A stretch of 64,000 bases of DNA. It comes from Lachnospiraceae bacterium (GTDB taxonomy: Bacteria > Bacillota > Clostridia > Lachnospirales > Lachnospiraceae). Location: contig JAFWWB010000004.1 in the NCBI GenBank assembly GCA_017518185.1, positions 1 to 64,000 on the forward strand, written 5' to 3'. The first letter of the stretch is position 1. Each line of letters begins with the position of its first letter. Both the position numbers and the translations under genes were made by a program. Of this stretch, positions 1 to 64,000 are shown one piece after another. The notes beneath the pieces were generated by a model. That model worked only from the letters and a program-made list of their open reading frames with translations, was not told where the DNA came from and did not search any database.

Positions 1-76
1 TCAGGGTCCATTCCCTGTGCTCCGGCCTTCCGAAGATCATCTTGAAAAGCCTGTCCTTGTGTTCTCTGTTGACCAT
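1..76 (-). CDS. Rpn-type PD-(D/E)XK transposase/nuclease, N-terminal end only
   Basis: The first 25 codons of a leftward gene that runs off the window edge. The peptide starts MVNREHKDRLFKMIFGRPEH, which I recognise as the usual opening of Rpn-like PD-(D/E)XK family transposases of Clostridia. The ATG at 76 is chosen because AGGAGG at 85-90 lies 8 nt upstream; an in-frame ATG at 82 would sit only 2 nt from it. The catalytic core lies outside the window, so activity cannot be judged. It belongs to a nest of related genes and fragments reaching to about 3.8 kb. Confidence 0.75.
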   Translation of the reverse strand, partial: MVNREHKDRLFKMIFGRPEHREWTL

Positions 77-82
77 ATACAT

Positions 83-245
83 TTCCTCCTTCAATAAAAC
101 CGGTGCAGGAGAAAATGCACGTCCGACAGCTCATCCGTCAGTTAATCCGTCTTCTCCTGCTATACATAGATAAAGGGTCTAAGCACAGGAGATCTGCAGA
201 TTTCTGACGTCTCAGAACTGTATGAGTGAGATTACTTCCATGCTC
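83..245 (-). repeat. Conserved leader of Rpn-type genes, copy A (diverged)
   Basis: The region upstream of the gene at 1-76 shares an ordered set of short blocks with the two better-preserved leaders at 1569-1751 and 3789-3972: GAGCATGGA, then CAGTTCTGA, then AGATCTCCTGTGCTTA, then ACCC, TATGTAT, and AGCAG.AGAAG (read on the minus strand). No reading frame is conserved in all three, so this looks like a mobile or regulatory leader and not an upstream gene. Copy A is the most diverged. Confidence 0.55.
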
Positions 246-314
246 TGAAGAAATGATAACACATAACAAATTGGATTACAACATGATTAGCGAAATAAAA
301 CCAAGGGGCTGGGA

Positions 315-372
315 GAACCACGGGGACGGACCTGGTGGTCCTTCAGGACCACCAGGTCCGTCCCCGTGGTTC
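315..372. repeat. REP-like perfect palindrome (28 bp arms)
   Basis: GAACCACGGGGACGG opens a perfect inverted repeat whose arms span 315-342 and 345-372 around a 2 nt centre, giving a long GC-rich hairpin. GGGGACGG-type palindromes are typical of REP elements mobilised by RAYT (Y1-type) transposases. No second copy or RAYT gene was found in this window. It has no T tract, so a terminator role is less likely. The rest of 77-455 holds only leader copy A; I see no gene there. Confidence 0.6.
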
Positions 373-455
373 CCTTCTTCCTTGGATTGGATCCTAGTCA
401 GCCGCATATGCTTTTCTTCATCATATTCGGTAAGTACGCTCATCATAAAAGCCCC

Positions 456-731
456 TCACTTTATCTGCATTGCAAGATCCACTGTGCCTGCATCTATTCC
501 AGAACTGAGGATGCTCTCCCGGCTCTCCCCTTTCCGAAGCCGGTTAACCGTCTCTACCAGTTTCTTCTGGCCGTTCTTTTCGCCTCTCTTCTCGCCTATC
601 TCTATCCCTTCTTCCCGGATCATCCGACCAAATCCTTCCATACTCCGTACCTCCTTCCGAACTTCCGGTTTTTTACCTGTATCAACGTACTTATCTACAA
701 TCTCTATCTTTCCACTGTTGACTCCATTTAC
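456..731 (-). pseudogene. C-terminal remnant of an Rpn-type transposase
   Basis: An open frame without a proper start runs from just after the stop codon of the neighbouring gene (734-732) to 456. It reads KIEIVDKYVDTGKKPEVRKE and then EGFGRMIREEGIEIGEKRGE, matching the middle and C-terminal tail of Rpn-like transposases. An internal ATG at 641 has a good Shine-Dalgarno (AAGGAGG), so a 61 aa tail peptide could still be made. The abrupt joining to the stop codon of the upstream gene suggests a deletion or insertion junction. The catalytic half is missing. Confidence 0.7.
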
Positions 732-1568
732 TCACTTCCGTGCTGCCGCCAGCTCCGACTCCAACTGAGCGATCCGGGCATCCTTCTGCTCCAACTGAAT
801 CCGGTTCTCCTCCAGCAGTTCATCCTTCTCCTTCAGTTTCCGGTTGATGTCGGCCATAGTACGCATATAATCCTCACGGGCTTCTATCCGCTGACGGATC
901 TTCTCATCTTCGGAAACCTCATAAACGACTTCCACCGCTTCATCTATTGCCGGATTTTTTTCTGCAAGCATCTTCAACTCCTCCCACGTCGTTGCCTTGA
1001 ACAATGCCGCCCACTTATCTGTACCATACTTCTTATCATTCTCTGTAGCCAGGCCGATATTTGTCAGATCCACCACATGGATCTCAATCAGGTTCGTATA
1101 AGTATAATGCTCTTTTTCCTCCATCAGGCGGAAACACGAAGTAAATGCCGGATGTTCTGAAAACAGCGTATAATCCAGGAAACCAACATGTATTGACGGG
1201 ATTACGTCAGTATATTTGCCACCTTTTTTCAATCTTGTAAGATTTCTGCAGACATAGTATACCGAGCGTTCAGTCCAGTTCTGCAGATTTGCAACCTGCA
1301 TCTCAAGGTCTATTACAAGCTTGTTATCAAACTCCACCCTCACATCCAGGACTATGTCTTTATCATCGACACTATCCCCGAGTATGATGGGGTTCAGTAT
1401 CGAAACTTTGTGAAGCCTGTCCCCGTCCAGGTGCAGTACCGAGCAGATAAGCTCTTTCAGCACCCTCGGACTTTCCTGCAGCATCGCCTTGAACAGATAA
1501 TCGTTCGTCATCCTGTACGGAAGCGGCCCTTTCGCATCATGGTAGTTGCCTGTTGTGTGTTTTCTCAT
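732..1568 (-). CDS. Rpn-like PD-(D/E)XK nuclease/transposase family protein
   Basis: About 278 residues. The core contains DIVLDVRVEF followed by VIDLEMQ, the D...(D/E)xQ arrangement of the Rpn/PDDEXK-2 nuclease fold (D75, E89, Q91 by my count). The C-terminal third is charged and heptad-like, ending QLEQKDARIAQLESELAAAR, a coiled-coil tail also found on the genes at 2214 and 2916. The ATG at 1568 is preferred over an upstream TTG because AGGAGG at 1576-1581 lies 7 nt from it. Members of this family promote recombination in Enterobacteria; the exact role here is unknown. Upstream lies leader copy B. The gene looks intact. Confidence 0.8.
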   Translation of the reverse strand: MRKHTTGNYHDAKGPLPYRMTNDYLFKAMLQESPRVLKELICSVLHLDGDRLHKVSILNPIILGDSVDDKDIVLDVRVEFDNKLVIDLEMQVANLQNWTERSVYYVCRNLTRLKKGGKYTDVIPSIHVGFLDYTLFSEHPAFTSCFRLMEEKEHYTYTNLIEIHVVDLTNIGLATENDKKYGTDKWAALFKATTWEELKMLAEKNPAIDEAVEVVYEVSEDEKIRQRIEAREDYMRTMADINRKLKEKDELLEENRIQLEQKDARIAQLESELAAARK

Positions 1569-1751
1569 ACTCAATCCTCCTACAATAATAACTGCTGCGG
1601 AGGAGATCGTAGGCCGTCCGTCTTAACCTTCTCCTCTGCTGATACATAAAAAATGGGTATAAGCACAGGAGATCTTCAGTCTTTGAATATTTCAGAACCG
1701 GTCGAACAAGAATCTGTCCATGCTCTAAAACGAGCATAACACAACCAAAAT
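1569..1751 (-). repeat. Conserved leader of Rpn-type genes, copy B
   Basis: Nearly identical to 3789-3972 (fewer than a dozen differences by eye over about 180 bp), although the downstream coding sequences of the two genes are unrelated at their N-termini. It includes a hairpin ATGCTC-GTTTTA-GAGCAT whose loop, not stem, differs from copy C (ATTTCA), and ends in the Shine-Dalgarno of the downstream gene. A short frame of about 45 codons also runs through it, but it is not kept in copy A. Confidence 0.75.
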
Positions 1752-1820
1752 AATATTACAACCATAATATATGGACTTTTTTGCTTGATAAAGAGGTGTT
1801 TTTCTGATAATACTTGTCTA

Positions 1821-1845
1821 AAGGCAGATTCCGGATATCTGCCTT
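1821..1845 (+). promoter_or_regulatory. Leader hairpin before small membrane protein
   Basis: AAGGCAGAT pairs perfectly with ATCTGCCTT around a 7 nt loop, in the untranslated leader just before the Shine-Dalgarno AAGGAG (1852-1857). It may modulate translation or mRNA stability. A TTGATA/TAATAC-like promoter lies upstream but is weak. Confidence 0.4.
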
Positions 1846-1865
1846 CGGAGAAAGGAGTCAGAACT

Positions 1866-2162
1866 ATGGAACCTTCACCTATGGGCATACTTTTTCTAAT
1901 ATTTGCGGGAACGCTGGTCCTCTTTTCGGGCCTTATGGTGATAAGTAAGGACTTTGCCGATTTCCTGCTCTACAGGGTGCATGACCGCAAAAAACTCACA
2001 AAAGCCTTCCGTATAAAAATGTCAAAGCACATCTGTGTCTTCGCCATCGGTCCCGCTCTTGGCGGTCTTGCAGGCTTCACCGGCTCCGACGCGGTCTGCG
2101 GCATCGTGACCCTCGTGGCATCGATAATCTGCCTCATTCTTTCCGTCAAGCTGGTAAAATAG
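1866..2162 (+). CDS. Small hydrophobic membrane protein
   Basis: A 98-residue protein from the ATG at 1866, chosen because AAGGAG lies 8 nt upstream; in-frame ATGs further 5' lack such a site. It has a hydrophobic segment at residues ~6-25 (GILFLIFAGTLVLFSGLMV), a basic loop (RVHDRKKLTKAFRIKMSK), then two further hydrophobic stretches (VFAIGPALGGLAGF and CGIVTLVASIICLILSV). It probably has three membrane spans. I do not recognise a family. It is the only rightward gene inside the Rpn nest besides the XRE gene. Confidence 0.6.
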   Translation: MEPSPMGILFLIFAGTLVLFSGLMVISKDFADFLLYRVHDRKKLTKAFRIKMSKHICVFAIGPALGGLAGFTGSDAVCGIVTLVASIICLILSVKLVK

Positions 2163-2183
2163 GGGCAGGATTTCTCCCGCCCC
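2162..2183. terminator. Hairpin between converging genes
   Basis: GGGGC-A-GGA pairs with TCC-C-GCCCC. On the minus strand it is followed by TATTTTACC, so it best serves the leftward coiled-coil frame at 2214-2405; it directly touches the stop codon of the rightward gene. Confidence 0.5.
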
Positions 2184-2213
2184 CACACACAGCTTCATAT
2201 GAATAATGTCTGC

Positions 2214-2405
2214 TCACGTTCTCGCCGCCGCCAGCTCCGCCTCCAGTTGGGCGATTCGGGCATCCTTTTGCTCTAGTAGTTCATCCTTCCACTCCAACTG
2301 CTCATTCTGCCGTTCCAGCAGCTCATCCTTCTGCTCCAGCTGCTCATTCTGCTTTCTTATCGTCTCCTCCAGCGGATCCACATACGTTTCGAAAAAACCA
2401 CCCAT
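2214..2405 (-). CDS. Short coiled-coil protein, duplicate of a nuclease tail
   Basis: 63 residues, starting MGGFFETYVDPLEETIRKQN, nearly the same as the last 56 residues of the nuclease at 2916-3788. It is almost entirely heptad-like (EQLEQKDELLERQNEQLEWK). The ATG is preceded by GAGGAGGGAATGAT, and the same Shine-Dalgarno and ATG lie in frame inside the larger gene. It is either a truncated copy of that gene or a genuine small interaction subunit produced from both loci. No catalytic part is present. Confidence 0.5.
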   Translation of the reverse strand: MGGFFETYVDPLEETIRKQNEQLEQKDELLERQNEQLEWKDELLEQKDARIAQLEAELAAART

Positions 2406-2509
2406 ATCATTCCCTCCTCGTTTTTTAGTATTGCATCGATGCGATTTTTTGTGTTATAATCCTTATTAAGCTTAAGTGGATGTTTAAAGTATATAGAGAA
2501 TCGCCTAAT

Positions 2510-2538
2510 TTGTCAATAGATTAACATCTATTTATCAT
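2510..2538 (+). promoter_or_regulatory. Promoter and operator of the XRE gene
   Basis: TTGTCA (2510-2515), 17 nt spacer, TATCAT (2533-2538). The spacer region holds the perfect inverted repeat AATAGAT-TAAC-ATCTATT (2515-2532), ideally placed for a dimeric HTH repressor to block RNA polymerase, which suggests autoregulation. The ATG begins 6 nt after the -10 box, at about the expected transcription start, so the mRNA is probably leaderless. Confidence 0.75.
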
Positions 2539-2544
2539 TTTTTT

Positions 2545-2874
2545 ATGAATGAAGTAGAACTGGTAAAAAAATACTGCAAAGAACATAAGATCCCCCTCTC
2601 CCGTCTGGAAAAAGACCTTGGATTCAGCAACGGCTACATCGGACAGTTAAAAAAGGGTGTATTCCCGTCTGACAGGTTATTGAAGATAGCAGACTATCTG
2701 GGTGTCCCTTTAAACGAATTGTCTTCAACCGCTAATGAAGTGGGTTATGTTTCCTTACATGATGGCATTAGGATTGACGCGGTCATAGTAAAAGCCTGGG
2801 AAGGACCATATAGAGACCGGCTTCTGGCATACGCCAGAAAACTGGTTGAATTACAGAAAATGGAAGAAGAATAA
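2545..2874 (+). CDS. XRE/Cro-CI family HTH transcriptional regulator
   Basis: 109 residues. The N-terminal ~65 residues form a five-helix Cro/CI HTH: VKKYCKEHKIPLSRLEKDLG, then SNGYIGQLKKGVFPSDRLLK, then IADYLGVPLNELL-like helix 5. The remaining ~40 residues (LLAYARKLVELQKMEEE) are helical and may dimerise. There is no Shine-Dalgarno in front of the ATG; only a T run separates it from the -10 box. The neighbours on both sides are leftward nuclease-family genes, so it may have come in with them. Confidence 0.85.
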   Translation: MNEVELVKKYCKEHKIPLSRLEKDLGFSNGYIGQLKKGVFPSDRLLKIADYLGVPLNELSSTANEVGYVSLHDGIRIDAVIVKAWEGPYRDRLLAYARKLVELQKMEEE

Positions 2875-2880
2875 CAAATG

Positions 2881-2910
2881 CCCCGGGGGCTCCCCCGGGG
2901 TTGTATTTTG
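2881..2910 (+). terminator. Rho-independent terminator after XRE gene
   Basis: CCCCGGGGG-CT-CCCCCGGGG (2881-2900) followed by TTGTATTTTG. It lies 6 nt after the XRE stop codon and can also act on the opposite strand less well. Confidence 0.75.
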
Positions 2911-2915
2911 TACGG

Positions 2916-3788
2916 TTATTTTCTTGCTGCCGCCAGCTCCGCCTCCAGTTGGGCGATCCGGATCCTGCTCCTCTCCAGTTCGTCATCCTTTTGCTCTAGT
3001 AGTTCATCCTTCTGCTCCAGCTGCTCATTCTGCTTTCTTATCGTCTCCTCCAGCGGATCCACATACGTTTCGAAAAAACCACCCATATCATTCCCTCCTC
3101 GTTTATCTCCGTTTATCCTGTACGACAGTTCCATTATAAGCCTTGCCTTATGCTTTTCCCCTTCCGGCAGACGCTCGATATAAGCATTGGCTTTCTTTAT
3201 ATCATCACTTTCCGCCTTATGTGACAAAGCCCGCAGCAGCGCCGGTGCCTGGGGATGCGCCGTGATCACTATCTGTATGCCGGGTCCCCATTTCCTACTG
3301 AACCTCAACAGCCATTCTGGCCCCGGTTCTTCCTTGTACCCCTGACCCTTAAGCCACTTTATCAACTTTACCGGTTTTGCCTCCCTCAGAAATGAAAGCG
3401 TTACATCTTCTATACCGCCGATCTCACTATGCAATGACAGATACTCATCAGCATAGCTCATGGTCTTGTGGAACACCGGAACACCAAGCCCATCCTTGTA
3501 GCTCTTAAACTCCCATATGTTGCATCGCCGAAACATCTTTCCCAGCTCGCTCTTTATCTCACCGGGCTTTTCCTTCCGTATCACCAGAAAGTCTATCTCC
3601 CGGGGCAGGGTATTCATCTTCACACATTGCAGAAACTCCAGCAGCTCCCTATCATAATACAGCTCCAGTTCCATTGTGTTGCATAGCGCCGGGTGGTATT
3701 GCAGTCTTTCTCTGGTTCTTTTCTTAGTTCGGCCTTTCTTGTCCTGCTTTTCTTTTATCTTCTTTCTTTCGTTTTTTTCTTCTTCCAT
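2916..3788 (-). CDS. PD-(D/E)XK-like nuclease family protein with coiled-coil tail
   Basis: 290 residues from the ATG at 3788, which has AGGAGG about 7 nt upstream; in-frame codons further 5' lie within the repeated leader. After a very basic N-terminus (residues 1-30) it has LPREIDFLVIRKEKPGEIK (D66) and NIWEFKSYKDGL (E93, K95), the D...ExK signature of the PD-(D/E)XK fold. The C-terminal ~56 residues are a heptad coiled coil (KQNEQLEQKDELLEQKDDEL), duplicated on its own at 2214-2405. It shares its 5' leader (copy C) with the gene at 732. The exact role is unknown; a mobile-element or defence nuclease is plausible. Confidence 0.65.
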   Translation of the reverse strand: MEEEKNERKKIKEKQDKKGRTKKRTRERLQYHPALCNTMELELYYDRELLEFLQCVKMNTLPREIDFLVIRKEKPGEIKSELGKMFRRCNIWEFKSYKDGLGVPVFHKTMSYADEYLSLHSEIGGIEDVTLSFLREAKPVKLIKWLKGQGYKEEPGPEWLLRFSRKWGPGIQIVITAHPQAPALLRALSHKAESDDIKKANAYIERLPEGEKHKARLIMELSYRINGDKRGGNDMGGFFETYVDPLEETIRKQNEQLEQKDELLEQKDDELERSRIRIAQLEAELAAARK

Positions 3789-3972
3789 ACTCAATCCTCC
3801 TACAATAATAACTGCTGCGGAGGAGATCATATGGCCGTCCGTCTTAACCTTCTCCTCTGCTGATACATAAAAAATGGGTATAAGCACAGGAGATCTTCAG
3901 TCATTGAATATTTCAGAATCGGTCGAACAAGAATCTGTCCATGCTCTGAAATGAGCATAGCACAACCAAAAA
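3789..3972 (-). repeat. Conserved leader of Rpn-type genes, copy C
   Basis: Near-identical to copy B (1569-1751) and related to copy A (83-245). It includes the hairpin ATGCTC-ATTTCA-GAGCAT and ends at the ATG of the nuclease gene. Between it and 4030 lies only the terminator of the EF-hand gene. Confidence 0.75.
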
Positions 3973-3984
3973 AAGAATACAAGC

Positions 3985-4020
3985 ACAAAATATAAGGGCA
4001 GGAGTCACACCCCCTGCCCT
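3985..4020 (-). terminator. Terminator of the EF-hand gene
   Basis: On the minus strand AGGGCAGG pairs with CCTGCCCT (3995-4002 with 4013-4020) and is followed by TTATATTTTG. It lies 10 nt after the stop codon at 4030. Confidence 0.7.
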
Positions 4021-4029
4021 GAAGATCAT

Positions 4030-5034
4030 TCAATATTTTGCCAGGTCCACGTGCTGCATGGTTCCCGCCATGCCGTTTTCGTAAAGGAAGATGCCGGTCT
4101 TTCGGATGCGCGCCTTCATACTGTTGTCCTCAAAGGACTTTATATCAAAGCCCGTGTCCGCACTGCTCAGGCAGATGGCGCCCAGCCCCTTTTCCTTAAG
4201 TCCGTAGAGACGTTCCTTTCCGTCGGCATCCGTGACCCACAGCTTAAGCCTTGAAAATATGGGATCGGCCTCATCGATCCATCCGTTCCCGTCGGCATCA
4301 TAAGCCGCCAGATCCGCAAAACCGTTGCCGCTCTTTGTTCCGAAGAGCTCGCTTCCGTCATTGACCTTCCCGTCCCCGTTAAGATCCAGCGCCAGATATG
4401 CGCTCCCGGCTCCCAATGCGGCGATGGTATCCTGCTGCCCGTCAGCATCCAGATCAAAGCATATCCTCTGATCCGACACATCGGCGATGCTGCCGTCAAA
4501 GTTGATCACCAGCGGATCGCAGAGGGAGGGCAGGGGATTGAACTCATAGGTTTCCTCGCAGTACATTGCAAAGCTCCTGCTCATGGAAAGCTCTACGCCG
4601 AACTCTATCTCCCTTCCGTCTGCTGTAATGACTTTCCCCGCGGCCGAATACTCCGTCTCCTCACTTTCTTCATAATAAAAACTGTTCTGCACCATGATGC
4701 TTCCCGAATCACCCGCGGCATAGGCTGCATTCCCCTCATCCCGGGAATGCAGCTTCCGGAATAAGGCATGTATCCTGGCCAGAAATTCGTTCAGTATCTG
4801 ATTACGGAGCTTCTCCATCTGTTTGAGCTGCTCCGCCTCACTGCCCCGCACCGAGAGCCTGCTCCAGTCATTTAAGCCGGCGTTTATAAACCCGCGGAAG
4901 GTCTCCCTGTTATTCGGGAGCGTATCCGCCTCCGCCTGCTTCCGGCCGGCCCAGCCCGCGACCTGCGTACTGCTGCTCTTCGAAGAGTACATGCGCGAAG
5001 CGTTCATCGCAAGCTGCGACGAATTTATGATCAT
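4030..5034 (-). CDS. EF-hand-like calcium-binding protein, probably sigma-28 regulated
   Basis: 334 residues. The N-terminus MIINSSQLAMNASRMYSS is a pattern I associate with Clostridia proteins of unknown role. Residues ~215-270 contain DLNGDGKVNDGSELFG and AYDADGNGWIDEADPIFSRL, two DxDxDG-type calcium loops, and another FDLDADGQQD loop at ~200. The C-terminus ends in GTMQHVDLAKY. No signal peptide or membrane span is seen. The ATG at 5034 has GGAGG 6 nt upstream. A sigma-28/SigD-like promoter about 170 nt upstream suggests co-expression with motility genes, none of which lie in this window. A fragment of a second copy survives at 21190-21230. Confidence 0.7.
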   Translation of the reverse strand: MIINSSQLAMNASRMYSSKSSSTQVAGWAGRKQAEADTLPNNRETFRGFINAGLNDWSRLSVRGSEAEQLKQMEKLRNQILNEFLARIHALFRKLHSRDEGNAAYAAGDSGSIMVQNSFYYEESEETEYSAAGKVITADGREIEFGVELSMSRSFAMYCEETYEFNPLPSLCDPLVINFDGSIADVSDQRICFDLDADGQQDTIAALGAGSAYLALDLNGDGKVNDGSELFGTKSGNGFADLAAYDADGNGWIDEADPIFSRLKLWVTDADGKERLYGLKEKGLGAICLSSADTGFDIKSFEDNSMKARIRKTGIFLYENGMAGTMQHVDLAKY

Positions 5035-5212
5035 AAAGACCTCCAGTCTTCATGAACACCTGTCAATACTTTCGTTCCTTCTACGGCATTGAAAAGGATA
5101 AGAAACAGACGGGGATCTCCTTATCCGTCGTCACTTCCCCTCCCTGTGCCCATGATCAGCTTTATTCAGGCCCGGAGCATCCGGCCGTGACGGTCCGCAA
5201 CCTGTATCCTCT

Positions 5213-5240
5213 ATATCGGCAGCTTAAATGTGAAAGTTTA
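5213..5240 (-). promoter_or_regulatory. Sigma-28/SigD-like promoter of the EF-hand gene
   Basis: On the minus strand TAAACTTT (5240-5233), 12 nt, GCCGATAT (5220-5213). The enterobacterial FliA consensus is TAAAGTTT-N11-GCCGATAA and the Bacillus SigD form ends GCCGATAT, so all but one or two positions match, with the spacer one base long. It lies back to back with the CgeB promoter. Confidence 0.6.
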
Positions 5241-5275
5241 ATGAAAACCATTCAGAACATCTCCGTCCCTTATCC

Positions 5276-5304
5276 TTGAGCAGGAAGAAAATACATGTTA
5301 TAAT
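5276..5304 (+). promoter_or_regulatory. Sigma-A promoter with extended -10 for the CgeB-like gene
   Basis: TTGAGC (5276-5281), 17 nt spacer, TATAAT (5299-5304) preceded by TGT (extended -10). The predicted start at about 5311 leaves a ~28 nt leader before the GTG at 5339. The remaining intergenic part 5035-5212 shows no gene. Confidence 0.75.
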
Positions 5305-5338
5305 CCGACTGCAATAATGATAACCGAGGTAGAATACC

Positions 5339-6520
5339 GTGAAATGGCTTTTTTTCGGACAAAGGGTATCCGTCCATGAGGACATACTGTGGGGAGCTGT
5401 GGAGCTGGGCTGGGATATAGACCGCAGCAAATACAGAGTTCCCGACAGCGAATATTCGGATGAAGATCTGGAAAACGTAAAGAAAGAGGCAGGAACAGCC
5501 GATATCTTCCTTACGGTGGACTTTTCTGCAGCGATGGCGGAAGCCGCCCATCTCCTCGGACGCATATACGTCTGCTGGGTCTATGACTGTCCGCAGCGCG
5601 CGCTGTACAGAAAAGAAGCCCTTTATGATGAGAATATCATCTTCCTCTTCGACCGAAAAGAACTGGCGAAGCTTAAAACCCTCGGCCTTAAGCACCTGCA
5701 TTATCTGCCCCTTGCCGCAAACATGCAGAGAGCTGCCGGCCTCAACATAAGCGACGAGGACATACGGAAATACCGCAGCGACATCTCCTTTGTGGGTAAT
5801 CTCTATCACAATGCGGAACGCAGCGCTGCCTTTGTTTCGCTTTCCTCCCGGTTTCCCGGAGCCGGCGCAGAGCTGGATTCATATTTCAACAAGTATTTCT
5901 GCAACTGGGACCACAGCCTTAAAACTGAAGTCACGGATGAGACTTCTTTCATCGATCCCCTGTACCGCGTGATAAAAAAAGAGAATACCGGTCAGTATCC
6001 TTCTGCAACAAAAGCTTTCTGGGTGAGAAGTTTATTGGACAGAGAACTCAGCTGCAGGGAACGCAGGGAGATACTGTCATATCTCTCCTCTTTCTTTGCT
6101 GTCGATCTCTATACAAGAGATACCGGGACCGCTGCAGATATTCCCATGCTTAGAGTACATCCGCCGGTTGAGTATGAAACAGAGATGTACAGGGTCTTCT
6201 TCGCATCCTCCCTTAATCTCAACATAACCATGCGTTCAATAGAGAGCGGTGTTCCGCAGAGAGTTTTTGATATCATGAGCGTTGGAGGCTGTGTTCTCAC
6301 TAACCGTCAGGATGAGATCGATGAGCTCTTCATTCCCGGAAAAGAAATACTCTGCTTCAGTTCACGGGAGGAATTAAAGGAGCTTGCCGCATATTATCTG
6401 ATACATGAACAGGAACGTGTCCGCATCGGCATCTCCGGATATCAGAGGGTAAAGAACCAATACAATTATACAACAGCCGCAGAGAAGATCCTTCGGACTG
6501 TTATAACAGATGTCGGATAG
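5339..6520 (+). CDS. CgeB-type glycosyltransferase (DUF3880/GT1-like)
   Basis: 393 residues beginning with GTG (MKWLFFGQRVSVHEDILWGA). The N-terminal half resembles DUF3880 (WVYDCPQRALYRKEALYDEN) and the C-terminal third is the glycosyl transferase 1_2 domain of spore maturation protein CgeB ([20 protein letters not shown], then IMSVGGCVLTNRQDEIDELF). Such enzymes glycosylate surface or protein targets; in motile Clostridia they often sit by flagellar genes, which fits the sigma-28-driven neighbour. It converges with the radical SAM gene, with 20 bp between the stops and no clear terminator. A decayed copy of its last ~80 codons lies at 20975-21188. Confidence 0.75.
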   Translation: MKWLFFGQRVSVHEDILWGAVELGWDIDRSKYRVPDSEYSDEDLENVKKEAGTADIFLTVDFSAAMAEAAHLLGRIYVCWVYDCPQRALYRKEALYDENIIFLFDRKELAKLKTLGLKHLHYLPLAANMQRAAGLNISDEDIRKYRSDISFVGNLYHNAERSAAFVSLSSRFPGAGAELDSYFNKYFCNWDHSLKTEVTDETSFIDPLYRVIKKENTGQYPSATKAFWVRSLLDRELSCRERREILSYLSSFFAVDLYTRDTGTAADIPMLRVHPPVEYETEMYRVFFASSLNLNITMRSIESGVPQRVFDIMSVGGCVLTNRQDEIDELFIPGKEILCFSSREELKELAAYYLIHEQERVRIGISGYQRVKNQYNYTTAAEKILRTVITDVG

Positions 6521-6540
6521 ATCTGCTGTTTGCTCTACCG

Positions 6541-7470
6541 TTATCTCAGGTTGAAATCGGGAATGAAATCCTCTTCCGCGCAGCCCTCTTCCTGAATCCA
6601 GGCATTGCGAATGCCAAGCTTATCGGCGTGATCACACAGTTCTTTATATTCTCTCTGATAAACCCTCCGCTCAAGCTCCGGAAAGCCATCAGGAAGTGAT
6701 GAAAGAGGAGTATACTGCCACAGCAGCGAAAACCATACCCTGTCGCCATAGGCCTTCCAAAGCTCCTGCAAAATAAGCTTTGCCTCCAGCAGCCTTCCCG
6801 GCAGGAGCAGATGTCGTATGATAACGCCGCGCTTCATCATGCCCTTTTCATCAAATACACACTCTCCGCACTGCCGCACCATCTCGGCTATGGCCGCCTT
6901 TGAAACCCTTGCATAATCCGGAGCAGCGGCATAACGCTTCGCGGTCTTTTCCGAATAAAACTTCGCATCCGGCAGATAGATATCTGTCAGCCCTTCCAGA
7001 ATTTTCAGGCTCTCCACCGTGATATATGATCCTGTATTGAACACAAAGGGAAGATCAAAACCCTGATCCTTTGCGATCCTCACAGCTTCAGCCACGGATG
7101 GTATATAGATATCCGCGGTCACGAGATTGATATTGTTTGCACCTTCTTCCTTCAGACGGAAGAAATATTCCGAAAGCTCTCCGGGACTCACTGTCTTTCC
7201 CGGAAGCTCCCTTACTCTGCCCGAGATCTCATGATTCTGACAGAAGACACAGCCCAGGCCGCATCCGCTGAAGAATATGGTTCCCGAGCCTTCCGTGCCT
7301 GAAATACAGGGCTCTTCCCAGAAATGGAGCGCTGCCCTGGCTATGCGCATTTCCGCAGTTGCCCCGCAGAATCCCTTCTTTCCGGCAGAGCGGTCGGCCC
7401 CGCAGGCCCTTGGACAGAGCCTGCAGGAGCGGAAAGCTTCGTTGTATTGCTGCAGCGCATCTTCACTCAT
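6541..7470 (-). CDS. Radical SAM protein, PflX/COG1313 family
   Basis: 309 residues. The N-terminus has CRLCPRACGADR (an auxiliary cysteine motif), then the radical SAM cluster motif GCGLGCVFCQNHE (CxxxxCxxC as read, C74-type region), followed by the TIM-barrel strands NINLVTADIYIPS and TDIYLPDAKFY. The family resembles pyruvate formate-lyase activating enzymes but its substrate is not known. The start codon lies 7 nt after the stop codon of giant gene 1, with only AAGAAG as a weak Shine-Dalgarno, so translation is probably coupled. Two internally deleted pieces of a paralogue lie at 20821-20974. Confidence 0.8.
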   Translation of the reverse strand: MSEDALQQYNEAFRSCRLCPRACGADRSAGKKGFCGATAEMRIARAALHFWEEPCISGTEGSGTIFFSGCGLGCVFCQNHEISGRVRELPGKTVSPGELSEYFFRLKEEGANNINLVTADIYIPSVAEAVRIAKDQGFDLPFVFNTGSYITVESLKILEGLTDIYLPDAKFYSEKTAKRYAAAPDYARVSKAAIAEMVRQCGECVFDEKGMMKRGVIIRHLLLPGRLLEAKLILQELWKAYGDRVWFSLLWQYTPLSSLPDGFPELERRVYQREYKELCDHADKLGIRNAWIQEEGCAEEDFIPDFNLR

Positions 7471-7476
7471 CCGGTA

Positions 7477-10400
7477 TTACTTCTTCTTCGTCTTCTCGGT
7501 TTTGTTCTTCCCGGCTTCCTTCTTCTTTTTCGCTGCAAGCTTTTCAGCGTCCTTACGCTGTTTTTCCAGTTCCTTTCTCTTACGCTCTTCCTCTGCTTCC
7601 TCGGCCTTCTTTTTCCGCAGTTCCTTTTCTGCCTGCTTCTGCTTATACAGCACCTCAAGCTTCTTTAACTCATTCACACGCTCTTTCTTGTCCTTTATAA
7701 GGGATTTCCTGTAATCCGCTTCATCCTTCTCTAATTTCTTCTTTTCCTTTTCGGTCAGTTCAATGCCTTTTTCTTTTCTCTCCGCTTCAGCTTTCATTCT
7801 CTTCATACGGTCGATCTCCGACTCGTATTTGAATCCCAGCTTACCGGCAGCACGTACATAGTGTATCTCCAGACAGCTGGCCATCTTATCCGAAAAATCC
7901 GCCATGTCATCGGGATCCACCGCACTCTCCGCCTGGGTATCCGATATCATTTCCTTATACTGTGCCAACATATCTATTGCACTATTTCCGTATTCCACGA
8001 TAAAATCATCAATGGCATCTTCCATCAGCTGTTTCTCTACTTCCGTCTTTTCCCTATCTCCGGTCTTTTCGGTCTCGGCAAAGGACTCGCATGCCTCTTT
8101 AAATCTGTTAAAGGTATCCAGCAATGTGCCCGTATCGAAATCCAGCATATTGGAAAGCTTATCCTCTACTTCAGCTGCCTTAGCGGGATCTGTCATTTCC
8201 AGCAGGAGCTTTCTGAGAGAATTTAAGGTCTTCGAATCCATTCTTACATTGACAGCCTCCATTCTCTTTACGGACCGCTTCACCTTATCCACCAGCTTCG
8301 TATACTCACGCTTTTCTTTTAATGTCATCTTCGTTCCTATATTGCTTTTCTTTACGGTAAGATAATTATCTACCTCTTCTGCGGCGGTGAGCATTTTAGG
8401 AAGATACTCTTCGAACAGGTACTCAAGCTTTTCAAAGTCCTCTTCATCAAAATTGCCGTCATGGCCGACAGCTGAAGTCATATAGTTAATGTATTTATTC
8501 CCGTCATTCCGGTAAGAAAGGATCTCTGAAGTCAGTATATCAAGATTGAACTGCTGTCTTAAGGTTGCCAGTTCTTCCTTCTTCTCATCAGGGATGGGCC
8601 GGTCGCTTTCAACCAGGGCCCTGCACTCTTTATACAGCACTTTCAGCCTGTGAAAATCCTTGATGTGACTGAATATAGCATCATTTTTTATTTTTTTGAG
8701 ATCTTCAAAACCGCAAAAATACCTTCTGCGGAACTTTTCCATGTTTTTCTGATTCCCGGGATCGAGCTGCTCAACATACATGCCGGCTTCCCTGGCGGTA
8801 TCTGTCGCAAATTCACTGACCACCATGTTATATGCACTTTCACTATCATACATATTGCTGCCGTCTGTTTTCTTTTTCTGCAGATTTTCATGGAGCATTA
8901 TGATCGGATCGGGTACATCCTTATATCTGGGATCGACCGGAAGCGTGACCAGTCTGTTCATGGTCTTTCCAATATCCATGCACAGATCTTTGCACTCCGT
9001 CACACTGTTTTCCAGACGCTGCTGGCACTGTGAGAAATTCTGTATCTCCCTGGGAAGCTTGATCCCAAGCTCCTGGGCTACGGTAAGACACAAAAGGATC
9101 TTTTTACCTGAATCCTCGCCTGTCCCAAGGGCAAATATCTCTTTCAGCTTCTTCTCGAATTCCGTTTTCTGGGCAAGGGACATCCGTGAGTAACCCATAT
9201 ATTCGCTGGTTCCGAACTTCTTGTCATCCTCATTCTCCGAAAGAGCGAGAAGCTCGTCAAAAGCATCTACGAAGAAATCCGTGCGGTTTGCCACCACTGC
9301 CACCATCATGCCCACTATCTGTGTCACCTTTTCGTCACGCAACACGGTACAGTTTCCGTAATCAAGAACAGTGGTACCGTTCTCGCTTATCATTATGTTA
9401 CCGGAATGAAGATCTCCGTGATGGAAATTCTCTCCGTTATAGGAAAAGCTGCTGCTGCCGAAGATCGCCATCTTGACCCACTGGTATGCAAGATCCGCCA
9501 CCATATCCTGGTTCTTTGCCGTGCTCTTCACAAGCCCGTTGAGATTTTTCAGGGTAGTCTCAATATTTTTGATGTTCTTGGGAGTAATGTAGTATTTCTT
9601 CCGTCCGTTACCGTCAATATCCTCGTAGGGTTTCATATTGCTTTCGATCTCACTGCGTGTATCCCTTATGTAGGAATCCACAGTCTTGCCCTCAGCCAGA
9701 TCCATAACGATATAATCGGGAGATTTCTTAAACTGGCTGTTGATCTTTACGGTATTTACCCTGCGCCCCTTGTGTATGTAGTTCTTCTCTCCGCGCTCAG
9801 CATTGGCGATCTCGTTCTTAAAGTCAAATTCCTTCTCGATCGCCGAAAACTGAGCCTGGAAACCGGATTCCGTAACGCCTATCCGGTAATCCTTCCGGAT
9901 CTTCTCCGAGCTTTCATATTTTGCTATCTCCTCATCCGACATATCCGCATAGCGGGAACACTTCCTGATAAATGGAAGTTCCTCTTCCATTCGTTCCATC
10001 GCATCGGGACGCTTTATCTTTATGACCACCTCCCGGGGTTCCTGCTTCGGTCCGGAAACACGACACAGGAATGTCTCCGCAACAGACGCCGCACCAAGGG
10101 ATCTTATTTCCGTAAGCTCCGTGATCTTTCCCTTGGATTCTGTCTTGATCGTTTCAAATACGCTGTTCTTGTACTTCTCATCAATGGGTCTTAAGCTGGA
10201 TTTGACTACCATGACGGCATCCCTCAGCTCCGGCACCACCATCCTCTCGGGAAGTCCCTGTATAAGCTTCTGCATGAGGGGTCCCGCGCCCTTCATGGCT
10301 GAAGCAAAATACTGGCCGCCCTGCTCTTCATTGGTGAGCTTCTCCGTCTTCTTCTTCATATCCTTTATGACATAGGAGAGCATGAAACGCCTGCTCTTGG

Positions 10401-13400
10401 GAGATGCGTTCTTATAGTATCCTGAAGTCAGCTGTTCGATAAATTTACCCTGTCCCCTGTTTCTGTCATAGAGGAGCTCATTGTGCATGTAATCAAGCTT
10501 CTGCCTGCCGCTCTCCACCTTCTGTTTCTTTGAGGCTTCCTGATCATCCAGATCGCTTATAAGCGGCAGGACGCCCATGCCCTCCACCTGGTCGTAGATG
10601 TTGTTCGTGATGCTGTCCATCTTATCGGTCACTTCTTTTTCAAATGCCAGGATACGTTCTTCCACCTCCGCGGAGGCCTCTTTAAGATACTTATCCATTT
10701 CCGGAGACTCGAGAAGCTTTGCGAGAGAAAGGCCCTTGTTCGCTTCCATTGCATCTGCGATCTTTGCTGTTATGTTCCTTATCTCATCAAAGATCCGTCT
10801 CTGTTCGGCAGTGATGTTCACGACTATATCCGCAAAGGGATCCTGTTTATCCTTATTTTCCTTTGCCACTGATACCAGCCTGATGATGCTGCTGTTCTTC
10901 TTGAGCAGTTTTTTAAGTACGGCAGTATTGTCCTTCCCGGCTGTGAAGCTGTTCACAATGTCACCGGTAAAGTTAATGACCTTACGGGAATCCTCACTCC
11001 ACACGCCGGCTTCTGCTTTGAGCTTAGGGGCTTTTTTGGCCTTTTTATTTTTCAGGTCTTCAAGATGCTTTTCGTATTCCGACTTTCTGATCTCGGAGTA
11101 AAGATCATTCTTCCTGTATCCCGTTTTTTTCTTTTCGGGGAAAAGCTCCGTATTCTTTACATACTCCTTATCAGCCTTTACGCCCTTCAGCTCCTCGAAG
11201 GTCTCTTTTTTGATATCGGTTTTCTCAAGCTTCATCCCGAGCAGGCCGGTGATCTTATCCATCATCTCATCGGGGATATCAAGAGAGAGCAGTTCGTTTA
11301 CGGCCACGGTCATATATTCCTTTGACTCCTCATCGTCAAAGGCCTTAAGTCTCTTGATAAGGGAAATATCTCTTGCAATGGTGTAAAAGCGCTCATCATC
11401 GTTCTCGCCCTCAAAGATACCCAGATCCGTGCCTTTGATACCAAGCTGGTTCATCAGGTAAAGGAGGGCATAGTCCCTCTTGCAGCTCACTGCCATAAAC
11501 CCTTCAGACATCTCAGGGGTATCCGGGAAAGCGTCCACCTTTCCTTTATATGCGAACATGTTCTCCATGAGCTTTTCTTCGGTGAAATCCTGTCTTATGA
11601 CCACGAACTGCTCCCTGCACTCAGCCTCGAGAAACTCCGTATCGCCATAGGCCTTGGCCGAAAGGTCATAAACGACCTCCTTAAGCCTGTCGGCAGGGAT
11701 ATCGGAAAAGAATCTCTGATCCATCCCGGTAAGCTCTTCAACTATCATCATCATTTCAGGCTTTATGCCGGAATCCGCTGCGGCCTTTGCCCTGTCCATC
11801 CTGTCCTTGATATACTCACCGCGCTTAACACAGATATCTGTCTTTTTCTTAAGCTCCTCGGGATTGAGGAGTTCGTTGAGAGCTTCCTGTGTCATTCCGT
11901 AAAGCTCAGCCACGGGGATGAGCTTAAAGAGGGCAGCATCCACCCCGGAAAGCTGTGCCATGATATCGGCGGCAGCATCCCCGCATTTATCCAGACTCTC
12001 CATCGGAACGGAGGACCAGTCCTGCTCATTCTTAAGATCGGGCCCGTACCCACGGCATTCCGAAACCTTCAGTGCAAGCTTTGACAGCTTTTCCAGGTCC
12101 ATGGTCTTCAGTGAATCATATTTAAGATCCTTTATACCGGTGTTACGGTGCATTACGGACATGCTGTATTCATAGAGACGCTGGCTCTCGGCAGCGCTCA
12201 GATCCTTCTTGTTCATAAGCCTGCGGACAGACTGCCCCGAAAGCTCATCACTTTCTGCAAATTTAACCGTAAGGTCTTTGAACTCCGTATTCAGCTTTTC
12301 ATTTATACCTTCCGTATCACCTGCGATCTTTATATTTCCCTTCAGGAGGGCATAGAGCTGATCGGTGGGGATAAACTCGAGATCCGCAGGATCGATCCCG
12401 GTAAGCTCCGTAAATTTTCCCTTTACGGCTTCCCTCGCAGCATCAGCATTCTTTTCCGCATCCTTTTCTCCGGCTTTTATCTCCTTCAGAGCTTCATACT
12501 GCGCGTTCACAGCCTTTATGGAGTCTTTTACAGCCCTTATCCTTCCTGCTTCGGCTTTTACTTTCAGGGCCTCTTTATCGAGCTTCTCACGTTCCTTCGT
12601 GATGATCTTCTTATTGAGCCTGGCAAGCTCTCTTGCATCCCTTCTCTTTATCGCTTCAAGCTTTTTCTTTTTGAGCTCTTCGAGTTCTTCCTCTCGTTTG
12701 GCCATCAGGTCTGCAAAATTCTTATCTGCCGTCTTTTTACTGAAACGGTCAAATTCTCTTGCATCCCTTTTCTTTATTGCTTCGAGCTTGTCCGCTTTGA
12801 GCTTACCGCTTTCTTTCTCACGCTCGGCTATATCATTAGCCCTTTTTTCATTGATCAGGCTCTTAACGCTGTCGTTCAGGTCCTTTTTCTCTGCTTCCCT
12901 TCTCAGTTTTTCCAGTTTTTCCTGCTCTTCCTGCTTTTTGCGCTCCTCTTCCTCTTTTGCCAGCCTCTGCCTTTCCAGCTCCTCCTGCTTTTTGCGCTCC
13001 TCTTCCTCTGCAGCCCGTCTCTGCCTTTCCTGCTCTTCCTGCTTCTTACGCTCTTCTTCCTTCTGCCTTTCTATCTCCCTTTGCCGTTCCAGTTCTTCCT
13101 GCTTTTTGCGCTCCTCTTCCTCTTTCGCAAGCCTCTGCCGTTCCTGCTCTTCCTGTCTTTCCTTCTCTTCCTGTCTCCTGCGGGCCTCTTCTTCCCTCTT
13201 CTTCCTGTCTGCAATATCCTTCTGTGTCTTTAAATTCTTCTCAAGAAGGCTGCGGTTTTCTTCAAACTTTACGGCATCAGGAGCACCGGGCTTGTGATCC
13301 CGGCCCAGACGGTGAGCCCTTTCGAGTTTTGACATACTCCTGCCCCTGACATATTTTTTTCTGTCACTGACCGCTGCATCAAAGTGTCTTATCCTCATTC

Positions 13401-14787
13401 CGAGGGTTAACAGGTAATCCCTGATCATCGGATCCTTTTTATCGATCTTTTTCTCTTTATTACCATCATCATCGAAGACATCATCCGGCTTGACAAGTTT
13501 TTCTATCTTCTGTTCATCAAGCTTTCCCAGATCCTTTTCCAGGAGCAGTGCATAATAAGGATTGGACATCAGGGAGATCCGCCCTCTGTATTCCTCGCTG
13601 ATCTCCCGCAGAAAGCCTATACGGGCGCTTATCTCATCCAGCTGGTTGTCGGTAAGGTCAAAGCCGCAGTCCGCTTCTCTTCTCAGCCGCTTCAGCTCAT
13701 CGATCATCACATCGGCATTATCTGCCAGCTCCAGCTTGTTCATGAGCTTATGCAGATCGGGCTTTTTCATCAGGTCCTCAGGTTTTTCGTATGTAAACTC
13801 ATTCAGATCCCATGTGAGCATGGAAGACAGCATTGTCTCCAGTGCAAGGGCTTTATTATTTCTTATCTCTTTACTGTCTTCATCATCGCTGTAAAGAGCT
13901 CTGATCATCTCTTTGGGAAGATTTTCCTTTGAGATACGTTCACCACCAGGGAGCAGCCCTTCGTCTCCCATGTCATAAATGGAGAGAAAGGCCTTTAAGG
14001 ATTCATCCACCACCTGGGGCTTATACCCGTCGGCGCCGTTGATCCCTTCTTCGCTCCTGATCCCAAGACTTTCCTTTATCATGTCAAGCTTAGCCTGAAA
14101 TTCACTGTCCTTCCGCTCCCTTTCATTGAGAAAGCGTTTAGCGGTTCTTACATCCTTTATCTTTCTTCTGAAAGCATTCCGCCTGGTCCTGTCGCTGACA
14201 TCCGCAAATTTTCCGGGAACAGCCGCATCTATTGCCAGCCTTATCTCGGCATCGACCTCATCATCACTTAACTCCCTTTCTTCAAGGAGATAGTCATATC
14301 TTCCGCATTTTTCTATCTCCTGATCTTTCTCTATATAACGGCCCAGCTGTCTGACCAGGTTTTCACAATTGGTCTTCCGGCTCTTTTTTGACCCGGTGGA
14401 TCTTTCTTTCAGATAGATCCTGCAGCTTTTGTATATGTTCACCAGGGCACGGTATTTTCTGGCTTCATCCTCTCCCGCAGCATAATAAAGCTTAATGGAA
14501 GCCCTCACCTTTTTGTAGCCCGTGGCGCTCTTTGTGTCGCTGAGCATATTCTGCATAAGGTTCTCTATCGGGCCAAAGCTCACGTTCAGATCCTTGGGCA
14601 TTTCACCGCTGACTGTCTCACGGGTATTGTCCAGCTTCTCCTTTGTGTCGATGATCTCATCATCATCATAGCTGTCGTTAAAGAGATCAACTACCTTCTT
14701 TTTTGTTTTCAGGCTTTCTTTCTCCTGTAAGGAGGTATTTATCTCATTTTCAGCGTGTTTGATACTTTTTCCCTTAGAAATCCTCAT
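7477..14787 (-). CDS. Giant protein 1: helical/coiled coil with ABC1/UbiB-like kinase domain
   Basis: About 2436 residues from the ATG at 14787 (AAAGGAG upstream; the earlier ATG at 14811 lacks one). By approximate position: 1-500 helical, including RALYSDDED and KALALETMLSS (~294-315) and NPYYALLLEKDL (~406), shared with other proteins here; 520-640 an E/R/Q-rich coiled coil; then a duplicated KLEAIKKRDARE unit. Residues ~1540-1850 resemble the ABC1/AarF/UbiB kinase fold: SLGAASVAETF (A/G-rich loop), VVIKIKRPD (Lys), EFDFKNEIANAE, IVMDLAEGKTVD, HHGDLHSGNIMI (catalytic loop) and VLDYGNC (DFG-like). The tail is lysine-rich. There is no signal peptide or membrane span, so it is probably cytoplasmic or exported by an unknown route. 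Its promoter carries the tandem 11 bp repeats at 14847-14868. Confidence 0.8.
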   Translation of the reverse strand: MRISKGKSIKHAENEINTSLQEKESLKTKKKVVDLFNDSYDDDEIIDTKEKLDNTRETVSGEMPKDLNVSFGPIENLMQNMLSDTKSATGYKKVRASIKLYYAAGEDEARKYRALVNIYKSCRIYLKERSTGSKKSRKTNCENLVRQLGRYIEKDQEIEKCGRYDYLLEERELSDDEVDAEIRLAIDAAVPGKFADVSDRTRRNAFRRKIKDVRTAKRFLNERERKDSEFQAKLDMIKESLGIRSEEGINGADGYKPQVVDESLKAFLSIYDMGDEGLLPGGERISKENLPKEMIRALYSDDEDSKEIRNNKALALETMLSSMLTWDLNEFTYEKPEDLMKKPDLHKLMNKLELADNADVMIDELKRLRREADCGFDLTDNQLDEISARIGFLREISEEYRGRISLMSNPYYALLLEKDLGKLDEQKIEKLVKPDDVFDDDGNKEKKIDKKDPMIRDYLLTLGMRIRHFDAAVSDRKKYVRGRSMSKLERAHRLGRDHKPGAPDAVKFEENRSLLEKNLKTQKDIADRKKREEEARRRQEEKERQEEQERQRLAKEEEERKKQEELERQREIERQKEEERKKQEEQERQRRAAEEEERKKQEELERQRLAKEEEERKKQEEQEKLEKLRREAEKKDLNDSVKSLINEKRANDIAEREKESGKLKADKLEAIKKRDAREFDRFSKKTADKNFADLMAKREEELEELKKKKLEAIKRRDARELARLNKKIITKEREKLDKEALKVKAEAGRIRAVKDSIKAVNAQYEALKEIKAGEKDAEKNADAAREAVKGKFTELTGIDPADLEFIPTDQLYALLKGNIKIAGDTEGINEKLNTEFKDLTVKFAESDELSGQSVRRLMNKKDLSAAESQRLYEYSMSVMHRNTGIKDLKYDSLKTMDLEKLSKLALKVSECRGYGPDLKNEQDWSSVPMESLDKCGDAAADIMAQLSGVDAALFKLIPVAELYGMTQEALNELLNPEELKKKTDICVKRGEYIKDRMDRAKAAADSGIKPEMMMIVEELTGMDQRFFSDIPADRLKEVVYDLSAKAYGDTEFLEAECREQFVVIRQDFTEEKLMENMFAYKGKVDAFPDTPEMSEGFMAVSCKRDYALLYLMNQLGIKGTDLGIFEGENDDERFYTIARDISLIKRLKAFDDEESKEYMTVAVNELLSLDIPDEMMDKITGLLGMKLEKTDIKKETFEELKGVKADKEYVKNTELFPEKKKTGYRKNDLYSEIRKSEYEKHLEDLKNKKAKKAPKLKAEAGVWSEDSRKVINFTGDIVNSFTAGKDNTAVLKKLLKKNSSIIRLVSVAKENKDKQDPFADIVVNITAEQRRIFDEIRNITAKIADAMEANKGLSLAKLLESPEMDKYLKEASAEVEERILAFEKEVTDKMDSITNNIYDQVEGMGVLPLISDLDDQEASKKQKVESGRQKLDYMHNELLYDRNRGQGKFIEQLTSGYYKNASPKSRRFMLSYVIKDMKKKTEKLTNEEQGGQYFASAMKGAGPLMQKLIQGLPERMVVPELRDAVMVVKSSLRPIDEKYKNSVFETIKTESKGKITELTEIRSLGAASVAETFLCRVSGPKQEPREVVIKIKRPDAMERMEEELPFIRKCSRYADMSDEEIAKYESSEKIRKDYRIGVTESGFQAQFSAIEKEFDFKNEIANAERGEKNYIHKGRRVNTVKINSQFKKSPDYIVMDLAEGKTVDSYIRDTRSEIESNMKPYEDIDGNGRKKYYITPKNIKNIETTLKNLNGLVKSTAKNQDMVADLAYQWVKMAIFGSSSFSYNGENFHHGDLHSGNIMISENGTTVLDYGNCTVLRDEKVTQIVGMMVAVVANRTDFFVDAFDELLALSENEDDKKFGTSEYMGYSRMSLAQKTEFEKKLKEIFALGTGEDSGKKILLCLTVAQELGIKLPREIQNFSQCQQRLENSVTECKDLCMDIGKTMNRLVTLPVDPRYKDVPDPIIMLHENLQKKKTDGSNMYDSESAYNMVVSEFATDTAREAGMYVEQLDPGNQKNMEKFRRRYFCGFEDLKKIKNDAIFSHIKDFHRLKVLYKECRALVESDRPIPDEKKEELATLRQQFNLDILTSEILSYRNDGNKYINYMTSAVGHDGNFDEEDFEKLEYLFEEYLPKMLTAAEEVDNYLTVKKSNIGTKMTLKEKREYTKLVDKVKRSVKRMEAVNVRMDSKTLNSLRKLLLEMTDPAKAAEVEDKLSNMLDFDTGTLLDTFNRFKEACESFAETEKTGDREKTEVEKQLMEDAIDDFIVEYGNSAIDMLAQYKEMISDTQAESAVDPDDMADFSDKMASCLEIHYVRAAGKLGFKYESEIDRMKRMKAEAERKEKGIELTEKEKKKLEKDEADYRKSLIKDKKERVNELKKLEVLYKQKQAEKELRKKKAEEAEEERKRKELEKQRKDAEKLAAKKKKEAGKNKTEKTKKK
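12620..13195 (-). repeat. Internal coding repeats in giant gene 1
   Basis: DNA at about 12905-13195 encodes several imperfect copies of an ~18-residue unit (EEEERKKQEELERQRLAK), and 12620-12790 encodes two copies of KLEAIKKRDAREFDRFSKK and KLEAIKRRDARELARLNKK. These make long charged helices; the reverse strand is open here only as a shadow. Confidence 0.75.
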
Positions 14788-14832
14788 AATTCTTTCCGCT
14801 CCTTTCGGCATGGAGGGTTTACAATAATCTAT

Positions 14833-14868
14833 ATCATATCACCCTCTGTCCAACAAATGTCCAACAAA
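14833..14868 (-). promoter_or_regulatory. Tandem-repeat promoter 1 (giant gene 1)
   Basis: On the minus strand two contiguous copies of TTTGTTGGACA (14868-14858 and 14857-14847), then 8 nt (GAGGGTGA), then TATGAT (14838-14833). The same layout with the same 8 nt gap occurs at 29561-29596 and 40307-40342. No good -35 box exists at 17 nt, so an activator bound at two 11 bp-spaced half-sites, as for OmpR/PhoB-type regulators, is a reasonable guess. Confidence 0.7.
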
Positions 14869-14870
14869 CA

Positions 14871-14899
14871 TAAAAAGGACAGGGTCAGCCTCCTGTCCT
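14871..14899 (-). terminator. Terminator overlapping the end of the deacetylase gene
   Basis: AGGACAGG pairs with CCTGTCCT (14876-14883 with 14892-14899) and is followed on the minus strand by TTTTTATG. The stop codon at 14885-14887 lies in the loop. Confidence 0.75.
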
Positions 14900-16042
14900 C
14901 AGCATTTCCTCAAGCGTGACCATCCTGTATCCCCTGCACGCAAGCCCGGAGATGATGATCTTTGCAGCCTCTACGGACGAGCTGTGGGTGACGTGCATCA
15001 GTACCACCTCACCGTCCGACACATTTTCAAGTACTGCCGCTGCCACACGGTCTTTATCGCGTATCTTCCAGTCATTGGTATCCAGTGTCCAGCCCGTGAC
15101 CTTATATCCGAGCCGCTCCGCCAGCTTCATCTTTGACTCCGTCATTATCCCCATGGGAGGACGCATAAGCGTGGGGCTTACACCGCAGCATTCCCGTATA
15201 AGCTCTGAGGTGCTGTTAAGTGTGTCAGTATATTCCTCTTCGCTTAAGACCGCCAGGCTTTCATGATGCAGGGTATGGTTTCCGATACTGTGCCCCTCTT
15301 CCGCTATCCTCCTCAGTACGGCTTCTCTGTCCTTTATCTCTTCACCGATGATGAAAAAGGTCGCTTTTACACCGTTCTCCTTAAGTACATCCAGCAGTGC
15401 CGGAGTATTCTTTTCATCGGGCGCGTCGTCAAAGGTCAGCGCCACACGCGGTCCGTATCCCTCCGGAGACTTCATACGCGGATATCTGTTCCCGCATACA
15501 TAAAAGAAGCTTTCCGGCATGCCGTCGCGGCATTTCCTGAACCTGCGTATCGTATAGATCTTTTCATATCCGCTCAGATATCTCTCCCCATGAAGGGGAT
15601 CTATCACCAGTACGTCGTCTCCTGTCAGTTCATCCGGCACTATAAAATGTGAAATATCTCTTTCTCCCTTCACTGTCAGCAGACAGGGGATTTCCTTTTC
15701 AAAGCACTCCTTCAACACATCATAGGAATAGTCCACAGGCCCCAGATACTGGAGCGGATACAGCTCCTGTATCCTGTATATATCCATGTCGGCAAATTGA
15801 TTATACGCTCTTTTCTCTTTTAAACGTTCCAGCAGTACCAGCGGATTGAACTTTCCGGTATCCCCTTCCTTTTCTATCCCCCATTTTCTCAGCATGATGG
15901 CAAGGGATGTAACAACAAAGCCGGATTCCCTCATATAATGATAAGCCGCCCCCGGATACTCCGATGCCGGCCAGGCCTCAGTTTTATTATACTGAGGATC
16001 ATCCTGTCTGAAATTTCTGTACAGCTTATCGTCTTCTTTCAT
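14885..16042 (-). CDS. Polysaccharide deacetylase (NodB) with degenerate C39-like domain
   Basis: 385 residues, from the ATG at 16042 that overlaps the previous stop codon (ATGA). Residues ~25-190 resemble a C39-type papain-fold peptidase, with the His (DISHFIV) and Asp (DVLVIDPLHGER) kept, but the usual GCGPTSLA is SGFVVTSLA, so the catalytic cysteine is missing. The C-terminal half is a NodB homology domain: ALTFDDAPDEKN (DD metal/catalytic pair), GHSIGNHTLHHESL (HxxxH), LMRPPMG, GWTLDTNDW and VVLMHVTH. No signal peptide is visible, which is unusual for an enzyme acting on cell wall sugars. It is the last gene of an envelope operon. Confidence 0.8.
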   Translation of the reverse strand: MKEDDKLYRNFRQDDPQYNKTEAWPASEYPGAAYHYMRESGFVVTSLAIMLRKWGIEKEGDTGKFNPLVLLERLKEKRAYNQFADMDIYRIQELYPLQYLGPVDYSYDVLKECFEKEIPCLLTVKGERDISHFIVPDELTGDDVLVIDPLHGERYLSGYEKIYTIRRFRKCRDGMPESFFYVCGNRYPRMKSPEGYGPRVALTFDDAPDEKNTPALLDVLKENGVKATFFIIGEEIKDREAVLRRIAEEGHSIGNHTLHHESLAVLSEEEYTDTLNSTSELIRECCGVSPTLMRPPMGIMTESKMKLAERLGYKVTGWTLDTNDWKIRDKDRVAAAVLENVSDGEVVLMHVTHSSSVEAAKIIISGLACRGYRMVTLEEMLRTGG

Positions 16043-16845
16043 GATCTTGTCACCCTTTCCGGTACCGGCTTCGGACCGAAGCGGTCGTTGTTCAGACAAA
16101 CCTCATCCGGATAATCCAATGTGAACTCATCGTTCTTCCTTAGCTCCGGATCCAGCTCCGCTGCTCTGTAGGAACGTATCAGTTCCTCATCCTCCTTTGA
16201 TATCTCCCCTCTCTTCTTCAGAAGGTCCAGCCTTTTGTTCCTTATCCTTTCGAATACCTCCGGGTATCTGAAGATATTGCCCTTTGTGGGCGCATAGGGA
16301 GCGCAGGCCATTATGAACATCTGGTTTGTCGTCAGTTCCCACGGTTTCTTTCCGAAATAAAAAGCGCATCCGTCAGTTATCCCGTAAAGCCCGTTCCCGA
16401 AATAGATCAGGTTCATATAAAGATCCAGGATCTCATCCTTGCTCATCTTTTTTTCAATACTCAGGGTTATTATGAATTCCGCCGCTTTACGCAGATAATT
16501 TTTCATGAAATTAAAATACAGATTCTTTGCAAGCTGCTGTGTGATCGTACTGCCTCCGGAGATTATCTTTTTTGCCTTCAGATTCAACGCTATCGCATCC
16601 CTTATGTTTTCCCTGAGAAAACCCGGATGCTCATAAAAATACCTGTCTTCTATCTGAAGGAGAAAATGGATAAAGAGCTTCGGCACTTTCTCAACAGGAC
16701 AATAATCCTCTTCGGCCTTTCTCATTTCATACAGTCTGAGGAAAGGTCTTTTAAGCATCAGAATGTTGGCGTATACAACTATACCGGCAAAAAACAGTAT
16801 TGGTATGAGCAATACAGCCGCTATCAGGATAATTGCGGTATTCAT
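16039..16845 (-). CDS. mtgA: Monofunctional peptidoglycan glycosyltransferase (GT51)
   Basis: 268 residues. An N-terminal membrane anchor (residues ~3-30, TAIILIAAVLLIPILFFAGI) is followed by the GT51 motifs: QIEDRYFYEHPGF with the catalytic Glu, GGSTITQQLAKNLYF, and SKDEILDLYMNLIYFGNGLY. It lacks the transpeptidase domain of class A PBPs, so it polymerises lipid II only. Its start overlaps the ABC transporter stop by 4 nt and its own stop overlaps the deacetylase start, so the three are translationally coupled. Confidence 0.88.
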   Translation of the reverse strand: MNTAIILIAAVLLIPILFFAGIVVYANILMLKRPFLRLYEMRKAEEDYCPVEKVPKLFIHFLLQIEDRYFYEHPGFLRENIRDAIALNLKAKKIISGGSTITQQLAKNLYFNFMKNYLRKAAEFIITLSIEKKMSKDEILDLYMNLIYFGNGLYGITDGCAFYFGKKPWELTTNQMFIMACAPYAPTKGNIFRYPEVFERIRNKRLDLLKKRGEISKEDEELIRSYRAAELDPELRKNDEFTLDYPDEVCLNNDRFGPKPVPERVTRS

Positions 16846-18980
16846 GATGCAGCCGCAGTCTCCTCTCCGTATAGTGTCCGATATTCTTCACAGTTTTCCA
16901 GAAGCTCCTCGTGAGTTCCTTCAGCCAGCACTTTCCCGTCGGCAATGTAGAAAAGCCTTTCGCAGTTGATCACTGTGGAAAGACGGTGTGCACACATTAT
17001 CAGCGTCTTTTTCCCACGGAACTCTTCCAGGTTCTTCATGACCTTTGCCTGTGTATCGTTGTCCAGTGCCGATGTTGCTTCATCCAGTATCATCACGGGA
17101 TGATCCATGATAAGACATCTTGCAAGTGCCAGCCTCTGCCTCTGTCCTCCGGAAAGAGTGATGCCGCCTTCGCCCACACAGGTATCATACTTATCCTTAA
17201 ACCCTTCTATATCATCATGTATACATGCCAGTTTGCATGCGCGTATCATCTCCTCGTCAGTAAGATCCGCTTTTACGGCTTTCAGATTTTCACGTATGGA
17301 CATATTAAAGATATAGGGCATCTGGTTGACCATGGTGATGTTTCCCCTGATGGTATCCCGGTCAAGCTCGTTTATATCCGTTCCGTCCAGCAGTATCACA
17401 CCGTTGTCCGGATCATAAAGCTTCGTTATGAGCGACAAAAGCGTGCTCTTTCCGCATCCGCTCTTGCCGATAAGGCCCACCGATTCACCTTCTCTGATGT
17501 GAATATCTATCTTCTCAAGTACCTTCGACTTTACATTGTTTTCATCCGTATAGGAAAAACTGAGATTACGTATCTCAATATCTCCCTTAACATCCTTAAG
17601 GCTTTTGCTGCCGAAATTCTCCTGCCTGAAATCCTTTTTGCCGATCAGCTGGTAAACCCTCTCCGCCGAAACGCTGATGCTGTGTATCGTGTTGATAAGC
17701 CCCGATATCGAAGAGGCGCTCACATATGCTTTTCCGTTGTAGTTAAAAAGTACGAGCACTGCCGCCGGCTTCAGGAAACCCTTTGCCAGCATCAATGCCA
17801 GCACACAGTTATATACCAGATTCGTAAAAGCTACAAACTGTCCGCGGAGCATTAAGAAATTAGTCGAATGACGGAGCATCTCACGGTTTAGTCCTATGCT
17901 GAGATCCACTTTATCCTTTACCTTCTTAAGGAAACTGCCCTCCGCATGCATCAGTTTTATATCACGGTTGGCGCGGACCATTTCATTGATAAGACCCGAT
18001 CTTCCCTCGTTCGCAGTGAAGAGGGCGCGTTTGTCGGCTGCCAGCCTTCTTGCATGCGAATTCTGTATAAGGGCATAGAACAGGAACATCACTAACTCCA
18101 GACCGAACATGACCGGTGATATGATCAAAAAAGCCGCCATAAGACTGATGAAGCGGAACACCTCTGTCGTGGCTCCCAGCAGGTCATCTGTTCCTTCTAT
18201 GATATTCTCCGTATCCGTCAGTATCCTCTGGGTAAAGATACCGCTACCGTTTTTATCCATGCACTCGCTGTTTATCCTGAGAACATTCGCAACGATGGAG
18301 TTCTGCATTTCGGCTTTTATCGTACCGTACACTTTATTGAGCAGCCTGGTGGCGCCCCAGGTTACCAGGGCGCTGGCTGCAGCCTGCCCGAAGATCATGG
18401 CAGCGATGATCAATATCTTCTGTATCTCACTGCCGCTAAAATACACTATGATGGCTGCAGACAAAAGAGGCTCCAGCACTATCAGACCCATATTTACAAA
18501 ACGGAGAAAGGATGCAACTGCAAAAAGCCTCCTCTTTCCTTTCATATAGTTCCGGAAATACTGGATATTCTTTTTCCGGAACATATAGTTTAGCGGGAAC
18601 AGCTTTATGATATTCTCGCCTTTTTTGTATGACCATTGCGGCTCACTTTCAAGCTCCGTCAGGATATTCCGCAGGATACTGCTTTCAGAGCTTTCAAGGA
18701 TATTCTCTTTCCTGCTTTTTACCTTTATGATAACGGTAAGCTTTATGAAGGTCCGCTTGAATATCAGTACAAATCCCGCATTTTCATCTATACTTTCATA
18801 TTCCAGCAGCAGTTCCTCACAGAGCAGCATATAGCGGAGCCTGCGGTCCTTTCCTATACTGTTCAGGTTAAGCTGCTCATCCACATGCGTTACCGCATCA
18901 AGGATATTCTCCCTTGACAGGCTGTCGTATTCGAATTTCTGATCCAGAAGACTTATCCCGTTGTTGTTATTCATTTCCAT
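16842..18980 (-). CDS. ABC exporter, fused membrane and ATPase domains, with extra N-terminal domain
   Basis: 712 residues. Residues ~1-140 form an unusual soluble region (RRLRYMLLCEELLLEYESID) that faintly resembles a GHKL/anti-sigma ATPase N-box but lacks its glycine motifs. About six membrane spans follow (~150-440), then a nucleotide-binding domain with Walker A GKSGCGKST, Q-loop NQMPYI, signature LSGGQRQRLAL, Walker B VMILDEATSALD and the switch His in CAHRLST. It is a type IV exporter half-transporter; the substrate is unknown. It heads a coupled operon with mtgA and a deacetylase, suggesting an envelope component. The Shine-Dalgarno before ATG 18980 is weak. Confidence 0.85.
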   Translation of the reverse strand: MEMNNNNGISLLDQKFEYDSLSRENILDAVTHVDEQLNLNSIGKDRRLRYMLLCEELLLEYESIDENAGFVLIFKRTFIKLTVIIKVKSRKENILESSESSILRNILTELESEPQWSYKKGENIIKLFPLNYMFRKKNIQYFRNYMKGKRRLFAVASFLRFVNMGLIVLEPLLSAAIIVYFSGSEIQKILIIAAMIFGQAAASALVTWGATRLLNKVYGTIKAEMQNSIVANVLRINSECMDKNGSGIFTQRILTDTENIIEGTDDLLGATTEVFRFISLMAAFLIISPVMFGLELVMFLFYALIQNSHARRLAADKRALFTANEGRSGLINEMVRANRDIKLMHAEGSFLKKVKDKVDLSIGLNREMLRHSTNFLMLRGQFVAFTNLVYNCVLALMLAKGFLKPAAVLVLFNYNGKAYVSASSISGLINTIHSISVSAERVYQLIGKKDFRQENFGSKSLKDVKGDIEIRNLSFSYTDENNVKSKVLEKIDIHIREGESVGLIGKSGCGKSTLLSLITKLYDPDNGVILLDGTDINELDRDTIRGNITMVNQMPYIFNMSIRENLKAVKADLTDEEMIRACKLACIHDDIEGFKDKYDTCVGEGGITLSGGQRQRLALARCLIMDHPVMILDEATSALDNDTQAKVMKNLEEFRGKKTLIMCAHRLSTVINCERLFYIADGKVLAEGTHEELLENCEEYRTLYGEETAAAS

Positions 18981-19076
18981 AGCTTTACTTCTTTACCGCA
19001 TACAGTTTATTGTTTTTCAGTTCGAGCTTACCTCCCGGCAGGTTGCTCTCACCGATCAGCAGCAGTGCGTCACTGA

Positions 19077-19105
19077 AATCTAACATATTTCAACATAATC
19101 GTCAA
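19077..19105 (-). promoter_or_regulatory. Promoter of the ABC-mtgA-deacetylase operon
   Basis: TTGACG (19105-19100), 17 nt, TAGATT (19082-19077) with TGT just before (extended -10). The ~90 nt leader downstream also spells an open 33-codon frame (18985-19086), but its ATG lies within the promoter, so it is not called as a gene. Confidence 0.65.
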
Positions 19106-19143
19106 TTACGGGACCGGAGTTTCTTGTGCTGTCAAACTATATC

Positions 19144-19172
19144 TTGCATTAAATACTCCGTGGATTTATAAT
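19144..19172 (+). promoter_or_regulatory. Sigma-A promoter of pgi
   Basis: TTGCAT (19144-19149), 17 nt spacer, perfect TATAAT (19167-19172). The start at about 19179 gives a ~50 nt leader that includes the GGAGG before ATG 19230. Confidence 0.8.
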
Positions 19173-19229
19173 ATGATGCCGGGATCAGGGGATCTTTTTC
19201 CTGATAAATTTAAACCGGAGGTTAAGAAT

Positions 19230-20810
19230 ATGGCAGAATGGAAGAACCTGGATACGCTCGAAGCCTATAAGGCGCTTGGAAACAAGGAAAAGGTAAGCCT
19301 TAAGGACGTGATGAGCGGGGAGAGCGGCGCAGAGCGTGTAAAGAAATATACCATGCCCATGGCAGCGGATCTTTCCTATAATTATGCGGCAAAGGCCGTG
19401 AATGACGATATCCTGGAAGGACTTGCAAAGCTGGCTGAGGAGGCCGGGCTTGCTGAAAAGTTCGCAGAGCTCTATAACGGCGAAGTGATCAATACCGGTG
19501 AGAAGAGACTGGTGCTCCATCATCTGACCCGCTCCCAGCTCGGAAGCGATGTGGTTAAGGACGGAGTGAACAAGAGGGAATTCTACACCGCGCAGCAGAA
19601 GAAGATCGCCGATTTTGCAAATGACGTCCATGCCGGAAAGATAGTAAACGGCGCCGGCGAGAAGTTCACGACCGTGGTACAGATAGGTATCGGCGGTTCC
19701 GACCTCGGCCCCCGGGCGATATATATCGCGCTCGAGAACTGGGCACGTCAGACCGGTAATTTCAATATGGAAGCCCGCTTCATCAGCAATGTCGATCCCG
19801 ATGATGCCGCAGGCGTGCTTCAGGGCATAGATGTTGCCCATTCACTCTTTGTGCTGGTGTCTAAATCCGGCACCACCCTTGAGACTCTTACCAACGAATC
19901 CTTCGTCAAGGATGCCCTTAAGAAGGCAGGTCTTGACGCTTCAAAGCATATGGTGGCGGTGACCAGCGAGACCTCACCCCTGGCGGGCAACAGCGACTAT
20001 CTGCAGGCCTTCTTCATGGATGATTTCATCGGGGGAAGATTCTCCTCCACCTCCGCTGTGGGCGGCGCGGTACTCTCACTTGCCTTCACTCCCGAGGTGT
20101 TCGCAGCCTTCCTGAAAGGCGCTGCGGATGAGGATAAGCTGGCAACGGAAAAGGATATAAAGAAGAATTCCGCAATGCTGGATGCCCTGATCGGTGTTTA
20201 TGAGAGAAATGTACTGGGCTTTCCTTCAACGGCGCTGCTTCCTTATTCACAGGCTCTCAGCCGTTTCCCCGCTCACCTTCAGCAGGCTGATATGGAGTCG
20301 AACGGAAAGAGTGTGAACCGTTTCGGCGAATTCATAAGCTATCCTACCGGCCCCGTGCTCTTCGGTGAGCCGGGAACCAACGGACAGCATTCCTTCTACC
20401 AGCTGCTTCATCAGGGAACGGATATCATCCCTCTGCAGTTCATCGGCTTCAGGGACAGCCAGCTTGGCGTGGATGTGGATATCCAGGGCAGCACCAGCCA
20501 GAAGAAGCTCTGTGCAAACGTAGTTGCCCAGATAATCGCATTTGCCTGCGGCAAGGATGATGATAACAACAATAAGAAGTTTGCCGGAAACCGTCCTTCC
20601 AGCATCATAATAGGAAAGAAGCTTACTCCCGAGGCCATGGGCGCTCTGCTCTCACACTTCGAGAACAAGATCATGTTCCAGGGCTTTCTGTGGAACGTTA
20701 ACAGCTTCGACCAGGAGGGCGTTCAGCTCGGAAAGGTGCTGGCTAAGAAGGTACTGGCCCACGAGACTGAGGGTGCGCTGAAGGAATTCAGTGACCTCTT
20801 TGAGATCTGA
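19230..20810 (+). CDS. pgi: Glucose-6-phosphate isomerase
   Basis: 526 residues from the ATG at 19230 (CCGGAGG upstream; the in-frame ATG at 19173 overlaps the -10 box). It converts glucose 6-phosphate to fructose 6-phosphate in glycolysis and gluconeogenesis. Family marks: IGIGGSDLGPRAIYIAL, SKSGTTLETLTNE (phosphate-binding SIS loop), GGRFSSTSAVG, FGEPGTNGQHSFYQLLHQGT with the catalytic Glu, and QLGKVLAKK with the catalytic Lys near the C-terminus. The length matches the long bacterial/eukaryotic form. It ends just before a patch of decayed gene fragments. Single-gene transcription is likely. Confidence 0.95.
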   Translation: MAEWKNLDTLEAYKALGNKEKVSLKDVMSGESGAERVKKYTMPMAADLSYNYAAKAVNDDILEGLAKLAEEAGLAEKFAELYNGEVINTGEKRLVLHHLTRSQLGSDVVKDGVNKREFYTAQQKKIADFANDVHAGKIVNGAGEKFTTVVQIGIGGSDLGPRAIYIALENWARQTGNFNMEARFISNVDPDDAAGVLQGIDVAHSLFVLVSKSGTTLETLTNESFVKDALKKAGLDASKHMVAVTSETSPLAGNSDYLQAFFMDDFIGGRFSSTSAVGGAVLSLAFTPEVFAAFLKGAADEDKLATEKDIKKNSAMLDALIGVYERNVLGFPSTALLPYSQALSRFPAHLQQADMESNGKSVNRFGEFISYPTGPVLFGEPGTNGQHSFYQLLHQGTDIIPLQFIGFRDSQLGVDVDIQGSTSQKKLCANVVAQIIAFACGKDDDNNNKKFAGNRPSSIIIGKKLTPEAMGALLSHFENKIMFQGFLWNVNSFDQEGVQLGKVLAKKVLAHETEGALKEFSDLFEI

Positions 20811-20820
20811 AACTGATACC

Positions 20821-20974
20821 TACCGCTCCTGCAGGCTCTGTCCCAGGGCCTGCGGAGCTGACAGGATAGCCGGGAAAAGTGGTGGATCCTGAAGAGCTTT
20901 CGGAATATTTCTTCCGTCTGAAGGAAGAAGGCTGCGCCGAAGAGGATTTTATCCCTGACTTCAACCTGCGATAG
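20821..20974 (+). pseudogene. Decayed radical SAM paralogue, two internal deletions
   Basis: Three stretches match the gene at 6541-7470 in order: YRSCRLCPRACGADR (its residues ~14-28), PEELSEYFFRLKEEG (~97-112), and CAEEDFIPDFNLR plus stop (its end). Everything between is deleted and the radical SAM CxxxCxxC motif is gone. The joins fall near short shared words such as GAAGAAGG, as expected for slippage deletions. Confidence 0.85.
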
Positions 20975-21188
20975 TCTTTACGGTCTCCAGGATCTTTTCG
21001 GCAGCCGCAGTATAATTGTATTGGCTCCTCACTCGCTGATATCCTGAGATACCGATGCGCACTCGTTCTTCTTCATGCATCAGATAATAGGCCGCAAGAT
21101 CTTTTTCTGTGGAACCCCGCTTTCAATAGAACGCATGGTTATGTTCAGGTTAAGCGCAGATGCAAAAAAGACTTTGTACATCTCCGTT
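20975..21188 (-). pseudogene. Decayed CgeB-type glycosyltransferase paralogue
   Basis: Read on the minus strand it gives [27 protein letters not shown], then a deletion of ~40 codons, then [20 protein letters not shown] and RVRSQYNYTAAAEKILETVK. This is clearly the 3' part of the gene at 5339-6520, diverged in many codons, so it is an old paralogous copy and not a recent duplication. Confidence 0.85.
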
Positions 21189-21189
21189 G

Positions 21190-21230
21190 TGTCAGATCAG
21201 CGTATTCATTTTGATCTGGATGAGGACAGG
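21190..21230 (+). pseudogene. Fragment of an EF-hand protein paralogue
   Basis: [15 protein letters not shown] matches VSDQRICFDLDADG of the protein at 4030-5034. Only ~14 codons remain, fused directly to the CgeB fragment and running into the hairpin that follows giant gene 2. Confidence 0.7.
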
Positions 21231-21250
21231 GGTTATCCCCTGTCCTCATC
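21219..21250. terminator. 14 bp hairpin after giant gene 2
   Basis: GATGAGGACAGGGG-TTAT-CCCCTGTCCTCATC lies 8 nt after the stop codon of giant gene 2. No T run follows on either strand, so it may be a weak terminator or a 3' end stabiliser of the long transcript. Confidence 0.55.
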
Positions 21251-21257
21251 TGTCTTA

Positions 21258-24200
21258 TCAGTTCGCTCCGTTCGCTGCGGCCTGTTGTCTCCTTGCCTCG
21301 GCGTGCTGTCTGATGGCACTGAACCTTCTGGTCCTGCTCTTCCTGCTCTTTTGGATCATCTTTCCGTTTCCGAGGGGATCTTCTGACTGCATATAGGGCA
21401 CAAGTAAATAGTCCTGGGAATAAACGTAAGGATTGATATCCGTGATCACCAGCTCATCACCCTCTCCGTCGCCCTTTGCCTGGTAATTGGCTATGGTCAC
21501 CTGATGCTCTCCCGAAGTGATGTAGTACATGATCGTTGCCTTTGCGATCATCTCCTTAAGATCCGCATCCTGTGCCAGGTTTGCAAGCATGAATCCATCC
21601 GGCCCCTCTGTATCGTGGAACTGCCGTATCATGTTCTCCGTCTCTGCGGGAAGAGTCTCTGCTGCCGGCTTTCCATCGATATAGAAGATATCAATTATGC
21701 TGTTTATACCGTGCGCTCTCGACCACTCATTGCTGAAAAGATCGGCGCTTCCGTGCCTGGGGTCACCGTCTCCGTAATTTGCGTTAGACGAAACCTTTGT
21801 AAATAGTTTGGCAACATACTTATTGAAATCATATACCGCACCGACGATCATATCGTATACCTGATGGCTGGACTGTACATCGGCCATCATTTTCCGTCTC
21901 GTCCTCGAACTCTTGCTTAAGAACCGGTGTCCCAGTTCAAGCGCTTCGCTGGAAGAGCAATCTTCATCGTTGTACTCAACTCTCTTAGTCAGTTTCATAT
22001 CCAGCTTCTGCTCCTCGCAGGCATAACGGTGGGGCTGTTCGTAGGCTCTTTCCTTATTAAATCTGGAACTCTCATAGAACAGCTTGTAGATGTTCTCCTC
22101 CTGACCGTTGGCCGCTGCCAGTTCTTTAAGGGATATCTTTTTGAAATCATCCTTATCCAGTATGCGCAGTGTTCCCTTTTCACCCGGTGTGTCGGCCTTC
22201 CTTATGGCCTGCTTAAGATATTCGATCCTGCTCCACATGCACTCTTTTTCGTTTTCCGTAAGGGTGCTTCCCAGCTTTATAAAGAGACTCTCTTTATTCA
22301 GCTCCAGTATCCTGTTGGCAGTGCTGCGGCTCATGAGCCTCATCTGCTCGGGAGGCGCAAGCCTGGATATATAGTCCTGCACATCCTCAGCCTTAAGGAG
22401 CCCGCCGCTCATGTCGTTATCGATACCCACTATCCTTCTGACGCGCATGATCTTAGTGCCGCGGTCATTGGTCTTTCCGGTCTCCTCCAGCTCTATCATG
22501 ATATTATCCATGTGACGGTCCATATTTCCGTCGATATAGTCGGTCGCCTCTATATCAGCCAGCTGTTCTATGAGATCCGCTTCATTGTCCAGTTCGATCT
22601 CCCCGTTTCTTATCTTTCTCCTCAGCTGGTCGATATTAACGCCTTCGATCCACTCCATAAGGATACCGTCTTCGCCCTTTACGGCCTCCTTTGCTTTTTT
22701 CCCTTTCTTTTCCTCTTTGTTCTTCTCTTTCTTTTCCTCTTTTTCAATGTGCACATTAGCGAGCTCGGACTGGGCGATCACGTTCTGAGTGCCCATCTCC
22801 CTGGAGACTATGGTCATGGCCACGTTTCTCATATCCAGGTTGCTGCCCACGGGAATGTGTCCCATGGCATAGGTTTGTAACTTTTTCTCTTCCTGGATGT
22901 AGTCCATTCCTATGCTCTCAATGTGCCTTACCACTTCTTCCCTGCCGTCTCTGGTCAGCTCCCTGAATCTTCCCAGCAGTACGTTTCCGGATTTCGGCCT
23001 GAATACATTGGGCCATTTTTCTATGAATACACTGCTGTGTTTTTTCCAGAGTTCTTCCAGATATTCTTCAAATCTCCGGCCGAACTCTTTCGGCTTTATG
23101 GTGCTCACTTTTTTGTCCAGTTTATCTTCAATGTATTGAGCGATCTCCGGTTTTCTGAAGAACGCATCCATATATGTGCGGCCTGCACCCGAAGTGATCA
23201 GGGCAAGGTCGGGGAAGGCTGCGCCGTATTTATCCGACTTACTGCTCAGTTCACTGTAGCGGTTAACGGTTATATTTTTGTTCTCCAGCCTGTTGCGTTT
23301 TGTGAAAGCCACCTTTTTCTGCTGACCGTTTATGGTGCCTGTAAACATGAGTCTCTCATTACCGCCTCCCGCAAACTTTCTGATCTGTTTTTCGGAAACG
23401 GTGATCATTTCCTCACGGCTTTCCGTCAGGATATCCGAAAGCCTGTAGGACTTATCGAACTCACGGCCGTTCAAGGTCGAGTAATCCTTTTCGATAGTCG
23501 CTATCATGGATTCGACTATATCATATCTCCTGCGGTAGAGCGCATTCTTATGCTTCCTGTTCTTACCCTTGAGATAAGTATTTGCGGCACCCAGGAGCTC
23601 ACCGTACATCTTACGCAGCGTATGAAGAGATGCGGGATCCACGTTCTTTCCGTCTTCCGTCTGCCGGTTCGCAATGGTCCTCATGGTGGCTGTAAGCTCC
23701 GTGAGTTTATTGTTCATCACGATATACTTGTTCGAATGCTTATCCGTATCCACACCGGAAAGCCTGCTTATGTAGGTATCAAGCTTCGCCAGGGCTTCAA
23801 CCTGCTCATCCTCTTTATTATGTGCCCGGATGACAGTATTTTCATGACTGGCAAAAGCCTCCTCGGGAAGCTCTGTCGCCCCGCGCATCTTCTTCCATAT
23901 ATCTTTTTGCTGGTCTTTATTCAGCTTAGGGACGTTTTCATGATCATTTCCGTGTTTGGTTATATCGTCCAGGAAGACCTTTTCTTCCGTAACTTCCAGT
24001 TCATCGGGACCCTGATCGGTGGCAAACATCGTCATCTGGATCGTATCATTGGTCGTGACATAGCTGGTGCCCGAAGCGTGATTGGACAGCTTACGGAATT
24101 CAGCCACAAATTCCGGTGTAAGATACCCTCTTTCCACCATCAGGTCCATAAGGCCCTTTACCACTCTTCTGCCTTCACTGAGACCACCGCCGGTGATAAG

Positions 24201-27200
24201 CTCATCCATGTTTGCTCCGTCAAAGCGGAAAAACAGATCGGACATGTGATCCGGCATAGCCAGAGCCAGCATGGGAACAGGGATCTGATCCACAAGCATA
24301 CCATAGGTATTATAAAAGCGCATATGATAGTCATAATATATCTTGTATAACTTTGCCATGCTCTTCAGGTAGATATCCTTTGCACGCTCTGCCTGCTTCT
24401 GATCGGAGATATCCAGATCCTTCATATTCTCGATATTAAGATTCTCTATAAGCTCCAGCACCTCGTCATTGCTCATCATCTCGCCTTCTGCCATACGGCA
24501 AAGAGGCGTCATCATCCTGTGCATATTCGAGCCATATGATATCTTTTCGCCCGTATGAGGATCTTCAAAGCTGCAGCGTGAGGAAAAATCATTCAGCCTG
24601 CTTTTTTCCCTGTCTCCTGCTGTCTCAGTCATCTTATCAATAAGCTCTCCGTAGTGAGCCTGCGTGTAGCCCATAGCTCCGCCCTGAGTCTGATTATGAT
24701 AGTACTTTAAGATCTGTGACGTAGCAGGGGAAGCATTCTTCTCCGCTTTCTGATATGCGGGAGTATATTCCTTCAGATCCCTGTTATTCAGGGCGCCGTT
24801 ATTCCTGAGCTTTTTCAGCTCCTTTACAATGCCGTTCACACCTTCAGAGGTGATGAGATCAAGATTTATCCTGCCGTCCTTGTACGCCCTCTTCTTGTGT
24901 TCCTCTTCAAGGGATGAGATATAGGCAGCTGTACCTTCCGCAAATTCGGGGCTTCCCAGCATCTCAAGCTGTCCTCTTACTTCTGACATGTTCGCCTCAT
25001 GCTGTATCACCGCCAGCAGATCCGGATGTGCAGCCTGGGATCCTGCGGCTCTGCCGCCGAACACCTCTGACATCTTTTTCGCACACTGTGCCGAGAGCAG
25101 GATGAGCTTTGATACTTCCTTCTGCTCTTTGGAGTCATTGTTGGTGTAAAGGGCGGATACCTCATCATTGTAGTGTGAGAGATAATAGGGATCAGTAAGG
25201 AGCAGCTTTCTCACCCTGTAGTAATCGGTCACGGCGGAGAGTTCTTTCATATGCCTGATCACCACGTCGTAGACCGAGGTATCGTTTCCGTTGTTGTTCA
25301 TCTCTTTCAGTCTGTTCTGATACTCAGCATCCGCATCGAAGAGCATTTTATAGCTCTGAAGCTTCTGTGAGATCTCCTCGAGATTTCCGGCTGACGCCGC
25401 AAGTCTTTCATCGGTTGAAAGATCTATGCCGTCAAGCTTGATATTCAGGAAACCGCTTGTAAGTTCATCCATGGCGGCAGTCTTATTCTCTGCGAATTCC
25501 CTTACGATTTTCTCGTTTGCCTCTCCCTCTTCCGTGAAGAAAGCGGACAGAGCCCTGAACTCCTCATCCTTAACCATTGAACGCGTGCTGAAGCCCATGG
25601 CCCTTCTTCTTTTGGCCATATTTCCGGTCACGGCTATACTGTTGGTGCTAAGGGTCTCGGAAAGCGCTATCTTCTTATAAAGCTCAGAACGGGGATTCTT
25701 CATCTTCTTTTCCCGTTCCGTGACGGAAAGCCCGCGCCTGAAGGTGTGCCTTGATGCAAGACTGTAGATCGAGGAAGGCGTAACTGTCCTGAAGCTTCCG
25801 CTGTTCGTATATATACCTCTGGCCTGCCTTAGCTTTAATTCCGCAGAGTTCCTGTTTCCGGCAAGCACGTTATCCTTCTTTTGTGCAAAGGCATTCCTTA
25901 TCTCCTGTGCCTTCTGTTCCTCAAAAGCAAAGGCCTCCGTATCGGGAACCTCCGACAGCTTCCCGTAGGTCTTCAATACTTCTTCCCCGTTCTTATAAAC
26001 TGCGATGCGATCAAGGACTTCCCTTATCATATCTTCGTTCATGGCCGCTTTGATTTCCTGACCCTGTGCCAGGGCCGCATAATTGCCGGAAAGAAGGGGC
26101 TCCAGTTTTTTCGAGATCTCAACGATGTTCATGCAGGCGGCATACCTGTCCGGATCGTTATAGAAATCCGTTCCCTTCTCTGCCTTGAACTTCGATGCAT
26201 CAAAGTTCAGCACCATGCTGCAGAAATGCTCCACAGCATCGATAAACTCCTGCTTTTTCTCCTTTGCCGCGCCGGCAGCCGGAGCATTTTTCTCAAGCAC
26301 TTTGTAGGGACGGGCAAAGGCAGCATCCTTATCCATCCTCGCCTTGCGCTTTTCCGTGAATTCTGTATATCTTTCCTTTGCGCTTTCGACCTTCACGTCA
26401 AGCTTCATCTGCTCATCATATGCCGTAACGGAAGGCTTGAGCATGTCTATAAGCTTCTGCTTCTTTCTCTCTTCCAGATCCTTTCCGTGATTCTTGTAGT
26501 ATTCGGCCTGATCATTTTTGTAAGCCAGTCCCGCGACGTAATGATCTATGACAGCGGTGGGGATCTCCCTCTTTACAGGCTTCTTCTTCTTTTCCGCAGT
26601 CTTGTCTTCCGCCGGTTCTTCCATCAGTTTTTCAAGCTTGGCGTTTATCTGCTCGGCATTAAGGACAAATACGGATTCCAGAGGATTCTTGATCACTGCC
26701 TGATCCTTATAGACCTTAAGGGCGGAAAGATAATAATCCCCGTAGCTCTTTATGATCTGCAGGCGTTCACGGACTGCTGCAAGACCATCCATATTTATGG
26801 ATGTTGCCTTATTCTGTCTCCTGAGGGACTCATAGACATCGAATATAAAGTCATTTTCTCCCCTGGCAAAGTCCACGATCGCAGCATTATCCGCCATCTT
26901 CTTTGCCATATCCTCGAAATCGTTTGCTTCAAATCCTCTGATATCGAATTCCAGGATACGCAGGAAGATCTTTTCTATCACCCCGGTGCCGTCTGCAGCT
27001 TCCTTCTCTGTGGCATTTTCATTCTTCAGGGCAACGACAGCCCTCATGGCCTTTTCAATATCCGCATCCTTCAGATCCTTATCAAAGGCCTTAAGAAGGC
27101 GCATGGACTTTAAGCAGGAGGTCTTCTCATTATCGTTGACATTCCTGATCCCATGTTTGTCTGTAACCCTGTAACTGAGATTAAATGCTCTCTCATATTT

Positions 27201-29291
27201 GGTAAAGAAGCTGTTTTTATCTGTATCGGAGAATACACTGTTAAGATTCTTTTTATATTCCGACTCTTTTTTCTTCTTTTCCTGTTCTTCCTCTTCGGCC
27301 TTTTTGATCCGCTCTTCCAGCGCTGCCTGCTCCTTTTCGGCTTCCAGTCGCTTTTTCTCATTCTCAGCTTCCTGCTGTGCCTTTTCTCTTTCCTTGCGCA
27401 GCAGGACGATATCCCACTTATTCTGGGCATCGTTCCAGCCATTATCGTTCTTAGTCTTAAAGGCCTGCTTCTGGGCATCGTTCATGAAGGCAGTCCTGCT
27501 GAGATATATGGTCTCCTGCATATTCTGCACTATGTCACCGTTGCCTTCATCAACCATTTCCTGCCAGGTCTTGCAGATGCCTATGCCTGCCCTGTGGGCA
27601 GCGTCGTGCTGTTTGTTGATCCAGTTCTTGCGCACCACTTCTCCGGTCTGGGGATCTACTCCCAGACCCGAGTATTCGTTCTGAAGCGCCTGTCGGTCCT
27701 GCGGGCTGATCTTTTTAAAATATGAGATCTCAACGGCATCATACCGGCCGCCGCGCTTCAGGAAGGTATCTATATCTTCATCTATGGGATCATTCGGTGT
27801 ATCGCTGGTGGAATCAAGGTACTTTATGTTATTATCGCTGATGCCCACGATGGTCACATAATGTTTGTTGGTCAGGAGTGAGACCATCTGACCCGAGCTT
27901 ATGACCTCATAAAGCTTCGCCTTCAGGGCTTCTATCATGTTCTTTACGGCAGTCTCACTGAAGGCGCCGTTAAGACGGTATACACCCTCGACTACAGCCA
28001 CATCGTCCCTTTCCAGACCGCCGTTTTCCCTTGTTTCAAATATAACATCCGATATCGCGCCTATATTTCCCGTTGCTTTTTTACCTGCACCGGCAAACAG
28101 GCTGACATCATCCCGCTGTTTTTCAAAATCATTGGTCTCATAAGGATCTACGTCTAACAGCTCCTGCTTGCTGAGATACCTGGGGGTAAATGAACGGATC
28201 TTTTCCTGATCCAGTTTCTCGCCGTTCCTGTTCCTTAACTCCCGGTCCTTTGACAGAAGATGGTTAAAATTTCCCGCCATGGAGCAGGCATAGCAGTTAT
28301 TGCTCCCGACGCCCTGTTTCTCATAGGAAAAGCTTCCCTTTAAGGATGCGCTTCCGTGGAATGCCGGACGGGGAACCTGCTCAAGCCCGCGGGTGACGGT
28401 TCTCTCCCTGTTTTCGATAAAACGGTAATAAAGCTGGGTAAGATAACATAGACGGTACTGCTCCCAGGCTCCGATCTGCTTTAAGAGCCTGAAGGTGGCG
28501 CCGGTGGCATCCCCTTTGAGCATCGTGTTGTCGTAATCTTCCTGTGTTTTCTCGGCAGCCAGAAGCTTCTCCGATATCATGGCATCCCTTATCCTTGAGA
28601 TCTCCTGCTGGGTGGGGACATAGCCCTCCGGCTTGCCCTCTATGGGATGGGTCTTCCACAGATCGCTCAGTTTTCCCTGATCCAGATCTTTAAGGGTCTG
28701 GATATCGATGCGGATCTCCACGTTCTCATCGTTGAACATCTCGGGCCACTTTGTTTCGTCATCATCCAGCTGGATCACGGTCTTCATTCCGGGCCTGGTC
28801 TTGATCTTGTTACTCACCTTCACGGGTTGGCCGTCCAGGCCGATCACCGGGATATTGACAGCAACCGGACGGAACAGGATGGGTCCGGTCTCTGGGAAAG
28901 AAAAATCCGGAGATGTCTTATACTGGCTCTGCCATTTCTGATCCGCCAGCTCGATCAGCTGTTCATTGGTCATCTGTACGGGCGCATTGGCAGCATTGGC
29001 AGCATTAGCCCTCTGTGCAGCTTTTTTCTCATTATACTTCCGCCGGGCTTCATTATTATTCTTTCTCGCCTGCCTCCTGGTACTGATCTTCGGGTCCTTC
29101 AGCTCTTCTCCGACCCTGTTCCTGGCTCCCTCCAGGATGATCTGCGGATCCTGAACCTCCTTAGAGATGATCAGATCTGCTTTATTTTCCGTTTTAAGGG
29201 ACATATCCTCCTTTGATACGGTAAGCTCCTCATTCAGCTGGGCCGAACTTGTGTTGATCTCTTCTGCGATCTTCTTTTCGTGTTTTTTCAT
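21258..29291 (-). CDS. Giant protein 2: papain-like domain, coiled coils and DRHxxN kinase-like domain
   Basis: 2677 residues; ATG 29291 with AAGGAG upstream. The N-terminus (EEINTSSAQLNEEL) resembles that of giant protein 1. Approximate layout: ~310-520 a papain-like region with GVGSNNCYACSMAGN (Cys ~331/334), NKHYVTIVGIS (His ~475) and KYLDSTSD (Asp ~490), in the order of C39/C58-type cysteine peptidases; ~630-680 a charged coiled coil; ~1365 a DPYYLSHYNDEV motif like the PYYALL motif of its relatives; ~2100-2300 a kinase-like region with MGHIPVGSN, LMEWIEGVNIDQL, DYIDGNMDRHMDNIMI (catalytic loop as in HipA and PI3/4-kinases) and VGIDNDMSGG (metal-binding Asp). There is no signal peptide or transmembrane segment. 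It is the last gene of the leftward unit starting near 40.3 kb, and also lies under promoter 2. Confidence 0.8.
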   Translation of the reverse strand: MKKHEKKIAEEINTSSAQLNEELTVSKEDMSLKTENKADLIISKEVQDPQIILEGARNRVGEELKDPKISTRRQARKNNNEARRKYNEKKAAQRANAANAANAPVQMTNEQLIELADQKWQSQYKTSPDFSFPETGPILFRPVAVNIPVIGLDGQPVKVSNKIKTRPGMKTVIQLDDDETKWPEMFNDENVEIRIDIQTLKDLDQGKLSDLWKTHPIEGKPEGYVPTQQEISRIRDAMISEKLLAAEKTQEDYDNTMLKGDATGATFRLLKQIGAWEQYRLCYLTQLYYRFIENRERTVTRGLEQVPRPAFHGSASLKGSFSYEKQGVGSNNCYACSMAGNFNHLLSKDRELRNRNGEKLDQEKIRSFTPRYLSKQELLDVDPYETNDFEKQRDDVSLFAGAGKKATGNIGAISDVIFETRENGGLERDDVAVVEGVYRLNGAFSETAVKNMIEALKAKLYEVISSGQMVSLLTNKHYVTIVGISDNNIKYLDSTSDTPNDPIDEDIDTFLKRGGRYDAVEISYFKKISPQDRQALQNEYSGLGVDPQTGEVVRKNWINKQHDAAHRAGIGICKTWQEMVDEGNGDIVQNMQETIYLSRTAFMNDAQKQAFKTKNDNGWNDAQNKWDIVLLRKEREKAQQEAENEKKRLEAEKEQAALEERIKKAEEEEQEKKKKESEYKKNLNSVFSDTDKNSFFTKYERAFNLSYRVTDKHGIRNVNDNEKTSCLKSMRLLKAFDKDLKDADIEKAMRAVVALKNENATEKEAADGTGVIEKIFLRILEFDIRGFEANDFEDMAKKMADNAAIVDFARGENDFIFDVYESLRRQNKATSINMDGLAAVRERLQIIKSYGDYYLSALKVYKDQAVIKNPLESVFVLNAEQINAKLEKLMEEPAEDKTAEKKKKPVKREIPTAVIDHYVAGLAYKNDQAEYYKNHGKDLEERKKQKLIDMLKPSVTAYDEQMKLDVKVESAKERYTEFTEKRKARMDKDAAFARPYKVLEKNAPAAGAAKEKKQEFIDAVEHFCSMVLNFDASKFKAEKGTDFYNDPDRYAACMNIVEISKKLEPLLSGNYAALAQGQEIKAAMNEDMIREVLDRIAVYKNGEEVLKTYGKLSEVPDTEAFAFEEQKAQEIRNAFAQKKDNVLAGNRNSAELKLRQARGIYTNSGSFRTVTPSSIYSLASRHTFRRGLSVTEREKKMKNPRSELYKKIALSETLSTNSIAVTGNMAKRRRAMGFSTRSMVKDEEFRALSAFFTEEGEANEKIVREFAENKTAAMDELTSGFLNIKLDGIDLSTDERLAASAGNLEEISQKLQSYKMLFDADAEYQNRLKEMNNNGNDTSVYDVVIRHMKELSAVTDYYRVRKLLLTDPYYLSHYNDEVSALYTNNDSKEQKEVSKLILLSAQCAKKMSEVFGGRAAGSQAAHPDLLAVIQHEANMSEVRGQLEMLGSPEFAEGTAAYISSLEEEHKKRAYKDGRINLDLITSEGVNGIVKELKKLRNNGALNNRDLKEYTPAYQKAEKNASPATSQILKYYHNQTQGGAMGYTQAHYGELIDKMTETAGDREKSRLNDFSSRCSFEDPHTGEKISYGSNMHRMMTPLCRMAEGEMMSNDEVLELIENLNIENMKDLDISDQKQAERAKDIYLKSMAKLYKIYYDYHMRFYNTYGMLVDQIPVPMLALAMPDHMSDLFFRFDGANMDELITGGGLSEGRRVVKGLMDLMVERGYLTPEFVAEFRKLSNHASGTSYVTTNDTIQMTMFATDQGPDELEVTEEKVFLDDITKHGNDHENVPKLNKDQQKDIWKKMRGATELPEEAFASHENTVIRAHNKEDEQVEALAKLDTYISRLSGVDTDKHSNKYIVMNNKLTELTATMRTIANRQTEDGKNVDPASLHTLRKMYGELLGAANTYLKGKNRKHKNALYRRRYDIVESMIATIEKDYSTLNGREFDKSYRLSDILTESREEMITVSEKQIRKFAGGGNERLMFTGTINGQQKKVAFTKRNRLENKNITVNRYSELSSKSDKYGAAFPDLALITSGAGRTYMDAFFRKPEIAQYIEDKLDKKVSTIKPKEFGRRFEEYLEELWKKHSSVFIEKWPNVFRPKSGNVLLGRFRELTRDGREEVVRHIESIGMDYIQEEKKLQTYAMGHIPVGSNLDMRNVAMTIVSREMGTQNVIAQSELANVHIEKEEKKEKNKEEKKGKKAKEAVKGEDGILMEWIEGVNIDQLRRKIRNGEIELDNEADLIEQLADIEATDYIDGNMDRHMDNIMIELEETGKTNDRGTKIMRVRRIVGIDNDMSGGLLKAEDVQDYISRLAPPEQMRLMSRSTANRILELNKESLFIKLGSTLTENEKECMWSRIEYLKQAIRKADTPGEKGTLRILDKDDFKKISLKELAAANGQEENIYKLFYESSRFNKERAYEQPHRYACEEQKLDMKLTKRVEYNDEDCSSSEALELGHRFLSKSSRTRRKMMADVQSSHQVYDMIVGAVYDFNKYVAKLFTKVSSNANYGDGDPRHGSADLFSNEWSRAHGINSIIDIFYIDGKPAAETLPAETENMIRQFHDTEGPDGFMLANLAQDADLKEMIAKATIMYYITSGEHQVTIANYQAKGDGEGDELVITDINPYVYSQDYLLVPYMQSEDPLGNGKMIQKSRKSRTRRFSAIRQHAEARRQQAAANGAN

Positions 29292-29328
29292 GACAGATAC
29301 TCCTTATATGATTTGATCCTCTGATTTA

Positions 29329-29523
29329 TCACTTACCCTTTTTGCCCTTCTTTGCAGCCTTTGCGGACAGCATGGTCTCCAGAGCAAGTGCCTTATTCTC
29401 CTGATAGCCGCTTTCATCGCCGGAATATAAAGCCCGGAGCAGCTCTTCGGGCATATCTTCTTTAACGCTGTCCCGGCCTGGCTTAAGCTGAACGTCAAGA
29501 CTGTTCTTTTTTGACAGCTTCAT
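29329..29523 (-). CDS. 64-residue fragment-like relative of giant protein 1
   Basis: It contains MPEELLRALYSGDESG and ENKALALETMLSAKAAKKGK, matching residues ~285-315 of giant protein 1, then stops in a lysine-rich tail. The ATG overlaps the stop of the GNAT gene (ATGA) and has GAGGAG upstream. It may be a degraded copy of a giant gene, or a small protein reusing this segment. Only ~38 bp separate it from giant gene 2, so the three are co-transcribed. Confidence 0.55.
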   Translation of the reverse strand: MKLSKKNSLDVQLKPGRDSVKEDMPEELLRALYSGDESGYQENKALALETMLSAKAAKKGKKGK

Positions 29524-30131
29524 ACTTTGTTCTCCTCTGATCCTCCGGGCTGCTTTTCACATCTTACACCCTGTTGTCCAACAAATGTCCAACAAATCTG
29601 CCCGTTTGCCGGGATCCTGCCGCATTTTTCGAAACCCAGCTTCTCAAGAACCCTGCAGGAAGCTATGTTCCGCTCATCTGTCCTGGCAAACACCCTGTTT
29701 ATCCCGAAATTATTCCTGCAATAGTCTACGACGGCCCGGCAGACCTCGGTACAATAGCCCTGCCCCCACAGGTCTTCAGCAAAACAAAAACCGAGCTCGG
29801 CACAGTCTTCTTCAAACATCCAGTCGAAGGGGTATTCCTCCCTGTCGATGTCGGATCTGTGCTCAAGCCCGGCTTCTCCTATAAGCCTTTCCGTTTTCCT
29901 GTCAAAAACGGCCCACATACCGTAACCGTAGCGGCCGTATATCTTCTCTATGTAGATCTCCTGGTATCTTCTTTCCTTTTCCGGTTCGTAAAGCTCCTCA
30001 ATAAAATCCGTCATATGCGGACCGCTGTTATAAAGCTCCACCTCCGCAGGAATATCGTCAGGTGTTATCTCCCTGAGATAGCATCTTTCTGTCTGCAGGA
30101 TGATCTTTACCCCGTCTCTGTCCGGACTCAT
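29520..30131 (-). CDS. GNAT acetyltransferase, RimJ/RimL type
   Basis: 203 residues from the ATG at 30131, which overlaps the preceding stop codon (ATGA). It begins with the typical LQTERCYLREITPDD and contains AELGFCFAEDLWGQGYCTEV (beta-4 and acetyl-CoA loop Q/RxxGxG-like) and NIASCRVLEKLGFEKCG (the C-terminal signature). It transfers acetyl groups to an amine, often ribosomal protein N-termini or small molecules; the target is unknown. The last ~25 codons overlap promoter 2 and may be functionally unimportant. Confidence 0.8.
   Translation of the reverse strand: MSPDRDGVKIILQTERCYLREITPDDIPAEVELYNSGPHMTDFIEELYEPEKERRYQEIYIEKIYGRYGYGMWAVFDRKTERLIGEAGLEHRSDIDREEYPFDWMFEEDCAELGFCFAEDLWGQGYCTEVCRAVVDYCRNNFGINRVFARTDERNIASCRVLEKLGFEKCGRIPANGQICWTFVGQQGVRCEKQPGGSEENKV
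29561..29596 (-). promoter_or_regulatory. Tandem-repeat promoter 2, inside the GNAT gene
   Basis: Two TTTGTTGGACA repeats (29596-29586, 29585-29575), 8 nt (ACAGGGTG), TAAGAT (29566-29561). It lies within the last codons of the GNAT gene and would drive the 64 aa frame and giant gene 2. Confidence 0.7.
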
Positions 30132-30628
30132 CTGTCCGTAAGACGGATATACCTTGTCACCTTCTTCTGGCTGATATCCGGCACCAGCTCGTCCATGGTG
30201 GTCACCCACAGCTCCAGATCGGGTTTCACCTTAAAGAACCCGCAGCTGCCGAAAAAGCTTTCTGTTTCCTTCTGGGACATAGGATAAGCAAGCTTTTTAT
30301 CCGCAGGATAGGGCAGCAAAAATGTGAATATGGAGATACCACTCCGCTTAAGGATCCCTGCTGCATGATCCAGCATCCTGCCTCCCATGCCCTGCTTTCT
30401 GTATTTTTCCGTCATATATATATATATCAGTTCGCCAAAGCATTCTCCGGTGCGGGTTATGTTCACAAAAAACTGGGCGATGCCGAGAATGGGATCGTCG
30501 GTCTTCTTTTTCACTATCCCGATAGTATAGTAGCCGTCCTCATCTGCCCTTTCGATCACATACTTGGGAATGGCGCTGCCAAGTGTCTTCAGATCTTCCG
30601 AATCAAGGGTGCATATCTCAATCCTCAT
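30128..30628 (-). CDS. GNAT family N-acetyltransferase
   Basis: 166 residues starting MRIEICTLDSEDLKTLG; the ATG at 30628 overlaps the previous stop and has GGAGAG upstream. It shows the GNAT core: LGIAQFFVNITR, GELIYIYMTEKYRKQGMGGR (beta-4 and the acetyl-CoA pyrophosphate loop QGMGG), and a late SFFGSCGFFK (beta-6/7 signature). Coupled by 4 nt overlaps to genes on both sides in the same leftward unit. Confidence 0.75.
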   Translation of the reverse strand: MRIEICTLDSEDLKTLGSAIPKYVIERADEDGYYTIGIVKKKTDDPILGIAQFFVNITRTGECFGELIYIYMTEKYRKQGMGGRMLDHAAGILKRSGISIFTFLLPYPADKKLAYPMSQKETESFFGSCGFFKVKPDLELWVTTMDELVPDISQKKVTRYIRLTDR

Positions 30629-31587
30629 CTTTCTCTCCTTTTCTCGTTGGCGGTAAAGACCTCGCTTACCTCCTGTGAAGGCTCCCATACCATCTTGTAT
30701 GCGATATTTGACTGAAAGGGAACCCCGGCGATCTCCCTGCGCCAGTCATCAAGTCTGTCTTCTTCCGGAGATTCTTCAATGGATATTTCGGGATACATTT
30801 CTTTTTTCAGCTTTTTTCCTGCGTATAATGCACATCCGACCCTCTCCGGCCCGTATTCCGTCCCGAGGATCTCCTCCAGCAGGGATATGACTGACGGGTC
30901 AGAGGCCAGAAGCGTAAGTACTCCGTTCTTCAGCCGCCCTCCCCCTCTTGACACTTCCCTCAGCATTTCTGCCATGGCATAGTTGACATATTTTGTGTCA
31001 TTTTTTGTATTTCCCGCCAGAAATTCAAGATGTATACTGTCTTCAGACTCCGTACAAAGAAGGACAGCGCGTCTCTTACCGGTCTCATCACACATGACTC
31101 CGCTGAGCCTTTGGGAGAACCTGGCGATATCATAAGTGGACAGCTGTATACCGAAGCTGTCAAGATATTTCATCATACCGTCCCAGTCCGCTGCACCCAG
31201 ATCCTCCAGCGTGATAAATATCGCACCTTCAATATCCCTGCCCAGGTATTTTTTTGCCTTTTCCGAAGCAAACAGTCCCTTAATGTCGAGGGCTATGATC
31301 TGAGCAGACTCAGTGATGTGGTAACCCGCGCTCCTTAGAAGGCCCGTCACAGCTGTCAGGGAATCACTGTAATCAGCCTCCACCAGCCTGACACCGCGGC
31401 TGTACAGCTCCGATTCGGCAACATAAAGAAGACCTTTGCCAATCTCCTCATTCCTGTCCTTCTCCGGTACATAGATCGACAATATACGTGCCGTATCCCC
31501 ATGATACCTTAGTGTTATGGCACTGCTGTCCTCATTTTCGATCCTGAGGATCTGTCCGTTGTCATATGTTATCTGATAAGTATCCAT
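30625..31587 (-). CDS. GNAT-like tandem-fold protein, degenerate acetyl-CoA loop
   Basis: 320 residues. ARILSIYVPEKDRNEEIGKG and VRLVEADYSDSLTAVTGLLR resemble a GNAT core, but the acetyl-CoA loop RxxGxG reads RNEEIG and is probably weak. The second half (MAEMLREVSRGGGRLKNGVL) looks like a second GNAT-like fold. Function unknown, perhaps a non-catalytic partner of the true acetyltransferases in this operon. Its stop overlaps the next gene (ATGA). Confidence 0.55.
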   Translation of the reverse strand: MDTYQITYDNGQILRIENEDSSAITLRYHGDTARILSIYVPEKDRNEEIGKGLLYVAESELYSRGVRLVEADYSDSLTAVTGLLRSAGYHITESAQIIALDIKGLFASEKAKKYLGRDIEGAIFITLEDLGAADWDGMMKYLDSFGIQLSTYDIARFSQRLSGVMCDETGKRRAVLLCTESEDSIHLEFLAGNTKNDTKYVNYAMAEMLREVSRGGGRLKNGVLTLLASDPSVISLLEEILGTEYGPERVGCALYAGKKLKKEMYPEISIEESPEEDRLDDWRREIAGVPFQSNIAYKMVWEPSQEVSEVFTANEKRRER

Positions 31588-31644
31588 TACAAGCTGCCTC
31601 TTTCAAACTTCCGTCCGTCTGTCTCTGAACAGTCCGAGCTCATA

Positions 31645-32634
31645 TCATTTTCCGAACAGCCAGACTGTGAGTCTCTTTTCCTTTGAACCCTTCCGGCGGA
31701 TGACCACTCTGGTCTCCGGAGGATAAGTGTTAACCAGGATATTTCCGATATATTTCGCCATAAGCACTATCTGATCCTTCGAATCGCCGCTGATACTCGC
31801 AAAATAATCCACCCAGTATACGTTCTCACCGTCTTTGTGGAGCAGGAGCATTCCTATCACTTTTCCGTCCTCCACATAGCAGCAGGACAGCGTGGGATCG
31901 AACCATGCCGCAGGAAATTCCGAAGGATCACCTTCAAACCTGTAGGGATGCTCCTTTAAGCAGGCCTCAAGCGCGCTGCGGAATTTGCGGGTGGACAGCT
32001 CCTCTAAGGAGAAGACCGTATCCTGCAGCAGCTCTTTTTCTTCCTCATAATGCTTGAGCAGTCTGCTGTTTACGATCTCTTCCGCCGATACCATGATATC
32101 CTCTTCCGTCAGAGCCCTTTCGACAGGCATAAGCCCGTTTTCTTCCGCAGTATCCAGCGCCTCAGCCAGGGCTTTTATCAGCTCTTCACGCTTTACGGCA
32201 TCTTTTTCACTTTCCCCGGTGACCGGCTTTATAAGGAAGCTCCTGTTGCCCTCCCCTGCTATGATCTCTTCATTAAAGGATCTGTAGCTGAAGTATTCCT
32301 TTTCAAAGGGACAGATCATCATCCTGCAGCCCTCATCTCCCATGACCGCCGTGACGGATGACAGCCCGTTCTTCTCAGCCTTAGACAGAGCCGCGGAAAG
32401 AAGAGCATTGCCTGCGCCCTTCCTCCTGCTTTCGTAGTCCACATACAGCCAGAGGATCACCAGGGTATCCCGGAAGGTACCTCCTATGAGAAGGCCAACG
32501 GGTCTTTCAGGATCATCCTCCTCCACCGCTCCCAGCATAAAACAGGGAAAGGTGGAAGCCTCATCCATATAAGATAAAGGATCCAGTTCCTCAAAGGCCG
32601 TTCTGTTACGGTTGTCAACTTTTATGACTTTCAT
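31645..32634 (-). CDS. Tandem GNAT-type acetyltransferase
   Basis: 329 residues. The first domain has LVILWLYVDYESRRKGAGNA (beta-4 with RRKGAG acetyl-CoA loop). A helical linker (~120-210) leads to a second GNAT-like region with CCYVEDGKVIGMLLLH and NVYWVDYFASISGD. The tandem organisation is also seen in the genes at 30625, 39347, 55047 and 58067, so it characterises this locus type. It follows the 1186-residue gene by 24 bp. Confidence 0.65.
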   Translation of the reverse strand: MKVIKVDNRNRTAFEELDPLSYMDEASTFPCFMLGAVEEDDPERPVGLLIGGTFRDTLVILWLYVDYESRRKGAGNALLSAALSKAEKNGLSSVTAVMGDEGCRMMICPFEKEYFSYRSFNEEIIAGEGNRSFLIKPVTGESEKDAVKREELIKALAEALDTAEENGLMPVERALTEEDIMVSAEEIVNSRLLKHYEEEKELLQDTVFSLEELSTRKFRSALEACLKEHPYRFEGDPSEFPAAWFDPTLSCCYVEDGKVIGMLLLHKDGENVYWVDYFASISGDSKDQIVLMAKYIGNILVNTYPPETRVVIRRKGSKEKRLTVWLFGK

Positions 32635-32658
32635 ATGATCACCCCGTTTCCCGATCCG

Positions 32659-35600
32659 TTATTCTTTTTCTTCCAGCAGGCTCTTCTCTTTATGTTTCAT
32701 ATCAATTATCTGGTCATCCCTATGATCCTCACGGATCTCTATGATCTCATTCTGAGGGTTGATGACCTCATCCTGCCGGATGATTATCTTCTCAACGTTT
32801 TCTATCTGATCTTCTGCCTTTTTCCTTCGCTCTTCCACCTTTCTCTGCCTGTCGGCTCTCGCTGTATTCAGTCTCTCCAGCTCCTGTATTGAGGGTGCAT
32901 AGCCCGCCTGGGCCTCTTTCTGTACACGGTTATATGTATTGTTTTCGTATTCCCTTTGAAGCTCCAGTAAGCTCTTCCTGGTACGGTTGGTATGCCATTG
33001 GTTCAAAAGGAGCTCACCTTTCCTCAGTCCTATCTTTTCATCGAACGCATTCCATTGTTTATCATCTATCATCTTACCTGCTATGTCAACGTTAAAGCTG
33101 TCATCTATTTCCTCCGGAACAAATCCCTCTATTGAAGCTTCCAGCTTATCCAGAGCCCTTCTCTTTTCTTCCGGTGATGCCTCCTGCAGATTCATAACCT
33201 CCAGATATTTTCTTTCAATAGCTTCCAGCTGTTCTTTGTATGCCTCCCTCGCATCCACAACGCTCCTTTTATAGGAGGAAGAATTGAAGTATGCAGCTAT
33301 AGCCTCTTCCTTCCTGCCGTCGAGCTGTGCAAGATAAGCCTCTTCATTCTGCTCTCTGTCAGCTTCATTCGGAAGCTCGACAGCCTCTCTTTCAAAATAC
33401 TTAACGGCAGTATCCGTAGTGCCTGAAAAATCGGCAGGATCAATGGTATTCATCTGCTGCTCACATATCTCAATTATACTCTTTGCGTACTGCAGCCGGA
33501 ACTTACGCTGGATCGAGGGCTTCCAGTGGAACCACTGCTTCTTCTTTTTCCTGATATAAGCCTCTGCAGCCTGCTTCAGTATCCGGAGATTCTCCAGATG
33601 ATCCGCTGCCGTTATATCGTCCGCTCCATCCACGATGGTGCGCATGGCAATCAGCATGGCCTCATACTGGGGTGAATCCTGGTGATCCTGTTTCTTTGCG
33701 TGGGCATTACGGTCAAGGGCTTCCCGTATGGGAGTCTTGATCCTCCGCATAAAGTTTTTGCCCTTTATGGCATCTTTATACTCTGAACGTTGAAGGTTAT
33801 TCGGATCATAATTCAGTCCCTGTATGTATCTGTCATAGAAGTTATTTGTCGTAAATGCGTTGTGGATCGTGTTAAATGCTGTCCGTTTATTCTGGTAAAC
33901 AGCTCTTTTTTCTTCGACAACACGTCCCTTCTCTACCACGATCTTAGTGGCAGCATCTACTTCTTTCCTCTTATTGGCTATCTTCTCTTCAAAGTTCTGG
34001 TCGACTATCTGCTCCGCAAGGTGTCTGACCGTGTCTTCAGCCAGTGTCTTATATCTCTTTCCGTATTTCCCTTCCAGCTCCTTCAGCTTATTCTGGAATT
34101 CGGTATATTTGTTCTGTACCATTTCCCTGTTTTTTTCGTTCTCGAGACTCCCGAATTCATTATAGATGGTCTCAAGAGCTTTCACTTCCGTGTAAAAGCC
34201 TTCGGGCAGGCCCTTCAGGCTCTTCAAAGAGACCAGAGGCCCGCTCATAGCATTCAGAGCTCTGTTCCATCCGGAGAACATCGCATTTTTCCTGCTGTCC
34301 GTCTCTCTTTTTTCTTCCTTGTACAATCCCAGGAGCATCTCTGCCTGCTTGACATTTACATCATAGTACTCCTTCCGGGCATTGGTATGATTGATTATAT
34401 GGTTCCTGACGGTTTTTGCTCCGGTAATGTAGTTTTCATTTTCCCGGATCCTGTTTATCTCTTCTTCTTTTGCTTTGCGCCTGCTTACAGCATTTTCATA
34501 CTCAAGTTTGGCATTATCTATATTCTGCCGTTCATCGGGAGCGGCTTTCTCTTTTCTCTTTTTCCTCGCTGCCTTGGCGTCTTTGAGATCTGTATAGAGC
34601 TTTTCCTTCTCCTTTTCCCCGGCCAGAGCCAGATCCAGCTCCTTCTCCTTTTCCTGAAGCTGGTCGATAAGGAAGAAGATCTCGTTACCTGCGCTTTTTG
34701 CAAGCATCACAGATCCCTGTTCTTCGATCTTCTTCAGGTTTTCCTCCTTAAGATCAAAGGTCCTGTATTCGGGAGGACATAAAGTCTCCGCCATTTCGGC
34801 GATATTGAGGAGCTTCTTTAAGAGCCTTGCGTCAACCGGCTTTTCATTGTCTTCCCATTTGCTCTTCTCCCGATTCTGATTCTTTTCATAAAGCTTCTGC
34901 AGATCGGCCCTGACAGCACCTATAGCCCTGGTCTCCGGGCTGATCAGCCCCCTCATCTCATAGGGGATCTCGGATATGAGTCTTACCAGCGTTCTCGCCA
35001 CACCGGGATAACGGGTATACTGAAACCTCAGCGTCTCCTCATCAAAAAATCCCTTAAGTCTTTTATCGGGTGAGCTCTTTAATACCTCTCCGAGCTTTCC
35101 TCCGATTTTTTCCATATTCTGCTTCAGCATCCATTCATCCATCTGAAGCGCATCGGTAAGCTTACCTACTTCCTCCCCATAGGCTCTGGTATCGTAATCA
35201 TCAACCTTCCTGTCCCTTGCCTCAAAAAATCCGTCAAGAGAAGGGAATTTTGCGGAAAAGGCTTTATCAAGGGTCGGTTCGCAGACAAGATAATTGTCCA
35301 GGGCTTCCTTTTTCCTTGCGTACTCTGCCTTGTTCCTTTCCCAGCTTTCCTGCGAAAGCAGTTTCTGATTCTCTATATCACTCAGTTCCTTCTGGACCTT
35401 TCTCAGATCCTCGTCAGCCCTGTTTTTCTCAACAGACGCAGCATCCAGTTCATCCTTGGCCCGGTTCGATTCGATGAAAGCGTCCCTTTTCTGTGTTTTC
35501 CAGGTCGTAATTGAAAAGCCGGGCTGGTCTACCAGAAGTTTTCCGTACTGCTCCAGATTGGTCTTTTCCACATTCAGATTCTGTTCAAGCTCTGTCTCTT

Positions 35601-36219
35601 TCTTATACTTATCATTGAGCGCGTCCATCCTTTCGAGTTCCGTAAAGAATCTCGTGACGCCGTTAAAGATGTCATCGATCTTATACATGAGGGAATTGGT
35701 ATCCGCATAATCTCTGTAGCCGGTGGCCAGGTTGTAGGCATCCGCATCGGCTTTGATATTCCGGACCTCTCCATTCTGCCGGAAAAGATCCCTGCCTCTC
35801 CAGACCATCTCTTCAAAATCGTGCATATATTCTCCATAGCCGCCTTCAAAGGAAATGGTAAGGAAGCCCTCTTCCCCCCAGACACGGCCTCTGTACCTGT
35901 CGGAATTGGTCATATAGAAAAGACTGTTGGTATCGCCGTTATACCTCTCCTTAAAATCATGGATGAACTGACCGTATCCCACGATCTGATCCTTGACCTT
36001 TTCAAGGCTTTCCCTCTGGGGCCTCTGTTCTTCGCCGTTCAGGGAATTGATCTTTGCTTCCAGCTCTCCTATGACTGCATTGATCTTTTCATACAGTCCG
36101 GAATCGTTGCAGAGCTCCAGAAGCCTGTTCAGGTCATCCAGAAAACCGTCATAACGTGTATTCTCCGGATGTTCTATTACCGGCTTATACGCTTTTCTTT
36201 CAGGTTGGGGTCTGGGCAT
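32659..36219 (-). CDS. Large helical/coiled-coil protein (1186 aa)
   Basis: Starts at ATG 36219 with AAAGGAGGT 8 nt upstream. Almost wholly helical with many heptads (LRKVQKELSDIENQKLLSQE, RAVYQNKRTAFNTIHNAF) and no recognisable catalytic domain. Near residue ~900 is AYIRKKKKQWFHWKPSIQRK, which resembles KYISSRNPFTKKGKIRKAM in the ART-like protein at 56455, suggesting a shared module. No signal peptide or membrane span. Flanked by a 1025-residue relative and GNAT genes. Function unknown. Confidence 0.75.
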   Translation of the reverse strand: MPRPQPERKAYKPVIEHPENTRYDGFLDDLNRLLELCNDSGLYEKINAVIGELEAKINSLNGEEQRPQRESLEKVKDQIVGYGQFIHDFKERYNGDTNSLFYMTNSDRYRGRVWGEEGFLTISFEGGYGEYMHDFEEMVWRGRDLFRQNGEVRNIKADADAYNLATGYRDYADTNSLMYKIDDIFNGVTRFFTELERMDALNDKYKKETELEQNLNVEKTNLEQYGKLLVDQPGFSITTWKTQKRDAFIESNRAKDELDAASVEKNRADEDLRKVQKELSDIENQKLLSQESWERNKAEYARKKEALDNYLVCEPTLDKAFSAKFPSLDGFFEARDRKVDDYDTRAYGEEVGKLTDALQMDEWMLKQNMEKIGGKLGEVLKSSPDKRLKGFFDEETLRFQYTRYPGVARTLVRLISEIPYEMRGLISPETRAIGAVRADLQKLYEKNQNREKSKWEDNEKPVDARLLKKLLNIAEMAETLCPPEYRTFDLKEENLKKIEEQGSVMLAKSAGNEIFFLIDQLQEKEKELDLALAGEKEKEKLYTDLKDAKAARKKRKEKAAPDERQNIDNAKLEYENAVSRRKAKEEEINRIRENENYITGAKTVRNHIINHTNARKEYYDVNVKQAEMLLGLYKEEKRETDSRKNAMFSGWNRALNAMSGPLVSLKSLKGLPEGFYTEVKALETIYNEFGSLENEKNREMVQNKYTEFQNKLKELEGKYGKRYKTLAEDTVRHLAEQIVDQNFEEKIANKRKEVDAATKIVVEKGRVVEEKRAVYQNKRTAFNTIHNAFTTNNFYDRYIQGLNYDPNNLQRSEYKDAIKGKNFMRRIKTPIREALDRNAHAKKQDHQDSPQYEAMLIAMRTIVDGADDITAADHLENLRILKQAAEAYIRKKKKQWFHWKPSIQRKFRLQYAKSIIEICEQQMNTIDPADFSGTTDTAVKYFEREAVELPNEADREQNEEAYLAQLDGRKEEAIAAYFNSSSYKRSVVDAREAYKEQLEAIERKYLEVMNLQEASPEEKRRALDKLEASIEGFVPEEIDDSFNVDIAGKMIDDKQWNAFDEKIGLRKGELLLNQWHTNRTRKSLLELQREYENNTYNRVQKEAQAGYAPSIQELERLNTARADRQRKVEERRKKAEDQIENVEKIIIRQDEVINPQNEIIEIREDHRDDQIIDMKHKEKSLLEEKE

Positions 36220-36266
36220 GTTCTTTTACCTCCTTTGATATATATATTATCCTGATACATATTTTA

Positions 36267-39200
36267 TCAGTCAGTCACGGGATTACCCTTAAGAAACGTT
36301 TTATCTGCATTCGCAGTAGCAAGGAATTTGTTTGCAAAATCCAATAAACTGCTCAGCGTCTGTCCTTTTTGTGCAGCTATTAACCCGTTTTTCATCGGAT
36401 TGGTGATGGCACCGCCAAAAGTATTATAGAAACGGATCAGATGCTTCAGGCGCAGATCCTGCGCATTTTCATCCTTCAGCACTCCGGGATCATGATCTAC
36501 GAGATCATTATCTACCTGGACATTTGCAAAATCTGCGACAACCTCATCAAGATGCATTATCAGCCAGGGCATATCCGGCAGCTCGTAACCGTATTTTTTT
36601 TCAAGGGCTTCGTAATGACCGCGTACATTATCGTAGTAAGTGCGCAGCCCCCGCAGGTTCTGCTCTTTTGCAGCCTTTTTTTCTTCCTCCGTCATCTGCT
36701 GCGGAAAGGCTCCGGCAGAAAGGTCTTTGAGCATTGCATCATAGTCATCCTGACTCATCTTCCTTATTGTAGAAACAGACTCGCTTGAGGAAAATGATCG
36801 GAATATGGGCTCTCGTATCATGGGTTCGGTGTCACCTGCAAGAATATATTTTTCTGCGTGCAGTTTATGATACACCTCCAGCTCAAACATTGTCTGCGCG
36901 TCGTTTTTGGCTTTCGCTTCGGAATAAAGCTGTGCAGCAGCCTCCTTCGAACCGATCGACTGGCCTTTTTCCTTAGCTTCCTTTATCCTCTGCTCTATCA
37001 GTGCTGATGCGCGGCCCGCATATTCCGCTCCCTTATGGACCGGAGGAAGGTATCCGATGGCCAGTTCTGCACTTTCAGCCTCTGTACTCAGGTAAGCCTT
37101 CACATGAGGCAAACTCATAAAAGTCATTTCGGCTAAGCTGATATTTTTCTTCCCCTTTTCATACTCTTTCTTCGCAAATGCTGCCATCTGCCCGCGAGGG
37201 GTTAGTTTTTCATCCAGATGTTTAAGCTCGCTTGACGATACTGCTGCTATGGGATCTTCCAGCAGATCTCCGTACTTAAGTATGGCAGCGCCCCTGCATT
37301 TTGCGCGTAGAGGCTCCATAATTGCCATTTTTAAAGTAAAGGCCTGCTGCATTGCCTGAAACTTACGTTCAAGAGCGGCATAACGCTTCGGATCCGTTTT
37401 TTGAAGTGCCGGATCCGGCTTACCCAGCAGCTTATCTTTGACGCGGAACCCTTCAATGTCCGAAAACTCTTCTTTTGCTATGTCCGACAGCATCATACAG
37501 GCCATGGTGAGCTCGATTATCTCAGCCTGCTTCGCCACAAGCTCATCTCCGTCAAGGTGGTACAGGCCGCCGATATCTGTATCGATCACTTTCTTAAGAT
37601 AAGGAACTGCCAGCTCTTCCGACTCTTTGGCGAGCTCTTTTTGCAGCCCGGCAAGCTTTTTTTCATCCTCCTCGCTGAAGTCAGCTTTTAATTTCGCTTT
37701 CTTCTGGACAAGCTCATTACGCAGGATCCTCTTATACTGAAACTTCATCACCTTATCGTTATAAGCCTCTCCGTCTTTTCCGGGCTTCATCAGCATGATG
37801 CTTCTTGCGCCGTTGCCGCCGTAGAGCTGCTTGACGATCTCAGGATCGTCTTTAAAACACCTCTTGATCGATTCCTTCATCAGCCTGTCTTTTTCTTTGT
37901 AAATATCGGCATACATACTCGCTTTGTCTGCAAGCGCCTTCTCAGTCTCCTTTACATCCTCATCCCCGTTTTCATCATTGTTATTCTCATTTTGCAGCTG
38001 CAGTGCCCGGGTCAGCGTGGCTTCCCAGGATCGGATCTTATCCAGGTCTTCTTTGCTGTAGAACTGATTTCCGTTCTTCTGATCCATATCAAACAGCGTT
38101 TTATACAGCTTGTCCGTATATTTGCGGAGACGCTCTTCTCCAAACTCGAATTTCAGGGCCCCGAGGAACAGTCTTGCCTGATCGTCAGGCGTGCCTTTAC
38201 CGTCACCTGTATTGTGTATTTTTTTATATTTTTCTATCATTTCGGCGAAGCCGTCTATCTCCTTCATGGAGTCGGCGTGATCCTTTTCCTGAAACGTTTT
38301 GAGAGTCGTCATTCCCAGCTCTGTCGCATTCGCGCCCCTTACGAAACGGCCTTTTCCACGGAGGGACTTTACATTATCAAGAAATTTCCCCAGCTCCGCA
38401 TCCTCCTGGCTTCCCTTCAGCAGTTTGATCTTTTCATCAAGCTGGTCAACGGAAAGGGATTCAAAATCTTTTCCTGCAAGCAGGGCATAATAGGGGGAGT
38501 GCATCATTTTGATACGGGTCTCGTAATCATTCCGTATCTGCTCCATCACATCCAGCTTCGCCCTCAGCACCGTCATGTTCACTCCGTCGATCTTATGTAT
38601 TTCAGACAATCTGAATATTTCGTTTGCATGGCAGAGGGCCTTCAGCTTGGCATATCTGGCGGGATAGCCGTCTACAAACTCCTTATCACTTTTATATTCA
38701 AATTCCGAAAGATCGGTTTCAGCTGCTTCCTTAAGGACTTCTTCCAGACCCAGCTCCTGTGTATTCTTAACACTCATGGTCATGAGAAGGCGGTTCATGC
38801 GCGTTGTGGTCCTTTCCGCCGCTTCCGTACCTTCCTGCTGCAATGAAGCGTACGCGCCGAACTCACGGAGAAGATCTCCGTATTTCGCATCCTCATCTGC
38901 ATTCTGCAGAAACTGCTGATTACCGGATTTATAAAAATTCACGGCCGCCTTAAAGACGCCTGTGTCCTCTGCCTGTTCAAAGGCATGCTCCTGCAGGAAC
39001 AGTTCACCCTGCAGGCCGGCAGCTTCAGCCATCCTCTTCGACTGTTTATCCAGCTCGGAGCGGAAAAAAGACTTTTTCAGATGCAGTTTGGAAAAAACGC
39101 TTGTGATCTGGCTATCGGCTTTATCCTTCGGGATCTCCCGCTGGCGCATCCATGCAGTCTCAGCGGCAGCATCATTGTATGCCTTCAGGCGCACTGTTCT

Positions 39201-39344
39201 GTAGTGTTTTTCATGATCGTCCCGTTCTCCCAGAACAAGCTGCATCTGGGCCTGTACCAGCTGGTCCGTATCGGCGTTTTCCTTTGACTTCAGAAGCTCC
39301 ACCCTTTCCCTCAGGGCCTTCTTCTTATCCTGCATACCTTCCAT
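36267..39344 (-). CDS. Large helical protein (1025 aa) related to giant protein 1
   Basis: ATG 39344 follows AAGGAGAT. Mostly helical. Around residue 280 it has MMHSPYYALLAGKDFESLSV, then ~60 residues on GKGRFVRGANATEL, both in the same order as LMSNPYYALLLEKDL and KKYVRGRSMSKLE in giant protein 1, so the two share a ~150-residue domain. No catalytic motif is recognised. It directly follows the GNAT gene whose promoter carries the tandem 11 bp repeats. Confidence 0.75.
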   Translation of the reverse strand: MEGMQDKKKALRERVELLKSKENADTDQLVQAQMQLVLGERDDHEKHYRTVRLKAYNDAAAETAWMRQREIPKDKADSQITSVFSKLHLKKSFFRSELDKQSKRMAEAAGLQGELFLQEHAFEQAEDTGVFKAAVNFYKSGNQQFLQNADEDAKYGDLLREFGAYASLQQEGTEAAERTTTRMNRLLMTMSVKNTQELGLEEVLKEAAETDLSEFEYKSDKEFVDGYPARYAKLKALCHANEIFRLSEIHKIDGVNMTVLRAKLDVMEQIRNDYETRIKMMHSPYYALLAGKDFESLSVDQLDEKIKLLKGSQEDAELGKFLDNVKSLRGKGRFVRGANATELGMTTLKTFQEKDHADSMKEIDGFAEMIEKYKKIHNTGDGKGTPDDQARLFLGALKFEFGEERLRKYTDKLYKTLFDMDQKNGNQFYSKEDLDKIRSWEATLTRALQLQNENNNDENGDEDVKETEKALADKASMYADIYKEKDRLMKESIKRCFKDDPEIVKQLYGGNGARSIMLMKPGKDGEAYNDKVMKFQYKRILRNELVQKKAKLKADFSEEDEKKLAGLQKELAKESEELAVPYLKKVIDTDIGGLYHLDGDELVAKQAEIIELTMACMMLSDIAKEEFSDIEGFRVKDKLLGKPDPALQKTDPKRYAALERKFQAMQQAFTLKMAIMEPLRAKCRGAAILKYGDLLEDPIAAVSSSELKHLDEKLTPRGQMAAFAKKEYEKGKKNISLAEMTFMSLPHVKAYLSTEAESAELAIGYLPPVHKGAEYAGRASALIEQRIKEAKEKGQSIGSKEAAAQLYSEAKAKNDAQTMFELEVYHKLHAEKYILAGDTEPMIREPIFRSFSSSESVSTIRKMSQDDYDAMLKDLSAGAFPQQMTEEEKKAAKEQNLRGLRTYYDNVRGHYEALEKKYGYELPDMPWLIMHLDEVVADFANVQVDNDLVDHDPGVLKDENAQDLRLKHLIRFYNTFGGAITNPMKNGLIAAQKGQTLSSLLDFANKFLATANADKTFLKGNPVTD

Positions 39345-39346
39345 CT

Positions 39347-40171
39347 TTATATCTCCTTAATAACACCGATTGCGGTCATCATCCCGCCTTCATCGGTAAG
39401 CGCATCCCCCGCCAGCTTTTTTGCAAATGACAGCACGCTCTCCACTGCCGGGAGAAAACGTACCGTAAGCTCATCCATGCCCTCCGAAGCTTCAAGAAAA
39501 GCGGCCAGCAGCTCTGTCATGGCTTTGGGATCCTTACAGAAATTCGCCAGCAGACGCAGGAGTATGGTATCTTCCTGCTTTTCGCACATGAGCGCCGCCC
39601 TCAGCTCTTTATCCTCAGGATCTGCCAGTATCAGGGACAGATCCCCGTCTGCCTGTCCGTCATCCAGGGATGCATCACCAAGACCGGCTTCAGCCAGCTT
39701 TTTTCTCAGCTGCTTCTTCTCTATCGCCGGGAGCTCCTTAAGAGGAATGACAGAATACTTTTTCTTACCTGAAAAAAGGGACGTGGCAGAGGCGCGCTCT
39801 CTGAGCACCGAGAGCTTTGCACCATATATCCGCAGCCCGGATACCATGCCACATCCCATATGCGCAAGGAAGGGTTTCATGCCTTCCGTATCTTCGGAAA
39901 ACACCGCCATGAACGCCCCGGGCCCGAAGGCGCGGAGAGACTCCTTCATAAGCTTCTCCGCTATCCCTCTCCGCCGGTATTCCGGCACGACATACAGATG
40001 TTCCAGCCGGATGACCCGGTGTTCATCCTCCGAAAACACTGCTGCCGCTACCGGTTTATCGTCCTCTATGACCCCCACAGCCAGACAGTCTTTCTTCAGG
40101 CCGCTCCCGAGGAGCAGCTCCACAAACGCCTTTGCATTCTCTTTTCCTATGCCCGTAAGGATCATGGTCAT
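39347..40171 (-). CDS. GNAT acetyltransferase heading the long operon
   Basis: 274 residues. A clear N-terminal GNAT: VIRLEHLYVVPEYRRRGIAE (beta-4 and RRRGIA acetyl-CoA loop) and FLAHMGCGMVSGLR (late signature). The C-terminal half is a more diverged region with a second GNAT-like fold possible (LLRLLANFCKDPKAMTELLA). Start is either ATG 40171 or 40165; GGGGG precedes both. Promoter 3 lies ~135 nt upstream. It is the first gene of the leftward unit that ends with giant gene 2. Confidence 0.75.
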   Translation of the reverse strand: MTMILTGIGKENAKAFVELLLGSGLKKDCLAVGVIEDDKPVAAAVFSEDEHRVIRLEHLYVVPEYRRRGIAEKLMKESLRAFGPGAFMAVFSEDTEGMKPFLAHMGCGMVSGLRIYGAKLSVLRERASATSLFSGKKKYSVIPLKELPAIEKKQLRKKLAEAGLGDASLDDGQADGDLSLILADPEDKELRAALMCEKQEDTILLRLLANFCKDPKAMTELLAAFLEASEGMDELTVRFLPAVESVLSFAKKLAGDALTDEGGMMTAIGVIKEI

Positions 40172-40306
40172 AATCCCCCTGTTTTTTTACTGATATTATG
40201 ATATTGTATCATTTTTTTACGTTTTATTCCACCAAAACGGAGGGGAAACCGCCTCAGGGATCTCCTTGATGTTATTTGCCGCCGGATTTCCATTGTTATC
40301 TGTGGC

Positions 40307-40342
40307 ATTATACCCCCCTGTGTCCAACAAATGTCCAACAAA
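40307..40342 (-). promoter_or_regulatory. Tandem-repeat promoter 3 (GNAT to giant 2 operon)
   Basis: Two TTTGTTGGACA repeats (40342-40332, 40331-40321), 8 nt (CAGGGGGG), perfect TATAAT (40312-40307). It gives a leader of ~130 nt before the GNAT gene; I see no gene in 40172-40306. Confidence 0.75.
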
Positions 40343-40368
40343 ATGGGGGTACAGGGCGGCTTTTGAAA

Positions 40369-40409
40369 CAAAAAAACGCCGGAACAGGGGTTTTATCCTC
40401 TGTCCCGGC
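40369..40409 (-). terminator. Terminator of the polysaccharide region
   Basis: GCCGGGACAGAGG pairs with CCCCTGTTCCGGC around ATAAAA and is followed on the minus strand by GTTTTTTTG. It ends leftward transcription just before promoter 3. Confidence 0.8.
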
Positions 40410-40426
40410 AGCTTCTTACTCTTTCT

Positions 40427-40744
40427 TTACTTCACTGTTACGTTGATGGTTATGGTCTTTCCGTTCACCTTTGCGGTGATCTTGGATTTACCGGTGTCCT
40501 GGGCGTGGAGCACATAATCCTCATCCACATAAGCGATCCAGGCGAATAACTGCCGTCGACCGTAATCTTCCGTTTCGGCGGCGTCTTCGCTCTCCTCTGC
40601 TGCTGCGTCTTCGCTGCCTTCCGCGGAAGCTTCGGATGCGGCTTCTGCCTCATCTTCCGCTGCGTACACCATAAGTCCGGTGTCACCGATGATGCCGGCG
40701 CATAATATCACCGTTTTTCCAAATATTTCCCCCATGGGATGCAT
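40427..40744 (-). CDS. Small acidic protein, possibly secreted or truncated
   Basis: 105 residues. KTVILCAGIIGDTGLMVYA looks like a signal-peptide core, but it starts 9 residues in and holds a charged residue. An Ala/Glu/Ser-rich acidic stretch follows, and the end (GKSKITAKVNGKTITINVTVK) resembles the last strands of a BIG2-type Ig domain. It may be the relic of a longer exported protein. No family is recognised and the start codon is uncertain. It is cotranscribed at most weakly from the polysaccharide genes upstream. Confidence 0.45.
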   Translation of the reverse strand: MHPMGEIFGKTVILCAGIIGDTGLMVYAAEDEAEAASEASAEGSEDAAAEESEDAAETEDYGRRQLFAWIAYVDEDYVLHAQDTGKSKITAKVNGKTITINVTVK

Positions 40745-40824
40745 TCACATCCGCTTCATAAGTCACAGAAAAATATGACACTATCGCATTAATAGCCGCC
40801 GGGTACCCGGTGCAAAATGCACCT

Positions 40825-42468
40825 TCATCCCGGCCAGAGATTTACCTTTCTGATGGTGGTTTTGGGGGTGGTGCTCACTCCGAAGAGGAGCACCGCGAGA
40901 CTCATCATGATGAGCATGCCGCTGGGGTACACGGGATGGCCGGACCACTCCGTCATCATGCCCACTCCTATCATGCCTATAGACAGGCAGGCAAAGCTCG
41001 CCTCGTTCAGGTTCTGCTTCCGCAGCACCAGGCGCGCAGCGCAGAGCCATGCCCATAAGAGCAGCATGCCATAGAGTATCCCCACGGGAACGCCGTACTG
41101 GTACATGTTCTGGAAGAAGGTATTGTGGGCATGGTATATGACATGATCTCCGTCCACGGTAATGTGTCCGGGGTAATGACCGAAGAAGCTCATATGTGAA
41201 AGGAAAAGCTTCCATACCCAGGTACGGCCGTTGGTCACATCCCTTTCGGTGTTGATGGTCACCACTTCTTCAGTGTCCGTTTTATCGGCCTCTTCTATGT
41301 GAAGGTCTATGCCCCACTTTCCCAGTGACCTGGTGAGGTATCTGGCCAGCGAGGTATAGTGGGGAGAATCCACCGGATCTCCCTTGTGGACCTTGCTCTC
41401 GTTCTCGTATTCACCGGCGAAGAATACCGGCGCATCGGAATAAGCAGGGACATAGCGTATTATCTGATATCCGGGATAAAGAGATATCAGGATGATCAGC
41501 AGCGGCAGGGCAAAGCGTCCCGTGAGCCGAAGCTTCTTCTTGCTCTTGAGCATTCTCAGGATGTAATAAGCGATAACGGAAACTCCCATACCCAGGAGAT
41601 AGGTCCTGGTATAGTTAAAGAAGATCAGCACTCCCAGCCAGGCTGTGAGTATATGCTCGGCTATAAGGAAGAAAGTGCGCTTCGGCCCCTTTTCCATATG
41701 CCAGCTGCGGTTAAGCCTTGCGGCCATGACCATGGCGGTGACTCCCAGGAACATGCCGGCCATATTCTCATTCGCAAAATACAGAAGATACCGCTCGGTA
41801 TCAAATGGCCTGTAGCGCAGGCTCAATAAGCTCACGAAGATAAAACAGAGAGGTATGGCATTAAGATAGGCGTCAAAGACCCGCTGTCTGGTCTTCTTCA
41901 CGCGGCAGGCTATGAAGAAGCAGGAAAAGCCCAGTGTAAAAACGATAACGTAATAGTATCCGGGATTGAATACCGTAAGCACCACGGCGTATATCATCCA
42001 GCCGGCAACAAGTACATGTCTGGTAAGCTCCGCCTCTTTAAACCTGTCGATAAGATCAAATACCAGTCCGTCCTTTATGATATAGACCAGCACAGCTATC
42101 AGCATCCAGCCCCAGGTCAGCGCCACGCCCTTTCCCAGACGTATCACATCCACAAATTTATATTCGCAGACATCCGGTATCCAGTGCTTCTCATATCCGA
42201 AATGCATGACTACATAACAGACCGGCACCCATATAACGGACCACCAGGTCATATAGCTCTTTCTGGGCAGGTTGGTCAGCACCAGCAGGGCGAAGCAGAT
42301 GCAGAAGATCCGGAAAGGCACCGCCTGCTCATAGCTGTGTCCCGCATTCATAAAGCGCACGCCCTGATAGGACATTACGGTCATGAGCGCGATGGATACG
42401 GGATAACGGAGCTTCATCAATATCTTATAGAAATCCTTCAATTTAGTGACCCCCTTTTCATTCGGCAT
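40825..42468 (-). CDS. O-antigen ligase/polymerase-like membrane protein
   Basis: 547 residues with about eleven or twelve hydrophobic segments. The large external loop (~350-460) carries GRTWVWKLFL and ends in YHAHNTFFQNMYQYGVPVGI, the HN...GxxG signature of the Wzy_C/O-antigen ligase family, which joins or polymerises lipid-linked glycans outside the membrane. It follows a GT-C glycosyltransferase, so the pair may build one surface glycan. Hairpins GGTGCATTTTGCACC and CCGGGTACCCGG directly after its stop may terminate transcription. Confidence 0.75.
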   Translation of the reverse strand: MPNEKGVTKLKDFYKILMKLRYPVSIALMTVMSYQGVRFMNAGHSYEQAVPFRIFCICFALLVLTNLPRKSYMTWWSVIWVPVCYVVMHFGYEKHWIPDVCEYKFVDVIRLGKGVALTWGWMLIAVLVYIIKDGLVFDLIDRFKEAELTRHVLVAGWMIYAVVLTVFNPGYYYVIVFTLGFSCFFIACRVKKTRQRVFDAYLNAIPLCFIFVSLLSLRYRPFDTERYLLYFANENMAGMFLGVTAMVMAARLNRSWHMEKGPKRTFFLIAEHILTAWLGVLIFFNYTRTYLLGMGVSVIAYYILRMLKSKKKLRLTGRFALPLLIILISLYPGYQIIRYVPAYSDAPVFFAGEYENESKVHKGDPVDSPHYTSLARYLTRSLGKWGIDLHIEEADKTDTEEVVTINTERDVTNGRTWVWKLFLSHMSFFGHYPGHITVDGDHVIYHAHNTFFQNMYQYGVPVGILYGMLLLWAWLCAARLVLRKQNLNEASFACLSIGMIGVGMMTEWSGHPVYPSGMLIMMSLAVLLFGVSTTPKTTIRKVNLWPG

Positions 42469-42530
42469 GAGGTGGCTCCGCAGGAGCCGGAGCCCTGATG
42501 CCCTTCTCTGTTTTCATAATTCACTTTACA

Positions 42531-43799
42531 CTATCTCTTCACCACATCCGAAAGTGCGCCTGCCCACAGAAGCAGCACGCATATGCACACCGCTGCAGCT
42601 ATGCCCTTTGTCAGGGCCACCTCATATGTGAGGCCGCCTCCAAGGGCTTTTTTGTACACCAGCACCGTGTTCGCCAGCTGGAGAAAAGTGAAGGCAAGAT
42701 AAAGATGGAACCTCCACTTTCCGCCGTTTATGATATATGCCAGCAGGAGCAGCACCAGTCCCGACAGCATATAGCGCTCGTGCATGCCCGTGGCAAAGCA
42801 GAAAACACTCAGTATGAGCAGCGCTCCCATATAGGGATAGACGCGTCTGTTCTTTTTCAAAAATGCGTAGACTAGTGATAATATTGCAGCAGCCGCTTCG
42901 GCAAGGAGCCCCAATAGCTTAACGTTTATCCCGAGCAGAGTGGTATCGGTAGATGCCCAGTTCCTGCCGATAAGTGCCCAGAAATTGTAGGCTTCCACGC
43001 TCACAAAGTTCATGCCCTCGGTAACGGACATATACTGTCCGAGCATTTCAGCAAGGCCGAAGGGAAGGCTCAACAGCACCATTCCGGCGATTACCGCCGC
43101 ACCTTTAAGAAACTCACGCAGGAGTCTGCCGGGGATAGTATCAGATATGAACCGTCCGCGTCCGTCAGATTTTACATTCTTACCTTCAGCCGCCGCATGC
43201 ACCAATCCAGCTATCACCAGCGGGGCAAAGCATAAGCTCTGCTGCTTTATGAGCAGCGCAGCGCCGTATGCGATATAAGCCGGCATCGTCTTCCCGTAGA
43301 TGAGGAAAACGCACATAAGGGCGATGACGAAGGAAAACACGCCGTCGGTCTGTCCCCACATTGCGGAATTATGTATAACCGCCGGATTAAAGATGTACAG
43401 CGCGCAGAGTACCGGTGCCTGTCTTTTTCCCAGCTTAGATGCTGTCCTATAAATCACCCACCCTGCTGCCACATCCGCAAGTATCGGCCATATCTGCAGT
43501 ACCATATTCCGGACACCGGGAGCATTTATACCGAACCATTCGATCAGGCACTGTGATATCCACAGCAGATATAGGTAAAGCGGCGGATAGGGCCACTGCA
43601 CCTCCGGAGAATAAAAGCCGGAAGGTCCCGTTATATAAATGCGCTCCGCCCACTCTGCCATCGCCTCGGGATAGGGCGGATAAGTCGCCGACAGTATGCA
43701 GCGCAGCACAAGCCCCGAGAGGCATATGAGCACCGCAGCAGGACAGCCCTTAGTCTTCCAGGGAGATATATGTGATGAAGCGGTTGCCGTTCTCTTCAA
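42531..43799 (-). CDS. GT-C family membrane glycosyltransferase
   Basis: About 420 residues with about ten membrane spans. Marks include an early external loop with acidic residues (YPPYPEAMAEWAERI), FNPAVIHNSAMWGQTDG and GMHERYMLSGLVLLL, the MHERY motif seen in polyprenyl-phosphate-dependent GT-C mannosyl/glucosyl transferases. The upstream end is a TTG at 43799 that overlaps the previous gene by ~50 bp; a later non-ATG start near 43740 is also possible. Confidence 0.7.
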   Translation of the reverse strand: MKRTATASSHISPWKTKGCPAAVLICLSGLVLRCILSATYPPYPEAMAEWAERIYITGPSGFYSPEVQWPYPPLYLYLLWISQCLIEWFGINAPGVRNMVLQIWPILADVAAGWVIYRTASKLGKRQAPVLCALYIFNPAVIHNSAMWGQTDGVFSFVIALMCVFLIYGKTMPAYIAYGAALLIKQQSLCFAPLVIAGLVHAAAEGKNVKSDGRGRFISDTIPGRLLREFLKGAAVIAGMVLLSLPFGLAEMLGQYMSVTEGMNFVSVEAYNFWALIGRNWASTDTTLLGINVKLLGLLAEAAAAILSLVYAFLKKNRRVYPYMGALLILSVFCFATGMHERYMLSGLVLLLLAYIINGGKWRFHLYLAFTFLQLANTVLVYKKALGGGLTYEVALTKGIAAAVCICVLLLWAGALSDVVKR

Positions 43800-46323
43800 A
43801 GAGCTTCGTCCCGTCCTTTCTTCCTATCTTGTAGAGCACCGCCCCGTCCGGCACCCTGCCTGCGGGGTTCAGCACCACAAAATTAAGCTCATTATAGCCT
43901 GTGAGCAGCATGCTGCTGCCGTCATTCATCAGAGCCAGCACCGGTATGTCCTTGGCCAGATAGTAGAGTATCTCTTCCGGCTGAGCCCCGTTCAGCTCCA
44001 GTACCCTGTGATCCGGGAGCAGCTTCTCCAGAGCCCTGGCGGGATTTCCCGCAGAGCTTATTCCGTAAGGTGTGACAAGCGGTTCGTTCTCGTATCTCAG
44101 TATGGTGTTCACACAGGCTGCGGTTATGCCCTCCGGGGTACCGTCATTCTCACCCTCAGGCTCCTGTATGGCCATTATCTGGTTCTTCGGCGGCAGTGTC
44201 ACCCTGGCAAAGATGTTGAAGCCCTCCATAGTGCGTACAGTCCCGCCGTTTTCCCAGGCCTCGGCCTCGGCCTCATAGACATTCTCGTAAAAGCCACAGA
44301 TCTTTCCTCCGCGGGTCACATACACGTTATCAGAGTCCTCGTCCCGGCTTTTCACAGCCAGCTGTCGGTCACCTTCGTACAGCAGAATGCGGGGGATCTG
44401 ACGCTTCAGCGTGTCTTTCTTTATCTCGCTCCTGACCGCTATCTGCACTATGGTCTCATATCTTTCCGTGACCACGGTCTCGATCTTGTTCCTCTGCTTC
44501 ACGCTTGTATCATTATCAAGTATCTGGTCTTCCGTATACTCCTCAAGTATGCCTATGGCATTTTTCTTCATGCGCTTAAGGGAGATCATGTCCTTTCCCT
44601 CTGTGATCTCCGTCACATAGACATCCGGCACCTCGTACTGCTTGAGCAATGTTCCGCTTATACTCCTTATGCAGAGCCTGTACATCGGAAACACCATCCG
44701 TCCGCTCTTATCGGTGCTGATATCCTTTTCCTTTGCCACACCGTAGATAAGGTCATTGTCAAAGAAACTTATGGGCAGAAGCCTCTCCCCGTCATCCGCG
44801 ATTATTGCGTTGCTGACGCCGGTATTCAGGTTCTTGACGATCAGGGTCCTGGTATCATACAGCGGAGACTTGTCGCACCAGGCAACCACCTCATGATTTT
44901 TCGATGCCACCATGCCCTTCATGGGAAGATCTTCAACCAGTGTATTTATGCTGCGGTTGTCCGGCTTTATCTCATAGATCGTGCCGCCCCTTACCATGTA
45001 TATGCTCTTTTCGCTTAAATACAGCAGTCTGTCGGCCTCCATAAAGAGCCGCTCCTTCGAACCGTCATAGGGTATGAAGATCTTTTCCTCCACGGTGTTG
45101 AGCAGGCTGTCGTATTCGTACAGTGTGATGCCGGACTGGCCCTCATGGGTACCGCAGCTCATGTAACCGTATACAAGGAAGCGGACATTACCGGTCTCAT
45201 CCACCTGGAAGACCTTAATGTCGCTGTTCCTTGCGGCAGAGCGTCTGTCCGTAAGGTCATCCTTAAAGAAGCCGAAGATCATGGCCATGCGGTTTTCCCT
45301 GGCATTATAGGAAAAGAGCCTGCCGTTATTCGCAAAAGCCAGGATATTGCCGTCGGAGCTCTCCCGTTTTTCTATTTCCTCGCTGCTGATGCCCAGCACT
45401 ATCTTGTTGCTGGCCAGGGTTGAGGCTTCCATATCGAAGATCTGGGAGGCGCTGCGCTCGAATTCAAGCAGGAACATCCTGTCCTCACCGGGACGCATGC
45501 GGTAGTACTCTTCCACGAAACAGTTATGTACATCGTCCTCGTCCTCGATCTTCGCGATGTAATCCATCCTGATCTGTGCCGTGTCCGCATCGATCTCCTT
45601 TATCGTGGCCCTGGGCGTTGTGAGCCTTGATATCTTCAGCTCTCCCCAGCAGACCTGGCTTAAGCTGGAATGAATGTCCACATGATGGAAACTGGAATTG
45701 TCGCCGCTTGCGTTGCTCTCCAGATAAAGAGAAAGCTCTGTAGCCGCCCGTCCACGGTCAAAACTTAAGTCGCTTAGCTCATAGGCAAAAGCCAGCTTCT
45801 CCTCGGGAGTGAAGTCATCGTTCTTGATAAGCCTGGTATAGTAACGGAGCAGCTCACCTCTTTTTGTCTCGATCATCATGCAGAGGGAATAAGGCACGTC
45901 CTCCTTTATCAGGTCCTTAACCGTGAACTTTCCCGTGATGTAGCCGTCCCTGTGGCTGTAATCGTATATCTGGCTCTCTTCAATGAGACGGCCGTCCAGT
46001 ATTGAGCGGAGCTGGAAGCTTATCTTTTCAAGATCCGCCGAATAGGTGTCCACCCTGAATTCCAGTGTCCTGCTGCTGTCGATGGGTGTGATATGCTCGC
46101 ATACAGCGCTTAAGTCCATCTCCCCGGCGTAGGCGTTCATCTGGTTATATTCCATGCCGTTAAGCGTAAAGCACATAAGAGGGTAGCGGGCATCCGGCAT
46201 TTCCGCCGTCATATCCGTATTACCCCTGTTCATGAAGCGTGATAAAATAAAAAGAGAAAGCAAGAATACCGCTGCGCAATACACTATCCGCAGGATACCC
46301 TTGCTTATGTGATAACCTCTCAT
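43750..46323 (-). CDS. Membrane-anchored extracellular protein of unknown function
   Basis: 857 residues. One N-terminal span (residues ~9-28, ILRIVYCAAVFLLSLFILSR) anchors a large outside part. It contains beta-propeller-like strands (ENRMAMIFGFFKDDL, FLVYGYMSCGTHEGQSGITL) and ends in a C39-like region (YYLAKDIPVLALMNDGSSML, LTGYNELNFVVLNPAG) in which a clear Cys-His pair is not seen. It starts 7 nt after atpC and precedes two polysaccharide genes, so it may join the ATP synthase operon to them. No family is assigned. Confidence 0.6.
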   Translation of the reverse strand: MRGYHISKGILRIVYCAAVFLLSLFILSRFMNRGNTDMTAEMPDARYPLMCFTLNGMEYNQMNAYAGEMDLSAVCEHITPIDSSRTLEFRVDTYSADLEKISFQLRSILDGRLIEESQIYDYSHRDGYITGKFTVKDLIKEDVPYSLCMMIETKRGELLRYYTRLIKNDDFTPEEKLAFAYELSDLSFDRGRAATELSLYLESNASGDNSSFHHVDIHSSLSQVCWGELKISRLTTPRATIKEIDADTAQIRMDYIAKIEDEDDVHNCFVEEYYRMRPGEDRMFLLEFERSASQIFDMEASTLASNKIVLGISSEEIEKRESSDGNILAFANNGRLFSYNARENRMAMIFGFFKDDLTDRRSAARNSDIKVFQVDETGNVRFLVYGYMSCGTHEGQSGITLYEYDSLLNTVEEKIFIPYDGSKERLFMEADRLLYLSEKSIYMVRGGTIYEIKPDNRSINTLVEDLPMKGMVASKNHEVVAWCDKSPLYDTRTLIVKNLNTGVSNAIIADDGERLLPISFFDNDLIYGVAKEKDISTDKSGRMVFPMYRLCIRSISGTLLKQYEVPDVYVTEITEGKDMISLKRMKKNAIGILEEYTEDQILDNDTSVKQRNKIETVVTERYETIVQIAVRSEIKKDTLKRQIPRILLYEGDRQLAVKSRDEDSDNVYVTRGGKICGFYENVYEAEAEAWENGGTVRTMEGFNIFARVTLPPKNQIMAIQEPEGENDGTPEGITAACVNTILRYENEPLVTPYGISSAGNPARALEKLLPDHRVLELNGAQPEEILYYLAKDIPVLALMNDGSSMLLTGYNELNFVVLNPAGRVPDGAVLYKIGRKDGTKLFEENGNRFITYISLED

Positions 46324-46330
46324 GTCAGTG

Positions 46331-46731
46331 TTACTTCAGCGTGGATATACGGGCTATGGCTCTCTTCAGTGCCATTTCGGCCCTGTCCAAATCCACATCG
46401 TCTCCTCTCGCGGCTATGCGCTCTCTGGCCCTCTGCCCTGCGGATTCCGCCCTGGGCAGGTCTATCTCATCAGGCCACTCCACCAGCTCGGCCAGCACCG
46501 TCACCTCATCCCTGAGGATCTCCACGAAACCTGCATGAAGGGCCGCCTTTTTCTGGCCCTCAGGTTCGGTGATGGTCAAAACACCCGGGCTGACGATGAC
46601 CGTCATGGGTACATGATTCTTATATACGCCGATCTCTCCCTCTGTGGTGTTGAATTCCACCATCTCCACCTCACCTTCATAGAAGATGCGCTCGGGAGTG
46701 ACCACACGTAAACTGAAAGTATTCTCAGCCA

Positions 46732-46732
<1 letters not shown>
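46331..46732 (-). CDS. atpC: ATP synthase F1 epsilon subunit
   Basis: 133 residues. N-terminal beta sandwich (FSLRVVTPERIFYEGEVEMV, VVSPGVLTITEPEG) and a C-terminal two-helix region (RAESAGQRARERIAARGDDV, AEMALKRAIARI). It regulates and couples the rotor of F1. The start overlaps the atpD stop by one base. No terminator follows; the next gene begins 7 nt later. Confidence 0.93.
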
Positions 46733-49024
<2,292 letters not shown>

Positions 49025-49044
49025 ATGGCGTATACTCCTGAGCT

Positions 49045-49058
49045 TCCCCCGAAGGGGA
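49045..49058 (-). other. UUCG hairpin between atpA and atpG
   Basis: On the minus strand TCCCC-TTCG-GGGGA, a stable tetraloop stem in the ~50 nt gap between atpA and atpG. Could tune mRNA decay and subunit ratio. Confidence 0.5.
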
Positions 49059-49073
49059 GATCCTTAAATTCTT

Positions 49074-50576
49074 TTAGAAATCCTTCTTGAAGTCCTCAAT
49101 AGCCTTTACCAGCTTCTCCTCGATATCGGCCTTGATCTCCTTATCCGTCCTGATACTCTCGGGTATCTCGGGATACTTGGTATCGATATACTCAAACAGC
49201 CCGCTCTCGAAACGGAGCACATCCTCCACCGCGATATCAAGCAGGTACTTCTTGGTAGCGGCATAGATGATGATTATCTGATACTCCACCGGCATGGGCT
49301 TGTACTGGGGCTGCTTCAGCATTTCCCTGATACGCTCGCCCTGTGCAAGACGCTCCTTGGTGTCGGCGTCAAGCTCGGATCCGAACTGGGAGAAAGCTGC
49401 CAGCTCCCTGTACTGTGCCAGCTCCAGACGGATGGGACCTGCGATCTTCTTCATGGCCTTGATCTGGGCGCTGCCGCCCACACGGCTCACGGAGAGACCG
49501 GCGTTGATAGCCGGACGGAAACCGGAGTTGAACATTTCGGTCTCCAGATAGATCTGTCCGTCGGTGATGGAGATAACGTTCGTAGGTATGTAGGCGGAAA
49601 CGTCGCCCGCCTGGGTCTCGATTATGGGAAGGGCCGTAAGTGAACCTCCGCCATACTCGCTGTTCATCCTGGCTGCACGCTCAAGAAGCCTTGAGTGAAG
49701 GTAGAAGACGTCGCCGGGATAAGCCTCACGTCCGGGGGGTCTTCTCAGCAGCAGGGAAAGTGTACGGTAAGCGGTTGCGTGCTTGCTCAGGTCGTCATAG
49801 ATGACCAGCACGTCCTCGCCCTTTTCCATCCACTCCTCGCCGATGGCGCAGCCGGCATAAGGCGCTATATACTGAAGGGGCGCCAGCTCTGAAGCGGTAG
49901 CAGCGACCACGGTGGTGTAAGCCATGGCTCCGTGCTCCTCAAGGGTCTTCACGATGGCGGCAACGGTGGATGCCTTCTGGCCGATGGCCACGTAGATACA
50001 TTTCACCTTCTGCCCCTTCTGGTTGATTATGGTATCGATGGCGATAGCCGTCTTACCTGTCTGACGGTCGCCGATGATGAGCTCTCGCTGGCCCCTTCCG
50101 ATAGGGACCATGGAGTCTATAGCCTTGATACCCGTCTGAAGAGGGGTATCCACGGACTGTCTGGTGATGACGCCGCTGGCCACACGCTCTATATGGCGGA
50201 ACTTATCCGTGGTGATGGGGCCCTTGCCGTCAATGGGCTGGCCCAGCGCGTTCACGACACGCCCGAGCATCTCGTCACCTACGGGAACCTCCACCACACG
50301 GCCGGTGGTCTTCACCGTATCTCCTTCGTTAATGTTCCGGTTGCTTCCCAGGAGCACGGCACCTACGTTGTCCTCTTCCAGGTTCATGACCATGCCGTAA
50401 ACTTCTCCGGGGAATTCAAGGAGCTCGCCCTGCATAGCCTTCTCAAGGCCGTGAACACGGGCGATACCGTCGGCAACCTGGATAACGGTACCTACTTCGG
50501 ATACCTCCAGTTTGTCGGCGTACCTCTTGATCTGCTCCCTTATCACCGAACTGATCTCTTCCGGTCTCAAATTCAT
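49074..50576 (-). CDS. atpA: ATP synthase F1 alpha subunit
   Basis: 500 residues. Walker [26 protein letters not shown]-like segment ([18 protein letters not shown]), signature [20 protein letters not shown], and the late helices [18 protein letters not shown]. Non-catalytic nucleotide-binding partner of beta. It follows atpH by 14 bp. Confidence 0.97.
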
Positions 50577-50590
50577 AAGGTTAGTTCCTC

Positions 50591-51139
50591 CTATGCTATC
50601 TGGATCTTAAGGAGCTCACGCTCCAGACCCTTAAGCTTCGTCCGTATGCTGTTATCCACGACTCTGTCTCCGAGACGGATAACCAGCCCGCCGATAAGCT
50701 CCCTGTCCACGCTGTAGTTCATCTCCATGGACCTGTACTTCGTGGTGGAAAGAAGCTTCGCCTCTATCTCTTTCTTTTGCGCCCCGGTGAGCTCCATGGC
50801 TGAGGACACGTATGCCACTCCTATGCCTTTGTGCTCACGCACCCTGGCGCTGAAGTCCTTCAGGATAGCTTCAAGCTCGCTGTAACGGTCTTTTCTGAGG
50901 AGCAGCGAAAGAAAGCCCGTGAGCTCTGCGTCCGCACGGCCCTCAAAGACCTGCTTTATGATATCCTGCTTTTCTTCCTTCGTCACCTTGGGATTGTTCA
51001 TGAGTGCCGTGAACTCGGGATTGGCCTTGAGGATCTCCTCAAGAGCCTTCACCTGTTCGGACATCTCATCCACCTTTCCCTCCTCGAGAGCAAGGGAAAA
51101 GAGCGCCTCTCCGTATGTGGCGGATGCTAACTTAGCCAT
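50591..51139 (-). CDS. atpH: ATP synthase F1 delta subunit
   Basis: 182 residues. N-terminal helical domain ([20 protein letters not shown]) and the C-terminal signature [20 protein letters not shown]. It links F1 to the peripheral stalk. Its start overlaps the atpF 3' end by 13 bp. Confidence 0.95.
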
Positions 51140-51678
51140 GTGTCGTTACCTATCTCCTTCAGTGTCTCTTCAACGAGGCTGTCCTGAACGCTTGAGTCGA
51201 TACGCTCCGCTACCACCTTGCCGGCCATAAGGGATGCAATGGAGATCATCTCCTGCTTCACTTCATCACCGACCCTCTTCTTCTCCAGCTCAGCTTCTTT
51301 GGTGGCGCGCTCGATTATCGCAGCCGCCTCCTGCTTTGCATCGGAGATTATCCTGCTCTCGGTGGCAAGAGCCTTCTTCCTGGCCTCAGCCAGGATCTGC
51401 TCCGCTTCCTTATCGACATTCTTAAGCTTTTCTTCGTATTCCTCGCGAAGCCTGAGCGCCTCGTCCTTGTCGCTTCTGGCAACAGCGAGGTCATTTTCTA
51501 TCCTGCTCTTTCTGTCATCCAGAAGTTTTCTGGCGGGATTGAACAGATTATAGGAGAGCACCAGAAAAAGAACGAAAACCGCCAGCAGCGTCAGTCCGGA
51601 ATCGAACAGAAGCTGCAGGTCAAGGTTGAACATTCTTTCATATCCGTCGCTCAAAAGCATGAGCATACTCATATCCAT
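51127..51678 (-). CDS. atpF: ATP synthase Fo b subunit
   Basis: 183 residues. One membrane span at ~25-45 (SGLTLLAVFVLFLVLSYNLF) and then a long charged helix (RKLLDDRKSRIENDLAVARS and on) forming the peripheral stalk. The N-terminal MDMSMLMLLSDG has several possible start codons, so the first ~15 residues are uncertain. Confidence 0.93.
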   Translation of the reverse strand: MDMSMLMLLSDGYERMFNLDLQLLFDSGLTLLAVFVLFLVLSYNLFNPARKLLDDRKSRIENDLAVARSDKDEALRLREEYEEKLKNVDKEAEQILAEARKKALATESRIISDAKQEAAAIIERATKEAELEKKRVGDEVKQEMISIASLMAGKVVAERIDSSVQDSLVEETLKEIGNDTWLS

Positions 51679-51758
51679 CGGTATGTCCGCAGGCCTCCTT
51701 TCTTGAGTGATTGATAAAAGTACCCGTCAGACTGCTTCCGCAGCCTGTGAGGCCCGTG

Positions 51759-52031
<273 letters not shown>

Positions 52032-52109
52032 CTAAATGATTTTGATGCTTGTTTTTTATAGTCTCAGCCGTTGGCTGTAACTTCCTTTTTGTCATCCCGA
52101 GCAGGGATC

Positions 52110-52844
52110 TTACGCCTTTACCTCATCCCCTACCGCATCAGCAATGTAGGTCATGGTCAGCATACAGAACACGTAGGTCTGTATAGCGCCGGAGAACATA
52201 TCAAAGTATACATGCAGCGCTCCGGGCCATGCGTAGGCGATGGGCTTTAAGAGTCCGTACACCAGCGCCATCATAACGGTGCCGGAGAGCACGTTGGCGA
52301 AAAGACGGAGACTCAGTGAGATGGGCACCGCGAAATCGCCGATCAGGTTTATGGGCAGCCAGAAAGGCCAGGGCTCGCAGAGACCCTTGATAACGCCCGA
52401 TACCTTCTGGTATTTGAATTTGCAGATGGTGATCAGTGAGAACGTCACAACGCCCAGAGGGAAGGTGACGCCGTAGTCCGCCGTGGGGGGACGAAGGCCA
52501 AGAAGGCCCGAAATATTGGAAAACAGTATAAAAATGAATATGGTCCCGATGTAATTGCGGAACTTGTAATGGCTCCAGCCCATGGTGCCCTTCACCAGGC
52601 CGTCAAGGAGCTCTACGATCAGCTCTACTATGTTCTGGAAAGTGCCGGGAACTTCGGTCCCTTTTTTGATAGCGCCCCTCGCAAAGAACGAGAATACGAT
52701 GAGTGTGAGAAATACTATGAGCAGGCAGATGTGGGATGTGGTGATCCAGAGTGTGTTGCCGCCCAGATCAAAGGAGAATACTCCCTTTATCATGAAGCCC
52801 AGATCCTGTTTCTCCTCAGCTGCCAAAAGCATGTCTGCCATCAT
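52110..52844 (-). CDS. atpB: ATP synthase Fo a subunit
   Basis: 244 residues with five or six membrane helices. The essential Arg lies in DFAVPISLSLRLFANVLSGTV and the last helix has AIQTYVFCMLTMTYIADAVG. It forms the ion half-channels with the c ring. Start at either of two adjacent ATG codons after GAGGGG. Confidence 0.95.
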   Translation of the reverse strand: MMADMLLAAEEKQDLGFMIKGVFSFDLGGNTLWITTSHICLLIVFLTLIVFSFFARGAIKKGTEVPGTFQNIVELIVELLDGLVKGTMGWSHYKFRNYIGTIFIFILFSNISGLLGLRPPTADYGVTFPLGVVTFSLITICKFKYQKVSGVIKGLCEPWPFWLPINLIGDFAVPISLSLRLFANVLSGTVMMALVYGLLKPIAYAWPGALHVYFDMFSGAIQTYVFCMLTMTYIADAVGDEVKA

Positions 52845-52890
52845 TTATTTAACCCCTCGTCATCCGACCCGTAAACATCACACGCCCGGA

Positions 52891-53361
52891 TCAGTCTTCT
52901 TCTTTTTTCTTTCCGTATAGTTCATCCTGCACTTCTGCAGGGACCATCTCTCTTTCAAAGGCCTCCGCGCCGCATACGGCCACGGAGATCTTATGTGTCA
53001 CAGGCTGCATGTAAGCCGCAAGCTTCAGGGTCATAAGACCGATAAATGCAGCAAACACATCCAGCGCCTTTGTCAGCACGATCAGTATGAGAAAAGCCGC
53101 CATGCTGAAATATCTTATAAGGAAACCGGCCCGCATGCTCTTGTCCGCCCCGCCTTCGCCAAGGTCAAGGGCTTTCGAGATGTTACGTTCCATATGCCGG
53201 GCCATGAGCGCCGCCATAAGGCAGCCCGCAAGGTAACCCAGGCAATGGGAAAGGCCTGTCTGCGGCACTATGACCAGGATAAGCTCTCCCGCCGCAAGGA
53301 GTATCCCTATACCGATCCACAGCTCAACCAGCGCGCTGTGGTCTGCCCATTTACTCGTCAT
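52891..53361 (-). CDS. atpI: AtpI-like protein (ATP synthase subunit I family)
   Basis: 156 residues with four hydrophobic segments (WIGIGILLAAGELILVI, LGYLAGCLMAALMARH, MAAFLILIVLTKALDV, AAFIGLMTLKLAAYM). This fits the ATP-synt_I family that aids c-ring assembly and perhaps cation supply. The charged tail (YGKKKEED) is cytoplasmic. Its start overlaps the atpZ 3' end by 11 bp. Confidence 0.8.
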   Translation of the reverse strand: MTSKWADHSALVELWIGIGILLAAGELILVIVPQTGLSHCLGYLAGCLMAALMARHMERNISKALDLGEGGADKSMRAGFLIRYFSMAAFLILIVLTKALDVFAAFIGLMTLKLAAYMQPVTHKISVAVCGAEAFEREMVPAEVQDELYGKKKEED

Positions 53362-53644
53362 CCCTGTCTTCTTCGGGGGCTTTGTAGGCCGCCGCCACGC
53401 TGTCCGGATCGTTCTTAAAATATCTTCTGCTCAGTACGTATATGTTTCTGAAGCCTGCCAGCGCCCCGGCAAAGAAGAGTATCACCGTCCAGTATTTGGT
53501 GCCGAAATGCTTATCCAGCGCCGCTCCCGCAAAGAAGCAGAGCACTATGGGGACCAGCATCGTAATGGCAAACTGCGTTATCATGGGCAGCAGCCGCATC
53601 ACTTCCCTGTTTCCGGCTTTGTCCCTGTCATCAGACTTCTGCAT
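53351..53644 (-). CDS. atpZ: AtpZ/AtpI-family protein, first gene of the ATP synthase operon
   Basis: 97 residues, two membrane spans (QFAITMLVPIVLCFFAGAAL and TVILFFAGALAGFRNIYVL), matching the ATPase_gene1 family. No Shine-Dalgarno precedes ATG 53644, which lies 8 nt after a perfect -10 box, so its mRNA is likely leaderless or nearly so. Confidence 0.82.
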   Translation of the reverse strand: MQKSDDRDKAGNREVMRLLPMITQFAITMLVPIVLCFFAGAALDKHFGTKYWTVILFFAGALAGFRNIYVLSRRYFKNDPDSVAAAYKAPEEDRDDE

Positions 53645-53652
53645 ACCGCAAC

Positions 53653-53682
53653 ATTATACCTTTTCTCATGGGGATTTGTCAA
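53653..53682 (-). promoter_or_regulatory. Consensus promoter of the ATP synthase operon
   Basis: TTGACA (53682-53677), 18 nt, TATAAT (53658-53653). Both boxes are perfect, as fits a highly expressed operon. Confidence 0.88.
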
Positions 53683-53704
53683 ATAAAACGTAAGAGGAGG
53701 GAAT

Positions 53705-53741
53705 AAAGAGAAAAATAAAGGCCCGCTGAGATGCGGGCCTT
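53705..53741 (-). terminator. Terminator of rpsF-ssb-rpsR
   Basis: AAGGCCCGC-ATCTCA-GCGGGCCTT (stem arms 53718-53726 and 53733-53741) followed on the minus strand by TATTTTTCTC. Confidence 0.88.
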
Positions 53742-53842
53742 CCGGAAATGTCCTTGATGAATGATTTACTTTCGATCAATTCCTAGGGATCGCTCCGCTG
53801 CATGCAAGCATGCGATAACGGCTGAAGTTTTCGAGCCTGGAA
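53742..53842 (-). other. Structured 3' untranslated region after rpsR
   Basis: About 100 nt between rpsR and its terminator. It holds AATTCC...GGAATT, CGATC...GATCG and GCATGC-AA-GCATGC repeats that can form a branched structure. No open frame. Its role is unknown. Confidence 0.35.
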
Positions 53843-54115
53843 TTAATCGGTCACGTACGGCATCAATGCCATATGTCTTGCTCTCTTGATAGCCACGGTA
53901 AGGGCTCTCTGATGCTTTGCGCAGCAGCCGGTGACCCTTCTGGGAAGGATCTTGCCTCTCTCGGACACATACTTCTTAAGCTTGTTGGTGTCCTTGTAGC
54001 TTATCTCACTGTCCTTGCCGCAGAAGGTACAAACCTTCTTGCGTCTGCGGACGCCACCCATTCCGGGGCGCCTTCTGGGTGCATCAGACTTATCTCCGTC
54101 TCTGTTAAATGCCAT
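53843..54115 (-). CDS. rpsR: 30S ribosomal protein S18
   Basis: 90 residues. Basic N-terminus, then [20 protein letters not shown] and [20 protein letters not shown], the S18 signature; paired cysteines (CTFC, CC) suggest the zinc-binding form. It binds S6 in the 30S platform. Last gene of the operon. Confidence 0.96.
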
Positions 54116-54166
54116 TTTTACAGCCTCCTGTTCATACCATTAACGTTATATGATGTCTGCTGTGTC

Positions 54167-54616
54167 TCAGTGTCCGAAAGGTACTTCGTCGTCGATACCC
54201 TCGGGTATGTTCATGAACCCGTCTTCAGGCTCGCTGCCTCCGCGGCTGCATCCGCCGGAATAATCTCCGCTGCCTGAACCCTGTGAAGCGTTCTTGCTCT
54301 CGGCAAACTCCTGCTCCTCAACCACAACCTCGGTGGTGTACACCTTCTGGCCTTCCTTGTTGGTGTAGCTGCCGCTCTGTATCCTTCCCACTATGGCCAC
54401 CTTGATGCCCTTGTGGTAATACTTCTCGGCGAACTCTGCCGTCTTTCCGAAGGCCACACAGTTGATGAAATCCGTGTTCTGCTCGGAGTTGTTCCTGTTA
54501 AAACGCCTGTCCACTGCCAGCGAGTAACGCGCTATAGCAAGCTGTCCGTCACCGCCCTGTGAATATCTGACTTCCGGGTCTCTCGTGAGACGTCCCATCA
54601 ATATAACTTTGTTCAT
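54167..54616 (-). CDS. ssb: Single-stranded DNA-binding protein
   Basis: 149 residues. OB fold from MNKVILMGRLTRDPEVRYSQ to ~110, with FINCVAFGKTAEFAEKYY and YTNKEGQKVYTTEVVVEEQE; then a Gly/Ser-rich linker and the acidic tip DDEVPFGH. The family tip usually ends in PF; here two more residues follow, which could weaken partner docking. Placed between rpsF and rpsR as in most Firmicutes. Confidence 0.93.
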   Translation of the reverse strand: MNKVILMGRLTRDPEVRYSQGGDGQLAIARYSLAVDRRFNRNNSEQNTDFINCVAFGKTAEFAEKYYHKGIKVAIVGRIQSGSYTNKEGQKVYTTEVVVEEQEFAESKNASQGSGSGDYSGGCSRGGSEPEDGFMNIPEGIDDEVPFGH

Positions 54617-54634
54617 ATGCTATCCCTCTTTTCT

Positions 54635-54925
54635 TTATGCCTCGTCTTGTCGAACGCATAAGAACCGGATCACATTTTCCATCAGTCTTACATGATTCTC
54701 GATCTCGATGGGAGCTGTTGCTTCCGCCTCGAAGTGGATGAAATAGTAATAAGCTTCCTTATTGTACTGGATCTCATAAGCAAGCTTCTTCTTGCCGCCG
54801 TCTTCCACATCAGTGACAGTGCCGCCATATCTCGTGATATAGTTCTTGCACTTTTCGACGGTAGCATTTCTGTCCTCTTCTTCGAGCTTAGCGCTGACAA
54901 CAACGGCTAATTCGTATTTGTTCAT
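54635..54925 (-). CDS. rpsF: 30S ribosomal protein S6
   Basis: 96 residues starting MNKYELAVVVSAKLEEEDRN, with the ferredoxin-like fold strands KKLAYEIQYNKEAYYYFIHF and the end ENVIRFLCVRQDEA. ATG 54925 follows AAAGGAGG at good spacing. First gene of the operon. Confidence 0.95.
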   Translation of the reverse strand: MNKYELAVVVSAKLEEEDRNATVEKCKNYITRYGGTVTDVEDGGKKKLAYEIQYNKEAYYYFIHFEAEATAPIEIENHVRLMENVIRFLCVRQDEA

Positions 54926-54931
54926 GCTACT

Positions 54932-54985
54932 CTCTGCCTCCTTTTGGTCTTTTGGCCCCCCGAAGGGAGCAAGGATATTTCACGG
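54932..54985 (-). promoter_or_regulatory. Putative S6:S18 autoregulatory leader
   Basis: The leader RNA has GCTCCC-TTCG-GGGGGC (54955-54970) within an outer stem in which TCCTT may pair with the AAGGA of the Shine-Dalgarno, and a CTCCG element upstream. Firmicute rpsF leaders bind the S6:S18 complex at a CCG motif beside such a stem. The match here is by eye only. Confidence 0.5.
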
Positions 54986-54991
54986 AGCTCC

Positions 54992-55020
54992 ATAGTAACA
55001 CAGGCAGAAAAGAAAAGCAA
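54992..55020 (-). promoter_or_regulatory. Promoter of rpsF-ssb-rpsR
   Basis: TTGCTT (55020-55015), 17 nt, TACTAT (54997-54992) with TGT before it (extended -10). Confidence 0.7.
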
Positions 55021-55046
55021 GTACTAAATATAGTAGTCAGCTACGG

Positions 55047-56345
55047 CTAAAACCACTTCACAGCCACAAGAGTCCTGCCGGCTTTCAGTTCCGGCTTAAG
55101 CTTTTGGATCAGGGCTTCGGCAGCCTTACCGGGCAGCGTGATGATCAGCTTCCTGTCCTCCGGATACAGCTCCAGCGCCTTTGCCAGCGCCGCCGCTGCC
55201 ATGACGGAAACTGCCCTTTTATCCCTGCTCCTGCACAGCTCTGCCGCGATCCCCTCCTCTGTCTCCGAAAAGAGCAGGATACCTGCGGGCTTTCCCTCCT
55301 CCATATATATTAAGGATAATTCCTGTATATAACTGTCCCAGTCAAAACAAAAGGCGGCAGGAACGGGCAGCGGCCCCGGGTCACTCTCCATGAAGTCCGC
55401 CGCAAGCTCCAGCATATCCTCGGTAAGATCCTTTATAAATACGCATCCCGGTGCCGGATCTGCAGCTCCCGGCATTTTTTCCTTTATTTCCGAAAGCGGG
55501 ATCTCATATATTCCGCTGTCCGTCTCCATGACCTCCATGCCGGATAAGCTGAACATTTCCCTCTCAGTCTCATCAGCGAAATACCGTTCACAGTACGCCC
55601 CCTCATACCGGCTCTTCACACTTTCCATAAAGGAACGCAGAAGTGCCGCCCCCTGCTCAGGAGCCTCAAAGCCCTCCGCCCTGTATGAATAAAGAAGCTC
55701 CAGCCATCCGGAACAGGCCCGGGTCAGGAATACTCCGGCAGGCTTATCCTCCCTGCCTTTTTCATACAGGACAGTCACAGCTATGCTGCCCCTTCTGACC
55801 CGTCCATGATATTCTCCGGGTATGTATTCAAAAAAGTTCCCTGCCTCTTCACGGGGGATCTGCCTGCAGACGAAGCTGTCCTCTGTCCCCGATACAGCTT
55901 TTTCCGCCCCTTCTTCCTCCGTTTTCCGAAAACAGACAGCTACCGATCTTTCATACAGCGTCCGGTAGGTATCGATACGCGCTTCCGCTTTTTCAGTCTC
56001 CGCCTTATCTGCAAGACCCGCTCTCTGCCGGTTCACTCCGTTTGTAAGGAACCAGCAGTCAAGGCTGCTGCTGATGACCTTCAGCAGCTTGGCTTTAAGC
56101 TCATCCTCCCCGGACGACTGCTCCGAAACTTTTTTTGTATAGTATTTCTCCGCCTTCAGCACGGACAGTATGGAGTCCCTGCTTATCCGTTCTCCGGCCC
56201 CCGTGGGAGGCATCCTGCGGAATTCATTTCCGCTGAGCCCGGGTTCTTCCTCCGTCTCCGCCTGTGCATGAAAAGACTTGAGCACCTCCAGTGCAAAGAG
56301 CTTCCCGGCCCTGTCGGCATAAGGATCTGCTCCCTTAGCCTCCAT
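55047..56345 (-). CDS. GNAT-like protein with a probable interrupted start
   Basis: 432 residues from ATG 56345, which has no Shine-Dalgarno. A better start lies at ATG 56393 (GGGAGG, 8 nt spacing) in the same frame and reads MKDRILRLRQ, then TGA at 56363-56361, then YLLAS and the ATG 56345. So the gene seems to carry a nonsense codon at position 11, perhaps rescued by reinitiation 18 nt later. It has GNAT-like parts (SIAVTVLYEKGREDKPAGVF and LSLIYMEEGKPAGILLFSET), probably a tandem fold with a helical N-terminal region. It is the last gene of a leftward group with the ART-like protein. Likely GNAT family, activity uncertain. Confidence 0.55.
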   Translation of the reverse strand: MEAKGADPYADRAGKLFALEVLKSFHAQAETEEEPGLSGNEFRRMPPTGAGERISRDSILSVLKAEKYYTKKVSEQSSGEDELKAKLLKVISSSLDCWFLTNGVNRQRAGLADKAETEKAEARIDTYRTLYERSVAVCFRKTEEEGAEKAVSGTEDSFVCRQIPREEAGNFFEYIPGEYHGRVRRGSIAVTVLYEKGREDKPAGVFLTRACSGWLELLYSYRAEGFEAPEQGAALLRSFMESVKSRYEGAYCERYFADETEREMFSLSGMEVMETDSGIYEIPLSEIKEKMPGAADPAPGCVFIKDLTEDMLELAADFMESDPGPLPVPAAFCFDWDSYIQELSLIYMEEGKPAGILLFSETEEGIAAELCRSRDKRAVSVMAAAALAKALELYPEDRKLIITLPGKAAEALIQKLKPELKAGRTLVAVKWF

Positions 56346-56454
56346 CGAAGCCAGCAGATATCACTGCCTGAGTCTCAGGATCCTGTCCTTCATATTCGGG
56401 TCCTCCCGTTGAACTCCATCGCTTTTGCAGAGATCCTTCTCAATATATCACCCC

Positions 56455-58065
56455 TCAGGTAATGCTCTCCGCCCTGAAGTCACTCTTTTGTTTCTCCACG
56501 CGGACCATAACATCTCTGCTTATTGTGATAGCAGAGCGGTCAAAGGCAACATAATAATCCTGGGAATCCGTCCCTCTCATTGCCTTGATCACATTATAAC
56601 CGCCAAAAGCGGCGACTATCGACTGCGCCGAACCGGCCTCTCCGCTTCCGAAAGTGAACTTCCTCTTTCCCGCTTCCTCATTGTTCTTGAGATAGGCTAT
56701 AAGGTTCGGGAACTGTTTCGCGAACAGCTTTGTCAGCTCATCCAGCTTCCTGAAATCCGCGATCTTTGCATCCTTGTTAAACGTAAGGGTAAACTGGACA
56801 GAACCGGCCTCCGTCCCATAAGTCCAGCAATGGGAGGCTGCTTTCTCCTGGGCTTCCTCTCCGGTCTGCATCGGGGAAGCGATATAGGTTCCCTTTCCGA
56901 ACAATCCGCTGCTGTAGTACTGCCTTCCTTCTCCCATGAGCTGCTTTGCCTGGTCCATGGCATCATCGCTGCCGTCCGGAGTATTTATGGTATGATACAT
57001 CTTTTTCTGAACGGGGGACTGACTGACAGCTTCATCGATGCCGTCCTTGTCCGTGATCACAGGCTTGTGTTCAGCCCAGCCCAGAGCATTGAAGAAACGG
57101 CTGGTTATGGTATCGCTCTGATCAGGATCCACCTGCTGTGTCTCTTTCATGGCCCTGACGATCTCCGTCATCCGGCTGTCGAGATCCGCCATCTCCTTCG
57201 GTGTCAGCATCAGCTGTCTCTGAAGCCCCCGGGACATGATCTCGAAATGCAGCTTAAGCGCCGCATTGATCAGATCCGGGGTCAGTGTATTATTCTGCCG
57301 GTGCTTTGTGAATTCCGCGTAGCTGTTTGCCGCCGCTTCGTACAGCTGTTTCCTGCTCACCGCCGTCTTCCCGGCGCTTGTCTTCAGGGTAGCGGTAGCA
57401 GAGGTAACGGGAGCAGCATTAACGGGTACATCGGTAACCTCTTTCTGCCGGGTCTGCTGCGTTTCTACCGCTGCAGGCCTGAGATTCTGCAGTGTCTCAT
57501 TGACCTTAAGAAGGACCCGCATCACCATCGCCTTACGGATCTTCCCCTTTTTGGTAAAAGGATTTCTGGAGCTGATATACTTTTCACAGCTTTCCTTGAT
57601 CCGCTGGAGAAGGAGACCTGCCTCTGCATCTCCGGACCCGCCGCCGTTATAGAGCTCCAGATCCGTTACCACATCGTTGTATACTCCGGAGTTTCCTCCT
57701 CTGTTGCTGTTCTTTAAGAGGACCTCCATCTGATCGAGGCTCATATTGGTATAGTATTCCGTCGTTGTCTCGCTCTCCGTCCTGACCCTGCGATTTTCTA
57801 TCAGCCGCTGAGCTTCCTCACCTGTTTTCTGATGCCATAAATCCTCTATCTGCTTTTTTCTTTCCTTATACCGTGCAAGCTTTTCCTTTTTCTCCTCATC
57901 CTTTGTCAGGGCAAGCTCCATATCGGTATAGCGGCTGTTAAGATCACGGTACGCGATCTCCGGGGTTTGCAGCATTAGCAGATTATTGGTGCGCACCTGG
58001 TCTTCAAGCCTCGAGACCCTCTGCTGTTCTTCAAAAAATTTCTGTTGAAGCTGATCGGAATCCAT
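56455..58065 (-). CDS. Coiled-coil protein with PARP-like ADP-ribosyltransferase domain
   Basis: 536 residues; ATG 58065 with GGAGG upstream. Residues 1-100 are a charged coiled coil; 148-190 hold EKYISSRNPFTKKGKIRKAM, a module also seen in the 1186-residue protein; 195-235 is a Pro/Thr/Ala linker. Residues ~350-520 look like the ADP-ribosyltransferase fold of the H-Y-[E/other] type: MYHTI (H358), GLFGKGTYIAS (Y394, as in PARP YGKGIYFA) and SQDYYVAFDRSAI (D503 at the third site where PARPs have Glu). If active it would move ADP-ribose from NAD+ to a target. No signal peptide. Flanked by GNAT genes on both sides. Confidence 0.65.
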   Translation of the reverse strand: MDSDQLQQKFFEEQQRVSRLEDQVRTNNLLMLQTPEIAYRDLNSRYTDMELALTKDEEKKEKLARYKERKKQIEDLWHQKTGEEAQRLIENRRVRTESETTTEYYTNMSLDQMEVLLKNSNRGGNSGVYNDVVTDLELYNGGGSGDAEAGLLLQRIKESCEKYISSRNPFTKKGKIRKAMVMRVLLKVNETLQNLRPAAVETQQTRQKEVTDVPVNAAPVTSATATLKTSAGKTAVSRKQLYEAAANSYAEFTKHRQNNTLTPDLINAALKLHFEIMSRGLQRQLMLTPKEMADLDSRMTEIVRAMKETQQVDPDQSDTITSRFFNALGWAEHKPVITDKDGIDEAVSQSPVQKKMYHTINTPDGSDDAMDQAKQLMGEGRQYYSSGLFGKGTYIASPMQTGEEAQEKAASHCWTYGTEAGSVQFTLTFNKDAKIADFRKLDELTKLFAKQFPNLIAYLKNNEEAGKRKFTFGSGEAGSAQSIVAAFGGYNVIKAMRGTDSQDYYVAFDRSAITISRDVMVRVEKQKSDFRAESIT

Positions 58066-58066
58066 A

Positions 58067-58876
58067 TCAATCCTCCATTTTCAATCTGAATATTCTTATG
58101 GGCTGTTCCTCGGAATATCTGAAGAACTTACCAATGGTATCCTTCTCCTCATCGCCGCAGAGCAGGAAGCGCAGGTCCGCCTCCGGACCGTACTCCTCCT
58201 TGAGCAGCTTTGATGCCTCACTGAAAAGCGCCTCCGCTGCAGCTTCATCATCGTAGCGCAGGAAACTTATCTGTATGCCGTCGTCCGGCTCCTCCATCAG
58301 CATCATGCCGCAGACCTCCCTTCCCCGCCTGCAGCAGATACTGCCGTCCGAAAACCTGTCCATATCCAGCACCAGCTCCGGCAGCTGCAGAAAGGTGTCC
58401 GGGTTATCCTTGAAGGAATATTCATACAGCCTTACATAAGGCACCTTTTCAATAGGATCGCAGCTTAAGTCCCCGGTATTCTCCGGGATATCCATATCCC
58501 CGAGCTTTCCCGCAAGGAAGAAAAAGCGGCTTTTGGATTCGCTGAAGCCCCGCTTAAGGAGGAACTCCGTATCGGCATCCGTCCTGTGGGTCACCAGATA
58601 GACCGGCAGCGCCAGATCCTCCGGAAGATCCTTAAGGTAAGAGAGCAGCGCCGTTGCAGCCCCCTTTTTCCTGTATTCCGGAAGGGTAAAGATCCTTTCG
58701 ATCAGTATATGTCTGGGAAGTATCTGCACAGCCATGACAGCCGCAGCCTCACCGCTCTCTTCATCGTATGCCCCCATAACGGACATGCGGCCCTCTCCCA
58801 GGGCAAAGATCTCCTCATTGCTCAGGATTTTCAGATACTTTGCACACAGATCCTCTGTGATGATCTCAGTACGCAT
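58067..58876 (-). CDS. Tandem GNAT-type acetyltransferase
   Basis: 269 residues. N-terminal GNAT with HILIERIFTLPEYRKKGAAT (RKKGAA acetyl-CoA loop) and EFLLKRGFSESKSRFFFLAG (late signature). The second half (SICCRRGREVCGMMLMEEPD, IQISFLRYDDEAAAEALFSE) is a second, diverged GNAT-like fold. Its stop codon is one nt from the ART-like gene start and they share the GGAGG, so translation is coupled. Confidence 0.7.
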   Translation of the reverse strand: MRTEIITEDLCAKYLKILSNEEIFALGEGRMSVMGAYDEESGEAAAVMAVQILPRHILIERIFTLPEYRKKGAATALLSYLKDLPEDLALPVYLVTHRTDADTEFLLKRGFSESKSRFFFLAGKLGDMDIPENTGDLSCDPIEKVPYVRLYEYSFKDNPDTFLQLPELVLDMDRFSDGSICCRRGREVCGMMLMEEPDDGIQISFLRYDDEAAAEALFSEASKLLKEEYGPEADLRFLLCGDEEKDTIGKFFRYSEEQPIRIFRLKMED

Positions 58877-58878
58877 GC

Positions 58879-59331
58879 TCAGGACCTCCCCAGCAGCTCA
58901 TCCGCCCTGGAAAAGGCCTCCTCCGCCACCTGCGGATCGCATTCCGGATCGGCAAAAAGCAGTCTCATATCCGCATACTCCGGATGCTCCGTGATAAAGC
59001 TCTCCTCGTACTCCGCCAGCAGATCATCCGCGTCCTTTGCAGGATCTTCGGGAGCATTTTCATAAAACTCCGAAAAACCCTTCACAAAGCTGTCCGCCAG
59101 ATCATCGATATGATCCGTCACATCCTGAGATATATTGCCCAATGCCGATGCAGTGATGTTCACCAGCATCTTCCATGAATTTATCGATTCGGATACAAAT
59201 CTTCGGTCTCCTGTCGTCAATTCTCTCATAATGATCCTCCTGAAATATTGGCTCAGCTCTTCCTCCATTTTAGCTTCAGCAGTCATGTCACCGTGAAGAT
59301 CATGGATCCTTTTCTCTCCGGCTTCACCCAT
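58879..59331 (-). CDS. Acidic helical protein of unknown function (150 aa)
   Basis: Strongly acidic and predicted to be all-helical (LSQYFRRIIMRELTTGDRRF, VTDHIDDLADSFVKGFSEFY, EEAFSRADELLGRS). No family recognised. ATG 59331 has no Shine-Dalgarno and lies 5 nt after a TG-extended -10 box, so it is probably leaderless. First gene of the ART/GNAT group; it could be an adaptor or regulator of the downstream proteins, but this is a guess. Confidence 0.6.
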   Translation of the reverse strand: MGEAGEKRIHDLHGDMTAEAKMEEELSQYFRRIIMRELTTGDRRFVSESINSWKMLVNITASALGNISQDVTDHIDDLADSFVKGFSEFYENAPEDPAKDADDLLAEYEESFITEHPEYADMRLLFADPECDPQVAEEAFSRADELLGRS

Positions 59332-59336
59332 TTGAG

Positions 59337-59342
59337 ATCATA
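59337..59342 (-). promoter_or_regulatory. Extended -10 promoter of the ART/GNAT group
   Basis: TGTTATGAT on the minus strand (-10 box 59342-59337). The -35 region is poor. It lacks the tandem 11 bp repeats of the other three promoters. Confidence 0.5.
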
Positions 59343-59400
59343 ACATAAAACTTCCGAAAAATACAGCAGATATATTTAATTTCGCAGCCGGCATACTTCC

Positions 59401-59429
59401 TTGATTTTATACGTTTTTTATTGTAAAGT
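59401..59429 (+). promoter_or_regulatory. Putative promoter of the GT2 gene
   Basis: TTGATT (59401-59406), 17 nt, TAAAGT (59424-59429). The start would be at ~59436, leaving only a few nt before ATG 59440 and no room for a Shine-Dalgarno. Confidence 0.5.
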
Positions 59430-59439
59430 ATACAGCATC

Positions 59440-60435
59440 ATGCCGAAGATCTCAGTCATAGTCCCGGTATACCGGGCAAAAAAGTTCATAGAGGAATGTA
59501 CCCGCAGCATCCTGGCACAGGAGGGAGCGGACTTCGAGCTCCTTCTCATCGATGATGCCTCCGATGACGGTTCGGAGATATTCTGTGACAGGCTTGCTTC
59601 GGAACAGGAAAACATAAGGGTGATCCACGCTCCCCACGGCGGCGCTGCCGCCGCAAGGAACAGGGGGCTTAAGGAAGCCACAGGCGAATATATCGCCTTC
59701 ATCGACAGCGATGATACGGTGGAACCCGACTACCTCGTCTCCCTTCAGACTTTAATAGAGGAGACCGGCGCTCCCATAGCGGTCTGCGCCCATGACGACG
59801 GCAGAAAGAAATGCCGCTGCGGCTGCGGCGGCTGCTGCGGAGAGGGCTGCTGCCACGACGCGGATATACATATCTCCACCGATCCCCTCAGCGATCTTTT
59901 ATATCAGAGAAAACTGATGAGCGTGCCCTGGGGGATGCTTGTAAGGAAGGAACTGTGGAAAGGCCTGGAATTCCCCGAAGGGGCGGAGGCCGAAGACATG
60001 GCCACCATCTATAAGCTGTTCATGAGGGCCGGTACACTGGTATATACTTCAGAAGCCCTCTACCATTACCGTCAGCACAGCGGCAGCACCATCATCTCCA
60101 CCCGGGCCTCCCGGAGGATAGCCTACTATAAGAACTGCCGCCGGATGATAAAGGACGTCCGCGAACTGCGTCCCGACTGTATGGACGCCGCCCGCTGCAG
60201 GCACTTTTCCGCCTGCGCCCAGAACCTTTCAGAAACGGCTCTCGGGGACTGCGGCACTTTCATGAAACGGCTCTATAAAGATATGAAGATACTGGCTCCG
60301 GCCATACTGCGTGACAGAAACGCCAGGCTCATGAACCGGGCTGCCGCAGTGCCGGCCATGATCAGCCCCCGGCTGGTACACTGCCTGCTGCGGGCCTGGT
60401 ATGTCTGCAAAAACCGCACAATGATAAAGAGGTAA
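59440..60435 (+). CDS. GT2 family glycosyltransferase with a cysteine-rich insert
   Basis: 331 residues from ATG 59440 (MPKISVIVPVYRAKKFIEEC); the upstream ATG at 59401 overlaps the promoter. GT-A fold motifs: SVIVPVYRA, ELLLIDDASDDGS, AAAARNRGLKEATGEYIAFI and DSDD (metal DXD), and YHYRQHSGST near the acceptor side. Between strands, at residues ~120-140, lies KKCRCGCGGCCGEGCCHD with seven or more cysteines, absent from normal family members and suggestive of metal or FeS binding. Probably makes a surface glycan. Followed at 6 bp by the C11 peptidase gene. Confidence 0.85.
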   Translation: MPKISVIVPVYRAKKFIEECTRSILAQEGADFELLLIDDASDDGSEIFCDRLASEQENIRVIHAPHGGAAAARNRGLKEATGEYIAFIDSDDTVEPDYLVSLQTLIEETGAPIAVCAHDDGRKKCRCGCGGCCGEGCCHDADIHISTDPLSDLLYQRKLMSVPWGMLVRKELWKGLEFPEGAEAEDMATIYKLFMRAGTLVYTSEALYHYRQHSGSTIISTRASRRIAYYKNCRRMIKDVRELRPDCMDAARCRHFSACAQNLSETALGDCGTFMKRLYKDMKILAPAILRDRNARLMNRAAAVPAMISPRLVHCLLRAWYVCKNRTMIKR

Positions 60436-60441
60436 GCTCTG

Positions 60442-61917
60442 ATGGAAGATGAAGAGAAAAGCTTAAACGGCGGCACAGCCATTTTTGTGATCCTCATGGC
60501 CATGATCTCCGTGGGCATACTGGCCTGCGGTCTGTTTTTCATGCTCAAGCCCGCTCCCGACGAGCTGGGCGCCGGCCGCGGACGATACCGGCAGGCCGCT
60601 TCAAGAGGCCGGGGACGATACGAAGCTCCCGATAAGGTTGTTGAGGAGAAGCCCGCAGCAAGTGAGAATGAAGTGGCTTCCCGTCCCATGCCGGAGCTCA
60701 GGAACCGTTTAGTCCGGGATAAGCTGGTAACTCCCGTGGGTGACGGAAAAGACGTGGTCACCATCATGATATACTTAAACGGTTCAAATTTAGAGTCCTG
60801 GAACGGCTTCGCCACCTCGGACATCTCGGAAATGCTGGAGGCTGACGGCTCCGATAAGGTGAACATCCTCATCGAGACCGTGGGTACCATGCAGTGGCAG
60901 GATTACGACATCGCCTCCGACCATTCCCAGCGCTATCTCCTGAAAAACAAAGAGTTCACTCTGGTGGACGACTCCCTTCCCCAGGTGGATCTTACAAAGC
61001 CCGAAGGCCTTTCGGATTTCATCAGCTGGGGAGCCGAAAACTATCCCGCAGACCGCTACTTCCTTATATTATGGGATCACGGCGGCGGCTCCGTAGACGG
61101 CTTCGGCTACGACGAGTGGCAGGATACCGAAGATTCCCTCACTATCGATGAGCTGCGGCAGGCACTGAAACAGTCCGGCCTGGTCTTCGACTTCATCGGC
61201 ATGGACGCCTGCATCATGGCCTCCATCGAGACCTGCTATGCCCTGTATGATTACTGCGATTACTGCATACTCTCCGAAGATTTCGAATCCGCCCTCGGCT
61301 GGAGCTACACGGGCTGGCTTACCGCCCTTGCCGGGAATACCTCCATGGATACGGAGGAGCTGGCAAAGATCATAGTGGACGATATGGTCATTGCCAACGA
61401 GGACGATTCCTTCTACGGCGGCAGCTCCACTCTTGCCCTGATAGACGAACGCTACGTTCCCCAGGCCTTTGAGGCATGGGAAACCTTCGCCTTCGCAAAC
61501 GAGGAAGCGCTGCTGTCGGTAAACTACAGCCGGGAGGTGGAAAGGAGCGGCCGCGCCGCAAAGGTATCCTATGAGCTGGCCCAGTATTACATCACGGACA
61601 TGCTGGCTCTGGCAGTCTCCGTGCCCTCGCCACACACCAAGATACTGGTAAGCCGTCTTGCCTCCTGCGTGGCCTATTACAACTGCAGCTTCGATAACAC
61701 CGGGCTTACGGGCCTTGCGGTGACGCTGCCCTACAACAACAACGAATTCTATCACTCTCTGGGAAGGGTCTTTGCCGGAGCCGGCATAAACAAACGCTAC
61801 ATCACCTGGCTTGGTAACTTCCAGACTGATGCAGCGACTGATGAATACTATGATTACGGTGATTTCGATGAAGAATGGGAAGGCTGGGACGAGCTTGGAG
61901 ACGAGTACTACGATTAA
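60442..61917 (+). CDS. Clostripain-family (C11) cysteine peptidase, membrane-anchored
   Basis: 491 residues. One N-terminal span at ~13-36 (GTAIFVILMAMISVGILACG), then a Pro/Arg-rich linker, then the C11 domain: VVTIMIYLNGSNLESWNGFA, FLILWDHGGGSVDGF with catalytic His213, and FIGMDACIMASIETCY with catalytic Cys257. Clostripain cleaves after Arg. The protein would face outward. The acidic Tyr-rich C-terminus (YYDYGDFDEEWEGWDELGDE) is unusual. AGAGG lies 9 nt before the ATG. Confidence 0.9.
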   Translation: MEDEEKSLNGGTAIFVILMAMISVGILACGLFFMLKPAPDELGAGRGRYRQAASRGRGRYEAPDKVVEEKPAASENEVASRPMPELRNRLVRDKLVTPVGDGKDVVTIMIYLNGSNLESWNGFATSDISEMLEADGSDKVNILIETVGTMQWQDYDIASDHSQRYLLKNKEFTLVDDSLPQVDLTKPEGLSDFISWGAENYPADRYFLILWDHGGGSVDGFGYDEWQDTEDSLTIDELRQALKQSGLVFDFIGMDACIMASIETCYALYDYCDYCILSEDFESALGWSYTGWLTALAGNTSMDTEELAKIIVDDMVIANEDDSFYGGSSTLALIDERYVPQAFEAWETFAFANEEALLSVNYSREVERSGRAAKVSYELAQYYITDMLALAVSVPSPHTKILVSRLASCVAYYNCSFDNTGLTGLAVTLPYNNNEFYHSLGRVFAGAGINKRYITWLGNFQTDAATDEYYDYGDFDEEWEGWDELGDEYYD

Positions 61918-61927
61918 GTAGTTTACG

Positions 61928-63160
61928 TTAAGCGCTCTGCTCCGCGGGCTGCTGTTCCCTCATGGAGAGCAGATAGTCCGCAATGTTCTCAGCAGCATGG
62001 CCTCTCTTCTGCCAGGCTGTATCTCCCACCTTTTTAATGCTCTTTTCAAACTCCGGACTTCCGGCAGTCTTTTCAATGATCTCCTTTATGCGGGGAAAAT
62101 CCTCCTCCTTAAGCTGTACTCCCAGGTCAGGCAGTATCTGAAGCCTCCAGACAGGCTCGTCGATCCAGGCCGCGTCGTAAGGCGCCGTGTCCAGCTTTGT
62201 ATCCGCATAGATCAGGGGCTTTCCGAATACCAGCGAATAATCAAACATAACGCCGGAAAAATCCGTGATCATTATATCCGCAGAGCTCAGGGACTCAAAG
62301 TTGTCCGGCTTCAGATCCCAGTGGAGCTTATCGGTCTCCGGGAAACGCTCACGCAGGGTGTCGAAGAGCTTCTTCTCGCTCTTTCTCGTCTGGGGATGGG
62401 GACGGATGATGATATTGAAGCCCGTATCGATAAGGGCCTGTATCAGCTTCTCCCCGAAACGGTTGAGTATGGCGCTCTCGCCCCAGGAGGGAGCCAGCAG
62501 TACGGTGAACTCCTTATGCCCGGCATTAGCTTCTTTAAGCTTGCGCTCCATAAGGCTGTCCATATAGGTGCAGCCCACAACGGTAAGCTCCTTCTCCGGC
62601 TCGTTCCTCAGCTGCTCCAGCTTCCGGATATAGTCTATCTGGAACTCGCCGCTCAGAACCACCGCGTCGTAATCATCCATGCCGAACATACGGTAGCCCG
62701 TGCCCTCGGTAACATCATGGAAGATGTGCACATAGCGGTCCACACCCTTGGAGCGCTTCCACTGGTACACGTTAAGTCCGGGCGTTGTAGCCAGCACCAC
62801 ATGGGCCTTCAGGAGGTTCAGCCTGGCAAATGCGCGGTTGTCCGAACCTATGAAGGAAGGATGTACGTATTTATAATCCGTCTTCAGGGAAGGGTCATTC
62901 TCGTCCATGGTGTAGTAATCCACCTCCACGCCCCTCTTTTCAAACTCGTCACAGATGGGCCTGAAGACGTTCCAGTACTGTCCGCCCTCTCCGAAAAACA
63001 CATATTCCTTTTTCTTGTCGTCGGCCTCCACCTTGCCGCCCTTAACGCGGTACTTAAGCTTCAGCCACAGCTGCTGTGCCAGGAAATAAAGGGTGGAGAT
63101 GACACCCAGCATTGCCGCAAAGAGCATACTCCCGGTACCGGGATCGATATATAAAAGCAT
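61928..63160 (-). CDS. CDP-glycerol glycerophosphotransferase family protein (TagB/TagF-like)
   Basis: 410 residues. An N-terminal hydrophobic segment (~10-30) tethers it to the membrane. The GT-B-like catalytic part shows VHIFHDVTEGTGYRMFGMDD, LLAPSWGESAILNRFGEKLI, IIIRPHPQTRKSEKKLF and ADIMITDFSGVMFDYSLVFG, the RPHP and SD/TD-x-SS motifs of teichoic acid polymer enzymes. It likely adds polyol phosphate to a wall or lipid-linked polymer. GGAGG precedes ATG 63160. It converges with the C11 gene. Confidence 0.82.
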   Translation of the reverse strand: MLLYIDPGTGSMLFAAMLGVISTLYFLAQQLWLKLKYRVKGGKVEADDKKKEYVFFGEGGQYWNVFRPICDEFEKRGVEVDYYTMDENDPSLKTDYKYVHPSFIGSDNRAFARLNLLKAHVVLATTPGLNVYQWKRSKGVDRYVHIFHDVTEGTGYRMFGMDDYDAVVLSGEFQIDYIRKLEQLRNEPEKELTVVGCTYMDSLMERKLKEANAGHKEFTVLLAPSWGESAILNRFGEKLIQALIDTGFNIIIRPHPQTRKSEKKLFDTLRERFPETDKLHWDLKPDNFESLSSADIMITDFSGVMFDYSLVFGKPLIYADTKLDTAPYDAAWIDEPVWRLQILPDLGVQLKEEDFPRIKEIIEKTAGSPEFEKSIKKVGDTAWQKRGHAAENIADYLLSMREQQPAEQSA

Positions 63161-63187
63161 TCTGTTTTCCTCCGTAAGACAGAAATG

Positions 63188-63216
63188 AGTTTACCACGCT
63201 GACCTTTTGCTGTCAA
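63188..63216 (-). promoter_or_regulatory. Promoter of the TagB/F-like gene
   Basis: TTGACA (63216-63211), 17 nt, TAAACT (63193-63188). Its -35 box lies 2 bp from the -35 box of the divergent MBOAT promoter. Confidence 0.75.
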
Positions 63217-63218
63217 AC

Positions 63219-63247
63219 TTGCTATTGAAAGCTTCATATCGTATAAT
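63219..63247 (+). promoter_or_regulatory. Promoter of the MBOAT gene, leaderless start
   Basis: TTGCTA (63219-63224), 17 nt, TATAAT (63242-63247). ATG 63254 begins 6 nt later at the expected transcription start; no Shine-Dalgarno exists between them. Confidence 0.75.
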
Positions 63248-63253
63248 AGCGTC

Positions 63254-64000
63254 ATGGTACTGTCAGGGCTCTTATTTACATTTTATTTCCTTCCTTTTTC
63301 GCTGATACTATACCATATCCTGCCCCAAAAGCTCAAGAACCCGGCGCTCTGCGCGCTGAGCCTTATCTTCTATATATATGGCGCAGGTCACGTTTCCTGG
63401 ATCCTGCCCCTTGATACTTTTTTCTGCATCCTGACCCTGAGCCTGATGGAGAAAAAGGATGAGGATCCCGGCGCAAAAAAAGTCCTGCTGGCGGCAGGGA
63501 TCACTGTACAGCTGCTGCCGCTGCTATTCTTTAAATTCTTCACCGGGGCCGCACTGCCCTTCGGCATATCCTTTTTTACCTTCAGGTCCGTATCACTGCT
63601 CGCGGATCACTATACGAAGAAAACGGAAAAACATATCCCTGCCGGCAGGGTGTTCTTATACCTGTGCTTTTTCCCTCAGCTGAGTGCAGGCCCCATAGCA
63701 AGATACGGGGATCTTTTCGGAAAAGCTTCTCCTGAGGGCAGACACGGCCTGCCCGAAAGCTTCTGCAGCGGGGCAGCGCGCTTCCTCACCGGCTTCTGTA
63801 AAAAACTCCTGATAGCAGACAGACTGGCTGCTGCAGCGGACGAAGTATTCTCAAGGAGCAGCCTCTCCGGCGCGGACCCCCGTCTGCTCTGGCTCGCCTC
63901 CCTCTGCTATTCCCTGCAGCTTTTCTTCGACTTCTCAGGCTATTCGGATATGGCCATAGGCATCTGCGATATGCTGGGCTTCCGCTGCGACGAAAACTTC
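63254..64000 (+). CDS. MBOAT family O-acyltransferase, N-terminal 249 residues
   Basis: Runs off the right edge. Starts MVLSGLLFTFYFLPFSLILY, with several membrane spans, FPQLSAGPIARYGDLF (typical of AlgI/DltB-type MBOATs) and FDFSGYSDMAIGICDMLGF (conserved region before the catalytic His, which lies outside the window). Such enzymes acylate exported polysaccharides. Divergent from the TagB/F-like gene, so the two may modify the same envelope polymer. Confidence 0.88.
   Translation, partial: MVLSGLLFTFYFLPFSLILYHILPQKLKNPALCALSLIFYIYGAGHVSWILPLDTFFCILTLSLMEKKDEDPGAKKVLLAAGITVQLLPLLFFKFFTGAALPFGISFFTFRSVSLLADHYTKKTEKHIPAGRVFLYLCFFPQLSAGPIARYGDLFGKASPEGRHGLPESFCSGAARFLTGFCKKLLIADRLAAAADEVFSRSSLSGADPRLLWLASLCYSLQLFFDFSGYSDMAIGICDMLGFRCDENF

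What the first reader, a model, noticed from the sequence alone, without database searches (positions are those of the whole stretch)
14833..40342. Three promoters with the same tandem 11 bp repeat and fixed 8 nt gap to the -10 box
At 14833-14868, 29561-29596 and 40307-40342 the minus strand has TTTGTTGGACA twice without a gap, then exactly 8 nt (N-N-AGGG-like), then TATGAT, TAAGAT or TATAAT. The 11 bp period equals one helix turn and the usual -35 box is missing, as in OmpR/PhoB-type activated promoters. All three drive giant-protein or GNAT genes, so they define a regulon whose regulator is not in this window.
Basis: partly seen in the sequence, partly recalled or inferred. Interest (0 to 1): 0.85.

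Follow-up and report, generated by a model that had tools for sequence, protein, structure and literature searches.

The report
Shared promoter code for injection genes
Three switches in this stretch of DNA carry the same doubled 11-letter word at a fixed distance from the start signal; seven more exist in the genome, and comparison with relatives points to one regulator family that turns on microscopic injection machines together with very large proteins that may be their cargo.

Summary
The 22-mer (TTTGTTGGACA)x2 occurs three times in the window and at 10 sites genome-wide (one with four copies); all 10 are exact and all have TANNNT after exactly 8 nt. In 35 same-genus genomes a generalised pattern finds 90 sites in 7 genomes, reversed control 0; without the -10 requirement 81 of 91 hits have TANNNT at gap 8. 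Two 11-bp direct repeats ending 8 bp before -10 is the published rule for SARP activators (PMC10936776, passages).

Candidate regulator: a response regulator (receiver, OmpR-type winged helix, short tail; P0001) encoded with a LytS-type kinase beside one site. Of 20 other loci with this regulator (51-60% identity), 13 carry GGAC-type sites of this geometry; 0 of 60 other loci from the same search do. An eCIS cluster follows one site in this genome and type IV secretion genes follow sites in relatives; other targets are giant kinase-like, Fic and GNAT proteins. Best reading: a two-component regulon for injection systems and candidate effectors, working like SARP promoters, though not a SARP proper (no BTA domain). 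Binding, transcription starts and effector role are inferred.

The parts
14847..14868 (-). operator: two exact 11-bp direct repeats TTTGTTGGACA
14833..14838 (-). -10 box TATGAT, 8 nt after the operator
7477..14787 (-). 2436-aa giant protein; residues about 1420-1949 match the ABC1-kinase-like region of other giants of this genome
   Evidence: no Pfam hit of its own
29575..29596 (-). operator: two exact 11-bp direct repeats, inside the 3' end of the GNAT ORF 29520-30209
29561..29566 (-). -10 box TAAGAT, 8 nt after the operator
29329..29523 (-). 64-aa ORF with RBS, first ORF after the middle promoter; its MPEELLRALYS motif resembles LPKEMIRALYS in the 2436-aa protein
   Evidence: likeness by eye
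21258..29291 (-). 2677-aa giant protein with a PI3/PI4-kinase-like region (residues 2149-2392) shared with regulon proteins of G018 and G032
   Evidence: (below Pfam cut-off)
40321..40342 (-). operator: two exact 11-bp direct repeats
40307..40312 (-). -10 box TATAAT, 8 nt after the operator
39347..40165 (-). GNAT acetyltransferase-like protein (272 aa), first RBS-bearing gene after the third promoter
36267..39344 (-). 1025-aa protein without Pfam or NCBIfam match, same strand, directly after the GNAT gene
32659..36219 (-). 1186-aa protein without Pfam or NCBIfam match, same strand
31645..32634 (-). GNAT-like protein (329 aa)
30625..31587 (-). 320-aa protein, weakly similar to the 272-aa GNAT protein (no Pfam hit)
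30128..30688 (-). GNAT-like protein (186 aa)
29520..30209 (-). GNAT protein (229 aa, Acetyltransf_3) whose 3' end contains the middle promoter

Best explanation
The doubled 11-mer is the operator of a two-component response regulator of the receiver + OmpR-type winged-helix kind (P0001, on contig C67). Two protomers bind head to tail, one per 11-bp turn, the downstream one ending 8 bp before the -10 box. They recruit the housekeeping RNA polymerase to promoters without a well-placed -35 box, as SARP activators do. The kinase next to the regulator (LytS-type, P0002) would switch it on by an unknown signal. The regulon comprises an extracellular contractile injection system (eCIS) cluster plus scattered giant kinase-like proteins and GNAT proteins, probably effectors or accessory factors. 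In related species the same promoter design with a different 11-mer stands before type IV secretion or eCIS genes. Shown here: repeat, spacing, genome-wide set, co-occurrence with the regulator gene, neighbouring injection-system genes. Inferred: binding, activation, transcription starts, signal, operon extent, effector role.
For: 10 of 10 genomic sites exact and with TANNNT at gap 8. 90 sites in 7 of 35 genus genomes, reversed control 0 in all 35. 81 of 91 -10-free hits have TANNNT at gap 8; of the other 10, 2 are inner copies of the own 4-copy array and 8 look like chance. One site lies directly after the kinase and RR genes in this genome; in the five site-rich relatives 7 of 8 full-length RR genes of this family have a site about 20-600 bp after their stop. 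Named genomes: 13 of 20 loci with an RR of 51-60% identity hold GGAC-type tandem + 8 + TANNNT, against 0 of the 60 remaining loci of the same search (Fisher 2.5e-10). In 391 other genomes of the order, 3 of the 4 with GGAC-type sites are among the 6 with an RR of at least 50% identity (8e-6). In G281 such sites stand before the kinase and after the RR. SARP rule: passages of PMC10936776. eCIS genes after an own site; T4SS genes after relatives' sites. Kinase-RR pair directly before the CIS13-like gene in 4 of 4 relatives looked at, with a tandem site of this geometry between RR and that gene (G031, G001) or before the kinase (G020, G001, G026).
Against: No binding, footprint or RNA data. The winged helix of P0001 scores below Pfam's cut-off (22.4 against 26.2 bits), although 20 of 20 relatives match the family at E up to 0.1. 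Seven of 20 RR loci show no such site in the DNA held. G178 has the closest RR (60%) and G351 and G418 53%, without a match to the pattern; G202 has a site without an RR at E <= 1e-45. 28 of 35 genus genomes lack the pattern, though all 35 have some match to the regulator at E <= 1e-10, in many only to the receiver. Motif-free scans found tandem repeats near RR genes but no peak at gap 8: in 54 loci gaps 4-15 gave 2 to 5 loci each; after the RR stop gaps 4-8 gave 3 to 4 of 32 loci each, shuffles about 0.1, with 19 loci not parsed; the register of a tandem repeat can slide. The 60 control loci are mostly from other phyla and two of them (L249, L250) hold a more distant full-length regulator, so that test is not matched for taxonomy.
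Confidence: 0.76

Rival explanations
1. The repeats are operators of another regulator (another OmpR-type or an unknown factor), and the C67 response regulator merely is one more member of the regulon.
For: One site drives genes next to the RR, and in G032 a site precedes the kinase gene itself, as expected for a target as well as for an autoregulator. G202 has a site but no close RR in the sample, and three genomes have a close RR without a matching site.
Against: Unit sequence and RR travel together across families; an autoregulated activator explains the same neighbourhood.
Confidence: 0.15
2. The sites are repressor operators overlapping the spacer, so that the regulator blocks rather than activates.
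For: The downstream repeat lies inside the -35 to -10 spacer, where many repressors bind (recalled); in this genome a TGGACA at spacer 19 could act as a -35.
Against: The gap of 8 to -10 is kept while, by eye, no -35 is kept among species; the same geometry is used by SARP activators.
Confidence: 0.07
3. LytTR-type operators, as might be expected from the LytS-type kinase.
For: The kinase carries His_kinase PF06580 and the receiver's best NCBIfam matches are BtsR and LytR.
Against: The DNA-binding domain matches Trans_reg_C, with no LytTR match. LytTR repeats are 9-bp units with 11-13 bp between them, about 10 bp upstream of a -35 box (passages of PMC6193735).
Confidence: 0.01
4. A dispersed mobile or structural repeat (MITE, iteron, recombination site) without promoter role.
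For: Exact copies; an iteron-like TTTGGTGGACA array exists near ParA-like genes in G011.
Against: Flanks are unrelated (mean pair identity 25.7% upstream, 25.3% downstream; shuffled 26.1%); the -10 box follows at gap 8 in 10 of 10; the unit differs among species while the geometry stays.
Confidence: 0.01

Closest known systems
SARP-regulated promoters (AfsR / afsS box, Streptomyces)
   Same: 22-bp box of two 11-bp direct repeats; 3' repeat 8 bp from -10; overlaps the spacer and -35 region; OmpR-type winged helix (passages of PMC10936776).
   Different: The regulator has a receiver domain and only a short tail (about 45 aa) in place of the roughly 150-aa BTA domain; hosts are Clostridia by the record titles of relatives; targets are injection systems and giant proteins, not antibiotic clusters.
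Receiver-winged helix-BTAD response regulators (L077 and L082, same genus)
   Same: P0001 aligns with them along its whole length, 33% and 31% identity, including the start of the tail.
   Different: L077 and L082 are 372 aa and carry Pfam BTAD; P0001 ends at 265 aa.
PhoB / pho box (OmpR family)
   Same: Direct repeats bound head to tail by winged-helix domains of a response regulator (passages of PMC3348028).
   Different: Spacing of the pho box to -10 was not tested here; the kinase here is of the LytS type.
LytTR regulatory systems
   Same: Direct-repeat operators and autoregulation (passages of PMC6193735); a LytS-type kinase often goes with LytTR regulators (recalled).
   Different: Other DNA-binding domain and other geometry.

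Membership tests
SARP-type promoter geometry | direct repeats with 11-bp period, 3' repeat 8 bp from -10 | tested here: met
   10 of 10 own sites; 81 of 91 hits in the genus
SARP family (regulator) | OmpR-type DNA-binding domain | tested here: met
   Trans_reg_C in 20 of 20 relatives at E up to 0.1; P0001 itself 22.4 bits, below cut-off; the best PDB profile hits are OmpR-family domains, with EmbR only at E 0.73
SARP family (regulator) | C-terminal BTA domain of about 150 residues | tested here: not met
   no BTAD hit in P0001 nor in 20 relatives; only a conserved tail of about 45 residues
Two-component response regulator | receiver domain with adjacent kinase gene | tested here: met
   Response_reg 3.2e-25; His_kinase + HATPase_c in the adjacent gene
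LytTR family | LytTR DNA-binding domain and 9-bp repeats upstream of -35 | tested here: not met
Regulon of this RR | direct binding of the RR to the repeats | not testable with these tools
   needs gel shift or footprint
eCIS cluster (C50) | sheath, tube, spike, baseplate, eCIS_core and ATPase genes together | tested here: met
   CIS13-like first gene below NCBIfam cut-off (90.9 of 370 bits)
SARP-like fold of the regulator | fold comparison | not tested
   structure job interrupted

The most novel reading that the evidence does not exclude
In ruminant-gut Clostridia one lineage of short, BTA-less SARP-like response regulators is the common master switch of injection machines of unlike kinds (eCIS in this genome and some relatives, type IV secretion in others) and of their scattered cargo. 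The doubled 11-mer then serves as a genome-wide tag by which unknown giant effectors (ABC1-like and PI3K-like kinases, Fic, GNAT) can be read off, with operator and regulator changing together from species to species.
Probability: 0.42. Interest if true: 0.85.

Novelty: new variant of a known kind. Interest (0 to 1): 0.72.

Why it matters
If right, a simple DNA pattern names the injection-system regulon in uncultured gut bacteria, including giant proteins of unknown function that could not be linked to any machine by position. It also extends the SARP way of activating promoters to two-component regulators of Clostridia without the BTA domain, which bears on how much of that domain the mechanism needs.

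Tried and rejected
Motif-free tandem scans in 54 RR loci and in the 360 nt around the RR stop of 32 loci (19 not parsed) exceeded shuffles but did not single out gap 8, because a tandem repeat has no fixed register; not used as support for gap 8.

A simple code between recognition helix and 11-mer was looked for by eye in A1: the G281 regulator (GGAC-type sites) resembles those of G006 and G032 (GCACT-type sites) there, so none is claimed.

A site elsewhere on C67, such as before the gene upstream of the own kinase, was looked for in L047 and not found (only the known site).

A T4SS pilin was sought in the own genome and not found. Pilin genes over the cut-off are in 10 of 35 genus genomes: the 5 with 15 or 16 sites, and 5 without the pattern (G013, G014, G019, G025, G033). 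G014 and G033 show a tandem site with another unit before the pilin gene (G033 read by eye, degenerate second repeat); the scan found none before the pilin of G013, G019 and G025. eCIS_core: 5 of 35 genomes, of which only the own one has the pattern; the four relatives with a CIS13-like gene (G031, G020, G001, G026) have no eCIS_core hit.

Paper searches: (listings seen only) returned nothing that by title or abstract start describes this system; one search found 84 papers holding the string TTGTTGGACA, of which the 10 listed are off topic by title, the other 74 not seen.
Full report
OBSERVATION. The three minus-strand elements are as described: two copies of TTTGTTGGACA without a gap, 8 nt, then a -10-like hexamer. 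100 shuffles give no match. In the whole genome (3.33 Mb, 92 contigs; the window is C46:1-64000) a search allowing 3 mismatches returns 13 matches that make 10 sites: C1, C46 (3), C50 (2), C51 (four tandem copies, three matches), C58, C67 (one exact, one overlapping 3-mismatch match), C73. Read in register, 10 of 10 are followed by 8 nt and TANNNT: TACAAT, TATGAT, TAAGAT, TATAAT, TATACT, TACAAT, TATAAT, TATATT, TATAGT, TAACAT. Of 24 single 11-mers, 22 lie in these sites. Flanking sequences are unrelated, so this is not a copied longer repeat.

GEOMETRY ACROSS SPECIES. RR homologues in the genus carried tandem 11-mers of another sequence nearby, so the pattern was generalised to TTGNACNTTNNTTGNAC + 9 + TANNNT. 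In 35 same-genus genomes it gives 90 sites in 7 genomes (G000 10, G010 15, G032 15, G022 15, G021 3, G018 16, G006 16), with the reversed pattern 0 in all 35. Relatives mostly use TTGCTTGCACT-like units where this genome uses TTTGTTGGACA. Dropping the -10 from the pattern (with a final non-G to have the downstream bases printed, so some sites are missed) gives 91 hits; 81 have TANNNT at gap 8, at most 13 at any other gap from 2 to 14, and the 10 without are 2 inner copies of the own four-copy array and 8 isolated hits that look like chance. Of 87 distinct sites (3 duplicates dropped of 90), 79 have an RBS-ATG ORF of at least 100 aa within 300 nt, median 68 nt, against 716 of 1740 random positions.

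THE REGULATOR. The C67 site lies directly after a kinase gene (P0002: His_kinase PF06580, HATPase_c) and a response regulator gene (P0001, 265 aa: receiver, weak Trans_reg_C, short tail) and before a large gene that runs off the contig. In the five site-rich relatives, 7 of 8 full-length RR genes of this family listed have a site about 20-600 bp after their stop (G006 C15 and C42, G032 C206 and C38, G018 C145, G022 C196, G010 C141; the exception is G010 C255, which has a stop in frame and its nearest site 4.4 kb upstream). In G032 a site also precedes the kinase gene. In a sample of 392 genomes of the order, GGAC-type sites occur in G000, G202, G138, G162 and G281; the other 8 matching genomes show mixed AT-rich matches, and the reversed control also hits 6 genomes. 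The closest regulators are in G178 (60%), G281 (57%), G162 and G138 (56%), then G351 and G418 (53%). Three of the four site-bearing genomes other than the own one are thus among the six with the closest regulators (hypergeometric 8e-6). In G281 sites of this type stand before the kinase and after the RR.

INDEPENDENT SAMPLE. By record title 7 of these 20 come from ruminant forestomach samples and 11 bear RUG or RUI isolate codes, which I recall as rumen genome series; the other two are L240 and L248. The pattern TGGAC-6-TGGAC-9-TANNNT (11-bp period, gap 8) occurs in 13 of these 20 loci (17 hits in 316 kb) and in 0 of the 60 other loci (999 kb), used as controls although they are mostly far in taxonomy and two (L249, L250) hold a more distant regulator. 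Gaps 6, 7 and 9 give 0, gap 10 gives 1; at gap 8, period 12 gives 2 and periods 9, 10 and 13 give 0. Exact TTTGTTGGACA pairs occur in L229, L233 and L235. A homologous kinase gene was detected in 17 of the 20 loci.

WHAT THE REGULON HOLDS. Own genome: the C50:55749 site precedes a gene with a CIS13-family match (below cut-off) and, nearly all on the same strand, sheath, tube, PAAR-like, spike, baseplate, eCIS_core and AAA genes; that these form one transcript is not shown. The C50:70809 site precedes a frame of about 1737 codons whose C-terminal 1439 residues carry an ABC1-like kinase domain, followed by more giants of that kind; the C51 site precedes a 2740-aa protein with an ABC1 match; the C67 target (777 aa seen) resembles the N-terminal part of these. 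The window's 2436-aa protein shares the ABC1-like region, and its 2677-aa protein shares a PI3K-like region with regulon proteins of G018 and G032. GNAT genes follow sites in the window and on C73. The C58 site precedes a secreted-looking 1272-aa protein and the C1 site a 392-aa protein without Pfam hit. Relatives: a site precedes the T4SS pilin gene in all 5 site-rich genomes; in G018 the neighbouring genes include VirB4-like and VirD4-like proteins, and in G006 a site precedes the genes leading to the kinase-RR pair. In G021 a site precedes a 1533-aa protein with a Fic domain. Other targets in relatives are lipoprotein-like, chemoreceptor-like and uncharacterised proteins, so the regulon is not injection genes alone. 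In G031, G020, G001 and G026 a kinase-RR pair (RR 37-39%) lies directly before a CIS13-like FERNRYYP gene. A tandem site with gap 8 lies between RR and that gene in G031 (10 of 11 identical) and G001 (8 of 11), and before the kinase in G020, G001 and G026 (9 of 11 each). In G014 and G033 the pilin gene has a site of the same geometry with the unit TTTGCAACACT (G033 by eye).

MECHANISM. The AfsR paper states that SARP targets have direct repeats, the 3' one 8 bp from -10, at 11 or 22 bp period, and that the 22-bp afs box of two 11-bp repeats overlaps the spacer and the -35 element (passages); SARPs consist of an OmpR-type domain and a BTA domain (passages). The geometry here is the same. The regulator is not a SARP by definition: BTAD is absent in P0001 and in 20 of 20 relatives. 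But it aligns end to end with two receiver-winged helix-BTAD regulators of the genus (33% and 31%; BTAD found there), so it may be a shortened descendant (inference). LytTR operators differ in unit, spacing and position (passages).

LIMITS. All of this is sequence comparison. Seven of 20 RR loci and three genomes with a regulator of at least 53% show no matching site; one genome has a site and no close regulator; 28 of 35 genus genomes lack the pattern; motif-free scans did not single out gap 8. The signal, the direction of regulation and the role of the giant proteins as cargo remain inferred. Nothing on this system was seen in the listings, nor in the 10 of 84 papers listed.

Noticed in passing
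G000:C50 (L052, L053, L043, L044, L329): An eCIS cluster with sheath, tube, spike, two baseplate genes, two eCIS_core proteins and an AAA ATPase, next to five related large proteins, four of them with ABC1-like kinase domains.
   Followed up: partly
L180, L181, L136, L168, L122 (relatives): A type IV secretion gene cluster with a STAS-like gene, a SpoIIE-type phosphatase (L180) and kinase-RR genes; no relaxase was looked for.
   Followed up: partly
L047:4815-8081: A 1088-aa protein with a TIR domain and beta-propeller matches directly upstream of the kinase gene.
   Followed up: no
L033 / L051 (G011:C15:16265-16308): Iteron-like tandem array of TTTGGTGGACA-type units near ParA-like genes, without a -10 at gap 8 by eye.
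   Followed up: partly
window 29575-29596: The middle promoter lies in the coding tail of a GNAT gene, just beyond its Pfam domain.
   Followed up: partly
window 29329-29523 and 7477-14787: A short motif (MPEELLRALYSGDE / LPKEMIRALYSDDE) is shared by the 64-aa ORF and the 2436-aa protein.
   Followed up: partly
G000:C51:6964-7007: One site has four tandem copies instead of two; its 2740-aa target has an ABC1-like domain.
   Followed up: no
L162, L193-L195 (G138, G162): In G138 and G162, of another family of the order, GGAC-type sites stand before a secreted-looking protein and a HTH-receiver-like gene, so targets may differ outside the genus.
   Followed up: no
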